64,000 nt of DNA, taken from Vogesella sp. LIG4 (GTDB taxonomy: Bacteria; Pseudomonadota; Gammaproteobacteria; Burkholderiales; Chromobacteriaceae). Position 1 is the stretch's first letter. Each line of letters begins with the position of its first letter. The stretch spans positions 3,863,157-3,927,156 of the forward strand of contig NZ_LT607802.1 of assembly GCF_900090205.1 (NCBI RefSeq), in the 5' to 3' direction. The notes beneath the pieces were generated by a model. The model was not told the DNA's origin. It made no database searches and saw only the letters and a program-made list of their open reading frames with translations. The translations under genes were made by a program, and so were the position numbers. Positions 1 to 64,000 of the stretch are shown here, in pieces.

Positions 1-1
1 C

Positions 2-1354
2 GCTGGCGAAGACGATGACAATGCACCGGCCAGACTGACCCAGGGCGAGCTGCAGGAAATGAAGCAGAGCCAGGCCAACACCAAGATGAAAGTCGACGCC
101 CTGTCGCAGGCGTCCGACGAAGGCCCGCTGGCCGGCCTGAGCATTACCGGCTACCTGGACCCGGTGTACATGTACAACCGCAACGCCGGCAGCTCGTCGT
201 TCAACTTCGTCAACCACAGCTCCACCTATGCCTACGACAACAGCTCGTTCGGCGACGTGTACCTGGACATCAAGAAAACCTTCGGCGTCGGCCCGATGGC
301 CCCGAGCATCGAGTTCAGCCTGCTGCCCAACCGCGGCAACGGCAACACCCTGCTGAGCAACGATGGCGGCAGCATCGGCAACAATCCGATCAACACCGCG
401 CAGATCAACCTGCCGCTGAACGAATCCACCACCTTCGTGGCTGGTCTGATTCCGAGCTTCGGCGGTTACGAATACCAGCAATCCAACCAGATGCTGACGC
501 TGACCCACAACCTGCTGTACGACTTCAGCGACCCGGGCAGCTACGTGGGCGCCGGCGCCAACTACAGCACCGGCAACTGGGCCTGGCGCTTCTTCGTCGG
601 TAACGAACAGTACCGCACCAAGGGTGCCAGCGTGACCGACAGCAACGATGTCCAGCACAGCAACAAGACCCCGACCATCACCGCCCGTGCCGACTACACC
701 TGGTCCAGCGCGCTGGATCTGGGCTGGTCCGTCAACGCCGGTCGCCAGACCCTGCTGACCCCGACCGACTCTTCCACCGGCAAACCTAACTGTGCATCCG
801 GCAACACCGGCTTTGGCGCGCAATGTACGGCCAGCTCGCCGTACAGCAACTACTACTTCACCGAAGTGGATGCCACCTACACCCTGGCCGACACGCAGTA
901 CAACGCCGAGCTGGATTATGGCGTGCAGAAGAAGGCCGCGTGGAACGGTGGCGATGCGCGCTGGTACGGCCTGTCGCTGCTGGCGCACCGCAAGTTCTCC
1001 ACCGAGCTGTTCGGCCGCATGGGCGTGACTGCGCGTTACGACTACCTGAACAACAGCAAGAATGGTGGCGGCGGTGGCGGCATCGTGCTTGATTCCACCA
1101 GCGGCATGGATGGTTACAACGGCTTTGGTATCGACCCGACCTGCCTGGCCAACAGTGCCAACAGCGGCTTTGACTGCAAGGGCGCCAACCGTCAGGACAT
1201 CGCGCTGGATCTGCTGTTCTACCCGACCGATCAGGTAACCGTGAAGATGGAATACCGTCACGACTGGGCCAACCAGGGTGTGTTCCAGAAGGCCGATGGC
1301 AGTGCCAGCAAGAACAACGACATCTTTGGCATGCAGATGATCTACGCGTTCTAA
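2..1354 (+). CDS. Outer membrane beta-barrel (porin-like) protein, 5' truncated by window edge
   Basis: The frame is open from the first bases of the window, so the true start and signal peptide lie to the left; about 450 residues are visible. The visible start is the end of a Gln/Lys-rich helical stretch followed by a barrel with many Gly/Asn/Tyr residues, and it ends in the classic terminal aromatic (Met-Ile-Tyr-Ala-Phe) of outer membrane proteins. It is clearly paralogous to the protein at 56797-58185: both contain MKVD-L, then P-I/L-AGLSI-GY-DP, and FGDVYLDIKKTFG or LGDVYLDIKKTFG. I believe this matches the betaproteobacterial DUF3138 family, but that name is from memory. The likely role is diffusion of small solutes across the outer membrane. 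A probable terminator follows at 1374-1405, and a GTTGGCCGCA copy begins immediately after the stop. Confidence 0.75.
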   Translation, partial: AGEDDDNAPARLTQGELQEMKQSQANTKMKVDALSQASDEGPLAGLSITGYLDPVYMYNRNAGSSSFNFVNHSSTYAYDNSSFGDVYLDIKKTFGVGPMAPSIEFSLLPNRGNGNTLLSNDGGSIGNNPINTAQINLPLNESTTFVAGLIPSFGGYEYQQSNQMLTLTHNLLYDFSDPGSYVGAGANYSTGNWAWRFFVGNEQYRTKGASVTDSNDVQHSNKTPTITARADYTWSSALDLGWSVNAGRQTLLTPTDSSTGKPNCASGNTGFGAQCTASSPYSNYYFTEVDATYTLADTQYNAELDYGVQKKAAWNGGDARWYGLSLLAHRKFSTELFGRMGVTARYDYLNNSKNGGGGGGIVLDSTSGMDGYNGFGIDPTCLANSANSGFDCKGANRQDIALDLLFYPTDQVTVKMEYRHDWANQGVFQKADGSASKNNDIFGMQMIYAF

Positions 1355-1676
1355 GTTGGCCGCATGGCATCAGCGCAAAGGCAGCGAGCAACCGCTGCCT
1401 TTGTGCGTTTCAAAGCGGACACCAGCAGCCAGCCTGACTCAGTAGCGGCTATAGCGGATGAAGGTTGGCCGCATGGGGCCGGCTCTTGTTTTTGAGCAAG
1501 CCGCATTTGGCTGAATTCTCCCTTGTTTTGCTTGGTTGAGCCTCTTGTTCTTTGTGGCTTCAGCTTACCGCGGCGGGCAGCAGGGCTATGCATCAAAGCC
1601 GGTTTGGCCTACAAGCAAAGACTATAGTGAACGATGGGGAGATACGTAGTCAGCCATTAAGGCAATGGAGGTTGTA
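1355..1676. other. Intergenic gap with terminator and two uptake-like 10-mers
   Basis: This 322-base gap holds a stem-loop at 1374-1386/1393-1405 (13 bp including one wobble pair, 6-base loop, followed by cgtttc), which is a probable terminator for the preceding porin gene. It also holds two direct copies of GTTGGCCGCA, at 1355-1364 and 1464-1473. No gene was recognised in it. Confidence 0.5.
1374..1405 (+). terminator. Probable terminator of the porin-like gene
   Basis: Stem 1374-1386 pairs with 1393-1405 around a six-base loop, ending about 50 bases after the stop codon. The U-tract is weak (three T), so termination may be partial. Confidence 0.5.
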
Positions 1677-1985
1677 ATGTCCTATACCAATCAACTATCA
1701 ATCGCGGTGCTTGCGGGTATCCTGTTCGCCGTTTCCCCTGTTGCGACTGTCTCTGCCGCTAACGTCCATACGGTGACGGGTATGAAGGGGCAGCCCAGCC
1801 AGACAATCGGCAGCCCTCAGACGGGGAGTGTCACACCAGGAAAAGCCAGTGCCGCCCCGGGCTCTGCCTTCAACCCAAACGGGAATGCGGGAACACATTA
1901 CGCGGGTACCCAACCCCAGAACTCCGTAAATCCCAAGAGCGTTTCCCAGTACGATGTCGCGGGTTTTCAGCAGTCCCATAAGTAA
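1677..1985 (+). CDS. Small exported protein rich in Gly/Pro/Gln/Asn, unknown function
   Basis: The chosen ATG at 1677 has a GGAGG five bases upstream; an in-frame ATG at 1665 would put that GGAGG inside the gene. The 102-residue product has a Sec signal peptide (hydrophobic stretch about residues 8-28, cleavage likely after Val-Ser-Ala-Ala). The mature part is a disordered, repeat-like chain of Gly, Ser, Pro, Gln and Asn without Cys. I recognise no domain. It stands alone between the porin-like gene and a convergent operon. The small periplasmic or secreted role is inferred only from the signal sequence. Confidence 0.6.
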   Translation: MSYTNQLSIAVLAGILFAVSPVATVSAANVHTVTGMKGQPSQTIGSPQTGSVTPGKASAAPGSAFNPNGNAGTHYAGTQPQNSVNPKSVSQYDVAGFQQSHK

Positions 1986-2311
1986 GCACTAGGGAATCTC
2001 CCTAGCATCACAGCCGCGCGGACAGTCCACAATGGAGACAGAACGAAGCAGCCGCTCCCACGGCTGCTTACTGGGAGTGTCGAATTTCCGCTCCTGGCCG
2101 ATAGCAGACATTCCATCCCATAGACATCCCACCGCCCCCGCCCTGCCCGCACCACCACCAGCACCCCAGGCAACCGGCAGATACAGACCAAATCAGCCGG
2201 CACTACCCAGCAAAAAAAAGAGGCCCGCCGAAGCGGGCCAACGTCTTGCAGACAGGAAACAGAGAAGCAACGATCCGTACCCGAAAGTACGGTTACAACA
2301 ACACCTACTGC
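1986..2311. other. Convergent intergenic gap with minus-strand terminator
   Basis: Between the exported small protein and the M20 hydrolase gene I see no convincing coding sequence. The only clear signal is the minus-strand terminator at 2211-2240. Confidence 0.4.
2211..2240 (-). terminator. Rho-independent terminator of the RidA/DUF1028/M20 operon
   Basis: On the minus strand a GGCCCGC / GCGGGCC stem (2222-2228 with 2233-2239) closes a TTCG tetraloop and is followed by TCT and eight T. It lies about 70 bases past the stop of the M20 gene. Confidence 0.85.
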
Positions 2312-3478
2312 TTACTCGCCAAGCTGCTGCAACAGCTTGGCAAGCATGGTGTCACAAGCGGCCAGTTGATCCAGCGCCAGCCATTCGTCCGGCTTGTGCG
2401 CCTGATCGATGCTGCCGGGGCCGACCACCACCGCGGGAATGCCTACCTGTTGCGAGAACAGGCCGGCCTCGGTGCCGAAGGCGATCTTGGCCGGAGCGCG
2501 GTCGTCGCCCAGCAGCGCCTGCACGAAGCGCACCACCTCGGCGTCCGGCGCGGTGAGCAGGCCGGGGTAGCTGCTGCGCTCGATGAACTCGATGTCGGCG
2601 GCGGCATCGCCTGCGCGCATCGCCGGCAATAGTTGGCCGCGCGCATAGTTGAAGATGGCAGCCAGCAGCGGCTGCGGGTCGTCCTCCGGCAGGTGGCGGA
2701 TTTCGAACTCGAACTCGCTGTCGGCCGGAATGATGTTCAGCGCGGTGCCGCCGTGCATCTTGCCCACGTGCAACGTGGTGTACGGCACTTCGTACAGGTG
2801 ATCGAACGGCCCCAGCGCCTCGCGCTCGCGCGCCAGTTCGCGAATGAAGGTAATCAGCTCGGCCGCGTATTCCACGGTATTCACCCCGCCCTTGGGGTTG
2901 CTGGAGTGACCTTCCTTGCCGCGCAGCTTCACCTTGTAAGCCACCTTGCCCTTGTGCGCCGCCACCACGCGCATCAGCGTCGGCTCGCCGACGATGCCCA
3001 TCTTCGGCAGCACCGGCAGCCCGCCCAGCACGTCCAGCAGGCGGCGCACGCCGATGCAGCCGATTTCCTCGTCGTAGGTCAGCGCGATATGCAGCGGGGT
3101 GTGCAGCTTGGCCGCCGCAAACGCCGGCACCGCGGCCAGCACGGAGGCGATGAAGCCTTTCATGTCGGCGCTGCCACGGCCATAGGCACGGCCGTCGCGT
3201 ACGTCCAGCTGGAACGGGTCGCTGCTCCAGTTCTGGCCGGTCACCGGCACCACGTCGGTATGGCCGGCCAGCATCACCCCGCCACGGTCGGTGGGGCCGA
3301 TGGTGGCGTAGAGGTTGGCCTTGGTGCCTTCAACATTGCTTACCAGCTGGCTGGCAATGCCATGCGCCAACAGGTAGTCGCGCACGAAGTGGATCAACAT
3401 CAGGTTGGAGTTGTGGCTGACGGTGTCGAAACCGACCAGCTGCTGCAGCAGTGCCAGCGAAGAGTTTTTTTCCATCAT
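2312..3478 (-). CDS. M20 family metallohydrolase, acetylornithine deacetylase (ArgE)-like
   Basis: The 388-residue product has the di-metal M20/ArgE signature: AGHTDVVPV (first His and Asp), GSADMKGF (bridging Asp), DEEIGCIG (catalytic Glu pair), GEPT, GTEAGLFS, and a late His in HKPDEW. The family removes the acyl group from N-acyl amino acids such as N-acetylornithine. The start at 3478 has AGGAGA upstream and overlaps the stop of the DUF1028 gene as ATGA, so translation is probably coupled. Being last in an operon with RidA, DUF1028 and a flavin monooxygenase suggests a catabolic hydrolase rather than arginine biosynthesis. The substrate cannot be read from sequence. Confidence 0.8.
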   Translation of the reverse strand: MMEKNSSLALLQQLVGFDTVSHNSNLMLIHFVRDYLLAHGIASQLVSNVEGTKANLYATIGPTDRGGVMLAGHTDVVPVTGQNWSSDPFQLDVRDGRAYGRGSADMKGFIASVLAAVPAFAAAKLHTPLHIALTYDEEIGCIGVRRLLDVLGGLPVLPKMGIVGEPTLMRVVAAHKGKVAYKVKLRGKEGHSSNPKGGVNTVEYAAELITFIRELAREREALGPFDHLYEVPYTTLHVGKMHGGTALNIIPADSEFEFEIRHLPEDDPQPLLAAIFNYARGQLLPAMRAGDAAADIEFIERSSYPGLLTAPDAEVVRFVQALLGDDRAPAKIAFGTEAGLFSQQVGIPAVVVGPGSIDQAHKPDEWLALDQLAACDTMLAKLLQQLGE

Positions 3479-4149
3479 GGGTCTCCTGCCACGCCGTAGC
3501 TGGGCGCTTCCTGCGGCGCCAGTGCCCGGGTGACATAGGCGTCCATCTGCGGCTGGTAGCGCTGCCACAATGCGGCCAACTCAGCGATTGGCGCACCTTC
3601 GGTCCAGTCGATGCGCAGGTCCACCGACGGCCATTCGGTATGCAGCGTCGCCTTGATGCCGGCGGCGTGGATGGGGCCGGCTTCGCCGCCCACGTCCACC
3701 GCGGCCTGCAAGGCGATGAGCAGCCGCTCCGGCAGGCTGCCGCGGCTGTTTTCAAAGGCATCCACCATGGCTTGCGGCAGATCGGGCGTGGCCAGCAGGT
3801 TGCCGCCGGCGGCGCAGTCGCGGCCGCTGGCGGCGCTGAATATGCCCAGTGCGTGGCGGCCGGTAATCACCTGCGGCGTGCCCTTGAGCGGCGCCAGCAC
3901 CAGCTGCCGCCACTCGATAAACGGGTCTGCGGCCAACAGGCTGGCGCGCAGCGTGTCCCCATCCTGCCCGGCAGCCATCAGCTCCAGCGCCAGCGGCCCC
4001 AGCATGGGGTTGGTCACGTTCTGACTCAGCGCGGCACCGACCCCGGCCCGCACATTGGCGCAGCGGCTGGCTACGCAAATGCTGGACGAGGCCAGGGCCA
4101 CGCCGACCATGCCCGTTTCCGGGCAGCGGGCAGCGATGGAGAAAGTCAT
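3475..4149 (-). CDS. DUF1028 (Ntn-hydrolase fold) family protein
   Basis: The 224-residue product begins MTFSIAARCPETGMVGVALA, the N-terminal pattern I associate with DUF1028, a family with an Ntn-hydrolase-like fold and no settled reaction. Conserved Gly-rich loops (GVGAALSQN, GPLALELMAAG) follow. The start at 4149 was preferred over upstream starts because it has GAGGAGC before it and forms an ATGA overlap with the end of the ridA-like gene. Its own stop overlaps the M20 start in the same way. The three overlapping genes probably act in one pathway. The hydrolytic role is inferred from fold and context. Confidence 0.7.
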   Translation of the reverse strand: MTFSIAARCPETGMVGVALASSSICVASRCANVRAGVGAALSQNVTNPMLGPLALELMAAGQDGDTLRASLLAADPFIEWRQLVLAPLKGTPQVITGRHALGIFSAASGRDCAAGGNLLATPDLPQAMVDAFENSRGSLPERLLIALQAAVDVGGEAGPIHAAGIKATLHTEWPSVDLRIDWTEGAPIAELAALWQRYQPQMDAYVTRALAPQEAPSYGVAGDP

Positions 4150-4568
4150 CAGCGACGCTCCTCGGGAATCACGGCGGTAACGTCGATTTCCACCAGCCAC
4201 TCCGGGCGCGCCAGGGCCGATACCACCAGGCCGGTGGACACCGGGAATACGCCCTGCAGCCACTTGCCCACTACCTGGTACACCGCTTCACGGTAGCGCG
4301 GGTCGATGATGTAGATGACGATCTTGCAGATGTCTTCCAGGCAGCTGCCGGACTCGTCCAGCAGCATCTTGATGTTGGACATCGCCTTTTCCGCCTGTGC
4401 GGTGACATCGCCGATGCCTACCGATTCGCGGGTTTCCAGATCCTGGCCGATCTGGCCACGGACGAACACGATGTTGCCGGCCACCACGGCCTGGCACAGG
4501 TCGTTGTTCAGGTTCTGTTCCGGGTAGGTCTGCTTGGTATTGAACGGGCGAATGCGCTTGTGAACCAT
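4149..4568 (-). CDS. RidA/YjgF/UK114 family protein (imine/enamine deaminase-like)
   Basis: The 139-residue product shows the RidA fold pattern: a VFVRGQIGQDLET strand, the helix AQAEKAMSNIKMLLDESG, and the substrate-arginine region near PEWLVEIDVTAV. RidA proteins hydrolyse reactive enamines and imines released by PLP or flavin enzymes. The start at 4568 has AAGGTGA five bases upstream. It lies 96 bases downstream of the flavin monooxygenase gene and overlaps the DUF1028 gene by four bases. In this setting it plausibly clears an imine formed when the monooxygenase oxidises an amine; that is inference. Confidence 0.8.
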   Translation of the reverse strand: MVHKRIRPFNTKQTYPEQNLNNDLCQAVVAGNIVFVRGQIGQDLETRESVGIGDVTAQAEKAMSNIKMLLDESGSCLEDICKIVIYIIDPRYREAVYQVVGKWLQGVFPVSTGLVVSALARPEWLVEIDVTAVIPEERR

Positions 4569-4664
4569 GATTGTCACCTTGTGTGTGTATTTACGGGCCG
4601 CACGGCGGCACCGATCAAAACTCAGCGACCGGAGCCACCTGGCTCCGGTCTGTCTTATTGGTAC

Positions 4665-5930
4665 TTATTGATTACGCTGCCCCGCATCGCGGTAGGCGGC
4701 GTACTTGCGCTGGGTGGCGATGTGATCGGCAATCAGCTTGGCGTCGTGCCACACGCCCCAGATGAAGGTGGAGCCACGGCGCGACAGCCACGGCAGGCCC
4801 ACGAAGTAGACGCCCGGCTCGCTGGACACGCCACGCTGGTGCTTGGGCTTGCCCTTGTCGTCGAAGGCACTCACCTGCAGCCAGCTGTAGTCCACGGCAA
4901 AGCCGGTGGCCCACACCACGCTGGTGATGCCGGCCTTGGCCAGGTCGAGTTCCAGCACCGGGTTGGTGAGGCAGTCCGGGTCCGGCAGCATGCGGCGCGC
5001 TTCCGGCTCCAGCGGCAGGTCCAGCCCGTTGCGCTCGATGTAGGCATCGGCCGCATCCAGCAGCTCCAGGTAGTTGGCGTCGCCGCGGGCAATGTTGGCC
5101 GCAAGGTCCGGCTGGAAGCTCACCACACCGTTCTCGAACGCCTTGGTCATGCCCACCAGGGTCATGCCCTCATGCGCCAGGCGGCGGAAATCGATGGTTT
5201 CACCGCCACGCGCGCCGCTCACGGCAATGGTGACGTGCTCGGTGCCCGGCTTCATCGCCGCAGCGTCCCACTCGCCCAGCACACCCAGCCACCAGCAGAA
5301 GTCGCGGTTGCGGTAGGCACGCGGCGGGCGGTCGTGTGCGCCTACCGACAGGTATACCTTCTTGCCGGCGCGCTGCAGCTCGTCGGCGATCTGCACGCCG
5401 GAGGAGCCGGCGCCCACCACCAGTACAGCGCCTTCCGGCAATTGCGCCGGGTTGCGGTACTGCGCGGAGTGGATCTGCACCAGGCCATCGTCCTTGGGCG
5501 CTACCGGCGGAATGATCGGCTTCTGGAACGGGCCGGTGGCAGCCACCACGCGGCTGGCCTCGATCACCCCGGCCGAGGTTTCCACGGTAAAGCCCGGGCG
5601 GCCAACATTGCGGGTAACTTTCTTCACTTCCACCCCGGTGCGAATCGGGGCGTTGAATTTCCTGGCGTAGGCTTCGAAGTAATCGGCTACCTTTTCCTTC
5701 GGGATGAAGGCATCCGGGTCGGCGCCTTCGAACTCCAGGCCGGGGAAGCGGTCGTGCCAGGCCGGGCCGTTGCACACCAGCGAATCCCAGCGCTCACTGC
5801 GCCAGCGTTCAGCGATACGATTACGTTCCAGCACGATATGCGGCACGTCGAGCTTGCTCAGGTGTTCGCTCATGGCCACGCCGGCCTGGCCGGCGCCGAT
5901 CACCAGCGTGTCTGTCTTTTCGATTGCCAT
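4665..5930 (-). CDS. FAD-dependent monooxygenase (CzcO/FMO-like flavoprotein)
   Basis: The 421-residue product has an N-terminal FAD motif (VIGAGQAG, about residues 9-16), the WATGF/ATGPF-type motifs of FMO and Baeyer-Villiger relatives, and a second dinucleotide motif (VVGAGSSGVQ, about residue 170) for NADPH. The start at 5930 follows AGGAGAGAG. Such enzymes oxygenate nitrogen, sulfur or carbonyl substrates. It is the first gene of the minus-strand operon that ends with the M20 hydrolase, and is divergent from a LysR gene, so substrate-induced catabolism is the simplest reading. Confidence 0.75.
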   Translation of the reverse strand: MAIEKTDTLVIGAGQAGVAMSEHLSKLDVPHIVLERNRIAERWRSERWDSLVCNGPAWHDRFPGLEFEGADPDAFIPKEKVADYFEAYARKFNAPIRTGVEVKKVTRNVGRPGFTVETSAGVIEASRVVAATGPFQKPIIPPVAPKDDGLVQIHSAQYRNPAQLPEGAVLVVGAGSSGVQIADELQRAGKKVYLSVGAHDRPPRAYRNRDFCWWLGVLGEWDAAAMKPGTEHVTIAVSGARGGETIDFRRLAHEGMTLVGMTKAFENGVVSFQPDLAANIARGDANYLELLDAADAYIERNGLDLPLEPEARRMLPDPDCLTNPVLELDLAKAGITSVVWATGFAVDYSWLQVSAFDDKGKPKHQRGVSSEPGVYFVGLPWLSRRGSTFIWGVWHDAKLIADHIATQRKYAAYRDAGQRNQ

Positions 5931-6029
5931 CTTGCTCTCTCCTGTTGAGCTGGTTGACAAGGGCCAGTCTACGGAGCGACGCTAGATACCGAAAATATAT
6001 ATATTGTCTACATTGGATAATTTGAAATT
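5931..6029. promoter_or_regulatory. Divergent control region, LysR gene / monooxygenase operon
   Basis: This 99-base gap separates divergent starts. It holds an AT-rich core (run of alternating AT near 5994-6004, then TTGTCTACATTGG and AATTTGAAATT at about 6017-6028) suited to LysR-type operator and promoter sites. No precise operator can be defined by eye. Confidence 0.4.
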
Positions 6030-6935
6030 ATGCAATACACCCTGAGACAACTGGCCTACCTGGTGGCGGTGGCCGACCATGGCAGCGTTACCGCCGCGGC
6101 CAATGCGCTGTATACCTCGCAACCCGGCGTGTCCAATGCCATTGCGCAGCTGGAAGAAGTATTCGGCCTGCAGTTCTTCGTGCGCCACCACGCCAAGGGG
6201 GTGTCGCTCACCCCGGCCGGGCAGAGCTTCATCGCCGCGGCGCGCAACCTGCTGAGCCATGCCGACGACCTGATGCAGCAGGCGCAGGAGATCAGCCAGT
6301 CGCTGCGCGGCACGGTAACGCTGGGCTGCTTCACCACCATCGCCCCCATCCTGCTGCCGCGGCTGCTGTCCACGCTACGCGAGGCCTACCCGGAGCTGGA
6401 GGTGAATTTGCTGGAGGGCGATACCCAGCAGCTGCAGAGCGCGCTGCTGGGCGGCCAGATCGAGCTGGCGCTGCTGTACGACCTGGGGCTGCCGGACACG
6501 CTGCACAAGCTGCCGCTGTCCGGCGCCCGCCCCTATGTGCTGGTGGCGGCCGACCACCCCCTGGCCGAGCGCGGCAGCGTGTCGCTGGCCGAGCTGGCCG
6601 ATGAGCCTATGGTGCTGCTGGATCGCCCGCACAGCCGCGAGTACTTCCTGTCGCTGTTCCGCCAGCAGGGGCTGGAGCCCAAGGTGCGGCTGCGCACCAT
6701 CAACTTCGAGCTGGTGCGCGGGCTGGTGGCGGCACGCTTCGGCTATGCGCTGCTGAACCTGCGCCCCAATGTGGACGTAACCTACGATGGCAGCCGGCTG
6801 GCCTGCCTGGAGATTGCCGACGACGTGCCCAAGCTGCCCATCATGCTGGCCTGGCCGCAGGAGCTGAAACTCACCCGCAAGGCGGAGGCGCTGCGCGATG
6901 TGTGCCTGCAGCTCCTGGGGGTGAGCGCGGGCTGA
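6030..6935 (+). CDS. LysR-type transcriptional regulator
   Basis: The 301-residue product has the N-terminal winged helix (MQYTLRQLAYLVAVADHGSVTAAANALYTSQPGVSNAIAQLEE is the family pattern; helix-turn-helix about residues 18-40) and a C-terminal periplasmic-binding-like effector domain. It lies divergent to the monooxygenase operon 99 bases away, the usual arrangement for autoregulation and inducer-dependent activation of the neighbouring operon. The inducer is unknown. Confidence 0.9.
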   Translation: MQYTLRQLAYLVAVADHGSVTAAANALYTSQPGVSNAIAQLEEVFGLQFFVRHHAKGVSLTPAGQSFIAAARNLLSHADDLMQQAQEISQSLRGTVTLGCFTTIAPILLPRLLSTLREAYPELEVNLLEGDTQQLQSALLGGQIELALLYDLGLPDTLHKLPLSGARPYVLVAADHPLAERGSVSLAELADEPMVLLDRPHSREYFLSLFRQQGLEPKVRLRTINFELVRGLVAARFGYALLNLRPNVDVTYDGSRLACLEIADDVPKLPIMLAWPQELKLTRKAEALRDVCLQLLGVSAG

Positions 6936-7001
6936 TTCTTTTGGCAATAGCGTCGGCCTTGGCTTTGCCAGGCCAGGCCGGCCAAGACCGCAGATGGCCG
7001 G

Positions 7002-7673
7002 TTAGCGGGCCTGCTCGCGGCACAAGGCTTCACAGGGGGTGCCGTCGTGATTGGCATCCAGCCGGCTCAGGCCGCACACCTGCAGGTGATAGCGCGCTTC
7101 GGCACAGCTGCGCATCTGGCTGCAGCGCTGCTTGCTGCCACACAGCCAGTTACCGTTGGCCGCATCCGGCTGCACCTCGTTCTCAGGCGGCATGCGGCCA
7201 ACCTTGTCGCCATGGCGCCAGTCCCACGGCGCCACCGGCCGGGCATCCGCCCACAGCCCGGCGCCCTCGGCCCGCGCCGCCCGTTCTGCCGCGTAGTAGC
7301 CGGCCTCGTGCGCATACTGGCGGTACACCCAGGCCCAGCCATCGCGCACCTGCTGCAGGTTGATGTCCGCGCCATCCAGCAGCACCCGCGCCACCAGCCG
7401 GCCGTACTGGTCCACATCCTGCCGCTGCAGTGTCACCTCGCGGCCGAACACCCGCGCCGCCAGCGCCGCCTTGGCACGCTGGCCGTAGGGCTGCGCCGTT
7501 TCGGGGGCATCGACCTGCCCCAGCCGCACGCGCAGCGCGCGCCGCCCGGCCAGGCATTGCAGGGTATCGCCATCCAGCACCGCCACCACCCGGCAGCCGA
7601 TGTCCCGCGCCGCCGCGCTGGCCGGCAGCGCCAGCGGCCACAGGCAGAGCGCCAGCAGGCAGCGCCACCTCAT
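7002..7673 (-). CDS. Secreted thermonuclease family protein with excalibur-type C-terminal motif
   Basis: The 223-residue product starts with a signal peptide (WRCLLALCLWPLALPASA). An SNase domain follows with VLDGDTL, RVRLGQVDAPE and DQYGRLVARV, placing the catalytic Arg and Glu as in staphylococcal nuclease. The last 40 residues have five Cys and LDANHDGTPCEALC, the DxDxDGxxCE pattern of excalibur calcium-binding domains. The start at 7673 overlaps the stop of the upstream AraC gene (ATGA). The role is probably extracellular or periplasmic nucleic acid degradation. Confidence 0.8.
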   Translation of the reverse strand: MRWRCLLALCLWPLALPASAAARDIGCRVVAVLDGDTLQCLAGRRALRVRLGQVDAPETAQPYGQRAKAALAARVFGREVTLQRQDVDQYGRLVARVLLDGADINLQQVRDGWAWVYRQYAHEAGYYAAERAARAEGAGLWADARPVAPWDWRHGDKVGRMPPENEVQPDAANGNWLCGSKQRCSQMRSCAEARYHLQVCGLSRLDANHDGTPCEALCREQAR

Positions 7674-8476
7674 GCCGCAGCACCTTCCGCCAGCAGCTGG
7701 CGGCGATAGCGGTCCGGGGTGATGCCGGTCTGCTTGACGAACATGGCGATGAAGGCGGATGGCGTGGCATAGCCCAGCTCGGCGGCGATATCGCTGACCG
7801 TGCGCCCCAGCTTGAGCCAGGACAGCGCCTGCAGCAGGCGCAGGCGGCTGCGCCATTGCACGAAGCTCATGCCCAGATGCTGCTGGAAGCGCCGCGCCAG
7901 CGTGCGCTCGGTGCTGTGCACCCGCTGCGCCCAGGCAGCCAGGGTGGTGGCGTCGCCCGGCTGGGTGCGCATGGCCAGCAGAATGGGCCGCAGCAGGCGG
8001 TCGTCGCTGTCCGGCAGGTAGTCGTCCACGCTGCCGGCCTGTTGCAGCCGGTGCAGCAGCAGCTGTGCCTGGCGCGCATCCCAGCTATCGGTAATCGCGC
8101 CGAGGCCGCGCTGGCAGAAGTCGTCCAGCAAGGCGCGCACCAGCGGCGTCTGCGCGATCAGGCAAGGCTGCGCCGGCAGACTGGCGGCGGCGTCATGCGC
8201 CACGTATACCGAGACATAATCCAGCGACTGACGGATGTGCGCCGCATGCTCCACCCCGGCCGGAATCCACACCAGGTATTCCGCCGGCGCCACCAGGCTG
8301 CGCTCTGCCAGTTGCAGTTCCAGCAGCCCGAGGCTGATGCGGTTGAGCTGGCCCCACGGGTGGCGGTGCCAGTCGAACTCGGTATCGGCCTGGTATTGTT
8401 CGTAGCGGAAACTCAGCGGCGATGGCTCCGGCAGGGCCAAGTCGACAGCGCTGAACGGCAGTTCCGGTTGGCTCAT
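7670..8476 (-). CDS. AraC family transcriptional regulator (cupin-type N-terminus)
   Basis: The 268-residue product has an N-terminal cupin-like sensor (WHRHPWGQLNRI and LVWIPAGVEHA) and a C-terminal AraC double helix-turn-helix ending SDIAAELGYATPSAFIAMFVKQTG and PDRYRR. An alternative start at 8500 adds eight residues; neither has a strong ribosome site. It is divergent from a drug/metabolite exporter 98 bases away and probably controls it. The overlap with the nuclease gene downstream suggests co-transcription. Confidence 0.85.
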   Translation of the reverse strand: MSQPELPFSAVDLALPEPSPLSFRYEQYQADTEFDWHRHPWGQLNRISLGLLELQLAERSLVAPAEYLVWIPAGVEHAAHIRQSLDYVSVYVAHDAAASLPAQPCLIAQTPLVRALLDDFCQRGLGAITDSWDARQAQLLLHRLQQAGSVDDYLPDSDDRLLRPILLAMRTQPGDATTLAAWAQRVHSTERTLARRFQQHLGMSFVQWRSRLRLLQALSWLKLGRTVSDIAAELGYATPSAFIAMFVKQTGITPDRYRRQLLAEGAAA

Positions 8477-8574
8477 GGTGGCTTGTCGCAAGTGCAGCAT
8501 GGTTTTGTCAGATTTGCATTATATGCCACCAAACAGACAGCCTTACACTGGCGGACACAGTTGTTTAGGAGCCG

Positions 8575-9462
8575 ATGATGGCGATGCTGTTACCCCTGCT
8601 GGCCGTGCTGATCTGGTCGGCCAACACCGTGGCGTCCAAGGCCGCGGCCGCCGTGTTCGACCCGGCGGCAATCTCGCTGTACCGCTGGCTGCTGGCCGCC
8701 ATCGTGCTGACACCGATGTTCGCCCGCCCGCTGTGGCGCGCCCGCGCACAGCTGCTGCGCCACCTGCCGCAACTTGCCGTGCTGTCGCTGCTGGGCATGG
8801 TGGCCTCGCAATGCCTGGCCTACTACGCCGCCCACCTCACCACGGCCACCAATATGGGCGTGATCACCGCACTGATTCCACTCTCCGGGCTCTTGATCGG
8901 CGCGGCGTTCTTTCGCCAGAGCATCAGCTCGCAGGCTGTCGCCGGCGTGGTGCTGTCGCTGGGCGGCGTGGCCTACCTGATGGGCGCCGGCAACCCGCTG
9001 TTCCTGCTGCAGCACGGCGCCAACGCCGGCGATGCCATGGTGCTGCTGGGTTCAACCGCCTACGCGCTGTACGGCATTCTGTACCGCCGCTGGGCGCCGC
9101 CGCTGGGCCAGTGGCTGAACCTGTACGCCCAGGTGCTGCTGGCGGTACTGATGCTGCTGCCGCTGGCCTCCACTGCCAGCAGCCTGGCGATTCCACTGGC
9201 CGGCCTGCCGGTACTGCTGGTGGCCGGCATCGGCTCGTCCATCGTGGCGGCCTACCTGTGGATGCTCAGCATCCAGCGCATCGGCAGCGAGCGCACCGCC
9301 ATCTTCATGAACCTGCTGCCGCTGTTCACCGCCCTGCTGGCCAGTGCCACGCTGGGGGAAACCATTCACGCCTACCACTGGATAGGCGGCGGCCTGATCC
9401 TGGCCGGGGTGAGCCTGAGCCAGCGGCGGCCAGCCAGCCTCCGGGCCGCGCAGGCAGCGTAA
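8575..9462 (+). CDS. EamA/DMT superfamily inner membrane transporter
   Basis: The 295-residue product has ten hydrophobic segments in two EamA repeats (first about residues 1-138, second about 150-283), typical of YdcZ/RhaT-like metabolite exporters. The start follows TTAGGAGC. It is divergent from an AraC-type regulator and followed by a strong terminator at 9473-9512. The substrate, often an amino acid or drug, cannot be deduced. Confidence 0.85.
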   Translation: MMAMLLPLLAVLIWSANTVASKAAAAVFDPAAISLYRWLLAAIVLTPMFARPLWRARAQLLRHLPQLAVLSLLGMVASQCLAYYAAHLTTATNMGVITALIPLSGLLIGAAFFRQSISSQAVAGVVLSLGGVAYLMGAGNPLFLLQHGANAGDAMVLLGSTAYALYGILYRRWAPPLGQWLNLYAQVLLAVLMLLPLASTASSLAIPLAGLPVLLVAGIGSSIVAAYLWMLSIQRIGSERTAIFMNLLPLFTALLASATLGETIHAYHWIGGGLILAGVSLSQRRPASLRAAQAA

Positions 9463-9472
9463 ACCCGCAAGC

Positions 9473-9512
9473 AAAAACGGCGTTGAACCTAGCAAGGTTC
9501 AACGCCGTTTTT
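9473..9512. terminator. Strong bidirectional terminator
   Basis: An 18-bp perfect stem (9473-9490 with 9495-9512, loop AGCA) flanked by five A and five T sits just after the EamA gene and before the convergent small membrane protein gene. It can terminate both strands. Confidence 0.9.
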
Positions 9513-9539
9513 CATATCCGGCTCACAACAAGGCCCCGC

Positions 9540-9632
9540 TCAGTCGGGGTAGTCCACCTCGGCGGCATCTTCGATCAGCAGCACCACCATCACCAGTAGC
9601 AGCAGCATGAGAGCCAGCAGCACGTAGCTCAT
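9540..9632 (-). CDS. 30-residue single-pass membrane microprotein
   Basis: The ATG at 9632 is preceded by a near-perfect AAGGAGG at ideal spacing. The product is MSY followed by a pure Val/Leu/Ala/Met hydrophobic helix (about residues 4-20) and an acidic tail (IEDAAEVDYPD). It ends at the bidirectional terminator at 9473-9512. No family is recognised. It could be a regulator or stabiliser of a membrane complex; function unknown. The strong ribosome site is the main evidence that it is translated. Confidence 0.55.
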   Translation of the reverse strand: MSYVLLALMLLLLVMVVLLIEDAAEVDYPD

Positions 9633-9730
9633 GTCCGCCTCCTTATGTTCTTGTTGATGCCCCTTTATCGAACCCGGCTGGCCGAACTTGAGGCCGACAT
9701 GGCCGTTCAGACAGGTCGCCATGGCAGATG

Positions 9731-9740
9731 GTTGGCCGCA
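9731..9740 (-). repeat. Uptake-like 10-mer, single intergenic copy
   Basis: This is an exact GTTGGCCGCA (read as TGCGGCCAAC on the minus strand), 98 bases upstream of the microprotein start and at the edge of the AT-rich patch. It is one member of the window-wide family described in the findings. Confidence 0.7.
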
Positions 9741-9806
9741 TGCACTTCTGGGTGCGTGGCAGTAGCTTAGGTTGAATACAATGAACCCTACTCCCCACGT
9801 CAGAAC

Positions 9807-10076
9807 TTACCTTTTAAAAAACATAAAATCCATAAATCCAAAAAATGCCACAAGCACAAAAAACAAAAACAAATACTTTACTGCCCGTTTGAGTTTTACT
9901 AAATTTTCAACACAATCATCATCAAGACCATCACTATTCCACTGTATAAAAAATGGCCTTCTATAGATATCAACATCATATTTTCTAGCAGAAAAAATCA
10001 GCAAAACATGAAAATAAAACACTCTAACAACTGACACCAACATGCCAATCAATGCCATAGCCGTTAAAAATTTCAT
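9807..10076 (-). CDS. Small AT-rich hypothetical membrane protein
   Basis: The 89-residue product starts MKFLTAMALIGMLVSVVRVFYF (first membrane segment) and ends with a second hydrophobic segment (YLFLFFVLVAFFGFMDF) and a FFKR tail. The ATG at 10076 has GGGAGG upstream. Base composition is far lower in GC than the surroundings, and codons are AT-rich, suggesting recent acquisition. No family is recognised. Confidence 0.5.
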   Translation of the reverse strand: MKFLTAMALIGMLVSVVRVFYFHVLLIFSARKYDVDIYRRPFFIQWNSDGLDDDCVENLVKLKRAVKYLFLFFVLVAFFGFMDFMFFKR

Positions 10077-10270
10077 CGATGTACCTCCCTGAACTCGTGC
10101 AGCCTCTAAGGTTGGGCAGCGTACGATGAAGTCCAATGTTTACCACGACAACCTCTGCCTACGCTCCGGCGGGTGGTCTCAGAGTTAAGAGATCAAGGAG
10201 ACACACCATAGAGCATTGCTGACACCAGACATTATCGAAAAGCATTAGAACATCCAGCCTTATGGATAAA

Positions 10271-10600
10271 TCAGGTATTTTTCCGAAAAACCAAACTCAA
10301 TTTCCAAAGCATGAATGGAATAACCAGCAGCTCGGCCGCCAGGTAAGTAAAAATCATAATATGATTGTAGCGTGTTCGATATTCGGCCGCATCCGTCAGG
10401 GAGGGATAGCTTTCATTCATGCGAGGGAAAATGACTGCATTGATGATATCTGAAACCAGTGTGGAAAAGTGATCGATACCAAATGCCGACAACAATGCCA
10501 CACAAAAAAACAGCCACGGATAATTAATTTTTCTCGCGACTACAACGGTAACGATGAGTGAGACCATGAATGGAAGGTAAGCAAACTGCGATAAATCCAT
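10271..10600 (-). CDS. Small AT-rich hypothetical membrane protein
   Basis: The 109-residue product has three hydrophobic segments (about residues 5-22, 28-45 and 80-100) and no recognised motif. The ATG at 10600 has AGGA six bases upstream; a longer frame starts at 10690. Like its neighbour at 9807-10076 it is AT-rich relative to the window. The two probably came together and may be cargo of an old insertion; no integrase or repeat boundary is visible. Confidence 0.45.
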   Translation of the reverse strand: MDLSQFAYLPFMVSLIVTVVVARKINYPWLFFCVALLSAFGIDHFSTLVSDIINAVIFPRMNESYPSLTDAAEYRTRYNHIMIFTYLAAELLVIPFMLWKLSLVFRKNT

Positions 10601-10754
10601 GACGAGTCCTGACACAAAGTAAACGATTCTGTTAAGCCTGCAGCTTATACGACAAATAACTAAATCGTCCACCATCCCAGCGTTCACCACAACGTCATCT
10701 AGCCTGCCGAATCAAACTCGGGAGCCCTCCCATCCGCTTGATTCGCCCCACAGC

Positions 10755-11690
10755 CTACCGCTGCAAAAACCCCGCGATGCGCTGGTAGTTGGCCGCACAC
10801 ACTTCCGGCAGCAGAGCCTCCAGCAGCATGAAGGCGTGGATCTGCGCCGCTTCGCAGTGGTAGTCCACCGCCACGCCGGCGGCGGCGAGTTTGCGCGCAT
10901 ACACTTCGCCTTCGTCCAGCAGCGGGTCGAAGCCGGCGGTGATCAGCAGCGTGGGCGGGTGGCTGGCAGTGATCTCGCCATGCAGCGGCGAGGCGGCCAC
11001 GCGGTCGCCGCCCAAGCGGAAGTAATGCCCGAAGTACCAGCCGATGCGCTCCGCCTCCAGCAAATATCCCTGCCCCAGGCGCTGGATGGAGGGCTGGTTC
11101 AGCGTGTAGTCCACGCTGGGGTAGATCAGCAGCAGGCGATCGCAGGCCAGTTCAGGATCATGCTGGCCGCGCTGCGCCAGGGTGGCCGCCAGCGCCGCGC
11201 CGCCGGAATCGCCACCCAGGGTGCGCTCGCGCCGGTAGCGCACGCCGGCCGCATCCAGCACCGGCCATAGCTGGCGCAACACCAGCGCCACGTCGTCCAG
11301 CGCCGCCGGGTACGGATTTTCCGGCGCCAGCCGGTATTCCACTGCCACCACGATGTGGCCGCTGCTTGCGGCCAACCTGCGGCATACCGGGTCGTAGCTG
11401 CTGACGCTGCCGGCCATGTGGCCGCCGCCGTGGCAGTACACCAGCACCGGCCGCGCTTCGTCCGGCGCCGGGTGGTAAATGCGCAGCGGCACCGGGCAGT
11501 CGCCGCCTTCCACCATGGCCTCGTTCACCCACGGCAGCGCCGGGCCGGGTGGCAGCATGGCCCCGATCAGCGCTGCCAGCGCCTCGCGTGCGCCTATCGG
11601 TGTGTTCACCCAGCCGGCGGCCAGACGCTCGGCCTGTGCCGCGTTTACCCTGGCCAGCCAGGCGGCTACGGCGGGATGCAAATCAGCCAT
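10755..11690 (-). CDS. Alpha/beta hydrolase of the hormone-sensitive-lipase (HSL) family
   Basis: The 311-residue product has the HSL oxyanion motif HGGGH (about residue 85), the nucleophile elbow GDSGG (about residue 160), then the Asp in AGFDPLLDEG and the His in QIHAF. The start at 11690 follows GGGAGAACA and overlaps the last codons of the MFS gene by eight bases. It is probably a cytoplasmic esterase acting on small esters. Coupling with the exporter suggests a linked role such as detoxification. Confidence 0.85.
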   Translation of the reverse strand: MADLHPAVAAWLARVNAAQAERLAAGWVNTPIGAREALAALIGAMLPPGPALPWVNEAMVEGGDCPVPLRIYHPAPDEARPVLVYCHGGGHMAGSVSSYDPVCRRLAASSGHIVVAVEYRLAPENPYPAALDDVALVLRQLWPVLDAAGVRYRRERTLGGDSGGAALAATLAQRGQHDPELACDRLLLIYPSVDYTLNQPSIQRLGQGYLLEAERIGWYFGHYFRLGGDRVAASPLHGEITASHPPTLLITAGFDPLLDEGEVYARKLAAAGVAVDYHCEAAQIHAFMLLEALLPEVCAANYQRIAGFLQR

Positions 11691-12924
11691 ATTGTTCTCC
11701 CAGCATGCGGTCGCGCTGCGCCAGCGACGGGAACCAGCGCATCCACAGCACCACCACCAGCAGCGTGCCCACGCCGCCGGCCACCACCGCCGGCACTGTG
11801 CCCAGCCAGGCGGCGGTAACGCCGGATTCGAATTCACCCAGCTGGTTGGAAGCGCCGATGAACAGCGAATTCACCGCGTTCACCCGGCCGCGCATCTCGT
11901 CCGGCGTTTCCATCTGCACGAAGGTACTGCGGATCACCACGCTGATGATGTCGGAGGCGCCCAGCACCAGCAGCGCCAGCAGCGACAGGCCGAAGTGGCT
12001 GGACAGGCCGAAGCCGATGGTGGCGAGGCCGAACATGGCCACGGTGGCGAACATGATGCGGCCAACCTTACGCTCCACCGGGTTGCGCAGCAGCCAGGCC
12101 GACATCGCCAGCGCGCCCACCGATGGCGCGGCGCGCAGCAGGCCCAGCCCCCACGGGCCGGTGTGCAGGATGTCGGCAGCAAACACCGGCAGCAGCGCGG
12201 TGGCGCCGCCCAGCAGCACGGCAAACAGATCCAGCGAAATGGCGCCGAAGATATCCGGCCGGCTGCGAATGAAACGCACCCCGGCCAGCAGCGAATCCAG
12301 CGTTACCCGGCGGCCATCCGCCACATGGCGCGGCACCGGCAGGCCCAGTACCAGCAGCACGCCGGCGCCGAACATCAGCGCATCCAGCCCGTAGGTAAAC
12401 GGCGCGCCAATGGCGAACAGCAGGCCGCCCAGCGCCGGCGCCACCACGGTGGCCACCTCGTTGGCCGAGGCTGCCGCCGCCACCGCGGACGGCAGCAGCG
12501 CCGGCGGCACGATGGTGGGCAGCAACGACTGCATGGTGGGCATGTCGAAGGCGCGGCAGGTGCCGATCAGCACCGAGACCGCAAAGATCAGCCCGCGCGT
12601 AACCGGCAGGCCGATGCCGGCGCTGCCCAGCAACAGCAGCAGCGCCGCCGCGGCCTGCAGCGCCATGCTGGCTGCCGCGATGTAGTGCCGCGGGTAGCGA
12701 TCGGCCACGGTGCCGGTAACCAGCACCAGCAGGATGCGCGGCAGGAACTGCAGCAGGCCCACCAGGCCCAGGTCCAGCGTGCTGCCGGTGAGGCTGTAGA
12801 CCTGCCAGCCCACCGCCACCCCCATGATCTGGAAGCCGCCGGTCAGCAGCAAGCGCGCCAGCCAGAAGCGCCAGAACGGCTTGCTGTGGCGCAGGGAGGT
12901 TGGTGAATCTTGGTACAGGTTCAT
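11683..12924 (-). CDS. MFS exporter, EntS-like
   Basis: The 413-residue product has about twelve membrane segments. The loop GTVADRYPRHYI matches the MFS loop 2-3 motif, and ETPDEMRGRVNAVNSLFIGASNQLGEFESG is the region I associate with EntS-type (enterobactin exporter-like) proteins. A true siderophore role is not supported because no siderophore genes are nearby. The start MNLY at 12924 lacks a strong ribosome site. It is divergent from tas and coupled to the downstream esterase. Confidence 0.75.
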   Translation of the reverse strand: MNLYQDSPTSLRHSKPFWRFWLARLLLTGGFQIMGVAVGWQVYSLTGSTLDLGLVGLLQFLPRILLVLVTGTVADRYPRHYIAAASMALQAAAALLLLLGSAGIGLPVTRGLIFAVSVLIGTCRAFDMPTMQSLLPTIVPPALLPSAVAAAASANEVATVVAPALGGLLFAIGAPFTYGLDALMFGAGVLLVLGLPVPRHVADGRRVTLDSLLAGVRFIRSRPDIFGAISLDLFAVLLGGATALLPVFAADILHTGPWGLGLLRAAPSVGALAMSAWLLRNPVERKVGRIMFATVAMFGLATIGFGLSSHFGLSLLALLVLGASDIISVVIRSTFVQMETPDEMRGRVNAVNSLFIGASNQLGEFESGVTAAWLGTVPAVVAGGVGTLLVVVLWMRWFPSLAQRDRMLGEQYG

Positions 12925-12986
12925 GGTGTGGCGGGAGGTGGCAGGCGGGGGCAACAGCCTACTCCCGATTGCTGCGCCGCGCCATA

Positions 12987-12996
12987 GTTGGCCGCA
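12987..12996 (-). repeat. Uptake-like 10-mer in the MFS/tas divergent region
   Basis: This is an exact GTTGGCCGCA between the divergent MFS (12924) and tas (13134) starts. Confidence 0.7.
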
Positions 12997-13133
12997 GCAC
13001 AGACTGTTCCACCGGCGGCCCCTGCTCCCCTGCTGCCGGACAGCTTGCCCGCCGCCGTGTGAGCGCTATCATGCACAGTCTGTACCGCCGCCAACGCTGG
13101 CGGCCCCACCTCCCGCCTGCAAGGACGCAATCG

Positions 13134-14186
13134 ATGGAATTCCGACCACTTGGCCGCACCGGCATCAACGTCAGCCTGATCTCGCTGGGCACCATGACCT
13201 GGGGCGAACAGAACAGCGAAGCCGACGCCCACAGCCAGCTGGATCTCGCGCTGGAGCGCGGCATCAATCTGATCGACACCGCAGAAATGTACCCGGTGCC
13301 GCCCAAGGCCGAAACCCAGGGCCGCACCGAAAGCTATATCGGCAGCTGGCTGGCCAAGGGCGGCCGCCGCGAACGCATCGTGCTGGCCACCAAGGCGGCC
13401 GGGCCGAGCAGCGACCCCAAGCGCCCCAGCCACATCCGCGGCGGCCAGGTGCACTTTGACCGCGCCAACCTCACCCAGGCGCTGCACGACAGCCTGCGCC
13501 GCCTGCAGACCGACCATGTAGACCTGTACCAGCTGCACTGGCCGGATCGCAGCACCAACTACTTCGGCCAGCTGGGCTACCCGTGGCAGGAGGATGCGCC
13601 GGGCAGCGTGGCCATCGAGGAAACCCTGCGCGTGCTGCAGGACTTCGTGGCCGCCGGCAAGGTGCGCGCCATTGGTCTTTCCAATGAAACGCCGTGGGGC
13701 GTGGCGCAGTTCCTGGCGCTGGCCGAACGCTACAACCTGCCGCGCGTGGCCAGCATCCAGAACCCGTACAGCCTGCTCAACCGCAGTTTCGAAGTGGGCC
13801 TGGCCGAATTCAGCCACCGCGAGCAGCTGGGCCTGCTGGCCTACTCGCCGCTGGCGTTTGGCGTGCTGTCCGGCAAATACCTGGGCGGCGCCCGCCCGGA
13901 CGGCGCGCGGCTGACGCTGTTCGACCGCTTCACCCGCTACACCAACCCGCAGGCGGAGGCCGCCACCGCGCGCTACGTGGCACTGGCGCGCGAACGCGGC
14001 CTGTCGCCGGCGCAGCTGGCACTGGCCTATGTGAACAGCCGGCCCTTCGTCACCAGCAACATCATCGGCGCCACCACGCTGGCACAGCTGGAGGAAAACA
14101 TCGGCAGCGCCGGTGTAACGCTGGATGCCGCCACCCTGGCGGCCATCGAAGCCATCCACCAGGCCCAGCCCAACCCGGCGCCGTAA
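13134..14186 (+). CDS. tas: Aldo/keto reductase, Tas family
   Basis: The 350-residue product closely matches E. coli Tas as I remember it: LGTMTWGEQNSEADAHSQLD, NLIDTAEMYPVPPKAETQG, RLQTDHVDLYQLHWPDR, NPYSLLNRSFEVGLAEFS and LFDRFTRYT. The catalytic Asp/Tyr (DTAEMY), Lys (ATKAAG) and His (LHWP) of aldo-keto reductases are present. The start at 13134 follows AAGGACG. NADPH-dependent reduction of an aldehyde or ketone is expected; the natural substrate of Tas is unclear. Confidence 0.9.
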   Translation: MEFRPLGRTGINVSLISLGTMTWGEQNSEADAHSQLDLALERGINLIDTAEMYPVPPKAETQGRTESYIGSWLAKGGRRERIVLATKAAGPSSDPKRPSHIRGGQVHFDRANLTQALHDSLRRLQTDHVDLYQLHWPDRSTNYFGQLGYPWQEDAPGSVAIEETLRVLQDFVAAGKVRAIGLSNETPWGVAQFLALAERYNLPRVASIQNPYSLLNRSFEVGLAEFSHREQLGLLAYSPLAFGVLSGKYLGGARPDGARLTLFDRFTRYTNPQAEAATARYVALARERGLSPAQLALAYVNSRPFVTSNIIGATTLAQLEENIGSAGVTLDAATLAAIEAIHQAQPNPAP

Positions 14187-14212
14187 GCCGGCACGGCACC
14201 GCCGGATAGCGC

Positions 14213-14247
14213 AAGGTTGGCCGCACGCAGAACGTGCGGCCAACCTT
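14213..14247. terminator. Inverted pair of uptake-like 10-mers acting as terminator
   Basis: GTTGGCCGCA at 14216-14225 and TGCGGCCAAC at 14235-14244 form the core of a 15-bp perfect stem (14213-14227 with 14233-14247) with loop CAGAA, flanked by AA and TTT. It lies 27 bases past the tas stop, the layout Neisseria uses for paired DUS terminators. Confidence 0.75.
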
Positions 14248-14527
14248 TGGTATATGGCACGTTACCTCGCCGCCATGCGGGGCATTCTGCTGCGGCAAGC
14301 CCCGTTCAAGCCGGGGGCTGGTCGGCAATCAGGGCCTGGGCGTGGCCATATGGACTGCCCCTGCTCCTGTAGGCCGCCCTGACCTAGGAAAAATGACAAT
14401 GGCGGTCTGTAAACAGATCCGGCCATATTTCTTTGAAGAGCTCACCGACCGCTTAGGCCGACGACCTGCCGGAGTCCTCACCTGATCGGCTGCAGGTCGG
14501 CCAAAGCAGACGACCGAGCGACCGATG

Positions 14528-14559
14528 AAAAATGGCCGCCTTCCTATTGAAAGCGGCCA
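14528..14559 (-). terminator. Terminator of the SDR gene
   Basis: On the minus strand TGGCCGC (14559-14553) pairs with GCGGCCA (14539-14533) and is followed by five T, about 25 bases past the SDR stop. Confidence 0.65.
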
Positions 14560-14583
14560 CAATAAACTAGAGGCGGTTCATAT

Positions 14584-15369
14584 TCAGATAGAACGTGTCG
14601 CGCCGCCATCGACATCGATGAGGGATCCTTGAACGAATGCTGCTTGCTCCGAAACCAGGAAGGTGACAAATGCCCCGATCTCACATGGCCGACCAAAGCG
14701 GCGAGTGCCATATTCGGCAAGAAGCTCCGCTGCAGCTGTTTCGCGCGAAATACTCCGCTCCTCAGCTATGTGGGCTAAATTGCTCGCCAAGCGGTCGGTT
14801 TCGATCCTACCAGGATTAACTGCGTTAACGCGGACGCCATCGACCATACCAATATCAGCCAGCGCCTTGGTGAAATTGAGCAACGCGGAATTAACAGAGC
14901 CCCCAATGGTGAATTCAGCACTGCCGACGCGACCGCCAATACCGACAATGTTGACTATGCAGCCTTGTGCGGCCTTCAAATGCGGCCAGGCCGCTCGCGC
15001 CATCCTTACGTAACCGTGAAACTTCAACGCGAAACCTTCCGTCCAATCGGTTTCGGAGAGCGTGAAGAAGTCGCCGCGCTTGGTCGCACCTGCGTTGTTG
15101 ACCAAGATATCCAGGTGACCGAAGCGGGCCAGCGTTTCCTTTACAACAGCATCCGCGACCGCTGGCTGGCTCAGGTCTCCGCTAATCGCAGCAGTCGCCA
15201 CGCCGGTCTGCATGGAGATGTTAGTAGCTACATGATTGAGTCGCGCTGGATCTCGCGCAACGAGGCTCACACTGACGCCTTCCTTCGCCAATTCGAGCGC
15301 AATCGCAGCGCCTATGCCGCGACTTGCGCCGGTCACCAGCGCTACCTTGCCCGCGAGACCGAGTTTCAT
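14584..15369 (-). CDS. Atypical short-chain dehydrogenase/reductase lacking YxxxK
   Basis: The 261-residue product has a good cofactor site (TGASRGIGAA, residues about 13-22) and NNAGA, so NAD(P) binding is expected. Where classical SDRs have Tyr-x-x-x-Lys before ALxxxTK, this protein reads IGGSVNSALLNFTK, replacing Tyr by Gly and Lys by Asn. Atypical SDR subfamilies with this pattern may exist, so it is not necessarily inactive. The start at 15369 follows AAAAGGACA. Composition is lower in GC than neighbours, and a LysR remnant lies upstream, suggesting an acquired or eroding segment. Confidence 0.75.
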   Translation of the reverse strand: MKLGLAGKVALVTGASRGIGAAIALELAKEGVSVSLVARDPARLNHVATNISMQTGVATAAISGDLSQPAVADAVVKETLARFGHLDILVNNAGATKRGDFFTLSETDWTEGFALKFHGYVRMARAAWPHLKAAQGCIVNIVGIGGRVGSAEFTIGGSVNSALLNFTKALADIGMVDGVRVNAVNPGRIETDRLASNLAHIAEERSISRETAAAELLAEYGTRRFGRPCEIGAFVTFLVSEQAAFVQGSLIDVDGGATRSI

Positions 15370-15559
15370 GGGGTGTCCTTTTCGAAAAGGCCGTGCGATT
15401 GCAGTACAAGGGATTCTAACACTCGTGTAAATCGAGCGTGTCCGGAATGCTGTGTAAACCCGCTGTTCCCCATTCACCTGCCGAAGCAGTTTCTCGGCAG
15501 GCTTAAACGTAACGACAAGTTCTCGCTGGATTTCGGGCACGACCAACTGAACGGATACG

Positions 15560-15718
15560 TTAAGTGTTCTCACCCAATAGTCCAGGCAGGGTGGCTGCCA
15601 ACTTGTCGATTGCTGCGCGCAAACGGCGGGAATATTGCCTCGATGCTGGCCAGAGCAGATTCAATGGATAACCGATGAAGCCGACAATCAGCGTGAGCAC
15701 AGCGCAAGGCGGCGAAGC
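15560..15718 (-). pseudogene. C-terminal remnant of a LysR-type regulator
   Basis: On the minus strand the frame ending at 15560 reads ...LIVGFIGYPLNLLWPASRQYSRRLRAAIDKLAATLPGLLGENT-stop in pieces, which fits the last 45 residues of a LysR effector domain (aromatic-Pro-x-x-R then R-L-R-A-x-I-D). A stop at 15719-15721 blocks the frame upstream, and no helix-turn-helix portion is found before the next gene. It is therefore a truncated gene, probably left after deletion, just upstream of the SDR. Confidence 0.55.
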
Positions 15719-15738
15719 TCACCGCCGGATGCGGATGG

Positions 15739-16527
15739 TCAGTCAAAATCCAGCACCACCGCCGCATGCTTGTTGCTTACCGCGATGTAATGCCGGGTCT
15801 GCAGCGAGAGTTCCTGATTCGACGTCAGCATCCCGAATGCGCTGTGCAACGCCAGCCGGCGATATTGCTCCACCACCCGGCCGCCGGATGCCAGCCGCTC
15901 CCGTGCCTGCAGCAGGTCGGCATACTCGTGTTCGGGTAACTGCAGCAGCGCGCCCGAATCGCCCAGCATCTTCTGCACATAGGCCTCGGCGTTCGGGCCA
16001 TGCGCACAGCAGACGTCGCCCTGCGGCATGCGGCCAACTGGCGAGTAAGCCAGCACGCTCACAATCCGGCTGCGGGCACTGGCTAATGTTTCCCGCAGCA
16101 AGACGGCAGAAGACAAAGGCTTGTCTTCCACCAGCAGCCGCGTTATCCCGCGGTCGTTGATCGCTTCCAGTATCTGCTCCGCATCGTCATCGACGATGAC
16201 TTCCTTATGCGGCGGCCACACATCCAGTTGCGCGTGGCTCCCCTGGCAGTTGCCGACATGGAAAATGAAATAGTCCGGGTAGATTCTGAGCTTGTCCGGC
16301 TCATTCCCCAGCTGCAGCCGATGCGCATCGTAAAACCTGGTGGTAGCCGCCATCAGCAGGGAACTCACCCCCATGGCACCACATGGCCGGTTCACCACCA
16401 CGCCAATACGATCGGACGTTTGAAACCCCGGAAGCACATCGTCCAGGCTGGCCTGCCGGCCTTGCAGCTGAAAATCAAAATCGCGGGCAGAAATTACATT
16501 GGTGGCATGCAAGGCAAGCTCCTTCAT
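15739..16527 (-). CDS. Hypothetical protein, 262 residues
   Basis: I do not recognise a family. The protein is soluble-looking and acidic, with no signal peptide. Notable local patterns are GVVVNRPCGAMGVSSLLMAATTRFYDAHRL, FHVGNCQGSHAQLDVWPPHKEVIV and a C-terminal IAVSNKHAAVVLDFD. The middle (HVGNCQGSH) could be a ligand or metal site. It is divergent from the cupin gene at 16726, with 198 bases between. GC is lower than the window average. The ribosome site is weak (GGCGGTAA). Confidence 0.6.
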   Translation of the reverse strand: MKELALHATNVISARDFDFQLQGRQASLDDVLPGFQTSDRIGVVVNRPCGAMGVSSLLMAATTRFYDAHRLQLGNEPDKLRIYPDYFIFHVGNCQGSHAQLDVWPPHKEVIVDDDAEQILEAINDRGITRLLVEDKPLSSAVLLRETLASARSRIVSVLAYSPVGRMPQGDVCCAHGPNAEAYVQKMLGDSGALLQLPEHEYADLLQARERLASGGRVVEQYRRLALHSAFGMLTSNQELSLQTRHYIAVSNKHAAVVLDFD

Positions 16528-16725
16528 TTACCGCCGTACCGATGCACAGCATGGCCGGGCGCCAGATTCCGAAAACGACAAGGCAAGGCCGCCAGCGCCA
16601 TACACCCTTGAGTCAGCGGGGATTTTGCGTCCATTTCATCAACAAATCTGGTCGGAACCAGACAATTTTTGGCATGGAAGAGAACCGATAATGGCCGGAC
16701 TTTCATCTGATTGTTTGGAGCTGAC

Positions 16726-17070
16726 ATGTCCGATTTCATTACCGTGCTGCGTGAAACCTGCCCGACTCCGGTTGTTGATGCCACCAAGTGGAAGCGCATC
16801 GGCGGCGACCCGCACACCGTCAACCTCAACGCCTACCTTTCCAAGGACGGCAGCAAGATCATGGGCACCTGGATCTGCACCCCGGGCAAGTTCGAGGTGA
16901 ATTACGAGAAATGGGAGTACTGCCACTTCCTCGATGGCTACTGCATCATCACCCCGGAAGGCGAGCAGCCGGTGCACCTGAAAGCCGGTGACGTATTCGT
17001 GATCGAGCCGGGCATGAAGGGCACCTGGGAAGTGGTCGAGACGGTGCGCAAATACTTCGTCTTCGCCTGA
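16726..17070 (+). CDS. Cupin domain protein (DUF861 / ureidoglycine aminohydrolase-like cupin)
   Basis: The 114-residue product is a single cupin barrel: GTWICTPGKFEVNYEKWEYCHFLDGYCIITPEGEQPVHLKAGDVFVIEPGMKGTWEV contains the conserved E(Y)-x-H-x-L-x-G and PG-x-x-G-x-W elements of the DUF861 type. The start at 16726 follows TTTGGAG. A second, longer cupin of the same type lies at 53481-53834 in an amine-oxidase operon. The likely role is binding or modifying a small metabolite; the substrate is unknown. Confidence 0.8.
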   Translation: MSDFITVLRETCPTPVVDATKWKRIGGDPHTVNLNAYLSKDGSKIMGTWICTPGKFEVNYEKWEYCHFLDGYCIITPEGEQPVHLKAGDVFVIEPGMKGTWEVVETVRKYFVFA

Positions 17071-17541
17071 GTTTTCAGCGCGCCATGCTGGGCGCCATCC
17101 TGGGCACCCAGCAGGCTCCGCACCAGCCGGAGCCTCACGGGCTTGCCCACTGTCTGTGCCCCCTCTCGCCTGCCTCGCGCTGCATCTCCAGCAGCCAGTA
17201 GCTCTCCCGCCGCCACACCCTGCCCTATAAACCCCATATCCGCCTGCAGCCAGCTGAATTGCCTGGCACACCCCCAATTAAATAGCCCGCATCAGCCTCG
17301 CCAAAATCCGCATTACCTCGCATTACATAAAGTAATGCCAAAGTGAAAATAAAGCGCATTGACGCTTTTTTCCTCCTCGCCAAATATTTCATTACCAAAA
17401 GCGCATTGCCGTTTGCTGCCCGAAACGCTGATTTTCCAGTGAATCAGCTAGTTGGCCGCATCGCATCCGGCATATATCAACAGCGAAATAACAGGCCGCC
17501 ACGGTATTCATTCAATCAAGGCAATAGAGGAGTCCGCAGCA
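17071..17541. promoter_or_regulatory. gbcA upstream region with candidate operator
   Basis: This 471-base gap has no gene. It contains GCATTAC-ATAAA-GTAATGC (7-bp arms, about 17320-17338) followed by CCAAAGTGAAAA, about 200 bases before gbcA. The half-sites and the following CCAAA recur upstream of the GbdR-like gene and proV (see findings). An uptake-like 10-mer lies at 17451-17460. The gbcA ribosome site GAGGAG is at about 17526-17531. Confidence 0.45.
17451..17460 (-). repeat. Uptake-like 10-mer, intergenic
   Basis: This is an exact GTTGGCCGCA, 81 bases upstream of the gbcA start. Confidence 0.7.
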
Positions 17542-18753
17542 ATGAGCAATGCAGCAAAAACACTCGCTTATCTCCAGCAGCGCAAACCGCGTCACGTGCT
17601 GTCACGCGAGCTTTATATCGACCCGGACGTATATCGCGATGACCTGGCGCAGATCTGGCATAAAGAGTGGATATTTGCCGGGCATGGCTTCGAACTGGAA
17701 AAGCCGGGCCAGTACATGACGCTGCAGGTGGGCGATTACCCGCTGGTAGTGATGCGCGGTGCCGACGGTGAAGTACGCGCATTTCACAATGTCTGCCCGC
17801 ATCGCGGCTCCAGGCTGTGCCAGGGCGCCAGCGGCAAATCCGCCAGGCTGGTCTGCCCCTACCACAAGTGGACCTTTGGCCTGGATGGCAAGCTGCTGTT
17901 TGCCGGCAATATGAGCCACGACTTCGACCCGCAGCAGCACGGCCTGAAACAAGCCCACTGCGCGGTGGTGGAAAGCTGTATCTACGTCTGCGTGGCCGAA
18001 ATCGCCCCCGATTTCGACGCCTTCCGCCAGGCGGTCACCCCCTTTGTGGCGCCGCACAATCTCGCCAACTGCAAGGTGGCCTTTGAATCCACCATCGTGG
18101 AGAAAGGCAACTGGAAGCTGGTATTCGAGAACAACCGCGAGTGCTACCACTGCGAAGGCTCCCACCCGGAGCTGCTGAACTCCTTCGTGGAAAACCTCTC
18201 CGTGGCCGGTGTAGCCGACGGCAGCGACCCGGAGCTGGAAGCGTTCTGGGACCGCTGCGAAAGCGCCGGGCTGCCCAGCCGCATGGTGCTGGCCGACAAC
18301 GGCCAGTACCGCATCACCCGCATTCCGCTGTCCGCCAAGGCGGTCAGCTACACCATGGACGGCAAACCCGCCGTGGCCGGGCGGCTGGATGGCAGCGATG
18401 TGGAGAACATCGGCGCGCTGCTGTACTTCAACTACCCATCCACCTGGAACCACTTCCTGGGCGACCACGCGCTGAGTTTCCGCGTACTGCCGCTTGGCCC
18501 CGGCGAAACGCTGGTCACCACCAAGTGGCTGGTACCCAAGGATGCGCAGGAAGGCGTCGACTACCAGCTCGACAACCTCACCCGCGTCTGGATCGCCACC
18601 AATGACCAGGACCGCGAGCTGGTGGAAGGCGCCCATGCCGGCGTGAGTTCACCGGCCTACCAGCCCGGGCGTTATTCGGATGTAGCGGAAAACGGCCCCT
18701 GCCAGTTTGACGACTGGTATTGCGACACGCTGCAGTCGCGACTCGCTGACTGA
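17542..18753 (+). CDS. gbcA: Rieske oxygenase, glycine betaine demethylase subunit A (GbcA-like)
   Basis: The 403-residue product has a Rieske [2Fe-2S] site CPHRG...CPYHKW (Cys85/His87 and Cys105/His108) and a mononuclear iron site NRECYHCEGSHPELL (His203, His208), the arrangement of GbcA and related quaternary-amine demethylases (carnitine CntA, stachydrine Stc2). GbcA removes one methyl of glycine betaine as formaldehyde to give dimethylglycine. The reductase gene follows after 30 bases, and sarcosine oxidase genes and a GbdR-like regulator are nearby, which favours betaine. Proline betaine is a possible alternative. The start at 17542 follows GAGGAG. Confidence 0.78.
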   Translation: MSNAAKTLAYLQQRKPRHVLSRELYIDPDVYRDDLAQIWHKEWIFAGHGFELEKPGQYMTLQVGDYPLVVMRGADGEVRAFHNVCPHRGSRLCQGASGKSARLVCPYHKWTFGLDGKLLFAGNMSHDFDPQQHGLKQAHCAVVESCIYVCVAEIAPDFDAFRQAVTPFVAPHNLANCKVAFESTIVEKGNWKLVFENNRECYHCEGSHPELLNSFVENLSVAGVADGSDPELEAFWDRCESAGLPSRMVLADNGQYRITRIPLSAKAVSYTMDGKPAVAGRLDGSDVENIGALLYFNYPSTWNHFLGDHALSFRVLPLGPGETLVTTKWLVPKDAQEGVDYQLDNLTRVWIATNDQDRELVEGAHAGVSSPAYQPGRYSDVAENGPCQFDDWYCDTLQSRLAD

Positions 18754-18783
18754 CGCGCACTCCCCGCTTGAAGGAACCACCCC

Positions 18784-19893
18784 ATGCTTAGCCTCACCAG
18801 CTCCGAATACCTGAACCCCGTCAACACCCAGACCTGGGCCAACGGCCGCCACCTGGTGCGCTGCCGCAAGATCATCCAGGAAACGCACGATGTGCGAACC
18901 TTCTGCTTCAGCATGCAGGAGCCGGTGCTGTTCTTCTTCAAACCCGGCCAGTTCGTCACCCTGGAGCTGGAGATCGACGGCCAGCAACTCATGCGCTCGT
19001 ACACCATTTCCAGCGCGCCATCGATTCCCTACAGCTTTTCCATCACGGTCAAGCGGGTGCCGGGCGGCGTGGTGTCCAACTGGCTGCACGACACCATGCA
19101 GGAAGGCGACCTGCTGCCCGTGCACGGCCCGGTGGGCCAGTTCAACTGCATCGACTACCCGGCGCAAAAGGTGCTGCTGCTCTCTGGCGGCGTCGGCATC
19201 ACCCCGGTGATGTCCATCGCCCGCTGGTTCTTCGACACCAATTCGGAAGTGGACATGGTGTTCGCCCATAGCGCGCGCACCCCCAGGGACATCATCTACC
19301 GCGCCGAGCTGGACTACATGTCCACCCGCATCGACAACTTCAAACTGCACCTGATCTGCGAAAAAACCGAGATCGGCCAGGCCTGGAGCGGCTATCGCGG
19401 CTACCTCACCCAGGCCATGCTGCAACTGATCGCCCCGGATTTCCTTGAACGCGAGGTGTTCTGCTGCGGCCCCACGCCGTATATGCGCGCGGTGCGCCAG
19501 CTGCTGCAGACGGCCGGCTTCGATATGTCTCGCTACCACGAGGAATCCTTCGGCGCCACGCCGGAAGCCGACATCGCCCTGGCCGAGGAGCATGCCGCCG
19601 CGGCGCAGGAGCAGCCGCCAAAGGCGCAGGGCAGCCATTGCATCAGCTTTGCCAACAGCGGCAAGTCGGTACAGGCCACGGACAGCCTCACCCTGCATGC
19701 GGCCGCCAGCAGCGCCGGCATCACCATCCCCAAGGCCTGCGGCATGGGCATCTGCGGCACCTGCCGGGTACGCGTGCTGCACGGGGAAACCGAGATGAAT
19801 CACAACGGCGGCCTGACCGACGAGGAAATTGCCGAGGGCTATGTACTCAGCTGCTGCACCCGGGCCAGGTCGGACATAAGCGTGGCGTACTGA
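18784..19893 (+). CDS. gbcB: Hybrid flavin/iron-sulfur reductase of the betaine demethylase (GbcB-like)
   Basis: The 369-residue product has an FAD domain (RSYTISSAP), an NAD-binding domain (LLSGGVGITPVMS and FCCGPTPYM), and a C-terminal plant-type [2Fe-2S] ferredoxin domain (KACGMGICGTC...CC, about residues 318-356). It passes electrons from NAD(P)H to the Rieske oxygenase GbcA encoded 30 bases upstream. The start is preceded by AAGGAACC. Length and domain order match GbcB and HCP reductase-type proteins. Confidence 0.8.
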   Translation: MLSLTSSEYLNPVNTQTWANGRHLVRCRKIIQETHDVRTFCFSMQEPVLFFFKPGQFVTLELEIDGQQLMRSYTISSAPSIPYSFSITVKRVPGGVVSNWLHDTMQEGDLLPVHGPVGQFNCIDYPAQKVLLLSGGVGITPVMSIARWFFDTNSEVDMVFAHSARTPRDIIYRAELDYMSTRIDNFKLHLICEKTEIGQAWSGYRGYLTQAMLQLIAPDFLEREVFCCGPTPYMRAVRQLLQTAGFDMSRYHEESFGATPEADIALAEEHAAAAQEQPPKAQGSHCISFANSGKSVQATDSLTLHAAASSAGITIPKACGMGICGTCRVRVLHGETEMNHNGGLTDEEIAEGYVLSCCTRARSDISVAY

Positions 19894-20197
19894 TTTCCGC
19901 AGCGCGGCGCCACGGCCAGCCATGCGGCCAACCCTGGCGGCATGCCTGACAGTGGCAGGCCGGCCGCCAATAGCCGGGCCGATGGCGGCCATTCATGCCA
20001 GCTTGCACATCACCATGATGTGTCATTTTTTTGGCAGCCATGCATCACCGTGGCCGGGAAACCCGTGGCATTACTTGCGCAAAAAACCCAAGCTCAACAG
20101 CATAAGTTGTGCAAAATCAAGATTTTCCGGGTTAAAATTTAAAGCAAAAGCGAAGTGATGTATCTTTCAATTCACCACCCCACCTGATAGCAACACC
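19894..20197. other. Intergenic region after gbcB
   Basis: This gap of 304 bases carries one uptake-like TGCGGCCAAC at 19923-19932 and GC-rich imperfect repeats (19945-20000) that may attenuate transcription without a U-tract. Its 3' 120 bases are AT-rich and probably hold the promoter of the next small gene. No coding sequence is seen. Confidence 0.4.
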
Positions 20198-20437
20198 ATG
20201 GAATCACACGTAATCGTCGGCCTGCTGGGCACCATTTGCTACATCACCGCATACGCGCTGGTGCAGCTCAGAAAACTGAGCTTCGAGACCAAAAGCTACG
20301 CCTACCTGAATATCATTGGCGGCATTTTCAGCCTGTATTCGCTGTCGCATGATTTCAACCTGGCAGCATTCATCACCCAGGCATTCTGGCTGACATTCAC
20401 CATGATAGGCATGAAGGCAAAACGCCAGGCCGCATAA
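20198..20437 (+). CDS. Small membrane protein, CBU_0592-like
   Basis: The 79-residue product has two or three hydrophobic segments (about residues 4-22, 34-50 and 55-72) and the pattern GTICYITAYALVQL...YAYLNIIGG, which I associate with the CBU_0592 family of small membrane proteins of unknown function. The ribosome site is weak. It is monocistronic, ended by the strong terminator at 20502-20538. Confidence 0.6.
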   Translation: MESHVIVGLLGTICYITAYALVQLRKLSFETKSYAYLNIIGGIFSLYSLSHDFNLAAFITQAFWLTFTMIGMKAKRQAA

Positions 20438-20501
20438 GGGCCGATGCGGCTTTCATCGCGCGCTGCCGGGGCTTTCCCGGAATCAGTTCAGGCGCAATAA
20501 C

Positions 20502-20538
20502 AAAAAACAGAGGGTGGCATCGCCACCCTCTGTTTTTT
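20502..20538. terminator. Strong bidirectional terminator
   Basis: A 17-bp perfect stem (20502-20518 with 20522-20538, 3-base loop) flanked by six A and six T lies between the convergent CBU_0592-like gene and soxG. Confidence 0.9.
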
Positions 20539-20569
20539 CAATCACCAGCCATGCTGCCAGCCAGCGGGC

Positions 20570-21250
20570 TCAGGCAGGCACCCGCTTGCCGGCTGCCGAC
20601 ACCAACTTGGGGTCGAGCAGGCCCAGCAGCGCATTCTTCGATGGCGGAGGCAGCTGTGCCACGGCAAAGTTGTACGGCGCCGCCACCTTGCGCAGCAGCA
20701 GCCACAGGTAGTCCGCAAAGCTGCGGCGGATCAGCAGGAACACACCATCGTCCTCCAGCCGCAGCACGGTACCACCCGCCTTGCCCAGCACGGTGCTCAC
20801 CGCCTGGCCCACCGCCAGCGATTCGAAGTCGTACACCCCCATGTGGCGCAGCACGGTCACGTGTTCGGCACCGGACAGCGACACGCAGGTCAGCCCGCCG
20901 CTGTTGTCCACCGCGTGGGCGAACAGGCCGGCGAAGGCTGCGTCGAATGCGGCCAACCTGGCGCCCAGTTCGGCGCGACGGGTCACCAGCAGCAACTCGT
21001 CCGGCGACACCCAGACCAGCACGCCGCCTTCGCCGCTGCTGAACCGTTCCGCCGCCGGCACTGCCGCACCGGTGACGCTGCTGACCGCGGCGGCGATGGC
21101 GGCATCCGCCAGCTCGCCACGGATGGCGATGTAGCCCAACAGCGGCAGTTCGTTGGCGCGCGCCAGCTGGCTGTTGTCGGCCAGTACGGTTTCCGCCGCC
21201 AGGTTGAAGTTCACCAGCGGGGACTGCAGGGAGGGTTGGAAGTTAGGCAT
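20570..21250 (-). CDS. soxG: Sarcosine oxidase gamma subunit
   Basis: The 226-residue product has the GcvT-like fold pattern of SoxG (LPLLGYIAIRGE, LVWVSPDELLLV, SLSGAEHVTVLRHMGVYDF, LLIRRSFADYLWLLL). It is the small structural subunit of heterotetrameric sarcosine oxidase. The start at 21250 follows AAGGGG and overlaps the end of soxA by eight bases, so it is translationally coupled. It is the last gene of soxBDAG, followed by a strong terminator. Confidence 0.9.
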   Translation of the reverse strand: MPNFQPSLQSPLVNFNLAAETVLADNSQLARANELPLLGYIAIRGELADAAIAAAVSSVTGAAVPAAERFSSGEGGVLVWVSPDELLLVTRRAELGARLAAFDAAFAGLFAHAVDNSGGLTCVSLSGAEHVTVLRHMGVYDFESLAVGQAVSTVLGKAGGTVLRLEDDGVFLLIRRSFADYLWLLLRKVAAPYNFAVAQLPPPSKNALLGLLDPKLVSAAGKRVPA

Positions 21251-24200
21251 GTTGGCGCACCCCTTCTTGATCGACGAATACGGAGGAAACCACTTTGGCC
21301 GGGTACATCTTGCCCTGCGCCCACACGTAGACGGTGTCGCCGCTGCGCTGGCTGCCACCCTTGAGCACGGCCATGGCGATGGAGCGGCCAAGGAAGGCGC
21401 TGTGGTAGCTGGAGGTGACGTGGCCCTGCATGGCCGCCGGCGGTGTGGCGTCCGGCGTGGACAGGATCTGCGCGCCTTCGGTCAGCACTACTTTCGGGTC
21501 TGCGGTGTACAGGCCCACCAGTTGTTTGCGGTCGCTGCGCACGGTGTCGGAGCGGCTCAGCGAGCGTTTGCCAAGGAAGCTGAACGGCTTTTTCATGCCC
21601 ACGGCCCAGCCCATGGCCAAGTCGATCGGGGTCATCGAGCCGTCGGTATCCTGGCCGACGATGATGAAGCCCTTCTCGGCACGCAGTACGTGCATGGTCT
21701 CGGTGCCGTACGGGGTGATGTCGAACTCGGCGCCGGCAGCCATCACCTGTTCCCAGATGTAGTGGCCGTAGCAGGCGTCGACGTTGATCTCGTAGGCCAG
21801 TTCGCCGGAGAAGGAGATGCGGAACACTTTGGCCGGTACGCCGGCAACGGTGCCTTCGCGCCAGTCCATGAACTTGAAGTTCTCGGCGGACAGGTCGATG
21901 TCGCTGCACAGTTTCTGCAGCACGGCGCGGCTCTTCGGCCCCACGACCGCGGTGGTGCTCCAGTGGTCAGTGGTGGAGGTGAAGCGTACTTTCAGCTCCG
22001 GCCATTCGGTCTGGTGCCAGCGTTCCAGCCAGTTCAGCACGCGGGCGGCGCCGCCGGTGGTGGTGGTCATGTGGAAGTGGTCGTCCGCCAGGCAGGCGGT
22101 CACGCCGTCGTCCATCACCATGCCGTTCTCGTCCAGCATCAGGCCGTAGCGGCACTTGCCCGGGTCCAGCTTGCTCCAGGCGTTGGAGTAGATGCGGTTG
22201 AGGAATTCGCGCGCGTCCGGGCCTTTCACGTCGATCTTGCCGAGGGTGGAGGCATCCATCACGCCCACGCTGTTACGGGTGGCCAGGCATTCGCGGTCCA
22301 CGGCCTGGTGCAAGGTTTCCTTGCCCTTGGGGAAGTACCACGGGCGCATCCACTGGCCGACGGTCTCGAACAGGGCGCCACGCTTGAGGTGCGAGGCCTG
22401 CATGGCGGTGTAGCGGCGCGGTTCGAAGGTGTCGGCCTTGTGGCTGCCGGCCAGTGCACCGAAGGTCACCGGGGTGTAGGCCGGGCGGTAGGTGGTGGTG
22501 CCCACCGCGGAGATCGGTTTGCCCAGTGCTTCGGCGGCGATGGCGAAGCCGTTGACGTTGGACAGTTTGCCCTGGTCGGTACCGAAGCCCAGCGCGGTGT
22601 AGCGCTTGACGTGTTCGATGGAGCGGTAGTTCTCGCGCACCGCCAGGTGGATGTCGGCGGCGGAGACGTCGTTCTGGAAGTCGATGAAGGCTTTGGCGCC
22701 ATGGCCTTCCGCCAGGCCGTCCGGCACGCGGAACAGGCGGCGGGTGGCGGCCACTTCGTGCTCGCCGCCCTGCGGGCAGTCGCCGTGGGTGCTGCGGCCG
22801 AAGCCGGCCAGCATGGCGCTGGTGGCGGCGTGGGTCTGTGCCAGTGCGCCGGCCAGTTCCCAGCGGCCGGTGATGGCGCCGGCACAGCTGATGCCCTGGC
22901 GGCCTTCGTCCGGTACCACGAAGGACAGGCTTTCTTCCTTCCAGTACGGGCGGCCGGTGTTGTGGCAGAACAGGTGTACGGTGGAGGTGAGGCCGCCGGA
23001 GGACAGGATGCTGTCGGCCGACAGGCGCGGGCCTTTGCCGCGCACGGTGTTGGTGAACGGGTCCAGCTGTACCAGCTGTGCGCCGCTGACGGCGGTCCTG
23101 CCGTGCACTTCGGCAATGCCGTAGCCCAGCAGCAGTTCGACGCCGGCCTGCTTGGCCTGCTGCAGGCGCCAGTCGGCGGCACCGCGCAGGCGGGTGTCCA
23201 CCAGGGTGACGCGGCTGCCGGCGCTGGCCAGGTCGCGGGCGGTGTCGTAGGCGGCATCGTTGTGCGTCATCAGCAGCACGTTGCGGCCAACGGCAACGCC
23301 GTAGCGGTTGAGGTAGGTCTGGCCGGCGGCGGCGGTCATCACCCCCGGGCGGTCGTTGTTGCCGAAGACCAGCGGGCGTTCGATGGCGCCGGCGGCCAGC
23401 ACCACGTGGTGGGCGCGGATCTTGTGCAGGCGCTGACGCGGCTGGCTGCGGTCGCGGCTGCCCGGTGCCAGGTGGTCCTGGCGCAGTTCCAGCGCCTGTA
23501 CCAGGTTCTGTTCGTGCAGCGCGAAGGCGGTGGTGCGGGTCAGTACGCTGACGTTGCCCAGGCTGTCCAGCTCGGCCAGGCGCTCGCCCACCCACTGCAT
23601 CGCCGGCTTGCCGTCGATCTGGGCGCTGGCGTCGGACAGCATCCAGCCGCCGGCTTCGTTCTGTTCGTCCACCAGCAGGGTCTTGAGGCCGGCGCGGCCG
23701 GCCAGGGTGGCGGCCCACAGGCCGCAGGCGCCACCGCCCACTACCAGCACGTCTACGTGGTGGTGCAGGTGGTCGTAGAATTCCGGGTCGGCTTCCACCG
23801 GCGCGCGGCCATAGCCGGCGGCCTTGCGGATCATCTTCTCGTACAGCGGCCAGGCGGCTTTCACCGGGCCCATGAAGGTCTTGTAGTAGAAGCCCGGCGG
23901 CATGAAGCGGCTGAAGGTGCCGGCCAGACCCTTGAGGTCGAAGTTCAGCGACGGGAAGCCGGTGGTGGTGGTGGCGGACAGGCCGTCATACAGCTCCACC
24001 TGGGTGGCTTTCAGGTCCGGCACGGTCAGCGCGCCGGTTTCCAGCTGGATCAGCGCGTTCGGCTCTTCCGAGCCGTGGCCGATGATGCCGCGCGGGCGGC
24101 CGTACTTGAAGCTGCGGCCGATCAGCTTGACGCCATTGGCGATCAGCGCCGAGGCCAGGGTATCGCCGGCAAAGCCCTGCATGCGCTTGCCGTCGAAAGT

Positions 24201-24263
24201 GAACTGCAGCGGCGCCTGGCTGTTGATGCGCTGGCTGCTGCGGTGGACACGGTAGGCGCTCAT
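21243..24263 (-). CDS. soxA: Sarcosine oxidase alpha subunit
   Basis: The 1006-residue product matches the full length of SoxA: an N-terminal ferredoxin-like domain (FTFDGKRMQGFAGDTLASALIA), an NAD-binding flavoprotein core (VLVVGGGACGLWAATLAG, about residue 170), and a C-terminal aminomethyltransferase (GcvT-like) folate-binding half (about residues 600-1000) with GLDASTLGKIDVKGPDA and GEFDITPYGTE-type motifs. With SoxB it oxidises sarcosine to glycine, transferring the methyl carbon to tetrahydrofolate. The start at 24263 follows AAGGAGAGC and overlaps the soxD stop (ATGA). Confidence 0.95.
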   Translation of the reverse strand: MSAYRVHRSSQRINSQAPLQFTFDGKRMQGFAGDTLASALIANGVKLIGRSFKYGRPRGIIGHGSEEPNALIQLETGALTVPDLKATQVELYDGLSATTTTGFPSLNFDLKGLAGTFSRFMPPGFYYKTFMGPVKAAWPLYEKMIRKAAGYGRAPVEADPEFYDHLHHHVDVLVVGGGACGLWAATLAGRAGLKTLLVDEQNEAGGWMLSDASAQIDGKPAMQWVGERLAELDSLGNVSVLTRTTAFALHEQNLVQALELRQDHLAPGSRDRSQPRQRLHKIRAHHVVLAAGAIERPLVFGNNDRPGVMTAAAGQTYLNRYGVAVGRNVLLMTHNDAAYDTARDLASAGSRVTLVDTRLRGAADWRLQQAKQAGVELLLGYGIAEVHGRTAVSGAQLVQLDPFTNTVRGKGPRLSADSILSSGGLTSTVHLFCHNTGRPYWKEESLSFVVPDEGRQGISCAGAITGRWELAGALAQTHAATSAMLAGFGRSTHGDCPQGGEHEVAATRRLFRVPDGLAEGHGAKAFIDFQNDVSAADIHLAVRENYRSIEHVKRYTALGFGTDQGKLSNVNGFAIAAEALGKPISAVGTTTYRPAYTPVTFGALAGSHKADTFEPRRYTAMQASHLKRGALFETVGQWMRPWYFPKGKETLHQAVDRECLATRNSVGVMDASTLGKIDVKGPDAREFLNRIYSNAWSKLDPGKCRYGLMLDENGMVMDDGVTACLADDHFHMTTTTGGAARVLNWLERWHQTEWPELKVRFTSTTDHWSTTAVVGPKSRAVLQKLCSDIDLSAENFKFMDWREGTVAGVPAKVFRISFSGELAYEINVDACYGHYIWEQVMAAGAEFDITPYGTETMHVLRAEKGFIIVGQDTDGSMTPIDLAMGWAVGMKKPFSFLGKRSLSRSDTVRSDRKQLVGLYTADPKVVLTEGAQILSTPDATPPAAMQGHVTSSYHSAFLGRSIAMAVLKGGSQRSGDTVYVWAQGKMYPAKVVSSVFVDQEGVRQHA

Positions 24264-24556
24264 GCTTCGCTCTCCTTCAGGTAATGCGCTTTGCCTTCTG
24301 CCAGCGTCCAGCTGCCGGCAATCTGGTAACTGGCGGTGTGACGCTTGACGACGAACACCTTGCGGCAGCCGGCGGTGTGCTGCCATTGCTCCCAGAACCA
24401 GCCGCGGGTGTTCTTGCGCATGAACAGGTAATCGCCCCATTCGGCGTCGCTGGCATCTTCCGGGCTGGCCGGGCGGGCAATATAGGCCTCGCCGGCATAG
24501 CTGAATTCTTCTTCCTCGCGGGTGGCCCCGCAGTGCGGACAGTGAAGCTGGAACAT
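24260..24556 (-). CDS. soxD: Sarcosine oxidase delta subunit
   Basis: The 98-residue product is typical SoxD: a zinc-ribbon start MFQLHCPHCGATREEEEF, then WGDYLFMRKNTRGWFWEQWQHTAGCRKVFVVKRHT, giving Cys residues for zinc (Cys-x-x-Cys and a distal Cys). It is a structural subunit of the heterotetramer. The start at 24556 follows GAGGAGGAG. An unusual 114-bp hairpin element separates it from soxB upstream. Confidence 0.95.
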   Translation of the reverse strand: MFQLHCPHCGATREEEEFSYAGEAYIARPASPEDASDAEWGDYLFMRKNTRGWFWEQWQHTAGCRKVFVVKRHTASYQIAGSWTLAEGKAHYLKESEA

Positions 24557-24571
24557 CGAACTCTCCTCCTC

Positions 24572-24685
24572 AAGCTTGTTCACAAACCCCAGCGTAGCGG
24601 TCCCTGCTAGGCGCGCCGCCGCAGACAGTACTAATCGTACGGCAAGGCGGCGCAACAACGCAGGGAGGGGTTTGTGGGCAAGCTT
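24572..24685. repeat. Long imperfect hairpin element inside the sox operon
   Basis: This element fills the soxB-soxD gap. Outer arms AAGCTTG + CACAAACCCC (24572-24590) pair with GGGGTTTGTG + CAAGCTT (24667-24685); a second pairing joins TCCCTGC (about 24601-24607) with GCAGGGA (about 24659-24665); and an inner GCCGCC/GGCGGC hairpin surrounds GTAC palindromes. On the minus strand the inner part reads CCGTACGATTAGTACTGTC. I recall similar GTACTGTCTGCGGC elements as dispersed repeats in Neisseria; this needs a search. Confidence 0.6.
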
Positions 24686-24689
24686 CTCC

Positions 24690-25943
24690 TTAGTGGGCTA
24701 CGCCGGCGGCGCCGTGCTCGTCGATCAGATGGCCGCTGCTGAAGCGGTCCAGCGCAAAGGCGGCGTTCAGCGGATGCGGCGCATCGTTGGCGATGGTGTG
24801 GGCGAACACGTGACCCGAGCCCGGCGTGGCCTTGAAGCCACCGGTACCCCAGCCGCAGTTGAAATACAGCCCCTTCACCGGCGACTTGCCGATGATCGGA
24901 CAGGCGTCCGGCGCCACGTCCACGATGCCGCCCCACTGGCGGTTCAGCCGCACGCGCGAGAAGCTGGGGAACAGCTCGATGATGGCGGCGGCAGTGTGCT
25001 CGATCACGTGCGGACTGCCGCGCTGGCCGTAGCCCAGGTAGCTGTCGATACCGGCGCCGATCACCAGCTCGCCCTTGTCGGACTGGCTGACATAGCCGTG
25101 CACCGCGTTGGACATCACCACGGTATCCAGGCACGGCTTCATCGATTCGGACACGAAGGCCTGCAGCGGGTGGCTCTCCAGCGGCAGCCGCACCTTGGCC
25201 ATCTTGGCCAGGGTGGAGGTGCTGCCGGCGGCGACACAGCCGACACGGTCGGCGAACACATCGCCCTGGCTGGTATGCACGCCCTTGATACGGCCATCCT
25301 CGATGATCATGCCGGTGACTTCGCACTGCTCGATCAGGTCCACGCCCAGCTCGCTGGCGGCGCGGGCAAAGCCCCAGGCCACCGCATCGTGACGTGCCAC
25401 CCCGCCGCGCGGCTGGTAGCTGGCGCCCATCACCGGGAAGCGGGTGCTGGCACCCACATCCATCAGCGGCACGATGTCCTGGATTTCCTTGGGCGACAGG
25501 ATCACGCCGTCGATGCCGTTCAGCACGTTGGCGTTCACCCGGCGCTCGATGTCGCGCATGTCCTGCAGGGTGTGGCCGAGGTTCATCACCCCGCGCTGGC
25601 TGAACATCACGTTGAAGTTCAGCTCCTGCGACAGCCCTTCCCACAGCTTGAGCGCGTGCTCGTACAGGTGGGCCGATTCGTCCCACAGGTAGTTGGAGCG
25701 CACGATGGTGGTGTTGCGGGCGGTGTTGCCGCCGCCGAGATAGCCTTTCTCGAGCACTGCCACGTTCTTGACGCCGTGGTTCTTGGCCAGGTAGTAGGCG
25801 GTGGCCAAACCATGGCCGCCACCGCCGATGATGATCACGTCGTAACGCGACTTGAGCTGCGGCGTGCGCCAGGCAGGCTGCCAGGTTTCATGATGTTTGA
25901 GCCCGTGTTTGAGCAGGCTCCAGAAAGAGTAACGGTTTGCCAT
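24690..25943 (-). CDS. soxB: Sarcosine oxidase beta subunit
   Basis: The 417-residue product begins [26 protein letters not shown] and has the FAD motif [18 protein letters not shown] (about residues 36-53). His185 in [11 protein letters not shown] is the likely covalent FMN site (inferred by position). The C-terminal part has [15 protein letters not shown]. This subunit carries the sarcosine oxidation site. The start at 25943 follows GGGGAG. It is first in the soxB-soxD-soxA-soxG operon, as in Corynebacterium and Pseudomonas, but glyA is not adjacent here. Confidence 0.95.
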
Positions 25944-26112
25944 GGGGACTCCCCATATTGTTGCCAGAATGTGACTTCATTGTTGGTCAACTCACCCATA
26001 AAGAATGGCCCACACTAGACAAGCTCCGTGCTTATTGCGTCCTTGGGTGGCCGCAATGGCGCGGCCCAGTCGGGCCGCAGGCAAGGCGCATGCTCCCCTG
26101 CCCGCCCGCGCA
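25944..26112. promoter_or_regulatory. soxB promoter region
   Basis: This 169-base gap between the pyc terminator and soxB should hold the sox promoter. I see no clear copy of the GCATTAC-type element found upstream of gbcA and proV, so sox may be controlled by a different site. Confidence 0.35.
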
Positions 26113-26141
26113 TAAAAAAACCCCGCCAGGGGAAGGCGGGG
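26113..26141 (-). terminator. Rho-independent terminator of pyc
   Basis: On the minus strand CCCCGCC pairs with GGCGGGG around a 7-base loop (26121-26127 with 26135-26141), followed by seven T. It starts about 30 bases past the pyc stop and insulates pyc from soxB. Confidence 0.85.
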
Positions 26142-26169
26142 TAAGGGAACAAGCCCCACAGAGAAGCAA

Positions 26170-29100
26170 CTACGCAAACACGGCCAACAAATCCTTATTG
26201 GCAATCCGCTTGCCCGATGTCACCAGCACCTGCTGGATCACGCCATCGCGCTCCGCCTTGATCGCCACTTCCATCTTCATCGCCTCGATGGTCAGCAGCG
26301 TATCACCCTGCTGCACGCGCTGCCCTGCGGCCACCAGCACGGTGCTGACCATGCCCGGCATCGGCGCGCCCACGTGGTGCGGGTTGTCCTCTTCCGCCTT
26401 GGGCTGTGCGCTGGCGGCGGCGGCGCCGGCCTTGGCCACCTTGATCACCCGCGCCTGGCCGTTCAGTTCGAAGAACAGTTTGACGTGGCCATCGTCAGTG
26501 TCGGCGCGGCCCAGCAGCTGCACGATCAGCGTCTTGCCGCGCTCCAGTTCGATGCAGACTTCCTCGCCTTCCTTCAGGCCGTAGAAGAAGGCGCTGGTCG
26601 GCAGGATCGATACGTCGCCGAAACGGGCGCTGTGGGCGGCGAAGTCCTTGAACACCTTGGGGTACATCAGGTGCGAGGCCAGTTCCTGCTCGCTGCAGTC
26701 GCGGCCCAGGCTTGCGGCCAACCTTTGCTGCTCGGCCGCCAGGTCCACCGCCGGCAACAGCGCGCCGGCACGCTGGGTGAGCGCGGGTGCGCCTTTCAGC
26801 ACCTTGCGCTGCAAGGCCTCGGGGAAGCCGTGTGCCGGGTAGCCCAGCTCGCCCTTGAACAGCGATACCACCGAATCCGGGAAGTCGATCGCCCGTTGCG
26901 GGTCGGCCACCTGCGCCGGGGTGAGGTCGTTGGAGACCATGAACAGCGCCATGTCGCCCACCACCTTGGAGGTGGGGGTGACCTTGACGATGTCGCCGAA
27001 CAGCAGGTTGACCTGGGCATAGGCTTCGGCCACTTCCGGCCAGCGCGCTTCCAGCCCCATCGAGCGTGCCTGTTCGCGCAGGTTGGTGACCTGCCCGCCC
27101 GGCATTTCGTGGTGGTACACCGCGGCGGTGCCGGCGCGCATGTCGGCTTCGAACGGCGCGTAGCTGCGGCGCACCTGTTCCCAGTAGTCCGACAGCTGCT
27201 GCAGCCCTTGCGGGTCCAGCCCGCTGTCGCGCGGCCCGCCGGCCAGTGCGGCGACGATGGCGCCCATGTTCGGCTGTGAGGTCAGGCCGCTCATGGCGTC
27301 CAGCGCCGCGTCCACTGCGTCGACGCCGGCATCGATGGCGGCCAGCACGCTGGCGGCAGCAATGCCGGAGGTGTCGTGGGTGTGAAAGTGGATTGGCAGG
27401 CCGACTTCCTGCTTCAGCGCGCTGACCAGGGCCGAGACCGCGCGCGGCTTGCAGATGCCGGCCATGTCCTTGATGGCGATGATGTGGGCACCGGCCTGTT
27501 CCAGTTGCTTGGCCATGTCCACGTAGTAGCGCAGGTTGTAGCGCGGGCGGCTGCTGTCGAACAGGTCGCCGGTATAGCAGATGGCGGCTTCGCACAGCGC
27601 CCCGCTCTCGCGCACCGCGTCCATCGCCACGCGCATGTTCTCCACCCAGTTCAGCGAGTCGAACACGCGGAACAGGTCGACGCCGCCGGCGGCGGCCTGC
27701 TGGATGAACTGGCGTACCACGTTATCCGGGTAGTTGGTGTAGCCCACCGCGTTGGAGGCGCGCAGCAGCATCTGCAACAGCGTGCCGGGCACCGCTTCGC
27801 GCAATGCGGCCAACCTTTGCCACGGGTCTTCCTGCAGGAAGCGCATGGCCACGTCGAACGTCGCCCCGCCCCAGCATTCCAGCGACAGCAGCTGCGGCGC
27901 CAGCTTGGCGTAGTACGGCGCAATCGCCAGCATGTCGGTGCTGCGCATGCGGGTGGCAAACAGCGACTGGTGCGCGTCGCGCATGGTGGTGTCGGTGATC
28001 AGCACCTGCGGCTGCTCGCGCATCCACTGCGCGAAGCGCTCGGCGCCGAGTTCCTTCAAGCGGTCGCGGCTGCCTTTGACGGTGGGGGTCGGTGTCGTCA
28101 CCACCGGCAGTCGTGGCTGCGCCGGCAGCGGGCTGGGGCGCGTACGGCCGGCCATTTCCGGGTTGCCGTTGACGATCACCTCGCCCAGGAAGCTCAGCAG
28201 CTTGGTGGCGCGGTCGCGGCGGGCGGAGAAGCGGAACAGCTCCGGGCTGCTATCGATAAAGCGCGTGGTGCACTGCCCGGACACGAACAGCGGGTGGGTG
28301 ATGACGTTCTGCAGGAACGGCAGGTTGCTGGACACGCCGCGGATGCGGAATTCGCGCAGCGCGCGGTGCATGCGGGCATTGGCCTCGCTGGCGGTATGGC
28401 CCCATACCGTGACCTTGACCAGCAGCGAGTCGTAGAACGGGGTGATCACCGCGCCACCGTAGGCGGTGCCGCCATCCAGCCGCACGCCGAAACCGGCGGC
28501 GCTGCGGTAGGCGGTGAGGCGGCCATAGTCGGGGGTAAAGCCGTTCTCCGGGTCTTCGGTGGTGACGCGGCATTGCAGCGCGTGGCCGCTGAGGCGAATG
28601 TCAGACTGCGCCGGCACGAAGCTTTCCTCGCTGCCGATGCGCGCGCCTTCGGAAATGCGGATCTGCGCCTTGACGATGTCCACGCCGGTGACCGCCTCGG
28701 TGACGGTGTGCTCCACCTGGATGCGCGGGTTGACCTCGATGAAGTAGAACTGGCCGCTATCGGCATCCTGCAGGAATTCCACCGTGCCGGCGTGGGTGTA
28801 GTCCACCTGCCGCGCCAGCTTCAGCGCAGCCGCGCACAGCTCGCTGCGCTGCTGCTCACTCAGGTACGGCGCCGGTGCGCGCTCCACCACTTTCTGGTTG
28901 CGGCGCTGCACCGAGCAATCGCGCTCGAACAAATGCACCAGGTTGCCGTGCTGGTCGCCCAGCACCTGTACCTCGACGTGGTGCGCGCGGCGCACCAGCT
29001 TCTCCAGGTACACCTCGTCGTTGCCGAAGGCGGCCAGCGCCTCGCGCCGCGCCACGTCCATGGCGTCGGCCAGCTCGCCCTCGTGTTCCACCACGCGCAT

Positions 29101-29610
29101 GCCGCGCCCGCCGCCGCCCCAGCTGGCCTTCAGCATCAGCGGGTAGCCAACGTTGGCCGCAAGCTGCTTAGCTTCGGCGATGTCGTACGGCAGTGCGCCG
29201 GTCGCCGGGACCACCGGCACGCCGGCAGCCTGCGCCAGCTCGCGCGCCGCCACCTTGTTGCCCAGCTGGCGCATCACTTCCGGCCGGGGGCCGATGAAGG
29301 TGATGCCGGCGGCGGCACAGGCCTCGGCGAACTCCGGGTTCTCCGACAGGAAGCCGTAGCCGGGGTGAATGGCATCCACCCTGGCTTCCTTGGCGATGCG
29401 GATGATGTCGGGGATGTCGAGATAGGCGGCGATGGGTTTCTTGCCGGCACCCACCTGGTAGGCCTCGTCGGCCTTGGTGCGATGCAGGGCGAGCTTGTCC
29501 TCTTCGGCGTAGATGGCCACGGTGCGAATGTTCATTTCGCTGGCGGCGCGCATCACGCGGATGGCGATTTCGCTGCGGTTGGCGATCAGGATGCTGCGGA
29601 TAGGTTTCAT
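26170..29610 (-). CDS. pyc: Pyruvate carboxylase
   Basis: The 1146-residue product is a single-chain pyruvate carboxylase. It has a biotin carboxylase domain (residues 1-450; KASWGGGGRGMRVV ATP loop, EVNPRIQVEHTVTE), an HMGL-like carboxyltransferase (about 520-800; TTMRDAHQSLFATRMR, ECWGGATFDVAMRF, HFHTHDTSG), the PYC_OADA domain, and a biotinyl domain ending IEAMKMEVAIKAE. It converts pyruvate to oxaloacetate. The start at 29610 has only a weak GGGAC ribosome site. Placed between sox and the GbdR-like regulator, it could supply oxaloacetate when the cell grows on betaine through glycine, serine and pyruvate. Confidence 0.95.
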   Translation of the reverse strand: MKPIRSILIANRSEIAIRVMRAASEMNIRTVAIYAEEDKLALHRTKADEAYQVGAGKKPIAAYLDIPDIIRIAKEARVDAIHPGYGFLSENPEFAEACAAAGITFIGPRPEVMRQLGNKVAARELAQAAGVPVVPATGALPYDIAEAKQLAANVGYPLMLKASWGGGGRGMRVVEHEGELADAMDVARREALAAFGNDEVYLEKLVRRAHHVEVQVLGDQHGNLVHLFERDCSVQRRNQKVVERAPAPYLSEQQRSELCAAALKLARQVDYTHAGTVEFLQDADSGQFYFIEVNPRIQVEHTVTEAVTGVDIVKAQIRISEGARIGSEESFVPAQSDIRLSGHALQCRVTTEDPENGFTPDYGRLTAYRSAAGFGVRLDGGTAYGGAVITPFYDSLLVKVTVWGHTASEANARMHRALREFRIRGVSSNLPFLQNVITHPLFVSGQCTTRFIDSSPELFRFSARRDRATKLLSFLGEVIVNGNPEMAGRTRPSPLPAQPRLPVVTTPTPTVKGSRDRLKELGAERFAQWMREQPQVLITDTTMRDAHQSLFATRMRSTDMLAIAPYYAKLAPQLLSLECWGGATFDVAMRFLQEDPWQRLAALREAVPGTLLQMLLRASNAVGYTNYPDNVVRQFIQQAAAGGVDLFRVFDSLNWVENMRVAMDAVRESGALCEAAICYTGDLFDSSRPRYNLRYYVDMAKQLEQAGAHIIAIKDMAGICKPRAVSALVSALKQEVGLPIHFHTHDTSGIAAASVLAAIDAGVDAVDAALDAMSGLTSQPNMGAIVAALAGGPRDSGLDPQGLQQLSDYWEQVRRSYAPFEADMRAGTAAVYHHEMPGGQVTNLREQARSMGLEARWPEVAEAYAQVNLLFGDIVKVTPTSKVVGDMALFMVSNDLTPAQVADPQRAIDFPDSVVSLFKGELGYPAHGFPEALQRKVLKGAPALTQRAGALLPAVDLAAEQQRLAASLGRDCSEQELASHLMYPKVFKDFAAHSARFGDVSILPTSAFFYGLKEGEEVCIELERGKTLIVQLLGRADTDDGHVKLFFELNGQARVIKVAKAGAAAASAQPKAEEDNPHHVGAPMPGMVSTVLVAAGQRVQQGDTLLTIEAMKMEVAIKAERDGVIQQVLVTSGKRIANKDLLAVFA

Positions 29611-29912
29611 ATGGTCCCAATGCAAATGACTATTCTTGAATACAGAATTGCAATCGCCATCAGACATGAATGCCCAAACAGCCCAAGGAGTGCCTTCAGC
29701 AGGCTCCAAAGCCAATCAGCACATTACACAAGAAAAGGCAGCGTTCACCCCTGGCTTACAAGCGATGCCACTTCACAAGCAAATCGATTAAGCCATGGGC
29801 AAAAGTGGAAGACTTGACCACAAGCGACTTAAATCAGGCTGCTTTGCGCCACCCGCAACATACGCGGCGCCATGAAGCAGGCCCGGCCTCCAGCCAGCAT
29901 TCAGGGCACCCT
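29611..29912. other. Intergenic region between pyc and the GlxA-like regulator
   Basis: These 302 bases carry the pyc promoter region (AT-rich near 29611-29680) and the trailer of the regulator gene. I see no gene and no strong terminator. Confidence 0.35.
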
Positions 29913-30923
29913 TTACTCGCTGCAATGCACCGCCGAGGTCTTGCGCATTTGGGTGGGAGAAACGCCAAACTCCACCCGGAAGCGCCGGGAAAAATGCGAG
30001 GTATCCAGGAAGCCGCATTCCAGCGCAATCAGCGAGATGGCGCCACCGGTATTAAGCACCAGGTTCCTGGCATGATTGATTCTGAGTTTTATTGAAAACT
30101 CTGCCGGCGACAGGCCGATTTCCTTGACGAAAAGCCGCTCCAGATGCCGGGGGCTCAAATTGATTTTCTTGGCCAGATCTTCAATGGCAAGTGGCGTGCC
30201 TATGTTTCTTTCAATCAGCAACATGGCTTTTCTGACATGCGGATTCAGCACCTTGGCATTGAGAAACGGCTGCGGCTGCGGCATTTTCTCTGAGAAAGAC
30301 AGCTCCTCCAGCATGATTCTAAGCGCCCGCGAAGCCTCGTATTTACCGCAGTGCTTGCCGATCAGGTTTGCTGCCAGGTGCATGGCGCCTGCGGAGCCGG
30401 CACAGGTTATTCTGTCGCGGTCAATAATGAACAGGCTGTCCGAACTTGCCTGCAGCTCGGGAAACTCCACTTCAAACTGCTGGTGATGGAACCAGCTCAC
30501 ACAGGCGCGATGCGATTTCATCAGCCCGGCCCGCGCCAGAATGAAACTGCCGGTGCACACCCCGACCAGTGCCACGCCCTGCTCGGCCGCCTCTTTCAGA
30601 TAATTCACCAGCAGCGGCGATATTTTCTTGCCGGCATGCAAAAGCCCACCCACCACCACGATGTAATCGAACTGCGAGGGGTCAACCAGCCCCGAGGTTG
30701 GCCGCACTTCAATGCCACTACTCGACACGATGGACTGGCTATTAAAGCCAAGCACTTTCCACTTGCAGCGAATCTGACGACTGAAATCGCCATCATCGGC
30801 AGCCAGCCGCAGCACATCGATGAAATTGGAAAATGCGCTAAGAGTAAAATCAGGAGACAATATAAAACCCACAGTCAATGGCTCAACTGCCGATTTTTCA
30901 CTCGAATTAAAAATGGACCCCAT
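29913..30923 (-). CDS. GlxA family AraC-type regulator, GbdR-like
   Basis: The 336-residue product has a DJ-1/class I amidotransferase-like sensor (about residues 15-185; VGVCTGSFILARAGLMKSHRACVSWFHH, with the Cys in the nucleophile-elbow position) and a C-terminal AraC helix-turn-helix pair (about 225-325). GbdR, CdhR and ArgR of Pseudomonas share this layout and control betaine, carnitine and arginine catabolism. Its position beside gbcAB, sox and pyc and near proVWX favours a GbdR role. That is contextual, so no symbol is assigned. The ribosome site is weak. Confidence 0.8.
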   Translation of the reverse strand: MGSIFNSSEKSAVEPLTVGFILSPDFTLSAFSNFIDVLRLAADDGDFSRQIRCKWKVLGFNSQSIVSSSGIEVRPTSGLVDPSQFDYIVVVGGLLHAGKKISPLLVNYLKEAAEQGVALVGVCTGSFILARAGLMKSHRACVSWFHHQQFEVEFPELQASSDSLFIIDRDRITCAGSAGAMHLAANLIGKHCGKYEASRALRIMLEELSFSEKMPQPQPFLNAKVLNPHVRKAMLLIERNIGTPLAIEDLAKKINLSPRHLERLFVKEIGLSPAEFSIKLRINHARNLVLNTGGAISLIALECGFLDTSHFSRRFRVEFGVSPTQMRKTSAVHCSE

Positions 30924-31278
30924 GACACACCCTATAACGCAAGAACAGGAAAAACATCACGCACCACATCGTGGCAGCCATATGATGCATATCAATGCAA
31001 GAAGCACAACACCATTACAACATTAAAACAGCGCCACAACACAGTTAATACGGAGAATGGCAAATCGTGGGCCGGGTTATCAAACCCGATGATAACAATG
31101 CTTTCCGCGCCACCGGCCGCTACTGCCGGCCAGCGCAATGCGCGGCAACATCCGCCCGGCAACGATAGCCAGACGGCTCCCAGGCGCAGGCACGGCTGGC
31201 ACCGCCAGCGCGGCCACTATACCGTGCTCCGGGTGTGGGCTACAGCAGTGCTAAAGCCGAGCCCGACATCCCTACCAT

Positions 31279-31353
31279 GCCTGACTGCAGCGTAGCAAGA
31301 CTGCGCCTTGGCCCCAGCAACATTTACTGCAGCCTTTCACCTACTTTTGGTAA
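31279..31353. repeat. 75-bp dispersed repeat, copy 1
   Basis: It aligns without gaps to 44639-44713, with about 64 of the first 74 columns identical by eye; most differences are C/T transitions. Both copies end in CTACTTTTGGTAAT followed by a GCATTAC or GTAATGC element. It lies about 355-430 bases upstream of the GbdR-like start. Confidence 0.7.
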
Positions 31354-31391
31354 TACCTCGTAATGCATTCACCCGGGCCCTGCAGGCCGCC

Positions 31392-31431
31392 AAAAAATAC
31401 GGGCCTGGCAACCATTGCGGCTACCAGACCC
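31392..31431 (-). terminator. Probable terminator of the chemoreceptor gene
   Basis: On the minus strand GGGTCTGG (31431-31424) pairs with CCAGGCCC (31408-31401, one G-T pair) around a 15-base loop, followed shortly by six T. It lies about 40 bases past the MCP stop. Confidence 0.6.
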
Positions 31432-31471
31432 TTCTTCTGTTTTTACGCCAACACCCTATTGCAGCATTACC

Positions 31472-33490
31472 TTACAGCTGGAATGCACAAATCTGCTGCT
31501 CCAGGGCCGCTGCCTGCTGCTGCAGTGATTGTGCCAGCTGGTTATTGACTTCGGCATGGCGGGTATTTTCTTCCGCCATGCGGGAAATCATCGCCACATT
31601 GGCCACCACCTGCTGGCTGGCCGTTTGCTGCTGATTCATGGCCTCGGAGATTTCTTCGGAAGCAATCTGGCTGGCAACGCTTTGCGAGCGGATGCTGGAC
31701 AGGGTAACGCTCGCGCTTTGTACGCTGCTGGAACTCTGCTCCATGCCATTACGCGCCACCGCCATGCCCTGGGAGGTACGCTCGGTATCGTCACAGATGG
31801 CATTCACCAGGCTACGGATCTCCGCCGTGGCGGTCGATGTGCGCTCCGCCAGCTTTCTGACTTCGGAAGCCACCACCGCAAAGCCGCGGCCGGCCTCCCC
31901 TGCACGCGCCGCTTCGATAGCCGCGTTCAAGGCCAGCAGATTGGTCTGGTCGGCAATTTCGCTGATCACCTGGACTATCCTGCCAATCTGGTTCGAACTG
32001 GTTTTCATGCTGTCGAATTCAATGCTCAGCTGGCCGATCTGCTCATACAGTTGCCGGATGGTGAATAGCGTATTCTGCATTTCCGCTTCACCGTCGCTGG
32101 ACATTCTGGCGGTGGCAATCACGTGGTCGGTGCTGAGTTTTGCCTGCCGGTTGGCATGCACGATGCTGGCGGTGACCTGCTGTACGGCGCAGGCCATGGC
32201 CGCGGTGGACTCGGCCTGGCGGCGTGAGGCACTGGAGACCTCCCCCGCATTGCCAGACAGCTTCTGCGTGGTAGCGGCCACATCCGCCACCATCTGCCTG
32301 ATCTGGCGCACCAGCGTGGAAAGCGACTCCGCCATGTGGTTGAAGCTGTTGGCGATTTCCGCCAGTTCGTCGTTGCTGTCCATTTCCACACGGGTGGACA
32401 GCAGGCCGCTGGCCAACTGGTGGGCCTCGTTGTTCAGCTTGATGACTGCCCGCCGAATGGAAAACATGGTACCCATGAACAGATAGCCGCCGGCCAGCAC
32501 CAGGAACACGGCACTGCCGACTGTGCCAAGGCGCAGCAGGCGCACATGGTGGATGCGGCTTGCCACCCGCTGCCTGAATTCCGCCAGTACCGTGTGGCTG
32601 AAGCCGCGCAATGCCGCAATGCTCTGATCAAGCCGCTGCAAATGCTCTGCCGGCTCGGACAACACCAGCACGGCCTCGACGTAATTCTTGCCCAGATAGC
32701 TGGCGGTATCCTTCAGCACCGCCGCCGCAGCCTGGCTTTGCTGCGCCAGTTGCTGGTAGCCAGGGTCCTGCGCATCGATACCGTACTTGATCTTGCTGAT
32801 ACTCTGCGCGCCGGCCTGCACCAGCAGGGCCGAGTAAGCGCCAAGGCGGGAACGCTCATACTGTTCAATGGCATGCCGCCCGGCAATCAGCGCGCCTTCC
32901 CCACGCGCACTGCCTGCGCTTTCACTGGCCGGCAGCAAGGCATTGAAAAATATGTCCTGCAGGTTGCGGGTATCGTTATCCGGGTCCAGCGCCATGCCGG
33001 AGCGAACGGCAAGGGTATGCAGCCAGTCCAGCTCCTGCATGACCAGATTGGCGTCTTGCGAAAAACTGTCATTGCTCGCCAGCTGCTGTTTGCGCGCCAG
33101 GCGGCTATCGATTGCCGCCTTCAACTTTACCCAGCCAGGCTGCATGCCCAGCGGGTCTGCGGCCAACTCGTCATCGACCTGTTTTACGGCAGCACGCAAG
33201 CCGGCTGCCGCCTGTTGCTGGCGCGCTGCCAACTCCTTGTTTCCAGCCAGTACCAAGGCGCTGATATCCCGGTATTTCTGCGTGGCATCCAGCAGCTCGA
33301 ACCCCGTGGCCGCCAGTGTGCTGCCGGCAAGTTCCGCCTCGCTGTAATCGATCTGATTATGGTAGGTGCGATCAAGCATGAACAGCATGTAGATGGTAGG
33401 CAGTATCAGCACCACCGCAATCAGCAGAAACTTGGCGGAAAGTTTCAGGCGGCTCATCAAGGATATTACCGGCAGGAAAAACACATACAT
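31472..33490 (-). CDS. Methyl-accepting chemotaxis protein
   Basis: The 672-residue product has a membrane anchor (about residues 17-38), a long helical periplasmic sensor (about 40-300), a second membrane segment (about 325-348; [17 protein letters not shown]), a HAMP domain, and a signalling domain with the conserved hairpin tip [22 protein letters not shown] and [18 protein letters not shown]. The sensor is not a recognised Cache domain but a helical bundle type. An internal Met at 33457 could be the start; neither start has a good ribosome site. Its place beside betaine genes makes quaternary amines candidate attractants. Confidence 0.9.
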
Positions 33491-33636
33491 GGCGCGAATA
33501 CTCTACTTGTGGGCAGAAGAAAAACGACCCGATGGATCGTTCACGTATTGAACATCGTATGGTGTCAGCGGTGCAGCAAAAGCCTGACTGCCTGCTTCAT
33601 CACTGCGGTAAATGGGCCCGCAGGCAGTAATGCCAT

Positions 33637-34608
33637 TCAATCAGGATCAAATCCCTGGAGGCCGGGAAAATCCGTGCGCAACAGATTGATCAGGTCTTCC
33701 ATTACCGGCGTGATGGTTCTGCCGGCAGGCACCACGATGTAATATGCGTCGCTCGCCTTGAACGCTGCCGTGCCCAGCCGCACAAGTTCGCCAGAGGCCA
33801 GCAGATCGCTGACCAGCCGCCCCCAGCCCAGCGCCACGCCTTGCCCGGATCTGGCCACCTGGATGGCATCGGTGTACAGGCTGCAGCGAAAGGAGAAGTT
33901 CAGGTGCGGCTGACGCAAGCCAAGCCGGTGAAACCACTCGCTCCAGCCCATCCAGCCTTCCGATGTCGAATCAGACTCGATAAGCGGCATTGCGGCCAAT
34001 GCGTCGAGTGTTGGCGGCCCGCCTGTTGCAGCCAGCCAGGCCGGGGAGCAGACGGGGAACACTTCTTCGTCAAACAATGGAAATGCCGTACCGTCCTGCC
34101 ATTTGCCATTGCCGAACCTGACCGCCACATCGATTTCCTTGTGCAGCAGATCGGCAGTGAACATCTGCGTTATCAGCCGCAGCGTTACGCTTGGCAGCAG
34201 CAGCTTCAATGCCGGAACCCTGGGCAATACCCGAAACTGCGAAAACGCCGCAGTCGCCGCCAGCACCAGTTCCTGCTGCTGGTTGCCGCTGGCAATGCGG
34301 TCAAATGCTGCGGCTATTTTCTGCATGGATTCGGAAACAGTGGCGTATAGCGCCTCGCCTTCCGGGGTGAGTTTTATCGCGCGGTGCAGCCGCTGAAACA
34401 GCTTCACGCCCAGCGTTTCCTCCAGCAGTTTTATCTGCCTGCTGGCAGCGGCCTGGGTAACACCCAGCTCATGCGCCGCGAGCGTAAAGCTGCTTAGCCG
34501 CGCCACCGCCTCGAATTCAACCAGGGCCGTCATCGAAGGTATCAGCCTGCGGTAGCCTTTTATCTCTGCCCCGCCTGTTTTCATATGCGGCCAACCATTC
34601 CTGTTCAT
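33637..34608 (-). CDS. LysR-type regulator, GcvA-like
   Basis: The 323-residue product has the GcvA-type start IPSMTALVEFEAVARLSSFTLAAHELGVTQAAASRQIKLLEE and a C-terminal effector domain with AVRFGNGKW. GcvA-like regulators often respond to glycine or purines; here glycine-forming pathways are nearby, but the ligand is not known. The start is uncertain: Met at 34608 or at 34584, just after an uptake-like 10-mer. It lies 24 bases downstream of another LysR gene on the same strand. Confidence 0.85.
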   Translation of the reverse strand: MNRNGWPHMKTGGAEIKGYRRLIPSMTALVEFEAVARLSSFTLAAHELGVTQAAASRQIKLLEETLGVKLFQRLHRAIKLTPEGEALYATVSESMQKIAAAFDRIASGNQQQELVLAATAAFSQFRVLPRVPALKLLLPSVTLRLITQMFTADLLHKEIDVAVRFGNGKWQDGTAFPLFDEEVFPVCSPAWLAATGGPPTLDALAAMPLIESDSTSEGWMGWSEWFHRLGLRQPHLNFSFRCSLYTDAIQVARSGQGVALGWGRLVSDLLASGELVRLGTAAFKASDAYYIVVPAGRTITPVMEDLINLLRTDFPGLQGFDPD

Positions 34609-34632
34609 TCACCCAAATCGATAGCAGCCATT

Positions 34633-35634
34633 CTATTTTGCGGGCTGTTTTTCAGGCTCATTCCACTCGAACATCATTGCTTCCACTTCTTCGTCCAGCC
34701 ATTCACGGAACTGCGCATAGCCGGACCTGAGCTTGGCATTCTTGTGCGCAATCAGATAATGGTGACGATCGTGGAAAATCAGCGCCTCCTGCACCGGGCG
34801 CATGAGCAAGCCTTGTTTTACTTGCCGATGAACCAGGTGATGCCAGCCAAGCAGGGTGCCTTCGCCCGCCTCGGCCTGCGATACCAGCAGCCGGTAATCA
34901 TTGCTTTCCAGGTAATCGTCTTCGGTAACGCGATCCGTTTCGTCACCTTTCTGGAACCAGTTGCGCCAGACGCGCCAATCAACATGCTCGCAAACCTGGT
35001 CCCTGCCTACCTGGGACAGGTGTAATGTCGGGCGCGCCAATAGATCGAGCGGTTTTAGTTTTTTGTGCTGGAAATTGGCATCAAAGAAAGACTGGCTGCA
35101 CACCGGGTAGACAACATCATGGAATAACGGCGTCACTTCATACTCGGCTTCACGCGGCGGATTTTTTGAAATGATGATATCCGGCTCCATGAGATCATCA
35201 AGATCCATGAAATATTCCGTCACGATTACATGCAGTTTTACATTCGGGAACCTTTTCCTGAATGCCGGCAGCCTGCTGGATAACCATAACGCAGAAAAAG
35301 TATGTGTCACACATATGGTCAAGGCATGCTTGTCGGAGCGCCGTACCGTTTCAGCGGCTTCGGCGATATTCATTATCGACAGATACGATGCGTTATAAAG
35401 GATGCGCCCGGCATCGGTAAGCGCAATATGTCGCCCGGCGCGCTCGAACAGCGCCACATCAAGCGAATCTTCCAGTTCCTTGATTTGCCGGCTGATGGCA
35501 GCCTGGGTTACGCACAACACTTCAGCAGCCTGGGTAAAACTCTCATAACGGGCAGCGGTAACAAAACATCGCAACGCTCGCAACGATGGCATCTGGGCCA
35601 GCAGCCTGTCGGTAAATAATTGTTTTTTCTGCAT
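34633..35634 (-). CDS. LysR-type regulator
   Basis: The 333-residue product has the LysR helix-turn-helix (SLRALRCFVTAARYESFTQAAEVLCVTQAAISRQIKELED) and a diverged effector domain. Its ATG at 35634 follows GGAAGGGTGG. It is transcribed toward the second LysR gene and away from the aldehyde dehydrogenase operon, so both LysR genes may be co-transcribed. One of the pair probably controls the operon ending at 35868. Confidence 0.85.
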   Translation of the reverse strand: MQKKQLFTDRLLAQMPSLRALRCFVTAARYESFTQAAEVLCVTQAAISRQIKELEDSLDVALFERAGRHIALTDAGRILYNASYLSIMNIAEAAETVRRSDKHALTICVTHTFSALWLSSRLPAFRKRFPNVKLHVIVTEYFMDLDDLMEPDIIISKNPPREAEYEVTPLFHDVVYPVCSQSFFDANFQHKKLKPLDLLARPTLHLSQVGRDQVCEHVDWRVWRNWFQKGDETDRVTEDDYLESNDYRLLVSQAEAGEGTLLGWHHLVHRQVKQGLLMRPVQEALIFHDRHHYLIAHKNAKLRSGYAQFREWLDEEVEAMMFEWNEPEKQPAK

Positions 35635-35820
35635 GGTTACCACCCTTCCAACTGACTATTCCGAGTTGTCTAAAGCAACAGTATTTATCAATTTTACAAT
35701 ACCGCTTGTAACAATGCCTGAAAATTGCCGTGCGCTATCCCGTACGCCTATCGCTACCCTTCAGCATTCCATACCATTTTTCAAAAACACCCCAACAACA
35801 AATACAACAGCAAGATCATT

Positions 35821-35848
35821 AATGCCCGGCCATGATAGGCCGGGCATT
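35821..35848 (-). terminator. Probable terminator of the glyA/lyase/oxidase/ALDH operon
   Basis: A perfect 11-bp stem (AATGCCCGGCC / GGCCGGGCATT, 35821-35831 with 35838-35848) with a 6-base loop lies 20 bases past the aldehyde dehydrogenase stop. The following T-tract is poor. Confidence 0.6.
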
Positions 35849-35867
35849 ACGCTAATCAGCAGCAGTT

Positions 35868-37361
35868 TCAGTCAAGCTTGATCCAGGTGGTTTTCAGCTC
35901 GCAATACTGGTCATGGGCATAGACAGATTTGTCGCGGCCGCCAAAACCGGATTGTTTGAAGCCGCCAAACGGGGTGGTCAGATCGCCTTCGCCAAAACAG
36001 TTGACGGTTACCGTACCGGCCCGAATGCGCGCCGCTACCTTGTGCGCATTATTGACATTGTCGGTCCACAGCGATGCGGCCAACCCGTAGCAGGAGTCGT
36101 TGGCAATCCGGATGGCCTCTTCGACATCGCTGTATTCGATGATCGCCAGCACCGGCCCGAAGATTTCTTCGCGGGCAATGTCCATTTGCGGCGTCACGTT
36201 ATCGAAGATGGTGGGCTCGACAAACCAGCCGCCGGTCTCCACCAGTACCGCCTTGCCACCGCACACCAGGTTTGCGCCCTCGCTCCTGGCTTTCTCGATA
36301 TGGCCGAGCACTTTTTCGTAATGCCGCTGCTCGATCAGAGCACCGATCTTCACTGCCGGGTCCAGCGGGTCGCCCGTCTTCCAGCCCGCCAGCACGGCCA
36401 GCATCTTGTCCAGCAGCGCTGCCTTCATGCTGGACGGCACCAGCATGCGCGAGCCGGCGCTGCAGTTTTCGCCCATGTTCCAGAAGGCGGCGGCCACGGC
36501 CTGCTCGGCAACGGTATCCAGATTGGCCACGTCCGGCAGCACCAGCTGCGGGTTTTTGCCGCCACACTCCAGCACCACGCGCTTGAGATTGGTATCTGCA
36601 GAGTAGTGCAGGAAGCGTTTGCCGGTGTCGGTGGAGCCGGTGAATGCCACCAGGTCCACATCCGGGTGGCAGCCGATAGCCTGGCCGGCACCCTGGCCAA
36701 AGCCGGTAACCACGCTGAACACACCCGCCGGCACCCCGGCCTGCAGTGCCAGATCGGCAATGCGCAGCGTGGACAGCGAGGTCTGTGCCGCCGGTTTCAC
36801 CACCACGCTATTGCCCACGGACAGCGCCGGGCCAAGCTTCCATGCCAGCATCAGCGCCGGGAAGTTCCACGGCAGCACCGCGCCCACCACGCCGATAGGC
36901 TCGCGGGTGATCATGCTCACCACGTTGGCGCCCGACGGCGACAAGGCGTCGTAGCGCTTGTCGGTCACTTCGGCGTGCCAGCGGATGCATGCGGCCGACT
37001 CGGGGATATCCAGCCCCAGGCATTCGCTGATCGGCTTGCCGGCCTCCAGCGCCTCGATCAGCGACAGCTCGTCGGCGTGTTCCTCGATCAGCTGGGCCAG
37101 GCGGGTCAGCACTGCCTTGCGGTGTGCCGGCGCGGCTTTGGACCAGACGCCGGATTCGAATGCCTCGCGCGCGGCGGCGACGGCGCGATCAACATCCCTG
37201 GCATCGCAGCGTGCCACCTCGGCCAGCGGCGCCCCGGTGGCGGGGTTCAGTGTCTGGAAGGTCTCGCTGGATGCCGCAGCACAGCGCTGGCCGGCAATGA
37301 AGGCGCGGCCGTCCAGCTGCAGGGATTTTGCTTTTTGTTGCCATTCCTGATGCGTTGTCAT
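35868..37361 (-). CDS. NAD(P)-dependent aldehyde dehydrogenase (PuuC-like)
   Basis: The 497-residue product is a full aldehyde dehydrogenase: GAVLPWNFPALMLAWK, FTGSTDTGK cofactor motif, LECGGKNP with catalytic Glu, and GENCSAGSR with catalytic Cys. C-terminal FGGFKQSGFGGRDKS is typical of PuuC and related gamma-aminobutyraldehyde dehydrogenases. The start follows GAGGAATAG. It is the last gene of a coupled run with a FAD oxidase and a DHDPS-family lyase, and probably oxidises the semialdehyde made by those enzymes. Confidence 0.85.
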   Translation of the reverse strand: MTTHQEWQQKAKSLQLDGRAFIAGQRCAAASSETFQTLNPATGAPLAEVARCDARDVDRAVAAAREAFESGVWSKAAPAHRKAVLTRLAQLIEEHADELSLIEALEAGKPISECLGLDIPESAACIRWHAEVTDKRYDALSPSGANVVSMITREPIGVVGAVLPWNFPALMLAWKLGPALSVGNSVVVKPAAQTSLSTLRIADLALQAGVPAGVFSVVTGFGQGAGQAIGCHPDVDLVAFTGSTDTGKRFLHYSADTNLKRVVLECGGKNPQLVLPDVANLDTVAEQAVAAAFWNMGENCSAGSRMLVPSSMKAALLDKMLAVLAGWKTGDPLDPAVKIGALIEQRHYEKVLGHIEKARSEGANLVCGGKAVLVETGGWFVEPTIFDNVTPQMDIAREEIFGPVLAIIEYSDVEEAIRIANDSCYGLAASLWTDNVNNAHKVAARIRAGTVTVNCFGEGDLTTPFGGFKQSGFGGRDKSVYAHDQYCELKTTWIKLD

Positions 37362-37378
37362 GCTCTATTCCTCACAAA

Positions 37379-38710
37379 TTAAAGTTCGGCGCCGGCCGAA
37401 AACTCCTTGGCCCATATCGCTGCGGAGACGGCGATATCGACAAGTGGTCGTACTGGAAGCACCCGCGGGCGCGGCTGATTGAGTACCTGCTGTACCAGCT
37501 CGCTGGCCTGGCCGAGCGCATATTCGGCAATGAGCTTGCCGGAGGCCGAGCCGCGGCTGAGGCCAAGGCCGTTACAGCCGATGGCTTCATAGATGCCGTC
37601 CTCCTTTTCGCCGAACAGCACGCCGTTATTGGCGGAAAGGCACAGCGCGCCACCCCAGGTGTATTCCAGCGCTACGTCCTTCAGCATGGGGAAGCGCCGG
37701 TCGAAGGAGCGCTGGTGCAGGCTTTTCGCCTTGGCCAGATCAGCCGCAGACACTTCGACGTTTGGCCGGAACACAAAATGGTTGCGCACACAGATGCGGT
37801 TCGAACTCAGCCGTCGCACCGTCGTCCCCATCGGGTCGGCAGGAATCAGCGCCCACGACTGCTGCCCGCCCAGGCGGGTTATCTCCGCCGGGCTCATCTC
37901 GCGGCTCATGGAGGCAAAGGTGTACACCGGCAGCAAGCCATTCGGGTGCATGCCGAACCGGGCGGCATACGAGTTGGTGCACAGGATCACCCGCCGGGCT
38001 GTCAGGCTGCCGCCATCGAAGCGCAGCACTTTCGCACTGCCCTGCTGCTCGATGCCCTTCACCGCGCTGAGTTCGAACACCGTCACGTTGGCAGGCATGG
38101 TCGCCGCCAGCCCGCGCATCAGCGCGGCAGGCTGCACCGTGCTGCAGCCGGGTGTGAACACTGCGCTGCGGTAAAAACCGCTGCCGGTTACCCTGCTGAT
38201 AGCGGCTTCGTCCAGCCATTCAAACGGCTCGCCGATCCGCGCCAGGCCATCGGCAAAATGGCTGAGCGCAGCCTTGCCCTTGTTGTTTACCGCGGCATGG
38301 AATTTGCCGTCGTCGCGCCAGTCGCAATCGATGGCGTGCTGGCGCACCGCCTCGCGCACGTAGTCGATGCCATGCCGCTGCAAGCGCACATCGGCCTTGT
38401 CGGCTTCCACGCTGCGCGAATAGCTTTCGCTGCTGATGTCATGCGGCAGGTCGACAAAGAAACCGGAATTGCGTCCGGCCGTCGTGCGCCCGATACGGTC
38501 AGCTTCGACCAGGGCAATGGACGCCCCGGGAGCAAGCTCCGCCAGGCGTCTTGCCGCGCACAGCCCGGTGATGCCGCCACCTACCACCACCCAGTCGAAC
38601 CGGCTGTCCGATGTGACTTTGCGGGCGCTTGCAGGTGATGGCAGGCACTCCCACCACCCGTTCACACCATCCGGGGCGGGAAGCCGAACGAATTCCAGTT
38701 TCGATCCCAT
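37379..38710 (-). CDS. FAD-dependent amine oxidase/dehydrogenase (DAO family, PuuB-like)
   Basis: The 443-residue product has an FAD motif DWVVVGGGITGLCAARRLA (about residues 39-57), the GRTTAGRNSGFF segment typical of PuuB-type oxidases, and a C-terminal GCNGLGLSRGSASGKLIA. The family oxidises secondary or primary amines to imines and aldehydes. It lies 5 bases from the lyase gene upstream and 17 bases from the aldehyde dehydrogenase gene downstream, so the three enzymes probably act in sequence. No glutamylputrescine synthetase is present. Confidence 0.75.
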   Translation of the reverse strand: MGSKLEFVRLPAPDGVNGWWECLPSPASARKVTSDSRFDWVVVGGGITGLCAARRLAELAPGASIALVEADRIGRTTAGRNSGFFVDLPHDISSESYSRSVEADKADVRLQRHGIDYVREAVRQHAIDCDWRDDGKFHAAVNNKGKAALSHFADGLARIGEPFEWLDEAAISRVTGSGFYRSAVFTPGCSTVQPAALMRGLAATMPANVTVFELSAVKGIEQQGSAKVLRFDGGSLTARRVILCTNSYAARFGMHPNGLLPVYTFASMSREMSPAEITRLGGQQSWALIPADPMGTTVRRLSSNRICVRNHFVFRPNVEVSAADLAKAKSLHQRSFDRRFPMLKDVALEYTWGGALCLSANNGVLFGEKEDGIYEAIGCNGLGLSRGSASGKLIAEYALGQASELVQQVLNQPRPRVLPVRPLVDIAVSAAIWAKEFSAGAEL

Positions 38711-38715
38711 AGCCG

Positions 38716-39600
38716 TTACTCGTGACGAAGCAGCGGCTTGACCAGCTGCGCAAAGACGCTACGCTCTTCCTCGGTGAGCGTGCCCAGCGGCTCGCGGGCC
38801 ACGCCGACCGGCATGCCGGCCAGCTCGCAGCCATAGCGCACGTGCTGGATGAACTTGCCGCTGCGCTCCAGCAGCTCCAGGATGGGCAGCAACTGCGCCA
38901 TCAGGCGGCGGCCGGTTTCGAAGTCGCCACGCTTGACGCAGGCATCGAACAGCTCGGTGTGTGCCTCCGGCAGGAAGTTGGAGGCACCGGCTACCCAGCT
39001 CCTGGCGCCCCAGACAAAGAATTCCAGCGCCTGGTCGTCCATGCCGCAGCTCAGCACCAGCTTGTTAGCGAAGTGAGTAGCGAGATGATGCAGATGGGAA
39101 ACATCGCCGGTGCTTTCCTTCATGGCGATGAAGTTCGGGCGCTCCAGTACCACTTCCAGCACCTGGTCGCTGATGGCGGTGCCAGTACGCGCCGGGAAGT
39201 TGTACAGCATGATCGGCATATCCAGGCTGTCATCCACCTTCAGCAGATGCTGCAGCAGCTCTTCCTGCGTCGGCTGCGCGTAGTACGGCGCAGCCACCAG
39301 CAGCGCCGAAAACCCGGCGCGCTTGGCTTCCCAGCCCAGGCGGATCACTTCCTGCGTGGTGGTCGCGTTGATGCCGGCGGTCAGGTAGGTTTTACCGCCC
39401 ACGGCGCTGGCCACGGAGTTGAAAGTCTGTACCCGCTCGTCGAAACTCAGCGCGTAGTATTCGCCGGTGGTACCGCCCACACCCAGGCCGGCCACTTTTC
39501 CTGCCAGGTTGGCCGCATGCTTGCCCAGCAGATCATGGTTGATTCCACCGTCGGTATTGAACGGGGTAACCAGCGGCGTATGCACTCCTTGAAAACTCAT
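38716..39600 (-). CDS. DHDPS/N-acetylneuraminate lyase superfamily protein
   Basis: The 294-residue product has GVGGTTGEYYALS (Thr-Thr pair), the catalytic Tyr in MLYNFPARTG and the Schiff-base Lys in IAMKESTGD. It is not necessarily DapA: biosynthetic dapA is rarely next to amine-oxidising genes, and this superfamily also includes the deaminase of hydroxyproline breakdown and keto-acid aldolases. The start at 39600 follows AAGGAGAAA. Grouping with a FAD oxidase and an aldehyde dehydrogenase resembles the hydroxyproline catabolic set (dehydrogenase, deaminase, semialdehyde dehydrogenase). Confidence 0.75.
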   Translation of the reverse strand: MSFQGVHTPLVTPFNTDGGINHDLLGKHAANLAGKVAGLGVGGTTGEYYALSFDERVQTFNSVASAVGGKTYLTAGINATTTQEVIRLGWEAKRAGFSALLVAAPYYAQPTQEELLQHLLKVDDSLDMPIMLYNFPARTGTAISDQVLEVVLERPNFIAMKESTGDVSHLHHLATHFANKLVLSCGMDDQALEFFVWGARSWVAGASNFLPEAHTELFDACVKRGDFETGRRLMAQLLPILELLERSGKFIQHVRYGCELAGMPVGVAREPLGTLTEEERSVFAQLVKPLLRHE

Positions 39601-39780
39601 CGCATTTCTCCTTAACAAGAAAAGAGTAATAAAACACCGGTTTTACTACTATCCAGAACCAGGCCTGATTTAACAATCAAAGGCAAAAACATCCCCGGCA
39701 AGGTGATTAATCGACCTTGCCCGTTAATATCAGCAGCGGAACCCGATAATTTACACAGGGCTACGTCGGATAAAATTTAT

Positions 39781-41076
39781 TCAGATGTAGGAATCAGAAT
39801 GCGGATAAAAGGGAAATTGACTGCATAAATCCCTTACCCGGCTGCGTACCGCTCGCTCCACCTGTTCGTCGCCGCCAGGTTCGCGCTCCAGTGCAGCCAG
39901 CACTTCCAGAATCATGTCGCCAATTTCCTTGAATTGGGTATTACCGAAACCACGGCTGGTGCCCGCCGGCGTACCCAGGCGGATGCCGGAAGTAACAGTC
40001 GGGTTTTCCGTATCGAACGGAATGCCGTTCTTGTTGCAGGTAATGCCGGCCCGTTCCAGCGCCTGTTCTGCCTGGGCGCCAGTCAGGCCCTTGTTGCGCA
40101 GATCGACCAGCAGCAGGTGGTTATCGGTGCCGCCGGTCAGCAGCTTCAGCCCGCCCGCCTGCAACACCTCGCCAAGCACCCGGGCATTGCTCAGCACCTG
40201 CTCGATATAAGTGGTGAATTCCGGCCGCAGCGCTTCGCCAAAGGCCACCGCCTTGCCGGCGATGGCATGCATCAGCGGCCCGCCTTGCAGGCCGGGAAAT
40301 ACCGCCGCATTGATTTTCCGGGCAATGTCGGCCCTGTTGCTGACAATGAATCCGCCCCGCGGCCCGCGCAGTGTCTTGTGCGTGGTGGAGGTGACAACAT
40401 CGGCATAGGGCAGCGGATTCTGGTGTTTGCCGGCAGCGACAATGCCGGCAATGTGCGCCATGTCCACCATCAGCATGGCGCCAACGCTATCGGCAATATC
40501 GCGGAAGGCGGCAAAATCCAGCGCCCGCGGGTAGGCGGAATAACCGGCAATGATCAGCCGGGGGCGGTGCTGTTCCGCCAGTTGCCGGATACGGTCGTAG
40601 TCGATCAGATGATCATCCGGGCTCACGCCGTACTGCACGGCATTGAACCACTTGCCGGACAGGGCCGGACTGGCGCCATGGGTAAGGTGGCCGCCGGCAT
40701 CCAGCGACATGCCCAGCACGGTGTCGCCCGGCTGCAGCAGCGCCAGCATCACCGCGCCATTCGCCTGGGCGCCGGAGTGCGGCTGGACGTTGGCGAACTC
40801 GGCGTCGAACAAGGCTCTTACCCGATCAATGGCCAGCGCTTCTATGCGGTCCACATGTTCACAACCGCCGTAGTAGCGTTTTGCCGGGTAGCCTTCCGCG
40901 TACTTGTTGGTCAGCACGCTACCCTGCGCTTCCAGCACCGCGGCAGAGACGATATTTTCCGAGGCAATCAGCTCCACCTGGGTTTGCTGCCGGCGCAACT
41001 CCAGCGCAATCTCCGAGGCGATGACTGGGTCACGGCTCATGAGGGCTTCGGAAAAAAAGCGTGAGGTCTCGTTCAC
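39781..41076 (-). CDS. glyA: Serine hydroxymethyltransferase
   Basis: The 431-residue product has [21 protein letters not shown], the PLP lysine in [13 protein letters not shown], and [10 protein letters not shown], all diagnostic of SHMT. It interconverts glycine plus methylene-tetrahydrofolate and serine. The start is GTG at 41076 with GGAG upstream. Its position between proX and a catabolic module, rather than in a housekeeping setting, suggests a pathway copy that turns glycine and the C1 unit from sarcosine into serine. Confidence 0.9.
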
Positions 41077-41227
41077 GGCGATACTCCGGCAATATTCGTT
41101 TCAAGCCGGGCCGGCAAGCCCGCTTGCAACATCGATATTCATTACATGCATCTGCTGCACTGCATTGCGCCACGCTTCAGGCGGTGCTCTCCGTGCCTTC
41201 TTGCCGCACGAAGAGCACCTGCCTGGT

Positions 41228-42109
41228 TTATTGCTGCAGCCAGGCCTTCAGTTTTTCCGGGTGGGCATCAACAAACTTCTTCGCCGCAGTGGCGTAGTCA
41301 TTGGTGCTGTTGCCTTCCAGCTCGATGGCCTCGACATCCGCCAGGGTCAGCTTGAAGTTCTTCATGAAGGTATGCGCACGCGGGAATTTGCCGCCGAACT
41401 GCTTCGAGGCGAAGGCGTGGATCAGCTCCTCACCACCCAGAGTGCCTTTCGGGTCCTTGAGGTAGCGCATCTTCCACTTCTGGAACAGCCAGTGCGGGCT
41501 CCATACCGTGGCCACGATCCACTGCTTGGACTGGTAGGCACGCGATACCCCCGACAACATGCCGGCCTCGCTGGAAGACTGCAGGCTGTAGCCGTTCAGG
41601 TTGTAGGCCTTGAGCGTCTTCTCCGAGGCCAGCATCAGGCCGCCGCCCGGCTCGATACCCTGCACGATGCTGTTCAGCTTGCTTTTCACTTCCGGCTTTT
41701 CCAGGTCGGCAATGGAAGACACCTCGGACTCGGGCACATAAGCCGGCACTACCCAGCCATTCTTGCCGCCGGTGTAGATGATCCCGACGTCTTCCATATC
41801 GTTTTTGTACTTCGCCACGTAGGCACCATGGGTAACCGGCAGCCAGCCACCCACCATGATGTCCAGGTCACCACGCGCCACGCCCTGGTACTGGATGCCA
41901 ATGGCCGCCTGCACAAACTGCACCGGCTGCTTGAGGTTGGTTTCCATCACGTACTTGGCCACATTGGCTACCGCCAATACGTCTGCCCAGTTGGTTACTG
42001 CCATTTTCACCGGCTCGGCCGGTGCGGCTGCGGCAGTACCCGCACTCACACCCACAATCATCGATACTGCCAACTTGCCCAGAAGCGATTTAAGCGAACT
42101 GTTATTCAC
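41228..42109 (-). CDS. proX: Glycine betaine/quaternary amine ABC transporter substrate-binding protein (ProX/OpuAC-like)
   Basis: The 293-residue product starts at GTG 42109 after AAGGAGAA and has a signal peptide (LAVSMIVGVSAGTAAAA). The mature protein has MAVTNWADVLAVANV, GGWLPVTHGAYV, and SPHWLFQKWKMRYL, with the Trp residues expected for an aromatic cage binding trimethylammonium groups. It follows proW and proV on the same strand. The actual ligand (glycine betaine, proline betaine or carnitine) is inferred from context. Confidence 0.85.
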   Translation of the reverse strand: MNNSSLKSLLGKLAVSMIVGVSAGTAAAAPAEPVKMAVTNWADVLAVANVAKYVMETNLKQPVQFVQAAIGIQYQGVARGDLDIMVGGWLPVTHGAYVAKYKNDMEDVGIIYTGGKNGWVVPAYVPESEVSSIADLEKPEVKSKLNSIVQGIEPGGGLMLASEKTLKAYNLNGYSLQSSSEAGMLSGVSRAYQSKQWIVATVWSPHWLFQKWKMRYLKDPKGTLGGEELIHAFASKQFGGKFPRAHTFMKNFKLTLADVEAIELEGNSTNDYATAAKKFVDAHPEKLKAWLQQ

Positions 42110-42257
42110 GTGGTTCTCCTTTGTTACTGCGGAAATTTTGAATATCACGGCATTTTTATTTGCCGGTTTTTACTGCTCACTCCACCACCACTGACGGTAA
42201 AACATGCCTGCTAAGCACCTGAAACCGCCAATACCAACTTATATCCGCTACTGCCAT

Positions 42258-43142
42258 TCAAGCCTGCGGCTTGGCACCCGCAGCGGGTTTGGCAGCCTGT
42301 ACGACCCGCTTCTTGGACTTCTTGGCTTTCATGCCGAAGCTTTCGGTCAGGCGATCCAGCACGATAGCCAGCAGCACCACACCCAGGCCGCCTTCAAAAC
42401 CGATGCCGATATCCAGGCGTTGAATACCGCTCAATACATATTCGCCCAGGCCACCGGCGCCAATCATCGAGGCCACCACCACCATGGAAAGCGCCATCAT
42501 GATGGTCTGGTTGACGCCGGCCATGATCGAAGGCAGCGCATTGGGCAGCTGGATTTTCCACAGCAGCTGCGCATCGGTACTGCCAAACGAACGCCCTGCT
42601 TCCAGCAGCTCCTCACGCACCTGGCGGATGCCCAGATTGGTCAGGCGCACCACCGGCGGCATGGAAAACACGATGGTGGCAATAACCGCCGGCACCCGGC
42701 CCAGGCCAAACAGAATCACCGCCGGAATCAGGTAGACGAACGCAGGCATGGTCTGCATGAAGTCCAGCAAGGAGCGCAGCACCACCTCGACCCGGTTGTT
42801 TCTGGCGCCCCAGATACCCAGCGGCACGCCCAATACCAGGCTGAATACCGTGGCCGCTATCACCAGTGCCAGGGTCGATACGGTCTGCGACCACAAACCC
42901 ATGTACTGGATGGCTTCCAGCGCTACCCCGACGAAAATGGCGAAGAAAATACCGCGCCGCCACAGGGATACCGCCACCAGGAAAACCAGCATGGCGAGGA
43001 ATGGCACGGCGGCCAGGCCGTCTTCCAGCAGTTTGACCACCGCGCCCAGACCGGCCGAGAACGCATCAAAACCACCGCGAAAGTGCAGGAACAGATAATT
43101 GACCGTGCCTTCCGCAAACTTGCCGATAAATGAAGAGTTCAT
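42258..43142 (-). CDS. proW: Quaternary amine ABC transporter permease
   Basis: The 294-residue product has six or more membrane segments and the permease loop EELLEAGRSFGSTDAQLLWKIQLPNALPSIMAG (EAA motif). It overlaps the end of proV (ATGA) and precedes proX. Its Ala/Pro/Lys-rich tail is unusual but typical of a cytoplasmic extension. Confidence 0.9.
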   Translation of the reverse strand: MNSSFIGKFAEGTVNYLFLHFRGGFDAFSAGLGAVVKLLEDGLAAVPFLAMLVFLVAVSLWRRGIFFAIFVGVALEAIQYMGLWSQTVSTLALVIAATVFSLVLGVPLGIWGARNNRVEVVLRSLLDFMQTMPAFVYLIPAVILFGLGRVPAVIATIVFSMPPVVRLTNLGIRQVREELLEAGRSFGSTDAQLLWKIQLPNALPSIMAGVNQTIMMALSMVVVASMIGAGGLGEYVLSGIQRLDIGIGFEGGLGVVLLAIVLDRLTESFGMKAKKSKKRVVQAAKPAAGAKPQA

Positions 43143-44413
43143 ACGCCCCTCCGTTCAATTACCTGTTTGAGTATCGTCCGGCAGGAAACCACGCCGACAA
43201 AATTACCGGCGGCATCGGTTACCGGAACATCGTGTTCCTGATTCAGTGAAATGCCTGCCAGCTGGTGCAAATCGGCATCGAGTGTTACAGCTTCGATATT
43301 GCGCAGGAAAGCATCGCGAATCGGGTTGCGGCCGGTTTTATGCAGGGTTTCCGCGGTAACACAGCCTTGATAACGCCCGCTTTTATCGCAGACATAACCA
43401 CAGTCGGCGCCGCTTTCGATGAGCTGATTAAGAAACTGCTCTGCCGGCGCGTCGACATCACAGGAAAGCAGGCTTCTGTCGACCTTGGTCAACATGCTGG
43501 ATGCTTTCAGGAAGCGGGAAATATCGACATTGCGGAAGAAGTCACGGACATAATCGTCGGCCGGGGAATGAATCAGCTCCGCCGGGGTGCCAACCTGAAT
43601 CAGGCAGCCATCCTTCATGATGCCGATGCGGCCACCGATCTTGATTGCCTCTTCAATATCGTGGGAAATAAAGACGATGGTGCGCTGCTCTTCCTTTTGC
43701 AGGCGCAGCAGTTCGTTCTGCATTTCAGAGCGGATCAGCGGGTCCAGTGCGGAAAACGCCTCGTCCATCAGCAGCACCGACGGGTTCACCGCCAGCGCCC
43801 GCGCCAGACCAACCCGCTGCTGCATGCCGCCGGAAAGCTCGCTTGGCAGCAGCTTTTCATACTTGCCCAGCCCCACCCGGTTCAATGCCGCCCGGGCAAT
43901 CTCGTAGCGTTCCGCTTTTTTCAGCCCCGCCACTTCCAGGCCGTAGGCGATGTTGTCGATTACCGTGCGGTTTGGCAGCAGGGCAAACGACTGGAACACC
44001 ATGGACATTTTCTTGCGGCGGACTTCGCGCAATTCCGCAGTCGACATCGGCGCAATATCGCGGCCTTCCAGAATAACCTGTCCGGAAGTCGGCTCAATCA
44101 GGCGGTTGAGCAAGCGGACCAGTGTCGACTTACCCGAACCGGACAAGCCCATGATGACGAAGATCTCACCGGTTTTTACACTGAGGCTGACATCGTTTAC
44201 CGCTACCATATTGCCCGTTTGTTCGAAAACCTCATTGCGGCCAAGCCCCTGCTTCAGCAGCTCGGCAGCACGCTCGGGTTTTGGCCCGAAGATTTTCGAC
44301 AGGTTTTTGACCGTAAGAATATCGGCCCCCGAAGCCGCAACCGAGGGTGCGGCTTTCTCTATTGCCCCCGGGCGGACTAGCTCGCCCGGTGCAAATGTCA
44401 GGTTTGGGGTCAT
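43139..44413 (-). CDS. proV: Quaternary amine ABC transporter ATP-binding protein with CBS domains
   Basis: The 424-residue product has Walker A GLSGSGKST (about residue 90), signature LSGGMQQR, Walker B VLLMDEAFSALDP, and two C-terminal CBS-like repeats (about 300-420) that in OpuA-type systems sense ionic strength. It is first in proV-proW-proX. A 75-bp segment 226-300 bases upstream is shared with the GbdR-like gene, hinting at betaine-dependent control instead of, or together with, osmotic control. Confidence 0.9.
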   Translation of the reverse strand: MTPNLTFAPGELVRPGAIEKAAPSVAASGADILTVKNLSKIFGPKPERAAELLKQGLGRNEVFEQTGNMVAVNDVSLSVKTGEIFVIMGLSGSGKSTLVRLLNRLIEPTSGQVILEGRDIAPMSTAELREVRRKKMSMVFQSFALLPNRTVIDNIAYGLEVAGLKKAERYEIARAALNRVGLGKYEKLLPSELSGGMQQRVGLARALAVNPSVLLMDEAFSALDPLIRSEMQNELLRLQKEEQRTIVFISHDIEEAIKIGGRIGIMKDGCLIQVGTPAELIHSPADDYVRDFFRNVDISRFLKASSMLTKVDRSLLSCDVDAPAEQFLNQLIESGADCGYVCDKSGRYQGCVTAETLHKTGRNPIRDAFLRNIEAVTLDADLHQLAGISLNQEHDVPVTDAAGNFVGVVSCRTILKQVIERRGV

Positions 44414-44638
44414 TCTTTCATCCCAGTTTGCAAGTTCAAGAAATTAAAGCCCGCAACAGATATCTCTCACGGCGCATTTACCTGGCACCGAAGTACTAAC
44501 CCTGTCAGGAAAACTGCCTGTCAGCATCGGCCCGGCTTTTGACACCCAAGTTGAAAGCAAATGTTGCAAGCAGCATTTACCGGCATGGGTTGGTGAACAT
44601 CGCATGTGGCGAAATCACCTTCGTCATCGGCTTGTAAT

Positions 44639-44713
44639 GCTTGACTGCAGCGTAGCAAGACTGTGCTTTGGCTCCAGTTACATTTCCTGCCACCTTTCGC
44701 CTACTTTTGGTAA
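44639..44713. repeat. 75-bp dispersed repeat, copy 2
   Basis: Near-identical to 31279-31353 (about 64 of the first 74 columns by eye). It ends in CTACTTTTGGTAAT and continues into GTAATGCATTAC. It is situated 226-300 bases upstream of the proV start. Confidence 0.7.
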
Positions 44714-44953
44714 TGCATTACGGGATTGTCAGGATTCGGGGGGCTTAACAGGCGTCGTTTCCCTGCTTGCGGACAAAATCAGCGCCTGCATTTATGCCAA
44801 CGGCAATGAATTGCCAGCCAAAATGCGGCATTTTCTCCACAAAGCAGGCAAAAAACATCGGTGATAGCGCAGCAGCCGGGCAGCAAAACCAGCCCAGGTG
44901 AGCGGTGTCGGAGGGGCATGCTGGCTGCTACGGCACAGCAGGCGTGTGATGGT

Positions 44954-44992
44954 GCAGGGTTGGCCGCAAGCTGCGCATGCGGCCAACCCTGC
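44954..44992. repeat. Inverted pair of uptake-like 10-mers
   Basis: GTTGGCCGCA at 44959-44968 and TGCGGCCAAC at 44978-44987 form a 15-bp perfect stem (44954-44968 with 44978-44992) with a 9-base loop. It lies directly beyond the terminator of the solute-binding protein gene, so it may reinforce termination. Confidence 0.75.
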
Positions 44993-45001
44993 GACAGATA
45001 C

Positions 45002-45031
45002 AAAAAAAGCCCGGGCCTTTGCAGCCCGGGC
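45002..45031 (-). terminator. Terminator of the solute-binding protein gene
   Basis: On the minus strand GCCCGGGC pairs with GCCCGGGC (45031-45024 with 45016-45009) around a 7-base loop, followed by seven T, 36 bases past the stop. Confidence 0.85.
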
Positions 45032-45066
45032 ATGTTCGCCGGTTCACTTCGTCGCCATGCGGCAGC

Positions 45067-45840
45067 TCAGTTGTCGTTGTAGATATCGAAATTGAAGTAT
45101 TTGCCGGCAATCTTCTGGTAACTGCCGTTCTTCAGGATGGTCGCGATGGCGACGTTCAGCTCCTGGCGCAGCTTGTCCTCGCCCTGGCGCACGCCGATGG
45201 CGGCACCAACGCCGAAGATCTTCGGGTCGGTCAGCGATTTGCCGATCAGCGAATAGCCCTTGCCCTTGCTGGTCTTGAGGAAGGCATCCTGCGCTTCCAC
45301 CCCGCTCATCACCGCGCCATCAAGCCGGCCAAGCAGCAGATCCTGGAACACCAGCTCCGAGTTCTGGTACGCCACCACGGCGACGCCCTGCGACTCCCAG
45401 TGCGCCTTGACATAGGTTTCCTGCACCGAGCCCTGCTCCACCCCGATGTGCTTGCCCTTGAGCAGCGCTACATCCGGCGCGGCAACCGAGCCGGTTTTCG
45501 CCAGCAGGAAGCTCGGCCCGGAGTACAGCTTGTCGGTGAAGGCGATTTCCTTCAGCCGCTTCTCGTTGACGTACATGGCGGAAAGGATGGCGTCGAACTT
45601 CTTGGCCTTCAGCGCCGGGATCATGCCGTCGAAGTTGTTGCTCACCCACACGCAGCGGGCTTTCAGCGTGGCGCAGATGGCATTGCCCAGATCGATGTCG
45701 AAACCGGCCAGACTGCCTTCCGGGGTCTTGGTTTCAAACGGCGGGAAGGTGGGGTCGACACCGAAGCGGATCACCCGTTCGCTGGCCATGGCGCCACTTG
45801 CCGCCACTGCCAGCAATACTGCAGATACGAACTTCTTCAT
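45067..45840 (-). CDS. Amino acid ABC transporter substrate-binding protein, HisJ/ArgT-like
   Basis: The 257-residue product has a signal peptide (MKKFVSAVLLAVAASGAMA) and family 3 solute-binding motifs: RFGVDPTFPPFETK, GFDIDLGNAIC, DGMIPALKAKKFDAILSAM. It closely resembles the protein at 50589-51362, but no permease or ATPase is adjacent. It could deliver its ligand to the HisQMP complex encoded at 48265-50459. It is downstream of an amidohydrolase gene on the same strand, so the ligand may be the amino acid released by that enzyme, or its N-acyl precursor. The start follows GAGGAGAAAC. Confidence 0.85.
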   Translation of the reverse strand: MKKFVSAVLLAVAASGAMASERVIRFGVDPTFPPFETKTPEGSLAGFDIDLGNAICATLKARCVWVSNNFDGMIPALKAKKFDAILSAMYVNEKRLKEIAFTDKLYSGPSFLLAKTGSVAAPDVALLKGKHIGVEQGSVQETYVKAHWESQGVAVVAYQNSELVFQDLLLGRLDGAVMSGVEAQDAFLKTSKGKGYSLIGKSLTDPKIFGVGAAIGVRQGEDKLRQELNVAIATILKNGSYQKIAGKYFNFDIYNDN

Positions 45841-45924
45841 TGTTTCTCCTCTCACGGCCATTGCCTGGCTCGATAGTTGCGGCCAAGGGCAGCGGGCTTG
45901 CCGCCATCGGCCATGCCCGCGTCT

Positions 45925-47097
45925 CTAGCGCAGGAATGCTTCCACCAGCTTCACCCAGTAACTGGCGCCAATCGCCAGGCTGTCGTCGTTGAAATCGAAA
46001 CCGGGGTTGTGCACCATGCAGCCGCCCTCGCCGTCGCCGTTGCCGATCAGCAGGTAGCAGCCGGGGCGTTGCTCCAGCATGAAGGCGAAGTCCTCGCTGC
46101 CGGTAACCGGCACCAGGTTTTGTATCAGCCCGCCCTCACCCAGCCAGTCCACCGCCACCTGGCGCGCAAAGGCGGTTTCTTGCTCGCTGTTGATCAGTGG
46201 CGGGTACGGGTCGAACAGCTCGATTTCGGCGCGGGCGCCGTAGCTGGAGGCCTGGCCATGCGCCAGCGCCTCGATGCGCTCCAGCAGCAGGCTGCGCACT
46301 TCGTGGGTCATGGCGCGGATGCACAGTTGCAACTCGGCGCTGTCCGGTATCACGTTGGAGGCTTCGCCGGAGTGAATCGCGCCCACGGTGACCACCGCGG
46401 TTTCCAGCGGCGGCACATTGCGCGCCACGATGGTCTGCAGCGCCATCACCAGCGAAGCGGCAACCACCACCGGGTCCACGGTCTTGTGCGGCATGGCGCC
46501 GTGGCCGCCGTAGCCGGTAATGGTGATCTTTACCCCGTCGGCCGAGGCCATGAACGGGCCCGGCAGGAAGCCGAGCTTGCCGGTAGGGTAGCCCGGCATA
46601 TTGTGCATGGCGAACACCGCATCGCAGGGGAAGCGCTCGAACAGGCCGTCCTGCAGCATGCGGAATGCCCCGCCGCCGCCTTCTTCCGCCGGCTGGAAGA
46701 TCAGGTGCACGGTGCCGTCGAACTGGCAGCTGTCGCTGGCCAGGTAGTGCGCGGCGGCCAGCAGCATGGCGGTGTGGCCATCGTGACCGCAGGCGTGCAT
46801 CTTGCCGGGGAGGCTGCTGGCATACGGCAGCCCGGTATCCTCGTGGATGGGCAGCGCGTCCATGTCGGCGCGAATGCCGATCGCCGTGCTGCCGCTGCCT
46901 TTCTTGAGCGTGCCGACCAGCCCGGTTACCCCCAGCCCGCGCGTTACCTGGTAGCCCCAGCGCTCCAGCCGCTCGGCTACCAGGCCGCTGGTGGCCACTT
47001 CTTCGAAACTCAGTTCCGGGTGGGCATGGATAGTGCGGCGCACTGCAATCATCTCGTCTTCAATGGCGCGCATGCCCGGCATCACGACATCATGCAT
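45925..47097 (-). CDS. M20 family amidohydrolase (hippurate / N-acyl amino acid hydrolase-like)
   Basis: The 390-residue product has the M20D motifs MHACGHDGHTAMLL, FQPAEEGGGGA, GYGGHGAMPH and GSEDFAFMLE. Enzymes of this type hydrolyse N-acyl amino acids such as hippurate or IAA conjugates. The start at 47097 follows GAGGAGAACC. It is divergent from a LysR gene 114 bases away and lies upstream of a solute-binding protein gene, giving a small inducible module for acyl-amino acid use. Confidence 0.85.
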   Translation of the reverse strand: MHDVVMPGMRAIEDEMIAVRRTIHAHPELSFEEVATSGLVAERLERWGYQVTRGLGVTGLVGTLKKGSGSTAIGIRADMDALPIHEDTGLPYASSLPGKMHACGHDGHTAMLLAAAHYLASDSCQFDGTVHLIFQPAEEGGGGAFRMLQDGLFERFPCDAVFAMHNMPGYPTGKLGFLPGPFMASADGVKITITGYGGHGAMPHKTVDPVVVAASLVMALQTIVARNVPPLETAVVTVGAIHSGEASNVIPDSAELQLCIRAMTHEVRSLLLERIEALAHGQASSYGARAEIELFDPYPPLINSEQETAFARQVAVDWLGEGGLIQNLVPVTGSEDFAFMLEQRPGCYLLIGNGDGEGGCMVHNPGFDFNDDSLAIGASYWVKLVEAFLR

Positions 47098-47211
47098 GGT
47101 GGTTCTCCTCTTGCTGGCTGGGGTATGCGTTTGATAGTAGAGAGCCGCCAAGCCCTTGAGGAGTCGCAGTTTTGTTATCATGAAAACCATAGGTTTACAC
47201 CCTGCTCAATC
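47098..47211. promoter_or_regulatory. Divergent control region, amidohydrolase / LysR
   Basis: The 114-base gap carries TTATCATGAAAACCATAGG near 47175-47193, which fits the T-N11-A rule for LysR operators, midway between the divergent starts. It is low-confidence by eye. Confidence 0.35.
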
Positions 47212-48165
47212 ATGAAACTACATCAGTTGCAGGCCCTGGTGGCCGTGGCCGACAACGGCAGCATTCGCGCCGCCGCGCGCCAGCTCGGGCTGTCGCAGAC
47301 GGCGGTAGCCAAGGCTTTGCGCGAGCTGGAAGGGGAAAAGCAGGTAGCGCTGCTGATTCGCTACCCCAACGGGGTCAGCTTTACCGAGTACGGCCAGACG
47401 CTGCTGGTGCACGCGCGGCTGATACTGGCGCAGATGGGCCGGGCCGAGGCCGAGCTGGACAGCCTGCGCGGGCGCAAGGACGGCCGCCTGGTGATAGGCG
47501 TTACACCGCTGGTGGCGCTGACTTTCCTGACCGGCGCCATTGGCAGCTTCCGCGCCCGCCACCCCGGGGTACAGCTGGAGATCTACGAGGGCTTGATGGC
47601 GGTTACCCTGCCGCAGCTGCGCAGCGGCAAGATGGATTTCGCCATCGGCCCGTTCATCGGCGCCCTGCCACCGCAGGAGTTCGATTGCGAGCCGCTGCTC
47701 GCGTTTGAAGATGTGGTGATCGCCAACCGCAACCACCCCAAGATAGCCTGCCGCTCGCTGCACGAACTGCAGGGGCAGGACTGGGTCATCAACTATGTGC
47801 CGGCCAGCCACGACGATCTGATGCACAACCTGTTCTGGCAGCACGGTTTCCACCCGGACAGCCAGCACATCGTGTGCGCGCAATCGGTGACCCTGCTCAT
47901 CGAGTTGATACGCAACGGCGGCATGCTCAGCTTCTGCCCGGCGCCGATGCTCGTCACCGAGCCATTTCGCGACTGGGTGCAGCCGCTGGCGCTGCAGGAA
48001 CGCTTCACCCCCTACCGCATGGGCATTGTCAGGCGGCGTGACATGCCGAGCAGCGCGCTGGCGCAAAGCTTCATCGACTGCCTGCTGCAGGAAATACGCC
48101 GCCGCGCGCGCTCGGCGCGTGCGGAAGACAGCCAGCTGTTCGAGCGCTGCTCGCTGCTGATCTGA
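47212..48165 (+). CDS. LysR-type transcriptional regulator (TsaR/NAC-like)
   Basis: The 317-residue product has the LysR helix-turn-helix (MKLHQLQALVAVADNGSIRAAARQLGLSQTAVAKALRELE) and effector domain. I recall this start as close to TsaR-type and amino acid catabolism regulators. The start is placed at 47212 because homology begins there; the frame continues open upstream only as antisense of the amidohydrolase gene. No clear ribosome site is seen. It probably regulates the divergent amidohydrolase operon. Confidence 0.85.
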   Translation: MKLHQLQALVAVADNGSIRAAARQLGLSQTAVAKALRELEGEKQVALLIRYPNGVSFTEYGQTLLVHARLILAQMGRAEAELDSLRGRKDGRLVIGVTPLVALTFLTGAIGSFRARHPGVQLEIYEGLMAVTLPQLRSGKMDFAIGPFIGALPPQEFDCEPLLAFEDVVIANRNHPKIACRSLHELQGQDWVINYVPASHDDLMHNLFWQHGFHPDSQHIVCAQSVTLLIELIRNGGMLSFCPAPMLVTEPFRDWVQPLALQERFTPYRMGIVRRRDMPSSALAQSFIDCLLQEIRRRARSARAEDSQLFERCSLLI

Positions 48166-48179
48166 TCCTGTCGGCCGCG

Positions 48180-48203
48180 CTTGCGGCCAACGTTGGCCGC
48201 AAG
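48180..48203. repeat. Back-to-back inverted uptake-like 10-mers (24-bp perfect palindrome)
   Basis: TGCGGCCAAC (48182-48191) and GTTGGCCGCA (48192-48201) abut with no spacer, giving a 24-bp palindrome 15 bases past the LysR stop. With no loop it may be a weaker terminator, but a separate terminator follows immediately. Confidence 0.8.
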
Positions 48204-48210
48204 CAAATAA

Positions 48211-48239
48211 AAACGGCACCGGAATATTCCGGTGCCGTC
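48211..48239. terminator. Bidirectional stem-loop between LysR and hisP-like gene
   Basis: ACGGCACCGGAAT pairs with ATTCCGGTGCCGT (about 48212-48237), with AAAA on the left arm and TCTG on the right. It separates the convergent LysR and hisP-like genes. Confidence 0.7.
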
Positions 48240-48264
48240 TGCTATTGCCAGCAGGCCGAGCGGC

Positions 48265-49032
48265 TTACTTCAGGCTGCCCGACAGGAACTGCGCCAGACG
48301 TTCGCTCTTCGGCGTCACCAGCACTTCTTTCGGGTTGCCCTGCTCTTCAATACGGCCCTGGTGCAGGAAGATCACGTGGTTGGACACCTCGCGGGCGAAG
48401 CCCATTTCGTGGGTCACCACGATCATGGTGCGGCCTTCCTCGGCCAGCGACTGCATCACCTTCAGCACTTCGCCCACCAGTTCCGGATCCAGCGCCGAGG
48501 TCGGCTCATCGAACAGCATCACTTCCGGCTCCATCGCCAGCGCACGGGCAATTGCCACGCGCTGCTGCTGGCCGCCGGACAGGTGCGACGGGTATTTGTC
48601 CTCCACCGATTGCGCCAGGCCAACCTTGGCCAGGTACTTGCGGGCGCGAATCTCGGCCTCGTCGCGGCTGATGCCCAGTACGTGCACCGGTGCCTCGATG
48701 ATGTTTTCCAGCACCGTCATGTGTGCCCACAGGTTGAAGTGCTGGAACACCATGGACAGCTTGGTGCGCATCTTCTGCAGCTGCTTGGGGTCGGCCACGC
48801 GCAGCGCGCCCTTCTTGTCCTTCTCGGTGCGGATTTCCTCGGCATTCACTTCGATGCGGCCGGCACACGGCTGCTCCAGGAAGTTGATGCAACGCAGGAA
48901 GGTACTCTTGCCGGAGCCGGAGGAGCCGATAATGCTGATTACATCGCCACCCTTGGCTTTCAGCGAAACGCCCTTCAGCACTTCGTGATCGCCGTATTTC
49001 TTGTGCAGATCGTCAACAGTCAGTTTGTACAT
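48265..49032 (-). CDS. Basic amino acid ABC transporter ATP-binding protein (HisP-like)
   Basis: The 255-residue product has Walker [10 protein letters not shown], signature LSGGQQQR, Walker [14 protein letters not shown] and the HisP-type insert [44 protein letters not shown]. It energises the importer encoded upstream in the same operon. The start lacks a strong ribosome site and lies 27 bases after the permease gene. Confidence 0.92.
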
Positions 49033-49059
49033 GTGTGTGTTCTTTCCAAATACGGCAAC

Positions 49060-49773
49060 TCAGTGCGACTGAGGTTTCAGGAAGGCGAGCCAGCGGTTTT
49101 CGAAGCGACGGAACAGCCATACCAGGCCGAACACGATCACGGCATACAGCACGGCGGCGATGCCGAAAGCGTAGAACGAGGCGTAGGTAGCCGAGTTCAC
49201 GTCACGGGCAACCTTCAGGATGTCCGGCACGGTGGCGGTGAAAGCCAGCGTGGTGGAGTGCAGCATCAGGATCACTTCGTTGCTGTAGGCCGGCAGCGCG
49301 CGACGCAGTGCCGATGGCAGGATGATGCGGCGGTACAGCGCAAAACCGGACATGCCGTAGGCACGTGCTGCCTCGATCTCGCCATAGGCGGTGGCGCGGA
49401 TGGCGCCGGCGAAGATCTCGGTGGTGTAGGCGCAGGTGTTCAGCGCAAACGCCAGCAGTGCACAGTTGAAGCCTTCACGGAAGAAGGTATCCAGCATCGG
49501 CGTGCCGCGTACCACTTCCAGGCTGTAGACGCCGGTGTAGAGGATCAGCAGCTGCACGTACAGCGGGGTGCCGCGGAACACATAGGTGTAGAACCATACC
49601 GGGCCGCGAATCCAGGCCTTCTTGGAAACACGCGCCACCGACAGCGGAATGGACATCAGGAAGCCGATGGCGATGGAGCCCACCAGCAGCCACAGCGTCA
49701 TTGCCACACCGGTCAGATGGTGACCGTCACTCCACAGATAGGCGCGCCAGTATTCCTGCAAGATATCGTTCAT
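49060..49773 (-). CDS. Basic amino acid ABC transporter permease (HisM-like)
   Basis: The 237-residue product has about five membrane segments and the EAA loop GEIEAARAYGMSGFALYRRIILPSALRRALPAYSNE. It overlaps the preceding permease gene by four bases (ATGA). It pairs with the HisQ-like protein to form the membrane channel. Confidence 0.9.
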   Translation of the reverse strand: MNDILQEYWRAYLWSDGHHLTGVAMTLWLLVGSIAIGFLMSIPLSVARVSKKAWIRGPVWFYTYVFRGTPLYVQLLILYTGVYSLEVVRGTPMLDTFFREGFNCALLAFALNTCAYTTEIFAGAIRATAYGEIEAARAYGMSGFALYRRIILPSALRRALPAYSNEVILMLHSTTLAFTATVPDILKVARDVNSATYASFYAFGIAAVLYAVIVFGLVWLFRRFENRWLAFLKPQSH

Positions 49774-50459
49774 AGTTCAGCCTTTCTGACGCCGGCGGAG
49801 TAACGATGCTCCAGCCATACCAGGGCACCGTTGGAAATGGTGGTGATGATCAGGTAAATCATGCCGGCCACAATGCTGAAGTAGAACATCTGCATGGTGC
49901 CCTTGCCTGCGTCCTGGGTGGCTTTCACCACGTCGGACAGGCCGATGATGGATACCAGCGCGGTGGCCTTGATGATCACCTGCCAGTTGTTGCCGATACC
50001 CGGCAAGGCAAAACGCATCATCTGCGGGAACAGAATGCGGTGAAACACCTGCCAGGCGCTCAGGCCGTAGGCGGTAGCCGCCTCGATCTGACCGCGCGGC
50101 ACCGACTGGAAGGCGCCACGGAAGGTTTCGGTGAAGTAGGCGCCATAGATGAAGCCCAGGGTGACAACGCCCGCCAGGAAGGGGTCGATATCGATCTGGT
50201 CCATCTGCAGCGCTTCGGTAACCTGGTTCAGCAGGATCTGCAGGCTGTAGAACAGCAGCAGCATGATGACCAGATCGGGAACACTACGAATGAGGGTGGT
50301 GTAACCAGTGGCCACACTGCGCAGGAAACGGTTGCTGGAGAGTTTGGAACTCGCCCCGAGCAGACCGATTATCACCGCCGCCAGCATGGACAGTAACGCG
50401 AGTTTGACCGTCATCCACGAACCGGTGGCGATCAGAGAGCCGTAGCCTTCTAAAAACAT
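49770..50459 (-). CDS. Basic amino acid ABC transporter permease (HisQ-like)
   Basis: The 229-residue product has membrane segments and the EAA loop GQIEAATAYGLSAWQVFHRILFPQMMRFALPGIGNNWQ. It follows the binding-protein gene after 129 bases that include a stable stem-loop, a usual way of making binding protein in excess over permease. Confidence 0.9.
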   Translation of the reverse strand: MFLEGYGSLIATGSWMTVKLALLSMLAAVIIGLLGASSKLSSNRFLRSVATGYTTLIRSVPDLVIMLLLFYSLQILLNQVTEALQMDQIDIDPFLAGVVTLGFIYGAYFTETFRGAFQSVPRGQIEAATAYGLSAWQVFHRILFPQMMRFALPGIGNNWQVIIKATALVSIIGLSDVVKATQDAGKGTMQMFYFSIVAGMIYLIITTISNGALVWLEHRYSAGVRKAEL

Positions 50460-50544
50460 TGCATATCTCCTTCCCTACACGGATAACTCGGCAAACGCCG
50501 GTCATCTTCTTATGCGGGTGTACTTCAAGCGACAGGCGTGCCGA

Positions 50545-50562
50545 CCCTTCCTCGCGGAAGGG
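50545..50562. repeat. Stem-loop between binding-protein and permease genes
   Basis: CCCTTCC pairs with GGAAGGG around a TCGC loop (50545-50551 with 50556-50562). No T-tract follows on the minus strand, so it is more likely an mRNA stabiliser or partial attenuator than a terminator. Confidence 0.55.
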
Positions 50563-50588
50563 CGGGCACTATACCAGCTTAGACGGGG

Positions 50589-51362
50589 TTAATCGTAGAT
50601 ATTGAAGGAGAAGTACTTCTTGGCCAGACGGTCGTAGGTACCGTCCTTGTGCAGAGCGCCGATCGCCTTGTTGATCTGGTCGCGCAGGTCGTTATCTTCC
50701 TTGCGCAGGCCGATGCCCACGCCCACGCCCAGGGTCTTCACGTCTTTCACGTCCGGACCGGCGAAGGCGAAGTTCTTGCCACGCGGGGTCTGCAGGAAGC
50801 CGATGTCAGCCTGTACGGCGTCCTGGAAGGCAGCGTCCAGACGGCCGGAGGACAGGTCAACCAGCACCAGATCCTGGTTCTGGTACGGAACCACGGTCAC
50901 GCCCTTCGGCTCCCAGTAGGTCTTGGCGTAGGTTTCCTGGGTGGTGCCCTGCTCCACACCCACGCGCTTGCCCTTCAGCGACTCGGCGGTCGGCATCAGG
51001 TTGGCGCCCTTCTTGGCAACCATGCGGCTCGGGGAGTTGTACAGCTTGGCGGAGAAGGCGATTTCCTGCGCGCGCTTCTCGGTTACCGACATGGAGGACA
51101 GTACGCCGTCGAACTTCTTGGCCTTCAGTGCCGGGATCATGCCGTCAAAGTCGTTTTCCACCCATTCGCACTTGGCCTTCAGCTTTTCGCAGATGGCGCT
51201 GCCCAGATCGATGTCGAAGCCGATCAGTTTGCCGTCGGCAGACTTGGATTCGAACGGAGCATAGCTAGGGTCCACGCCGAAACGGATGACTTTCCAGTCC
51301 TTGGCGAAAGCGCCGGTGGAGGCCAGAGCCAGAACGACTGCAGTGATGGCGAATTTCTTCAT
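50589..51362 (-). CDS. Basic amino acid ABC transporter substrate-binding protein (HisJ/ArgT-like)
   Basis: The 257-residue product has a signal peptide (MKKFAITAVVLALASTGAFA) and RFGVDPSYAPFESK, GFDIDLGSAICEKL, DGMIPALKAKKFDGVLSSM motifs of lysine/arginine/ornithine or histidine binding proteins. The start at 51362 follows GGAGAAATATC. It is the first gene of the complete importer (binding protein, two permeases, ATPase; 51362 to 48265). Confidence 0.92.
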   Translation of the reverse strand: MKKFAITAVVLALASTGAFAKDWKVIRFGVDPSYAPFESKSADGKLIGFDIDLGSAICEKLKAKCEWVENDFDGMIPALKAKKFDGVLSSMSVTEKRAQEIAFSAKLYNSPSRMVAKKGANLMPTAESLKGKRVGVEQGTTQETYAKTYWEPKGVTVVPYQNQDLVLVDLSSGRLDAAFQDAVQADIGFLQTPRGKNFAFAGPDVKDVKTLGVGVGIGLRKEDNDLRDQINKAIGALHKDGTYDRLAKKYFSFNIYD

Positions 51363-51919
51363 TGATATTTCTCCATAGAAATATTTTTTGATGGGCTTTG
51401 GGTTGGCGGCATGACACCTAGCGGTATATGTCATCCAAAGCTGTGATCCCGAAGGAACACTTTGCCTCGACTCTTTGGCGAAGTCACAAAATGTATATAC
51501 AAATTTAGGGGAGAACGCCGCCAACGGCAACGCGTTTATAAACAAACTGTTCAATCAGCGCCAGCACCGGGCAAATTAACCGTTGGGCATTTCCATGGCA
51601 CCACCCACGCCTCAGCCATTCGTCATTTTGTTAACGTGCATTAATCCATTAATAATCAACAAGATAAATACAGCAACCACGGGATAACCCGCATTGCTGC
51701 AGGTGCAAAAATGCCCTGTAACGAACTGTTGTGGTTTATCTACGACAAGCCGGAAAACACGCCCGTTTCACTTCCCCTCGCCGCCGGAGGCCCTTGCTGC
51801 AACAGCAAGATCCGCTGCCGCAACGACAGAAACGGCTTGCGGGTGTACATGGCAAACATGCACCAGGTACACCCGCAAGCCCAAGACTGGGTAACCGAGG
51901 TTGGATCGCCTGCCCGGCG
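51363..51919. promoter_or_regulatory. Upstream region of the HisJ-type operon and trailer of the ALDH operon
   Basis: This 557-base gap contains ATGACA-N12-TGTCAT (51411-51434), the palindrome TGTATATACA (51492-51501), AT-rich stretches near 51620-51670, and a 15-bp perfect hairpin (51834-51881). These are candidate operators and a trailer hairpin. No ArgR-type box was recognised and no gene is evident. Confidence 0.45.
51834..51881. repeat. 15-bp perfect hairpin past the aldehyde dehydrogenase gene
   Basis: GGCTTGCGGGTGTAC (51834-51848) pairs with GTACACCCGCAAGCC (51867-51881) around an 18-base loop. It starts 39 bases past the ALDH stop on the minus strand. There is only a weak GTTTCTG after it, so it is perhaps a 3'-end stabiliser or a weak terminator. 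Confidence 0.6.
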
Positions 51920-53401
51920 TCAGTGCTGATACCAGCCCAGCACGCCCGGCTGCAGGTTGATGTTCACCTGCTTCACCTGCTGGTACTCCTGCAGGCCGTT
52001 CACCCCCAGGTCGCGGCCATAGCCGCTCATCTTGTAGCCACCCCACGGTGCCTCATTAAAGGTGGGGTTGTAGCAGTTCACCCAGGTCACCCCGGCGCGA
52101 ATCTCGCGGATCACGCGCAGCGCCCGTGCGCCATCGCTGGTGAACACACCGCCGGCCAGGCCGTACGGTGTGTCGTTGGCCATGGCGATGGCTTCGGCTT
52201 CGGTGCGGAAGGTCTGCACCGCCACCACCGGGCCAAACACCTCCTCGCGCACCAGGTCCATGTCGCGGCGGCAGTTGTCGAACACGGTTGGCCGCACGAA
52301 GTAGCCCCTGGCGCACTCGCCCTCGGTGTAGCGCTCGCCGCCGCACACCAACCGCGCACCCTGCTGCTTCGCTCGTTCGATATGCGCCAGGATCTTGTCC
52401 ATCTGCCCTTGCGACACGATGGCGCCCATGTCCGGGTCGTCCAGGCCGTTGCCGATGGTCATGGCGTTGGCGCGCTCGGCCAGGCGGGCGACGAAGGCAT
52501 CCTTGATGCTCTCTTCGATCAGGATGCGCGAGCCGGCGGAGCACACCTCGCCCTGGTTGAAGAACACGCCGATCATTGCCCATTCCACCGCGCCTTCCAG
52601 GTCGGCATCGGCAAAGATGATGTTGGGTGACTTGCCGCCCAGCTCCAGCCCCACCTTCTTGAGGTTGCCCACCGCCGCGCTGGCGATCAGCTGGCCGGTA
52701 CGGGTGCTACCGGTGAAGGTCACCATGTCCACGTCGTGGCTCTCCGCCAGCAGCTGGCCGGCGGCCGGCCCGGTGCCCAGCACCAGGTTGGCGGTACCGG
52801 CAGGCAGGCCGGCCGCATGCAGGATCTCGAACAGCACCACGGCCGACAGCGGTGTCAGCTCGCTGGGCTTGAACACCACGCAGTTGCCAGCCGCCAGCGC
52901 CGGCGCCAGCTTCCAGGTGGCCATCAGCAGCGGGTAGTTCCACGGCGTGATCAGCCCGCACACGCCTATCGGCTCGTGCATGCTGTAGGCGTGCATCGGG
53001 CCGAAGGCATCGCTGACCTCGTACACCCCGCCCTGCGGCACGCTGATCAGCCCGGCGTAGTAGCGGAAGCAGGCGGCGGCATCGTCCACGTCGCCGCGCG
53101 CCTCGCGCAGCGGCTTGCCGTTGTCCAGGCAATCCAGCCGCGCCAGTTCGTCGGCGCGCGCCTTGATGCCATCGGCCACGCGGTGCAGCAGCTCCGCCCG
53201 CCGCGGTGCGGCCATGCGCCGCCATTCACCCTTGCCGTAGAACGCCGCGTGGGCGGCGGCAATCGCCTGGCGGGTATCTTCCGCCGTGCTGTCGGCCACG
53301 CGGGCGATCACCTCGCCGTTGGCCGGGTTGATCACGTCGCGGCTGGCACCGCCCAGCGCCAGCTGCCATTCACCGTTGATGTAGTTTTTGCGGATTTCCA
53401 T
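51920..53401 (-). CDS. NAD-dependent aldehyde dehydrogenase (betaine/amino-aldehyde type)
   Basis: The 493-residue product has GLITPWNYPLLMATWKLAPALAAGNC, FTGSTRTGQ, LELGGKSPN (catalytic Glu) and GEVCSAGSR (catalytic Cys), with a Gln/Asn-rich C-terminus. It resembles betaine-aldehyde and amino-aldehyde dehydrogenases. The start at 53401 follows GGAGGAGAAC. It is the last gene of the PotF-to-ALDH operon and probably oxidises the aldehyde produced by the FAD oxidase at 53867. A betaine aldehyde role cannot be excluded, but no choline dehydrogenase is nearby. Confidence 0.85.
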   Translation of the reverse strand: MEIRKNYINGEWQLALGGASRDVINPANGEVIARVADSTAEDTRQAIAAAHAAFYGKGEWRRMAAPRRAELLHRVADGIKARADELARLDCLDNGKPLREARGDVDDAAACFRYYAGLISVPQGGVYEVSDAFGPMHAYSMHEPIGVCGLITPWNYPLLMATWKLAPALAAGNCVVFKPSELTPLSAVVLFEILHAAGLPAGTANLVLGTGPAAGQLLAESHDVDMVTFTGSTRTGQLIASAAVGNLKKVGLELGGKSPNIIFADADLEGAVEWAMIGVFFNQGEVCSAGSRILIEESIKDAFVARLAERANAMTIGNGLDDPDMGAIVSQGQMDKILAHIERAKQQGARLVCGGERYTEGECARGYFVRPTVFDNCRRDMDLVREEVFGPVVAVQTFRTEAEAIAMANDTPYGLAGGVFTSDGARALRVIREIRAGVTWVNCYNPTFNEAPWGGYKMSGYGRDLGVNGLQEYQQVKQVNINLQPGVLGWYQH

Positions 53402-53480
53402 TGTGTTCTCCTCCGTGCCGCTTGCTGTAGGGGTGAAGCTTTCAGGTTGCTGGCTCGCACAATGCTGCGCGAGCGGGCAT

Positions 53481-53834
53481 TCAGGCGATATACACCTTGC
53501 GCAGCGTCTGGCGTACTGTCCAGGTGGTCGCCGTGCCGGCGCGCAGGTGGCCGACGCTGCCGGCCGACAGCTGCAGCTCCGGCGAACCATCGGCAAAACT
53601 CACCGTGGCATCGCCGAACAGCACGATGAAGAATTCGTCGCTCTCCACATCGGTACTGATGCTGGGCGACATCTCCCATACGCCGATATTGCAACCGCCC
53701 AGGCTGCCCAGCAGCGCGGTGCCGACGCGCGGCTGGCCGGCAATGGTCTGCGCCGCCGGCAAATCGTGATAGTCCAGCGCCAGGCTGGCAGCGGCCAGGC
53801 AATGGTTGGCCAGCAGCAGGTTTTGCTCTTGCAT
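53481..53834 (-). CDS. Cupin domain protein (DUF861-like)
   Basis: The 117-residue product is a single cupin: GGCNIGVWEMSPSISTDVESDEFFIVLFGDATVSFADGSPELQLSAGSVGHLRAGTATTWTV has the E-x-F-x-V-L-x-G element. It resembles the cupin at 16726. Cupins of this type commonly sit beside FAD amine oxidases. It lies 32 bases downstream of the FAD oxidase gene. Role unknown. Confidence 0.75.
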   Translation of the reverse strand: MQEQNLLLANHCLAAASLALDYHDLPAAQTIAGQPRVGTALLGSLGGCNIGVWEMSPSISTDVESDEFFIVLFGDATVSFADGSPELQLSAGSVGHLRAGTATTWTVRQTLRKVYIA

Positions 53835-53866
53835 GAGATATTCCAGTTCAAAGAGGTGGTGACAGC

Positions 53867-55267
53867 TCAGGAGTCAAAGCCCAAACCCAGGGCATCCATG
53901 GTCCGCAACATCAGATTGCGCTTGCCGTGGTTGTGGTCGGCGCGGTTCAGCGACCAGCGCGTGGCCTGCACCGCGACATAGGTCAGCGGCTCCGGCGGGA
54001 ACGGCATCGGCATCTCGCGCACCATGCGCAAACGGGTGCGCTCGGTATCCAGCCCGGCCAGCTTGTCCAGCAGCACGTTGGCCGCAAAGCGGGTGGCGCC
54101 TACCCCCAGGCCGGTAAAGCCGGCGGCGTAGGCCACCTTGCCGCCATGCGCCTGCGCATAGAAAGCACAGAAGCGGGTGGAGGTATCGATGGCGCCGGCC
54201 CAGCGGTGGGTAAAGCGCAGCCCTTCCAGTTGCGGGAAGGTGGTAAAGAAATGGCTGGCCAGCAGCTCGAAGCTGGCCGCTCGCTCCTCGTACTGCTCCT
54301 CGATGCGGCCGCCGAAGTTGTAGATGGCATCGTAGCCGCCGAACAGGATGCGGTTGTCGCGGCTCAGCCGGTAGTAATGGAACTGGTTGCCCATGTCGGC
54401 AAGGCCCTGGCGGTTGCGCCAGCCCACTGCGGCCAACTGCGCCGGGCTCAGCGGCTCGCTCATCAGCACGTAGTCGTATACCGGGATGGTGTGCCATCGA
54501 TAGCGGCGCAGCAGCGAGGGAAAGGCATTGGTCGCCAAAATCACCTGCTGCGCGACCACCCGCCCGCCGGCGGTGTGCAACGCCACCTGCCTGCCCGACG
54601 AACGCAGCCGCTCCACCCGCGACTGCTCGTGGATTTCCACCCCCAGCTCGCGGGCAACACGGGTCAGCCCTGCGGCCAACTTGCCCGGGTGCAGCATGGC
54701 GGTGCCGTCGCGGTCCCAGTGCCCGGCAAGGAAGGTGGGCGATGCCACCTCGGCACGCACCTCGTCGGCGGACAGGCAGCCTTCATCCTGCAGCAGCTCG
54801 GCCTGGTACGGTTCCACCGCCACCACCATCACCCCGCTGCGCTCGAAATCGCAGTCGATGCCGTAGCGCTGCAGCGTGGCCTCGATCTCGTCCAGGTTTT
54901 GACGCCCCAGCGCCTCCAGCTGCTCGAATTCCTCCGGCCAGCGGCTCATGCCGTTTTCCTCGCCGTGGGTGATGCTGGCCTCGCAGAAGCCGCCGTTGCG
55001 GCTGGAGGCGGCCCCGCCGCACTGCCCGGCTTCCAGCAGCAGCACGCGGCGCTGCGGCTCGCGCTCCTTGGCCAGAATGGCCGCCCACAAGCCCAGGTAG
55101 CCGCCGCCGACAATGGCCAGCTCGGTAGTCACCTCGCCCTGCAGCGGCGCAAAGCCGGCACGGCTCGGCACGTCGTCCAGCCAGAAGGAGCGGTTGATGG
55201 AGCCGGCCAGGGCCGACTGGATGACGCTCTTTTGCGGGGCGTGCCGCTCGAAAACGGTTTGAAGCAT
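53867..55267 (-). CDS. FAD-dependent amine oxidase (DAO family, PuuB-like)
   Basis: The 466-residue product has the FAD motif ELAIVGGGYLGLWAAILA (about residues 50-67), GGAASSRNGGFCEAS, and late HRWAGAIDTSTRFCAF and AAGFTGLGVGATRFAAN. It is a DAO-fold amine oxidase like PuuB and the paralogue at 37379. The ribosome site is weak (AGGA at ten bases). It is flanked by an amidase and a cupin in one operon and probably oxidises an amine to an aldehyde. Confidence 0.78.
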   Translation of the reverse strand: MLQTVFERHAPQKSVIQSALAGSINRSFWLDDVPSRAGFAPLQGEVTTELAIVGGGYLGLWAAILAKEREPQRRVLLLEAGQCGGAASSRNGGFCEASITHGEENGMSRWPEEFEQLEALGRQNLDEIEATLQRYGIDCDFERSGVMVVAVEPYQAELLQDEGCLSADEVRAEVASPTFLAGHWDRDGTAMLHPGKLAAGLTRVARELGVEIHEQSRVERLRSSGRQVALHTAGGRVVAQQVILATNAFPSLLRRYRWHTIPVYDYVLMSEPLSPAQLAAVGWRNRQGLADMGNQFHYYRLSRDNRILFGGYDAIYNFGGRIEEQYEERAASFELLASHFFTTFPQLEGLRFTHRWAGAIDTSTRFCAFYAQAHGGKVAYAAGFTGLGVGATRFAANVLLDKLAGLDTERTRLRMVREMPMPFPPEPLTYVAVQATRWSLNRADHNHGKRNLMLRTMDALGLGFDS

Positions 55268-55349
55268 GGGGCGGTGGATTCCTGTAACGCATGAAGCTCG
55301 AAAAACCGCCGGCCAGGCGAACGCCGGGCCAGCGGTGTTGGTGCCTTCC

Positions 55350-56780
55350 TCAAGCGAACTCGGGGAACACCTGCCGGTACAGCCCGTGCCGGGCCGCCTG
55401 CGAGTGATTGTAGGCTACCTGGAAAGCTACCTCGTCCTGGTATGACGGCGCAATGATCTGCATGCCGGTAGGCACGCCGCTGTGCGCGCGGCCGGTGGGC
55501 ACCGACAGCGCCGGGTAGCGGCCCAGCAGGTTGAACGGCGGGGTGGCCGCCCAGCCCAGGTAGCTGTCCAGCGCCACGCCGTTCACCTGCAGCTGCGGCT
55601 GTTGCGTCGGGTCCATATCGGCCTCGATCTCGGTGGTGAAGGTCGTCGGGCAGATGAAGGCACGGTAGCCCTGCCCCCACACCTTCTGCTGCATCTCGCG
55701 GTGCAGGCTGCTGGCCAGCTCCGCCGATTTCATCACCGAATTGGACTTGCCGCGGTAGTCGCGCCACAGGTGCTGCATATAGCTGGTGAGCTTATCGTAG
55801 GCGGAGTCCGGCAGCTCGCGCAGGTATTCGTCGAAGTAGATGCCGAAGATGCCTTCCATCAGCACCTTGGACAGCGCAAGCAGATCCCACTCGATATCCA
55901 CCTTTTCCACCACCGCGCCGCGGCCGCGCAGCCCTTCCAGCGCCTGCTCCAGATTGTGCTGCACGTCCGGGCACACCGCCGGGCTGCCCAGGCTGGGGTG
56001 GTAGGCGATCTTCCAGCCGCTCAGGTCGTCGTAGCGGTCCGGCAGCGGCTGGTACGGCATGCCGTTGTAGCTGGCCGGGTGCGGGCCGGCGATGATGTTC
56101 TGCATCAGCACCATGTCTTCGAAGGTACGCGCCAGCGGGCCTTCGGCGGCAAAGGCGAACAGTTCCTCGCCCGGGCCGCTGGCCAGGCGGCCGAACGGCG
56201 GCTTGTAGCCATACAGGCCCTGGAATGCCGCCGGCAGTCGGGTGGAACCGCCCATGTCGCTGCCGGTAGCCAGCGGCGCCACACCGGCCGCCACTGCCGC
56301 GGCGCTGCCGCCGCTGGAGCCGCCGCAGGTATAGCGCAGGTTCCACGGGTTGCGCGTTACGCCCCAGCGCCGGCTCCAGGTCTGCCCCAGGCAGCAGAAT
56401 TCCGGGTTGGTGGCCTGGGCGTGCAGGATGGCGCCGGCGTCCAGCAACTTGTCTATCATCGGGTGGTTTTCGTCCGGCACGTAGTCGTCCAGCACCAGCG
56501 AGCCCACCGTGTTCGGCCAACCTGCCACCGCGGTTTCCTCCTTCACTACCACCGGAATGCCTTCCAGCGGACGGGCGGTGCCATCGCGGTAGCGCTGTTC
56601 CGCTTCACGCGCCCTGGCAATGGCCTCGTCGGCGCGGATGGCGGTGGTGGCGTTTACATTCACCTGCTGCTTGTGCGCGGCTTCCAGCACGGCCTGCATC
56701 AGGGTCACCGGCGACAGGCTGCCATTGCGGAAACGGCGCAGTGCCTCGGTGGCGGACATATAACAAAGCGTTTGATTCAT
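55350..56780 (-). CDS. Amidase signature family enzyme
   Basis: The 476-residue product has the amidase triad: Lys in IPVVVKEE (about residue 80), the cis-Ser in GGSSGGSAAAVAAG, and the nucleophile Ser in GSDMGGSTRLPAAF. It hydrolyses an amide, releasing an amine or ammonia. Lying between the porin-like gene and the FAD oxidase, it may release the amine that the oxidase consumes. The start lies 16 bases after the porin stop. Confidence 0.85.
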   Translation of the reverse strand: MNQTLCYMSATEALRRFRNGSLSPVTLMQAVLEAAHKQQVNVNATTAIRADEAIARAREAEQRYRDGTARPLEGIPVVVKEETAVAGWPNTVGSLVLDDYVPDENHPMIDKLLDAGAILHAQATNPEFCCLGQTWSRRWGVTRNPWNLRYTCGGSSGGSAAAVAAGVAPLATGSDMGGSTRLPAAFQGLYGYKPPFGRLASGPGEELFAFAAEGPLARTFEDMVLMQNIIAGPHPASYNGMPYQPLPDRYDDLSGWKIAYHPSLGSPAVCPDVQHNLEQALEGLRGRGAVVEKVDIEWDLLALSKVLMEGIFGIYFDEYLRELPDSAYDKLTSYMQHLWRDYRGKSNSVMKSAELASSLHREMQQKVWGQGYRAFICPTTFTTEIEADMDPTQQPQLQVNGVALDSYLGWAATPPFNLLGRYPALSVPTGRAHSGVPTGMQIIAPSYQDEVAFQVAYNHSQAARHGLYRQVFPEFA

Positions 56781-56796
56781 TTCAGTATTCCGGAAG

Positions 56797-58185
56797 TTAA
56801 AAACTGTAGACCGCCTGGGCGCTCAGCACATCGTTATGCTTGCTGGTGGTGCCGTCGGCGCGTTCGAAGCTGCGTACGCTGGAGATGTCATGCCGCGCTT
56901 CCAGCTTCAGTTGCAGCTGGTCGGTCGGGTAGAACAGCAGCGCGGCGGTAATGTCCTGACGCACCGCGCCCTTGCAGCCGCTCGGGTCCAGCGCATAGCA
57001 GGCCGGGTCCACGCCGAAGCCGTTGATCGGGTCGTTGCCGTTGGCACTCAGGCCGATGCTGGGGTTGCCGCCACCGTTCTTGCTGTTGTTCAGGTAGTCG
57101 TAGCGCACGGTCCAGCCCATGCGCCCCAGTGCGGCGGTCTCGAACTTGTGGTGCTTCAGCAGCGAGAAACCCCACCACTGCGCGCGGCCGCCGTTGAGCG
57201 CGCTGTACTCGGCACTGCCGTAGTCGAACTGCGCGGCGCTGATGTCGTCGAGCTGGGTGTTGCTGATGTCCACCTCGGTGTAGGCCACGCGGCCGAAGTT
57301 CGGCGTGCTGCCGGTGTAGTTGCCGCTGGTGCCGCGCGCCAGATAGCCATACCAGCCGATGTCGATGTTGTTGGTGAGCATGTTGTCCACGCGCCAGCTC
57401 AGCGACGGGGTACGGTTGGCCGCATTGTTCACCTGCGACGCCTGGCTGCGCCCGGCCTCGTTGCCCAGCATGGCCTTCACGCTCCAGGCACCCTGCACCC
57501 AGGACGCGCCGGCACCCACGATATTGCTGGGCTCGCTGAAGTCGTACAGCAGGTTGTGGGTGATGTTCACCGTCTGGTTGCTGGCGGCGTACTCGTAGCC
57601 GGCCCAGGACGGAATATCGCCGGCAAACACCTGCCAGTGCTCATCCAGCGGCACTACCGCCTGCGCCGAGTTGAGGATGCTCATATTGCCGTTGCCATTG
57701 CTGTCCAGCGAGGAATACACCCCGGCGCCACGGTCCGGCATGATGGTGATATCCACGTACGGCGCCAGCGGGCCGCTGCCGAAGGTTTTCTTGATGTCCA
57801 GGTAGACATCGCCCAGGTTGGAGGTGTCGTAGTTGTAGCTCTGGCTGCGGTTGGCAAACACGAACGACGCCGACTTGCGCCCCAGGTTGCTGCTGTACAG
57901 CGGGTCGATGTAGCCGCTGATGCTCAGGCCGGCAATCGGGCCGTTCTGCGCATCCTCGGACAGCTTGTCCACCTTCATCGCCGTGGCGCTCACCTGCTGC
58001 GTCAGCGCCTCGTCACTGTCCTGCCGTGCGGTGACCGACTGTTGCAACGCGGTTTTCAGGCTGTCGATCTCACGCTGCATCGCCTCCAGCCGCTGCTGCA
58101 TCTCCTGCATGCCCGGCTGGGCCTCTGCGGCCAACGTCAGCAGCGGTGCCGCCCCGATCAGGCCGGCCAAAAGTGTTTTCTTCAT
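56797..58185 (-). CDS. Outer membrane beta-barrel (porin-like) protein with N-terminal coiled coil
   Basis: The 462-residue product starts with a signal peptide (MKKTLLAGLIGAAPLLTLAAEA), then a coiled coil (about residues 24-75; MQEMQQRLEAMQREIDSLKTALQQ) and a barrel ending in Tyr-Ser-Phe. It is paralogous to the left-edge protein. The coiled coil recalls the trimerising or peptidoglycan-linking segments of some porins. The start at 58185 follows GGGGAAATC. It sits between the PotF-like and amidase genes, so it probably imports the same substrate through the outer membrane. Confidence 0.8.
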   Translation of the reverse strand: MKKTLLAGLIGAAPLLTLAAEAQPGMQEMQQRLEAMQREIDSLKTALQQSVTARQDSDEALTQQVSATAMKVDKLSEDAQNGPIAGLSISGYIDPLYSSNLGRKSASFVFANRSQSYNYDTSNLGDVYLDIKKTFGSGPLAPYVDITIMPDRGAGVYSSLDSNGNGNMSILNSAQAVVPLDEHWQVFAGDIPSWAGYEYAASNQTVNITHNLLYDFSEPSNIVGAGASWVQGAWSVKAMLGNEAGRSQASQVNNAANRTPSLSWRVDNMLTNNIDIGWYGYLARGTSGNYTGSTPNFGRVAYTEVDISNTQLDDISAAQFDYGSAEYSALNGGRAQWWGFSLLKHHKFETAALGRMGWTVRYDYLNNSKNGGGNPSIGLSANGNDPINGFGVDPACYALDPSGCKGAVRQDITAALLFYPTDQLQLKLEARHDISSVRSFERADGTTSKHNDVLSAQAVYSF

Positions 58186-58193
58186 GATTTCCC

Positions 58194-59288
58194 CTAGCGT
58201 CCGCTCTTGAAGCCCGACCACAACCGGTTCATCAGCCGCAGCAGGTCCGGCGAAAAGCCGCTGACGGCACTGAGGTTGCTGCGCTGCACTTCCGACGGGT
58301 TCACCGCCGGGTCGTTGCGGATCGCCGGCCTCACCAGGTCATTGGCCGCCTTGTTGGCGCTGAGATAGAAAATGGCGTTGCTGATCTCGGCATGCACCTG
58401 CGGTGTCTCGATGTAGTTCAGCCACTTGTAGGCGGCGTCCAGGTGTGGCGCCTCCTTGGGGATCACCATCACGTCGAACCAGATCACCGAGCCTTCCTTG
58501 GGCACCACGTATTCGATCTGGTCGCTGCGCTTGCTTTCCTTGGCGCTCAGCCGCGCCTGCAGCACATCGCCGGACCAGCCCAGCGCCAGGCAGATGTCGC
58601 CCAGCGCCAGGTCGCTGACATAGCTGCTGGAGTTGATCTGGGTGATGTAGGGGCGGATCTGGCGCAGCTGGGCAAAGGCATCCTGCACATCCTGCGTGGT
58701 GGCGTGCGACGGGTCCTTGTGCTGGTACTTGAGCATGGCGGCCACCACGTCGGCCGGCGATTCCAGCAGGCCGATGCCGCATTGCTTGAGCTTGGACGAG
58801 TACTTGGGATCGAACAGCAGCGCCCAGCTGTCCAGCGGCGCCGACGCGCCGAGGATCTGCTTCACCTTGGTCACGTTGATGGCCAGGCCGCTAGTGCCCC
58901 AGGCCCAGGGAATGGCGTACTGGTTGCCCGGGTCCACCACCTCCAGCTGCTTCATCAGGCCCTTGTCGAGCTTGTCCCAGTTGGGCAGCTTCGACTTGTC
59001 CAGCTTCTGGTACAGCCCGGCCTGCAGCTGGTTGCGCAGAAAGCCGGACGACGGCACCGCCACATCCAGGCTGGACTTGCCCACCAGCAGCTTGGTCTGC
59101 AGCGTTTCCTCGCTGTCGAACGGGTCGAAGTTGACCTTGATGCCGGTCTGCTTCTCGAAGTTGGCAAAGGTATCCTTGGCGGCGTAATCCGCCCAGTTGG
59201 CAAAGTTCAGCGTGCCACTATGCGCCAGGCTGGAGGCCAGGCCACAGCCGAGCAACAGCATTGCACCGGCCAGTCTGCGGTACTGCAT
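58194..59288 (-). CDS. Polyamine-type ABC substrate-binding protein (PotF/PotD-like)
   Basis: The 364-residue product has a signal peptide (about residues 1-23) and the PotD/PotF pattern: LNFANWADYAAKDTFANFEKQTGIKV, AIPWAWGTSGLAINV, DICLALGWSGDVLQA, EGSVIWFDVMVIPKEAPH. The start at 59288 follows GAGGAGAAAAC. It is first in the operon, but no permease or ATPase is in the window, so the transport partners must be elsewhere. The ligand is probably a polyamine or related amine. Confidence 0.85.
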   Translation of the reverse strand: MQYRRLAGAMLLLGCGLASSLAHSGTLNFANWADYAAKDTFANFEKQTGIKVNFDPFDSEETLQTKLLVGKSSLDVAVPSSGFLRNQLQAGLYQKLDKSKLPNWDKLDKGLMKQLEVVDPGNQYAIPWAWGTSGLAINVTKVKQILGASAPLDSWALLFDPKYSSKLKQCGIGLLESPADVVAAMLKYQHKDPSHATTQDVQDAFAQLRQIRPYITQINSSSYVSDLALGDICLALGWSGDVLQARLSAKESKRSDQIEYVVPKEGSVIWFDVMVIPKEAPHLDAAYKWLNYIETPQVHAEISNAIFYLSANKAANDLVRPAIRNDPAVNPSEVQRSNLSAVSGFSPDLLRLMNRLWSGFKSGR

Positions 59289-59471
59289 GGTGTTTTCTCC
59301 TCTTGTTGTGCGGGTGAAAACATTCTGCGCAGCAGCCGCCGCCGCGGCTGTCCTCCAACGGGGGGACAAAACCCAACGACACCGCAGCTAAATAGGGCTT
59401 GCCGGAATGGTGCTGCCGGCGGCACCATCCGCCGCTACCACTGCCAGCGCATACATGAACAAGGGAGAGAC
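59289..59471. promoter_or_regulatory. Divergent control region, LuxR regulator / PotF operon
   Basis: A 183-base GC-rich gap between divergent starts. No symmetrical operator stands out by eye; the regulator site is expected here. Confidence 0.3.
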
Positions 59472-60257
59472 ATGGCCAGCCTGCAACTACCTGTAGACAC
59501 GGCGGCCCGCCTGGTAAGCCAGCTGGGCAACAGCGGCTTTCCCCTGGCGCTATGGGACTGGATCAACACCCTGCTGCCCATCGGCCACCTGTCCTCGGTG
59601 CGCTACAACCAGCCGGCCGCCGGGCAACAGGTGGAATCGGTGGACTGGCTGTTCTCGCGCGGCTACAACGACCAGCGCATCGTGGAGCAGGCACTGACCA
59701 GCTACCTCTCCCGCCACTGGCGGCAGGACCCGCTGTTGGCGCATGTGGAACAGTTGCTGGACCCGCAACTGGTGCTGATCCGCAACAGCGACATCACCGC
59801 CGACGACTACGCCATGGACGGTTTCAACCAGCCGCAGGTGATAGAGGAATGCAACCTGCTCGGCCGCTCGGCCGATGGCGTCTACGTGCTGGCGGTATAC
59901 CGCCAGATCGGCCAGACGCCGTTCACCCTGGAAGAGCTGTCGCTGCTGCGGCAGCTGGGCGAGCTGATCGTGCCGCTGGTGGTGCAGCACGCCCGGCTCA
60001 CCGTCTCCACCCAGCGCTCGCAAACCCAGGCGCTGACCTATCTGTTCGACCGCCGCCTGGCTACCGAAGGCATACGGCTATCGCCGCGCGAGCTGTCCAT
60101 CTGCCACTGCCTGCTGCTGGGGCTGTCCAGCAGCCGCATCGCGGAGCAACTGGCCGTGCGCCCCTCCAGCGTGAAAACCTATGTCGAACGCGCCTTCCTC
60201 AAACTGGGCGTGAGCAGCCGCGCCGAGCTGTACGCCTGGAGCCTGCAGTACGCCTGA
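59472..60257 (+). CDS. LuxR-type (helix-turn-helix) transcriptional regulator
   Basis: The 261-residue product has a C-terminal LuxR helix-turn-helix (LSPRELSICHCLLLGLSSSRIAEQLAVRPSSVKTYVERAFLKLGVSSRAEL) and an N-terminal region (about residues 1-185) that could be a PAS/GAF-like or autoinducer-type sensor but lacks clear acyl-homoserine-lactone residues. The start at 59472 follows AAGGGAGAGA. It is divergent from the PotF-like operon and probably controls it in response to its substrate. Confidence 0.85.
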   Translation: MASLQLPVDTAARLVSQLGNSGFPLALWDWINTLLPIGHLSSVRYNQPAAGQQVESVDWLFSRGYNDQRIVEQALTSYLSRHWRQDPLLAHVEQLLDPQLVLIRNSDITADDYAMDGFNQPQVIEECNLLGRSADGVYVLAVYRQIGQTPFTLEELSLLRQLGELIVPLVVQHARLTVSTQRSQTQALTYLFDRRLATEGIRLSPRELSICHCLLLGLSSSRIAEQLAVRPSSVKTYVERAFLKLGVSSRAELYAWSLQYA

Positions 60258-60366
60258 GCGGCTGCGCACCACGCCTGGCACCGGCTGTCACGACATAACC
60301 CTTCACACAAGTGGCATGGCACCGCCGGCCACGTCGGCTACCATCAAGGAGAAGGAGGGAGAGATC

Positions 60367-60594
60367 ATGAAATGCTGGACCTACGACACCCAATACGGCC
60401 CCTTCGAGATCGTGCCGCTCGATGGCAGCTACCACATCATGCATGAGGGCGAAGCGCTGGGCGCCTACCCGAAACCGGAAGACGCCGCCCGGGCACTGGC
60501 CACCGGAGAAACCAGCTGGCCGCCATTCGGCAACCCGCAAGACCTGGGCATACCGGCCGAGCTGGCGCAGTGGCACTGCCGGCTGCTGGTTTAG
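60367..60594 (+). CDS. Small hypothetical protein, 75 residues
   Basis: The ATG at 60367 is preceded by GAAGGAGGGAGA, a strong ribosome site. The product (MKCWTYDTQYGPFEIVPLDG...) is a small soluble protein with the Trp-Tyr-Tyr start and EDAARALATGETSWPPFG. I recognise no family. It stands alone and ends at the paired-10-mer terminator. Confidence 0.65.
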   Translation: MKCWTYDTQYGPFEIVPLDGSYHIMHEGEALGAYPKPEDAARALATGETSWPPFGNPQDLGIPAELAQWHCRLLV

Positions 60595-60617
60595 CTGATA
60601 TCCGCCGCTGATCGCAC

Positions 60618-60662
60618 AAAAAGGTTGGCCGCAAGCTGTACGGGCTTGCGGCCAACCTTTTT
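60618..60662. terminator. Inverted uptake-like 10-mer pair as bidirectional terminator
   Basis: GTTGGCCGCA at 60624-60633 and TGCGGCCAAC at 60647-60656 form a 19-bp perfect stem (60618-60636 with 60644-60662, loop TGTACGG) with five A and five T at the ends. It is 24 bases past the stop of the 75-residue gene and convergent with the livK-like gene, the clearest terminator of the four pairs. Confidence 0.9.
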
Positions 60663-60740
60663 CATCACCCCAGCCCCGCAGATACCGTGCTGGAGGCCAA
60701 ACAGCCAGGACCGTATCGACGATGGCAAAGCACGCATCGT

Positions 60741-60776
60741 GCACAAACAAAAAGCCCGGCATTGCTGCCGGGCTTT
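60741..60776 (-). terminator. Terminator of the livK-like gene
   Basis: On the minus strand AAAGCCCGGC pairs with GCCGGGCTTT (60776-60767 with 60760-60751) around six bases and is followed by a T-rich tract, 25 bases past the stop. Confidence 0.8.
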
Positions 60777-60800
60777 GCTTGGCGACGGGTGTCGCGGGAA

Positions 60801-62030
60801 TTACTGGGCTGCGGAAGCAGCGGCCGGGGCAGCAGCGCCGCCACCAACGGTTTCCATCACGGTCCACTGACCGTTCTGTACCTTGTACACGGTGATGCCG
60901 CCGTCTTTCAGGTCGCCCTTCGCGTCGTAGGCCCAGTTGGAGGAGGTCACGCCATCCTTGTATTCCATCTTGGCCAGTACCGGCATGTATTTTGCCGGGT
61001 CGGCGGAGTTGGCCTGCTTCATGGCGGCGATCAGCACGCGGGTAGCGTCGTAGCCGTACGGAGAGTAGGTAGCTACGTCCATCTTGAAGCGTGCCTTGTA
61101 GCGGGCAGCGTAGTCGTTACCCTTCGGCATCTTGTCCAGCGGCAGGCCAGCCAGCGAGGCGATGGTGCCTTCGGCTTCCTTGCCAGCCAGTTGCAGGAAG
61201 TTCGGGGTCTTGGTCATTTCGCCGGAGATCAGCGGAGCCTTCAGACCCAGGCGCTTCATCTGCTTGGCCATCGGGGCGGACTGCGCATCGGCGCCACCGT
61301 AGAACACCACGTCCGGGGATACCGACTTGATGGAGGTCAGGATGGCAGCGAAGTCGGTAGCCTTGTCGTTGGTGAATTCACGCTTCAGCACCTGACCACC
61401 GGCAGCCTTGACGGCCTTCTCGAATTCGTCGGCCAGACCCTGACCGTAAGCGGTGCGGTCGTCGACGATAACGATCTTCTTGGCGTTCAGCTTGTCCACC
61501 ACGAACTTGCCCATTACCGAACCCTGCTGGGTGTCGGAGGTCATGGAGCGGAAGGTGTTCTTGAAGCCCTGGGTGGTGAATACCGGGGAAGTCGCCATGG
61601 CGATCATCGGGATGCCGGCGTCGGAGTAGATCTTGGAGGCCGGGATGGCGCAACCGGAGTTGAAGTGGCCGATGATGCCGGCAACCTTGTTGTCGACAAA
61701 CTTCTGAGCCATCTGGGTAGCGGTCTTCGGGTCAGCCTGGTCATCTTCGGCGACCAGTTCGAAGCTCACCGGCTTGCCGTCGATGGTCGGCTTCTCGGCG
61801 TTGGCATCTTCGATTGCCAGGGTCACGCCGTTCTTGTATTCCTCGCCGTAGTGAGCCTGCGGGCCGGTCAGCGGTGCAGCAAAGCCGATCTTGATGGCGC
61901 TACCGGTAGCGGCGGCAGCCGGGGCGGAGGCGGCGCCTGCAGCCGGGGCTTCCTGCTTCTGGCTGCAGCCGGCGATAGCCAGGGCGGCGGTAACTGCAAG
62001 GGATACGCTAGTCAGTTTGTTCAGTCGCAT
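60801..62030 (-). CDS. Branched-chain amino acid-type ABC substrate-binding lipoprotein (LivK-like)
   Basis: The 409-residue product has a lipoprotein signal (LAVTAALAIAGC, Cys about residue 22) with an Ala/Gly-rich linker, then the LivK fold: GFAAPLTGPQAHYGEEYKNGVTLAIEDANA, GIIGHFNSGCAIPASKIYSDAGIPMIAMATSP, VIVDDRTAYGQGLADEF. The lipobox is unusual for a Gram-negative LivK and suggests membrane anchoring. No permease or ATPase genes are adjacent, so transport partners are elsewhere. The start at 62030 follows GAGAAGATAAAC. Confidence 0.85.
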   Translation of the reverse strand: MRLNKLTSVSLAVTAALAIAGCSQKQEAPAAGAASAPAAAATGSAIKIGFAAPLTGPQAHYGEEYKNGVTLAIEDANAEKPTIDGKPVSFELVAEDDQADPKTATQMAQKFVDNKVAGIIGHFNSGCAIPASKIYSDAGIPMIAMATSPVFTTQGFKNTFRSMTSDTQQGSVMGKFVVDKLNAKKIVIVDDRTAYGQGLADEFEKAVKAAGGQVLKREFTNDKATDFAAILTSIKSVSPDVVFYGGADAQSAPMAKQMKRLGLKAPLISGEMTKTPNFLQLAGKEAEGTIASLAGLPLDKMPKGNDYAARYKARFKMDVATYSPYGYDATRVLIAAMKQANSADPAKYMPVLAKMEYKDGVTSSNWAYDAKGDLKDGGITVYKVQNGQWTVMETVGGGAAAPAAASAAQ

Positions 62031-62150
62031 GTCGTTTATCTTCTCTATTTGTGTCAGGTTTTGCTCAGGCCAATGGATTTTGTCGATTGGCGAACGTTTA
62101 CAACAAGGCAGGCGCATTATTTCAATGCAGCCCGCCCCGCGCAAGTCCAA

Positions 62151-64000
62151 TCAGTCTCCAATGCTCATCAGACTCGCATTACCGCCAGCAGCCGTGGTAT
62201 TCACGCTAATGGCGCGTTCCACTACCAGTCGGTGCAGGTTGTAACCACCCTGCTCGACCAGCAACAGCGGAATCAGGGCGCCGTCGCGGCGGGCCAGCGT
62301 CTGGCGCAGCTGCTCGGCATCCGGGCCGGCATACAGCACGGCGGTCACATCGGCAGCTTCCACCTTGTCGGCCAGCTGCACTGCGCTCTTGAGCTGTGCG
62401 GCCAACTGCTGGGCAGCGGCGTTGTCCTGCAGCAGCACGCGGTTGCCGGTGGCAAAGGCGGCAGCCACCTGCATCACCAGCGCTTCCAGGTTGTCGGCCC
62501 AGCAGGCCACCAGGCCGCGTGGTGCAAACAGCAGGGTGTTCAGTTCGCCAGTGGGGCCCGGCAGGTTGGCCGCATGGTTCAGCGGCGAGTGGCGGCGTGC
62601 CGCGGCAATCACTTCCTGCAGATGCTTGCGCGCACCGTCATCCAGCTTCAGCTTGGGCAGTGCGGCCTGCAACTGATCCAGCGCGCTGAAATCCACCGCA
62701 TCCGGGCTGGCATCCAGCTTGGCGTCCCAGCTGCCGCCGGTCAGGCGGTACAGGTAGAGCGGGCCACCGGCTTTCGGGCCGGTACCGGACTTGCCTTCGC
62801 CACCGAACGGCTGCACACCCACCACCGCGCCAACGATGTTGCGGTTCACGTAGACGTTGCCCACCTTGACGTTGCTGGTGATGGCATCGATGGTTTCGTC
62901 GATGCGGCTGTGAATGCCGTGGGTCAGGCCGTAGCCGGTACTGTTGATCTCGGCCACCACCTGGTCGATCTGGCTGGCTTCAAAGCGGATCACGTGCAGT
63001 ACCGGGCCGAATACCTCGCGCTCCAGCAGGCGGATGCTGTCGATCTCGAACAGGGTCGGCGCCACGTAGGTACCGCCGGCGCACTCTTCGCTCAGCGTGG
63101 CCTGGTACATGCTGCGGGCGCGGCCCTTCAGGCCGTCGATATGGCGCAGCAGGTTGCCCTGCGCTTCGGCGTCGATCACCGGGCCGATGTCGGTATCGAA
63201 ACGCGCCGGGTTGCCCACACGCATCTCGTCCATGGCGCCCTTGATCATGGTCACCACCTTGTCGGCGATGTCGTTCTGCAGGTACAGCACGCGCAGTGCC
63301 GAGCAACGCTGGCCGGCGGAATCGAAAGCGGACGACAGTACGTCGGTCACCACCTGCTCCGGCAGCGCCGAGCTGTCCACGATCATGGCGTTCTGGCCAC
63401 CGGTTTCGGCGATCAGCGGTACTTCTTCGCCACGGCCGGACAGCGCGCGGTTGATGATCTGCGCCACTTCGGTGGAGCCGGTGAAGATCACGCCCTTGAT
63501 GCGCGCATCGGTAGTCAGCGCGGCGCCGACCACTTCGCCGCGGCCCGGCAGGAACTGCAGCACGTCGCGCGGTACGCCGGCTTCGTGCAGCAGGCGGATG
63601 GCGTAGCCGGCGATCAGCGCGGTCTGCTCGGCCGGCTTGGCCAGCACCACGTTACCGGCGGCCAGCGAGGCGGTTACCTCGCCGATGAAGATGGCCAGCG
63701 GGAAGTTCCACGGGCTGATACATACCACCGGGCCCAGCGCCGGGTTGCGCTGGTTGTCGAATTCGGCACGCACGTGGGCGGCGTAGTAGCGGCAGAAGTC
63801 CACCGCTTCGCGCACTTCGGCGATGGCGTTGTTCAGGGTCTTGCCGGCTTCGCGCACCGCCAGGCCCATCAGGGTCGGCATGTGCTCTTCCATCAGGTCG
63901 GCCATGCGGTCCAGGCACTGCGCACGCTTGGCCGGCTCGGTAGCGGCCCACAGCGGTGCGGCGCGCACGGCGGCCTGCAGCGCCACTTCCACGTCCTCGC
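62151..64000 (-). CDS. putA: PutA, C-terminal L-glutamate-gamma-semialdehyde dehydrogenase part, truncated by window edge
   Basis: About 616 residues are visible and the frame is open to the right edge, so the proline dehydrogenase half lies outside. Diagnostic segments are CISPWNFPLAIFIGEVTASLAAGN, FTGSTEVAQIINRAL, LIAETGGQNAMIVDSSALPEQVV (catalytic Glu) and SAFDSAGQRCSALRVLYLQ (catalytic Cys), then a C-terminal ALDH-fold-like domain ending in MSIGD, as in longer PutA types. It oxidises pyrroline-5-carboxylate/glutamate semialdehyde to glutamate. The stop at 62151 is about 120 bases before the livK-like start. Confidence 0.93.
   Translation of the reverse strand, partial: EDVEVALQAAVRAAPLWAATEPAKRAQCLDRMADLMEEHMPTLMGLAVREAGKTLNNAIAEVREAVDFCRYYAAHVRAEFDNQRNPALGPVVCISPWNFPLAIFIGEVTASLAAGNVVLAKPAEQTALIAGYAIRLLHEAGVPRDVLQFLPGRGEVVGAALTTDARIKGVIFTGSTEVAQIINRALSGRGEEVPLIAETGGQNAMIVDSSALPEQVVTDVLSSAFDSAGQRCSALRVLYLQNDIADKVVTMIKGAMDEMRVGNPARFDTDIGPVIDAEAQGNLLRHIDGLKGRARSMYQATLSEECAGGTYVAPTLFEIDSIRLLEREVFGPVLHVIRFEASQIDQVVAEINSTGYGLTHGIHSRIDETIDAITSNVKVGNVYVNRNIVGAVVGVQPFGGEGKSGTGPKAGGPLYLYRLTGGSWDAKLDASPDAVDFSALDQLQAALPKLKLDDGARKHLQEVIAAARRHSPLNHAANLPGPTGELNTLLFAPRGLVACWADNLEALVMQVAAAFATGNRVLLQDNAAAQQLAAQLKSAVQLADKVEAADVTAVLYAGPDAEQLRQTLARRDGALIPLLLVEQGGYNLHRLVVERAISVNTTAAGGNASLMSIGD

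What the first reader, a model, noticed from the sequence alone, without database searches (positions are those of the whole stretch)
1355..62574. A dispersed 10-mer (TGCGGCCAAC) behaves like a new DNA uptake sequence
Seen: hand scanning finds about 41 exact copies of TGCGGCCAAC or GTTGGCCGCA. Starts: 1355, 1464, 3571, 3928, 5094, 7155, 7193, 9731, 10788, 11367, 12057, 12987, 14216, 14235, 16029, 17451, 19923, 20948, 23282, 26713, 27805, 29152, 30697, 33158, 34586, 36075, 39508, 44959, 44978, 48182, 48192, 52287, 54077, 54428, 54671, 57415, 58136, 60624, 60647, 62397, 62565. Roughly 0.25 would be expected by composition (my estimate at about 63% GC). Orientation is balanced (about 22 to 19), and the word runs through genes of every family. 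Many copies extend to TGCGGCCAACC(T). Four more match nine of ten bases in the core (13150, 33991, 44236, 45888). Known: Neisseriaceae use DUS (GCCGTCTGAA and dialects) bound by ComP for transformation. Inference: read as AGGTTGGCCGCA, the word aligns without gaps to 12-mer DUS dialects as I remember them (8 of 12 with AGGTCGTCTGAA, 7 of 12 with AAGCAGCCTGCA), but lacks the CTG core thought universal. This may be an undescribed DUS dialect in a Chromobacteriaceae-like genome.
Basis: partly seen in the sequence, partly recalled or inferred. Interest (0 to 1): 0.95.

Follow-up and report, generated by a model that had tools for sequence, protein, structure and literature searches.

The report
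New DNA uptake tag in Vogesella
A ten-letter DNA word is repeated 2,895 times in the chromosome of a Vogesella bacterium, sister words are abundant in genomes of six related genera, and together they are likely self-recognition tags by which these bacteria would prefer DNA of their own kind when taking up DNA from outside.

Summary
In detail: 41 exact copies in the window (22 and 19 by strand; one coordinate off by ten) and 2,895 in the whole 4.15-Mb genome, against 8 for the reversed word. All 13 genomes held of the genus carry 1,871-2,895 copies; 48 genomes of nine other genera of the family carry 8-58. The genus is Vogesella. Sister words share the core AGGTTGGCCG...AG in the Crenobacter cavernae genus...AA in Gulbenkiania and some or all genomes of four other genera. 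Called genes hold 180 copies against 6.2 in codon shuffles. A diverged ComP-like minor pilin is encoded elsewhere in the genome; by sequence and predicted fold its nearest solved structures are Neisseria ComP, the DUS receptor. A loop signature (N-x-D-x-G) in it is present in 21 of 23 word-bearing genomes and 0 of 33 wordless ones tested, though shared descent confounds this. The words have CCG where all eight published dialects have CTG. Best reading: a second group of uptake-sequence dialects, outside Neisseriaceae in the narrow sense. Uptake itself is untested.

The parts
1355..1364 (-). uptake-sequence copy
   Evidence: exact match
1464..1473 (-). uptake-sequence copy
   Evidence: exact match
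3571..3580 (+). uptake-sequence copy
   Evidence: exact match
3928..3937 (+). uptake-sequence copy
   Evidence: exact match
5094..5103 (-). uptake-sequence copy
   Evidence: exact match; inside called gene 4665-5960
7155..7164 (-). uptake-sequence copy, inverted pair with 7193
7193..7202 (+). uptake-sequence copy, inverted pair with 7155
9731..9740 (-). uptake-sequence copy
   Evidence: exact match
10788..10797 (-). uptake-sequence copy
   Evidence: inside called gene 10755-11837
11367..11376 (+). uptake-sequence copy
   Evidence: inside called gene 10755-11837
12057..12066 (+). uptake-sequence copy
   Evidence: inside called gene 11683-12954
12987..12996 (-). uptake-sequence copy
   Evidence: inside called gene 12900-14186
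14216..14225 (-). uptake-sequence copy, inverted pair with 14235
14235..14244 (+). uptake-sequence copy, inverted pair with 14216
16029..16038 (+). uptake-sequence copy
   Evidence: inside called gene 15739-16527
17451..17460 (-). uptake-sequence copy
   Evidence: at a gene edge
19923..19932 (+). uptake-sequence copy
   Evidence: exact match
20948..20957 (+). uptake-sequence copy
   Evidence: exact match
23282..23291 (+). uptake-sequence copy
   Evidence: inside called gene 21243-24440
26713..26722 (+). uptake-sequence copy
   Evidence: inside called gene 26170-29715
27805..27814 (+). uptake-sequence copy
   Evidence: inside called gene 26170-29715
29152..29161 (-). uptake-sequence copy
   Evidence: inside called gene 26170-29715
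30697..30706 (-). uptake-sequence copy
   Evidence: exact match
33158..33167 (+). uptake-sequence copy
   Evidence: inside called gene 31472-33490
34586..34595 (+). uptake-sequence copy
   Evidence: exact match
36075..36084 (+). uptake-sequence copy
   Evidence: inside called gene 35868-37361
39508..39517 (-). uptake-sequence copy
   Evidence: inside called gene 38716-39618
44959..44968 (-). uptake-sequence copy, inverted pair with 44978
44978..44987 (+). uptake-sequence copy, inverted pair with 44959
48182..48191 (+). uptake-sequence copy, abutting inverted pair with 48192 (20-base palindrome)
48192..48201 (-). uptake-sequence copy, abutting inverted pair with 48182
52287..52296 (-). uptake-sequence copy
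   Evidence: inside called gene 51920-53596
54077..54086 (-). uptake-sequence copy
   Evidence: inside called gene 53867-55267
54428..54437 (+). uptake-sequence copy
   Evidence: inside called gene 53867-55267
54671..54680 (+). uptake-sequence copy
   Evidence: inside called gene 53867-55267
57415..57424 (-). uptake-sequence copy
   Evidence: inside called gene 56797-58221
   Evidence: inside called gene 56797-58221
60624..60633 (-). uptake-sequence copy, inverted pair with 60647 flanked by A and T runs
60647..60656 (+). uptake-sequence copy, inverted pair with 60624 flanked by A and T runs
62397..62406 (+). uptake-sequence copy
   Evidence: inside called gene 62151-63998
62565..62574 (-). uptake-sequence copy
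   Evidence: inside called gene 62151-63998

Best explanation
The 10-mer TGCGGCCAAC occurs 2,895 times in this Vogesella chromosome and is likely a DNA uptake sequence, a self-tag that would be bound by the cell's ComP-like minor pilin so that DNA of its own kind is taken up by preference. Shown: the copy number, its limits to the genus among the genomes searched, the sister words with the same core in six other genera, the ComP-like gene and its predicted fold. Inferred: that the pilin sits in type IV pili and binds the word (read as the 12-mer AGGTTGGCCGCA), that bound DNA is pulled into the periplasm and passed inward by ComEC, and that recombination of taken-up, tag-bearing DNA is what has spread the tag over both strands, in genes and between them. 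The receptor's beta1-beta2 loop, with the signature N-x-D-x-G, is the most likely place where the word is read. The sister words (ending AA, AG or CA) are then dialects of one system, related to but distinct from the CTG-core DUS of Neisseriaceae.
Confidence: 0.82

Rival explanations
1. The word is an uptake tag, but it is read by another pilin, for instance the FimT/GspH-like minor pilin encoded directly upstream of comP, or by a later step; ComP is a bystander.
For: A GspH-domain pilin (37.3 bits) lies directly upstream of comP in this genome, and the fimT-like, FimV-like and aroB neighbours are found in three of three other Vogesella loci tested. FimT is a DNA-uptake pilin in other bacteria (PMC8897410, title and start of abstract seen in a search listing). 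ComP-like proteins occur in wordless genera.
Against: The ComP-like protein carries the loop signature that tracks the word (the FimT-like one was not tested this way), and its closest solved relatives are sequence-specific uptake receptors. A fimT-like gene was not detected beside comP in the other word-bearing genera (about 1.5 kb on each side, one query, so a diverged one could be missed).
Confidence: 0.1
2. The word is a relic: a former uptake sequence, no longer read, decaying by mutation.
For: Two genomes of another genus (g8: G040, G043) and G047 have mildly raised counts of sister words, as decay would give. Position conservation was not shown.
Against: In this genome 320 sampled copies are exact and no one-mismatch word exceeds 15: decay would leave many near-copies. 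All 13 genomes of the genus keep it.
Confidence: 0.03
3. The word is a structural or regulatory element, such as part of transcription terminators or a REP-type repeat.
For: Close copies are nearly always inverted and mostly outside called genes (51 of 59 paired copies).
Against: Only 59 of 320 copies are in close pairs and 180 lie inside called genes; only 5 of 29 inverted pairs have a run of four T or A beside them; there is little conserved sequence beyond about three flanking bases.
Confidence: 0.03
4. The word is a chromosome-maintenance motif (Chi, KOPS, matS type) or a nucleoid or methylation site.
For: High genome-wide density and even spacing (5-kb bins, variance/mean 0.76).
Against: No orientation bias along the chromosome, unlike Chi and KOPS (recalled); dialects change between sister genera and are absent from close relatives; not palindromic.
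Confidence: 0.02

Closest known systems
DNA uptake sequence (DUS) dialects of Neisseriaceae, read by ComP (PMC3630211: abstract, the section on dialects, passages; dialect letters from passages of PMC7371117 and PMC12061091)
   Same: 10-12-base word, about 1,000-6,000 copies there and 2,895 here, both strands, genes and spacers, inverted close pairs, one main dialect per clade, A and G before the 10-mer, G at +1 and (but for eikDUS) +4, C at +6, G at +8, A at +10 (Vogesella); ComP-like minor pilin in the genome. AGGTTGGCCGAA matches AG-mucDUS and AG-simDUS at 9 of 12 places.
   Different: CCG instead of the CTG core at +6 to +8; TT at +2/+3 and G at +5; the Crenobacter cavernae word ends in G; host family Chromobacteriaceae, while the 2013 survey found no obvious DUS in five genomes outside the narrow family.
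ComP, type IV minor pilin and DUS receptor (PDB 5hz7, 2nba, 2m3k)
   Same: Prepilin N-terminus, long helix, five strands, the motif WPxLP, C-terminal cysteine pair; best PDB match by sequence and fold.
   Different: About 25-29% identity to Neisseria ComP; short DD region; cysteines for one of two disulfides; NxDxG loop absent from the three Neisseria sequences compared.
Uptake signal sequence (USS) of Pasteurellaceae (recalled; PMC12616744, start of abstract seen)
   Same: Abundant short self-tag in a naturally competent group.
   Different: Different word, different class of bacteria, different proposed receptor (recalled but for the receptor); no homology is claimed.

Membership tests
Neisseriaceae DUS (CTG-core dialects) | Most over-represented 10-mer, about 1,000 or more copies, genome-wide | tested here: met
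   2,895 copies, top rank in a 400-kb sample
Neisseriaceae DUS (CTG-core dialects) | Even on both strands, in coding and intergenic DNA, with inverted pairs | tested here: met
   1437/1458; 180 of 320 in called genes, 29 of 30 close pairs inverted
Neisseriaceae DUS (CTG-core dialects) | CTG at positions +6 to +8 | tested here: not met
   CCG in all three sister words; the core is stated for all eight dialects in PMC3630211
Neisseriaceae DUS (CTG-core dialects) | Inverted pairs act as transcription terminators | tested here: inconclusive
   5 of 29 inverted pairs have an adjacent run of four T or A; transcription not measured
Neisseriaceae DUS (CTG-core dialects) | Raises DNA uptake and transformation | not testable with these tools
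   needs an experiment
ComP (DUS receptor) | Type IV prepilin with ComP-like globular domain | tested here: met
   sequence, fold
ComP (DUS receptor) | Pfam PF16732 above the curated cut-off | tested here: not met
   23.8 of 27.3 bits in Vogesella; met in Crenobacter cavernae (62.2) and in Neisseria (42.7). PilE-type pilins pass it too, so it is not specific
ComP (DUS receptor) | Two disulfides and a DD region | tested here: not met
   by alignment only the C-terminal cysteine pair is shared; DD region short
ComP (DUS receptor) | Binds its own genome's uptake word | not testable with these tools
   needs purified protein

The most novel reading that the evidence does not exclude
Tagged, ComP-guided DNA uptake is older than the Neisseriaceae: a second, CCG-core group of uptake dialects runs through seven genera of Chromobacteriaceae and kin, word and receptor have diverged together, the receptor's beta1-beta2 loop (NxDxG) is where the word is read, and lineages that changed this loop have lost the tags from their genomes.
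Probability: 0.5. Interest if true: 0.88.

Novelty: new variant of a known kind. Interest (0 to 1): 0.82.

Why it matters
The eight published DUS dialects share a CTG core, and the 2013 survey listed genomes of Chromobacterium, Pseudogulbenkiania, Lutiella and Laribacter as lacking an obvious DUS. A dialect group with CCG at that place would show that the core is not universal. How ComP reads DNA is still unresolved (PMC12061091, abstract and passages); 56 receptor sequences (23 from word-bearing and 33 from wordless genomes), with a within-genus contrast, give a natural mutational series for that question. It would also give a practical handle (add the 12-mer) for genetics in Vogesella, Crenobacter and Gulbenkiania. 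Among the papers listed by my searches none is seen, by title, abstract start or the passages I opened, to report this word or an uptake sequence in these genera. Searches listed only part of their finds (20 of 44, 20 of 39, 20 of 139, 5 of 6), and only open-licence PubMed Central is held.

Tried and rejected
PF16732 as a marker of the receptor: the strongest hits in this genome (72.6 and 53.8 bits), and the relatives' strongest ones that I read, look like PilE-type minor pilins beside other pilus-assembly genes, and 60 of 61 genomes have a hit over the cut-off whether or not they have words; rejected as a test. The ComP-like gene was the third hit (24 bits). Profile scores do not separate cleanly: the six g8 best hits (78.8-109.5 bits) overlap other pilins (85.5 in G034, 103.2 in G045, 115-124 in four g2 genomes), so ComP presence in g8 is doubtful; in g4 (4 genomes) no hit exceeds 70.7. 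The best hit per genome was used in the loop count; G039 was left out because its frame has an internal stop. The alignment that made the profile came mainly from word-bearing genomes, which favours them in score.

Position conservation between Vogesella species: 29 copies in 49 alignments, 9 conserved, not significant. Terminator role: weak. Viral contigs with an inverted pair of the word: 0, not informative alone. Rfam: no match in the window at gathering scores. Wordless samples: no sister word and no comparably strong word in G003, G005, G013, G017, G024, G031 (40% masked), G032, G039, G040, G041, G042, G044; G023 and G039 show 12-mers with 6-9 copies that I did not resolve. These are samples of 60-100 kb, so a rare dialect could be missed. 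The gene caller is crude and covers 77% of the bases; it misses some genes, so the noncoding density (1.31 per kb against 0.50) is probably too high. The structure match rests on one alignment that held Neisseria sequences.
Full report
1. Observation. One search confirms 41 exact copies of TGCGGCCAAC in the window, 22 and 19 by strand; 40 of 41 listed starts are right. One search gives 0.51 expected from an order-3 Markov model. One search places the window at 3,863,157-3,927,156 of a single 4,147,242-base contig that holds 1437 + 1458 copies (one per 1.4 kb) and only 4 + 4 of the reversed word. In 400 kb from 20 spaced places it is the highest-ranked 10-mer (279 against 3.0).

2. Which genome. 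One search compares 61 genomes of the family: 13 of 13 in the genus have 1,871-2,895 copies, 48 of 48 in nine other genera have 8-58. Vogesella is in Chromobacteriaceae, Neisseriales. In a 399-genome sample of the order no genome outside the genus exceeds 52 copies.

3. Sister words. De novo counts in samples, mostly of 100 kb, found words with the same core in other genera: GTTGGCCGAG (72 per 100 kb) in G034; GTTGGCCGAA in G037 (49), G038 (44), G048 (28), G010 (35) and G045 (61). Whole-genome counts: AG word 1,940 and 1,590 in both g5 genomes; AA word 1,368 in G010 but background in the nine other g2 genomes, 579 and 2,168 in g6, 1,245 in g7, 1,851 in g9, 1,104, 183 and 893 in g10. So 23 of 61 genomes carry a word (I count G047 with 183) and 38 do not. 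G010 carries a second word, GTTTGCCGAA (21 per 100 kb). In all dialects the commonest bases before the 10-mer are A and G, which gives 12-mers AGGTTGGCCGCA, -AG and -AA, built like the AG-type DUS 12-mers of Neisseriaceae.

4. Not codon use, not a repeat family. With a simple gene caller on 464 kb, 180 copies lie in called genes; shuffling synonymous codons within genes leaves 6.2 +- 2.5. The peptides read through it vary. Sequence information fades within about three bases outside the word, and one-mismatch words are rare. Orientation shows no heterogeneity among 21 segments (159/161, p 0.87). 29 of 30 neighbours closer than 60 bases are inverted; 16 of 16 in the sister-dialect samples. Copy density falls in low-GC 5-kb bins (Spearman 0.58 with GC; 1.7 against 3.6 per bin in the 7 of 92 bins under 58%), as expected if recent arrivals lack the tag, though the word is itself GC-rich.

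5. Positive control. The same tool found YCGTCTGAA at 2,079-4,507 copies in nine genomes of one genus (f44/g53, taken to be Neisseria) of the 399-genome sample and 13 in this genome.

7. Receptor and word. A profile of eight ComP-like proteins finds a best hit of 78.8 bits or more in 57 of 61 genomes (doubtful in g8), so the pilin is probably older than the words or outlasts them. In the stretch between two strands (residues 90-101 in the model, signature at 95-101), taken to be the beta1-beta2 loop, 21 of 23 word-bearing genomes have N-x-D-x-G-x-[YF]; 0 of 33 wordless ones do (G039 left out for an internal stop, four g4 genomes without the protein). The two exceptions are G060, a genome of the Vogesella genus with NTDPD, and G045. 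G010 has the signature and the word; the nine other genomes of its genus have neither. The counts are not independent: on the tree of 59 proteins the label needs about four changes. In Neisseria ComP the tip of this loop is one of three elements that NMR ties to DUS binding (PMC12061091, passage). That it reads the word here is my inference.

8. Relation to known DUS. Against seven known dialects the AA word matches AG-mucDUS and AG-simDUS at 9 of 12 places, the Vogesella word at 8; random 12-mers reach 9 or more in 0.8% and 8 or more in 5.9% of cases over both strands, five shifts and seven dialects. G+1, G+4, C+6, G+8 and (not in Crenobacter cavernae) A+10 agree; +7 is C instead of T, so the CTG core becomes CCG. 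PMC3630211 (abstract, one section and passages) states that CTG is shared by all eight dialects and needed in meningococci, and that five genomes outside the narrow family had no obvious DUS. By that feature the word is not a member of the CTG-core dialects; it works like one, and the receptor suggests common descent.

9. Verdict. A new group of likely uptake-sequence dialects. What is missing is an experiment: nothing here shows that Vogesella is competent or that the word matters for uptake.

Noticed in passing
L225-L229 (G010): A second abundant word, GTTTGCCGAA (21 per 100 kb), coexists with GTTGGCCGAA (35): two dialects in one genome, as PMC3630211 reports for Simonsiella.
   Followed up: partly
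L235-L239 (G045): The palindrome GCTTAAGC (48 in 100 kb counted on both strands, 1.6 expected) is strongly over-represented beside the uptake word; unexplained.
   Followed up: no
L170-L174 (G023): 12-mers such as CTACCGCTTCGG and GTTTGCCGAGCC recur 8 times in 100 kb; the second resembles the uptake core but counts are low. Could be a longer repeat.
   Followed up: no
G003, G005, G007, G008: Wordless g2 genomes carry a second ComP-like pilin at 115-124 bits.
   Followed up: no
G039:C1:465054-465458: The best ComP-like frame of this wordless genome has an internal TGA.
   Followed up: no
window 48182-48201 and nine other places in the 464-kb sample: Two copies abut to form a 20-base palindrome (10 neighbour pairs at spacing 10).
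   Followed up: partly
G040 and G043 (g8), G047 (g10): Mildly raised counts of the sister words, possibly decaying or incoming tags.
   Followed up: partly
window 43139-44413 (-): Glycine betaine/proline transporter ATPase, about 83-84% identical to proteins on Burkholderia and Paraburkholderia replicons.
   Followed up: no
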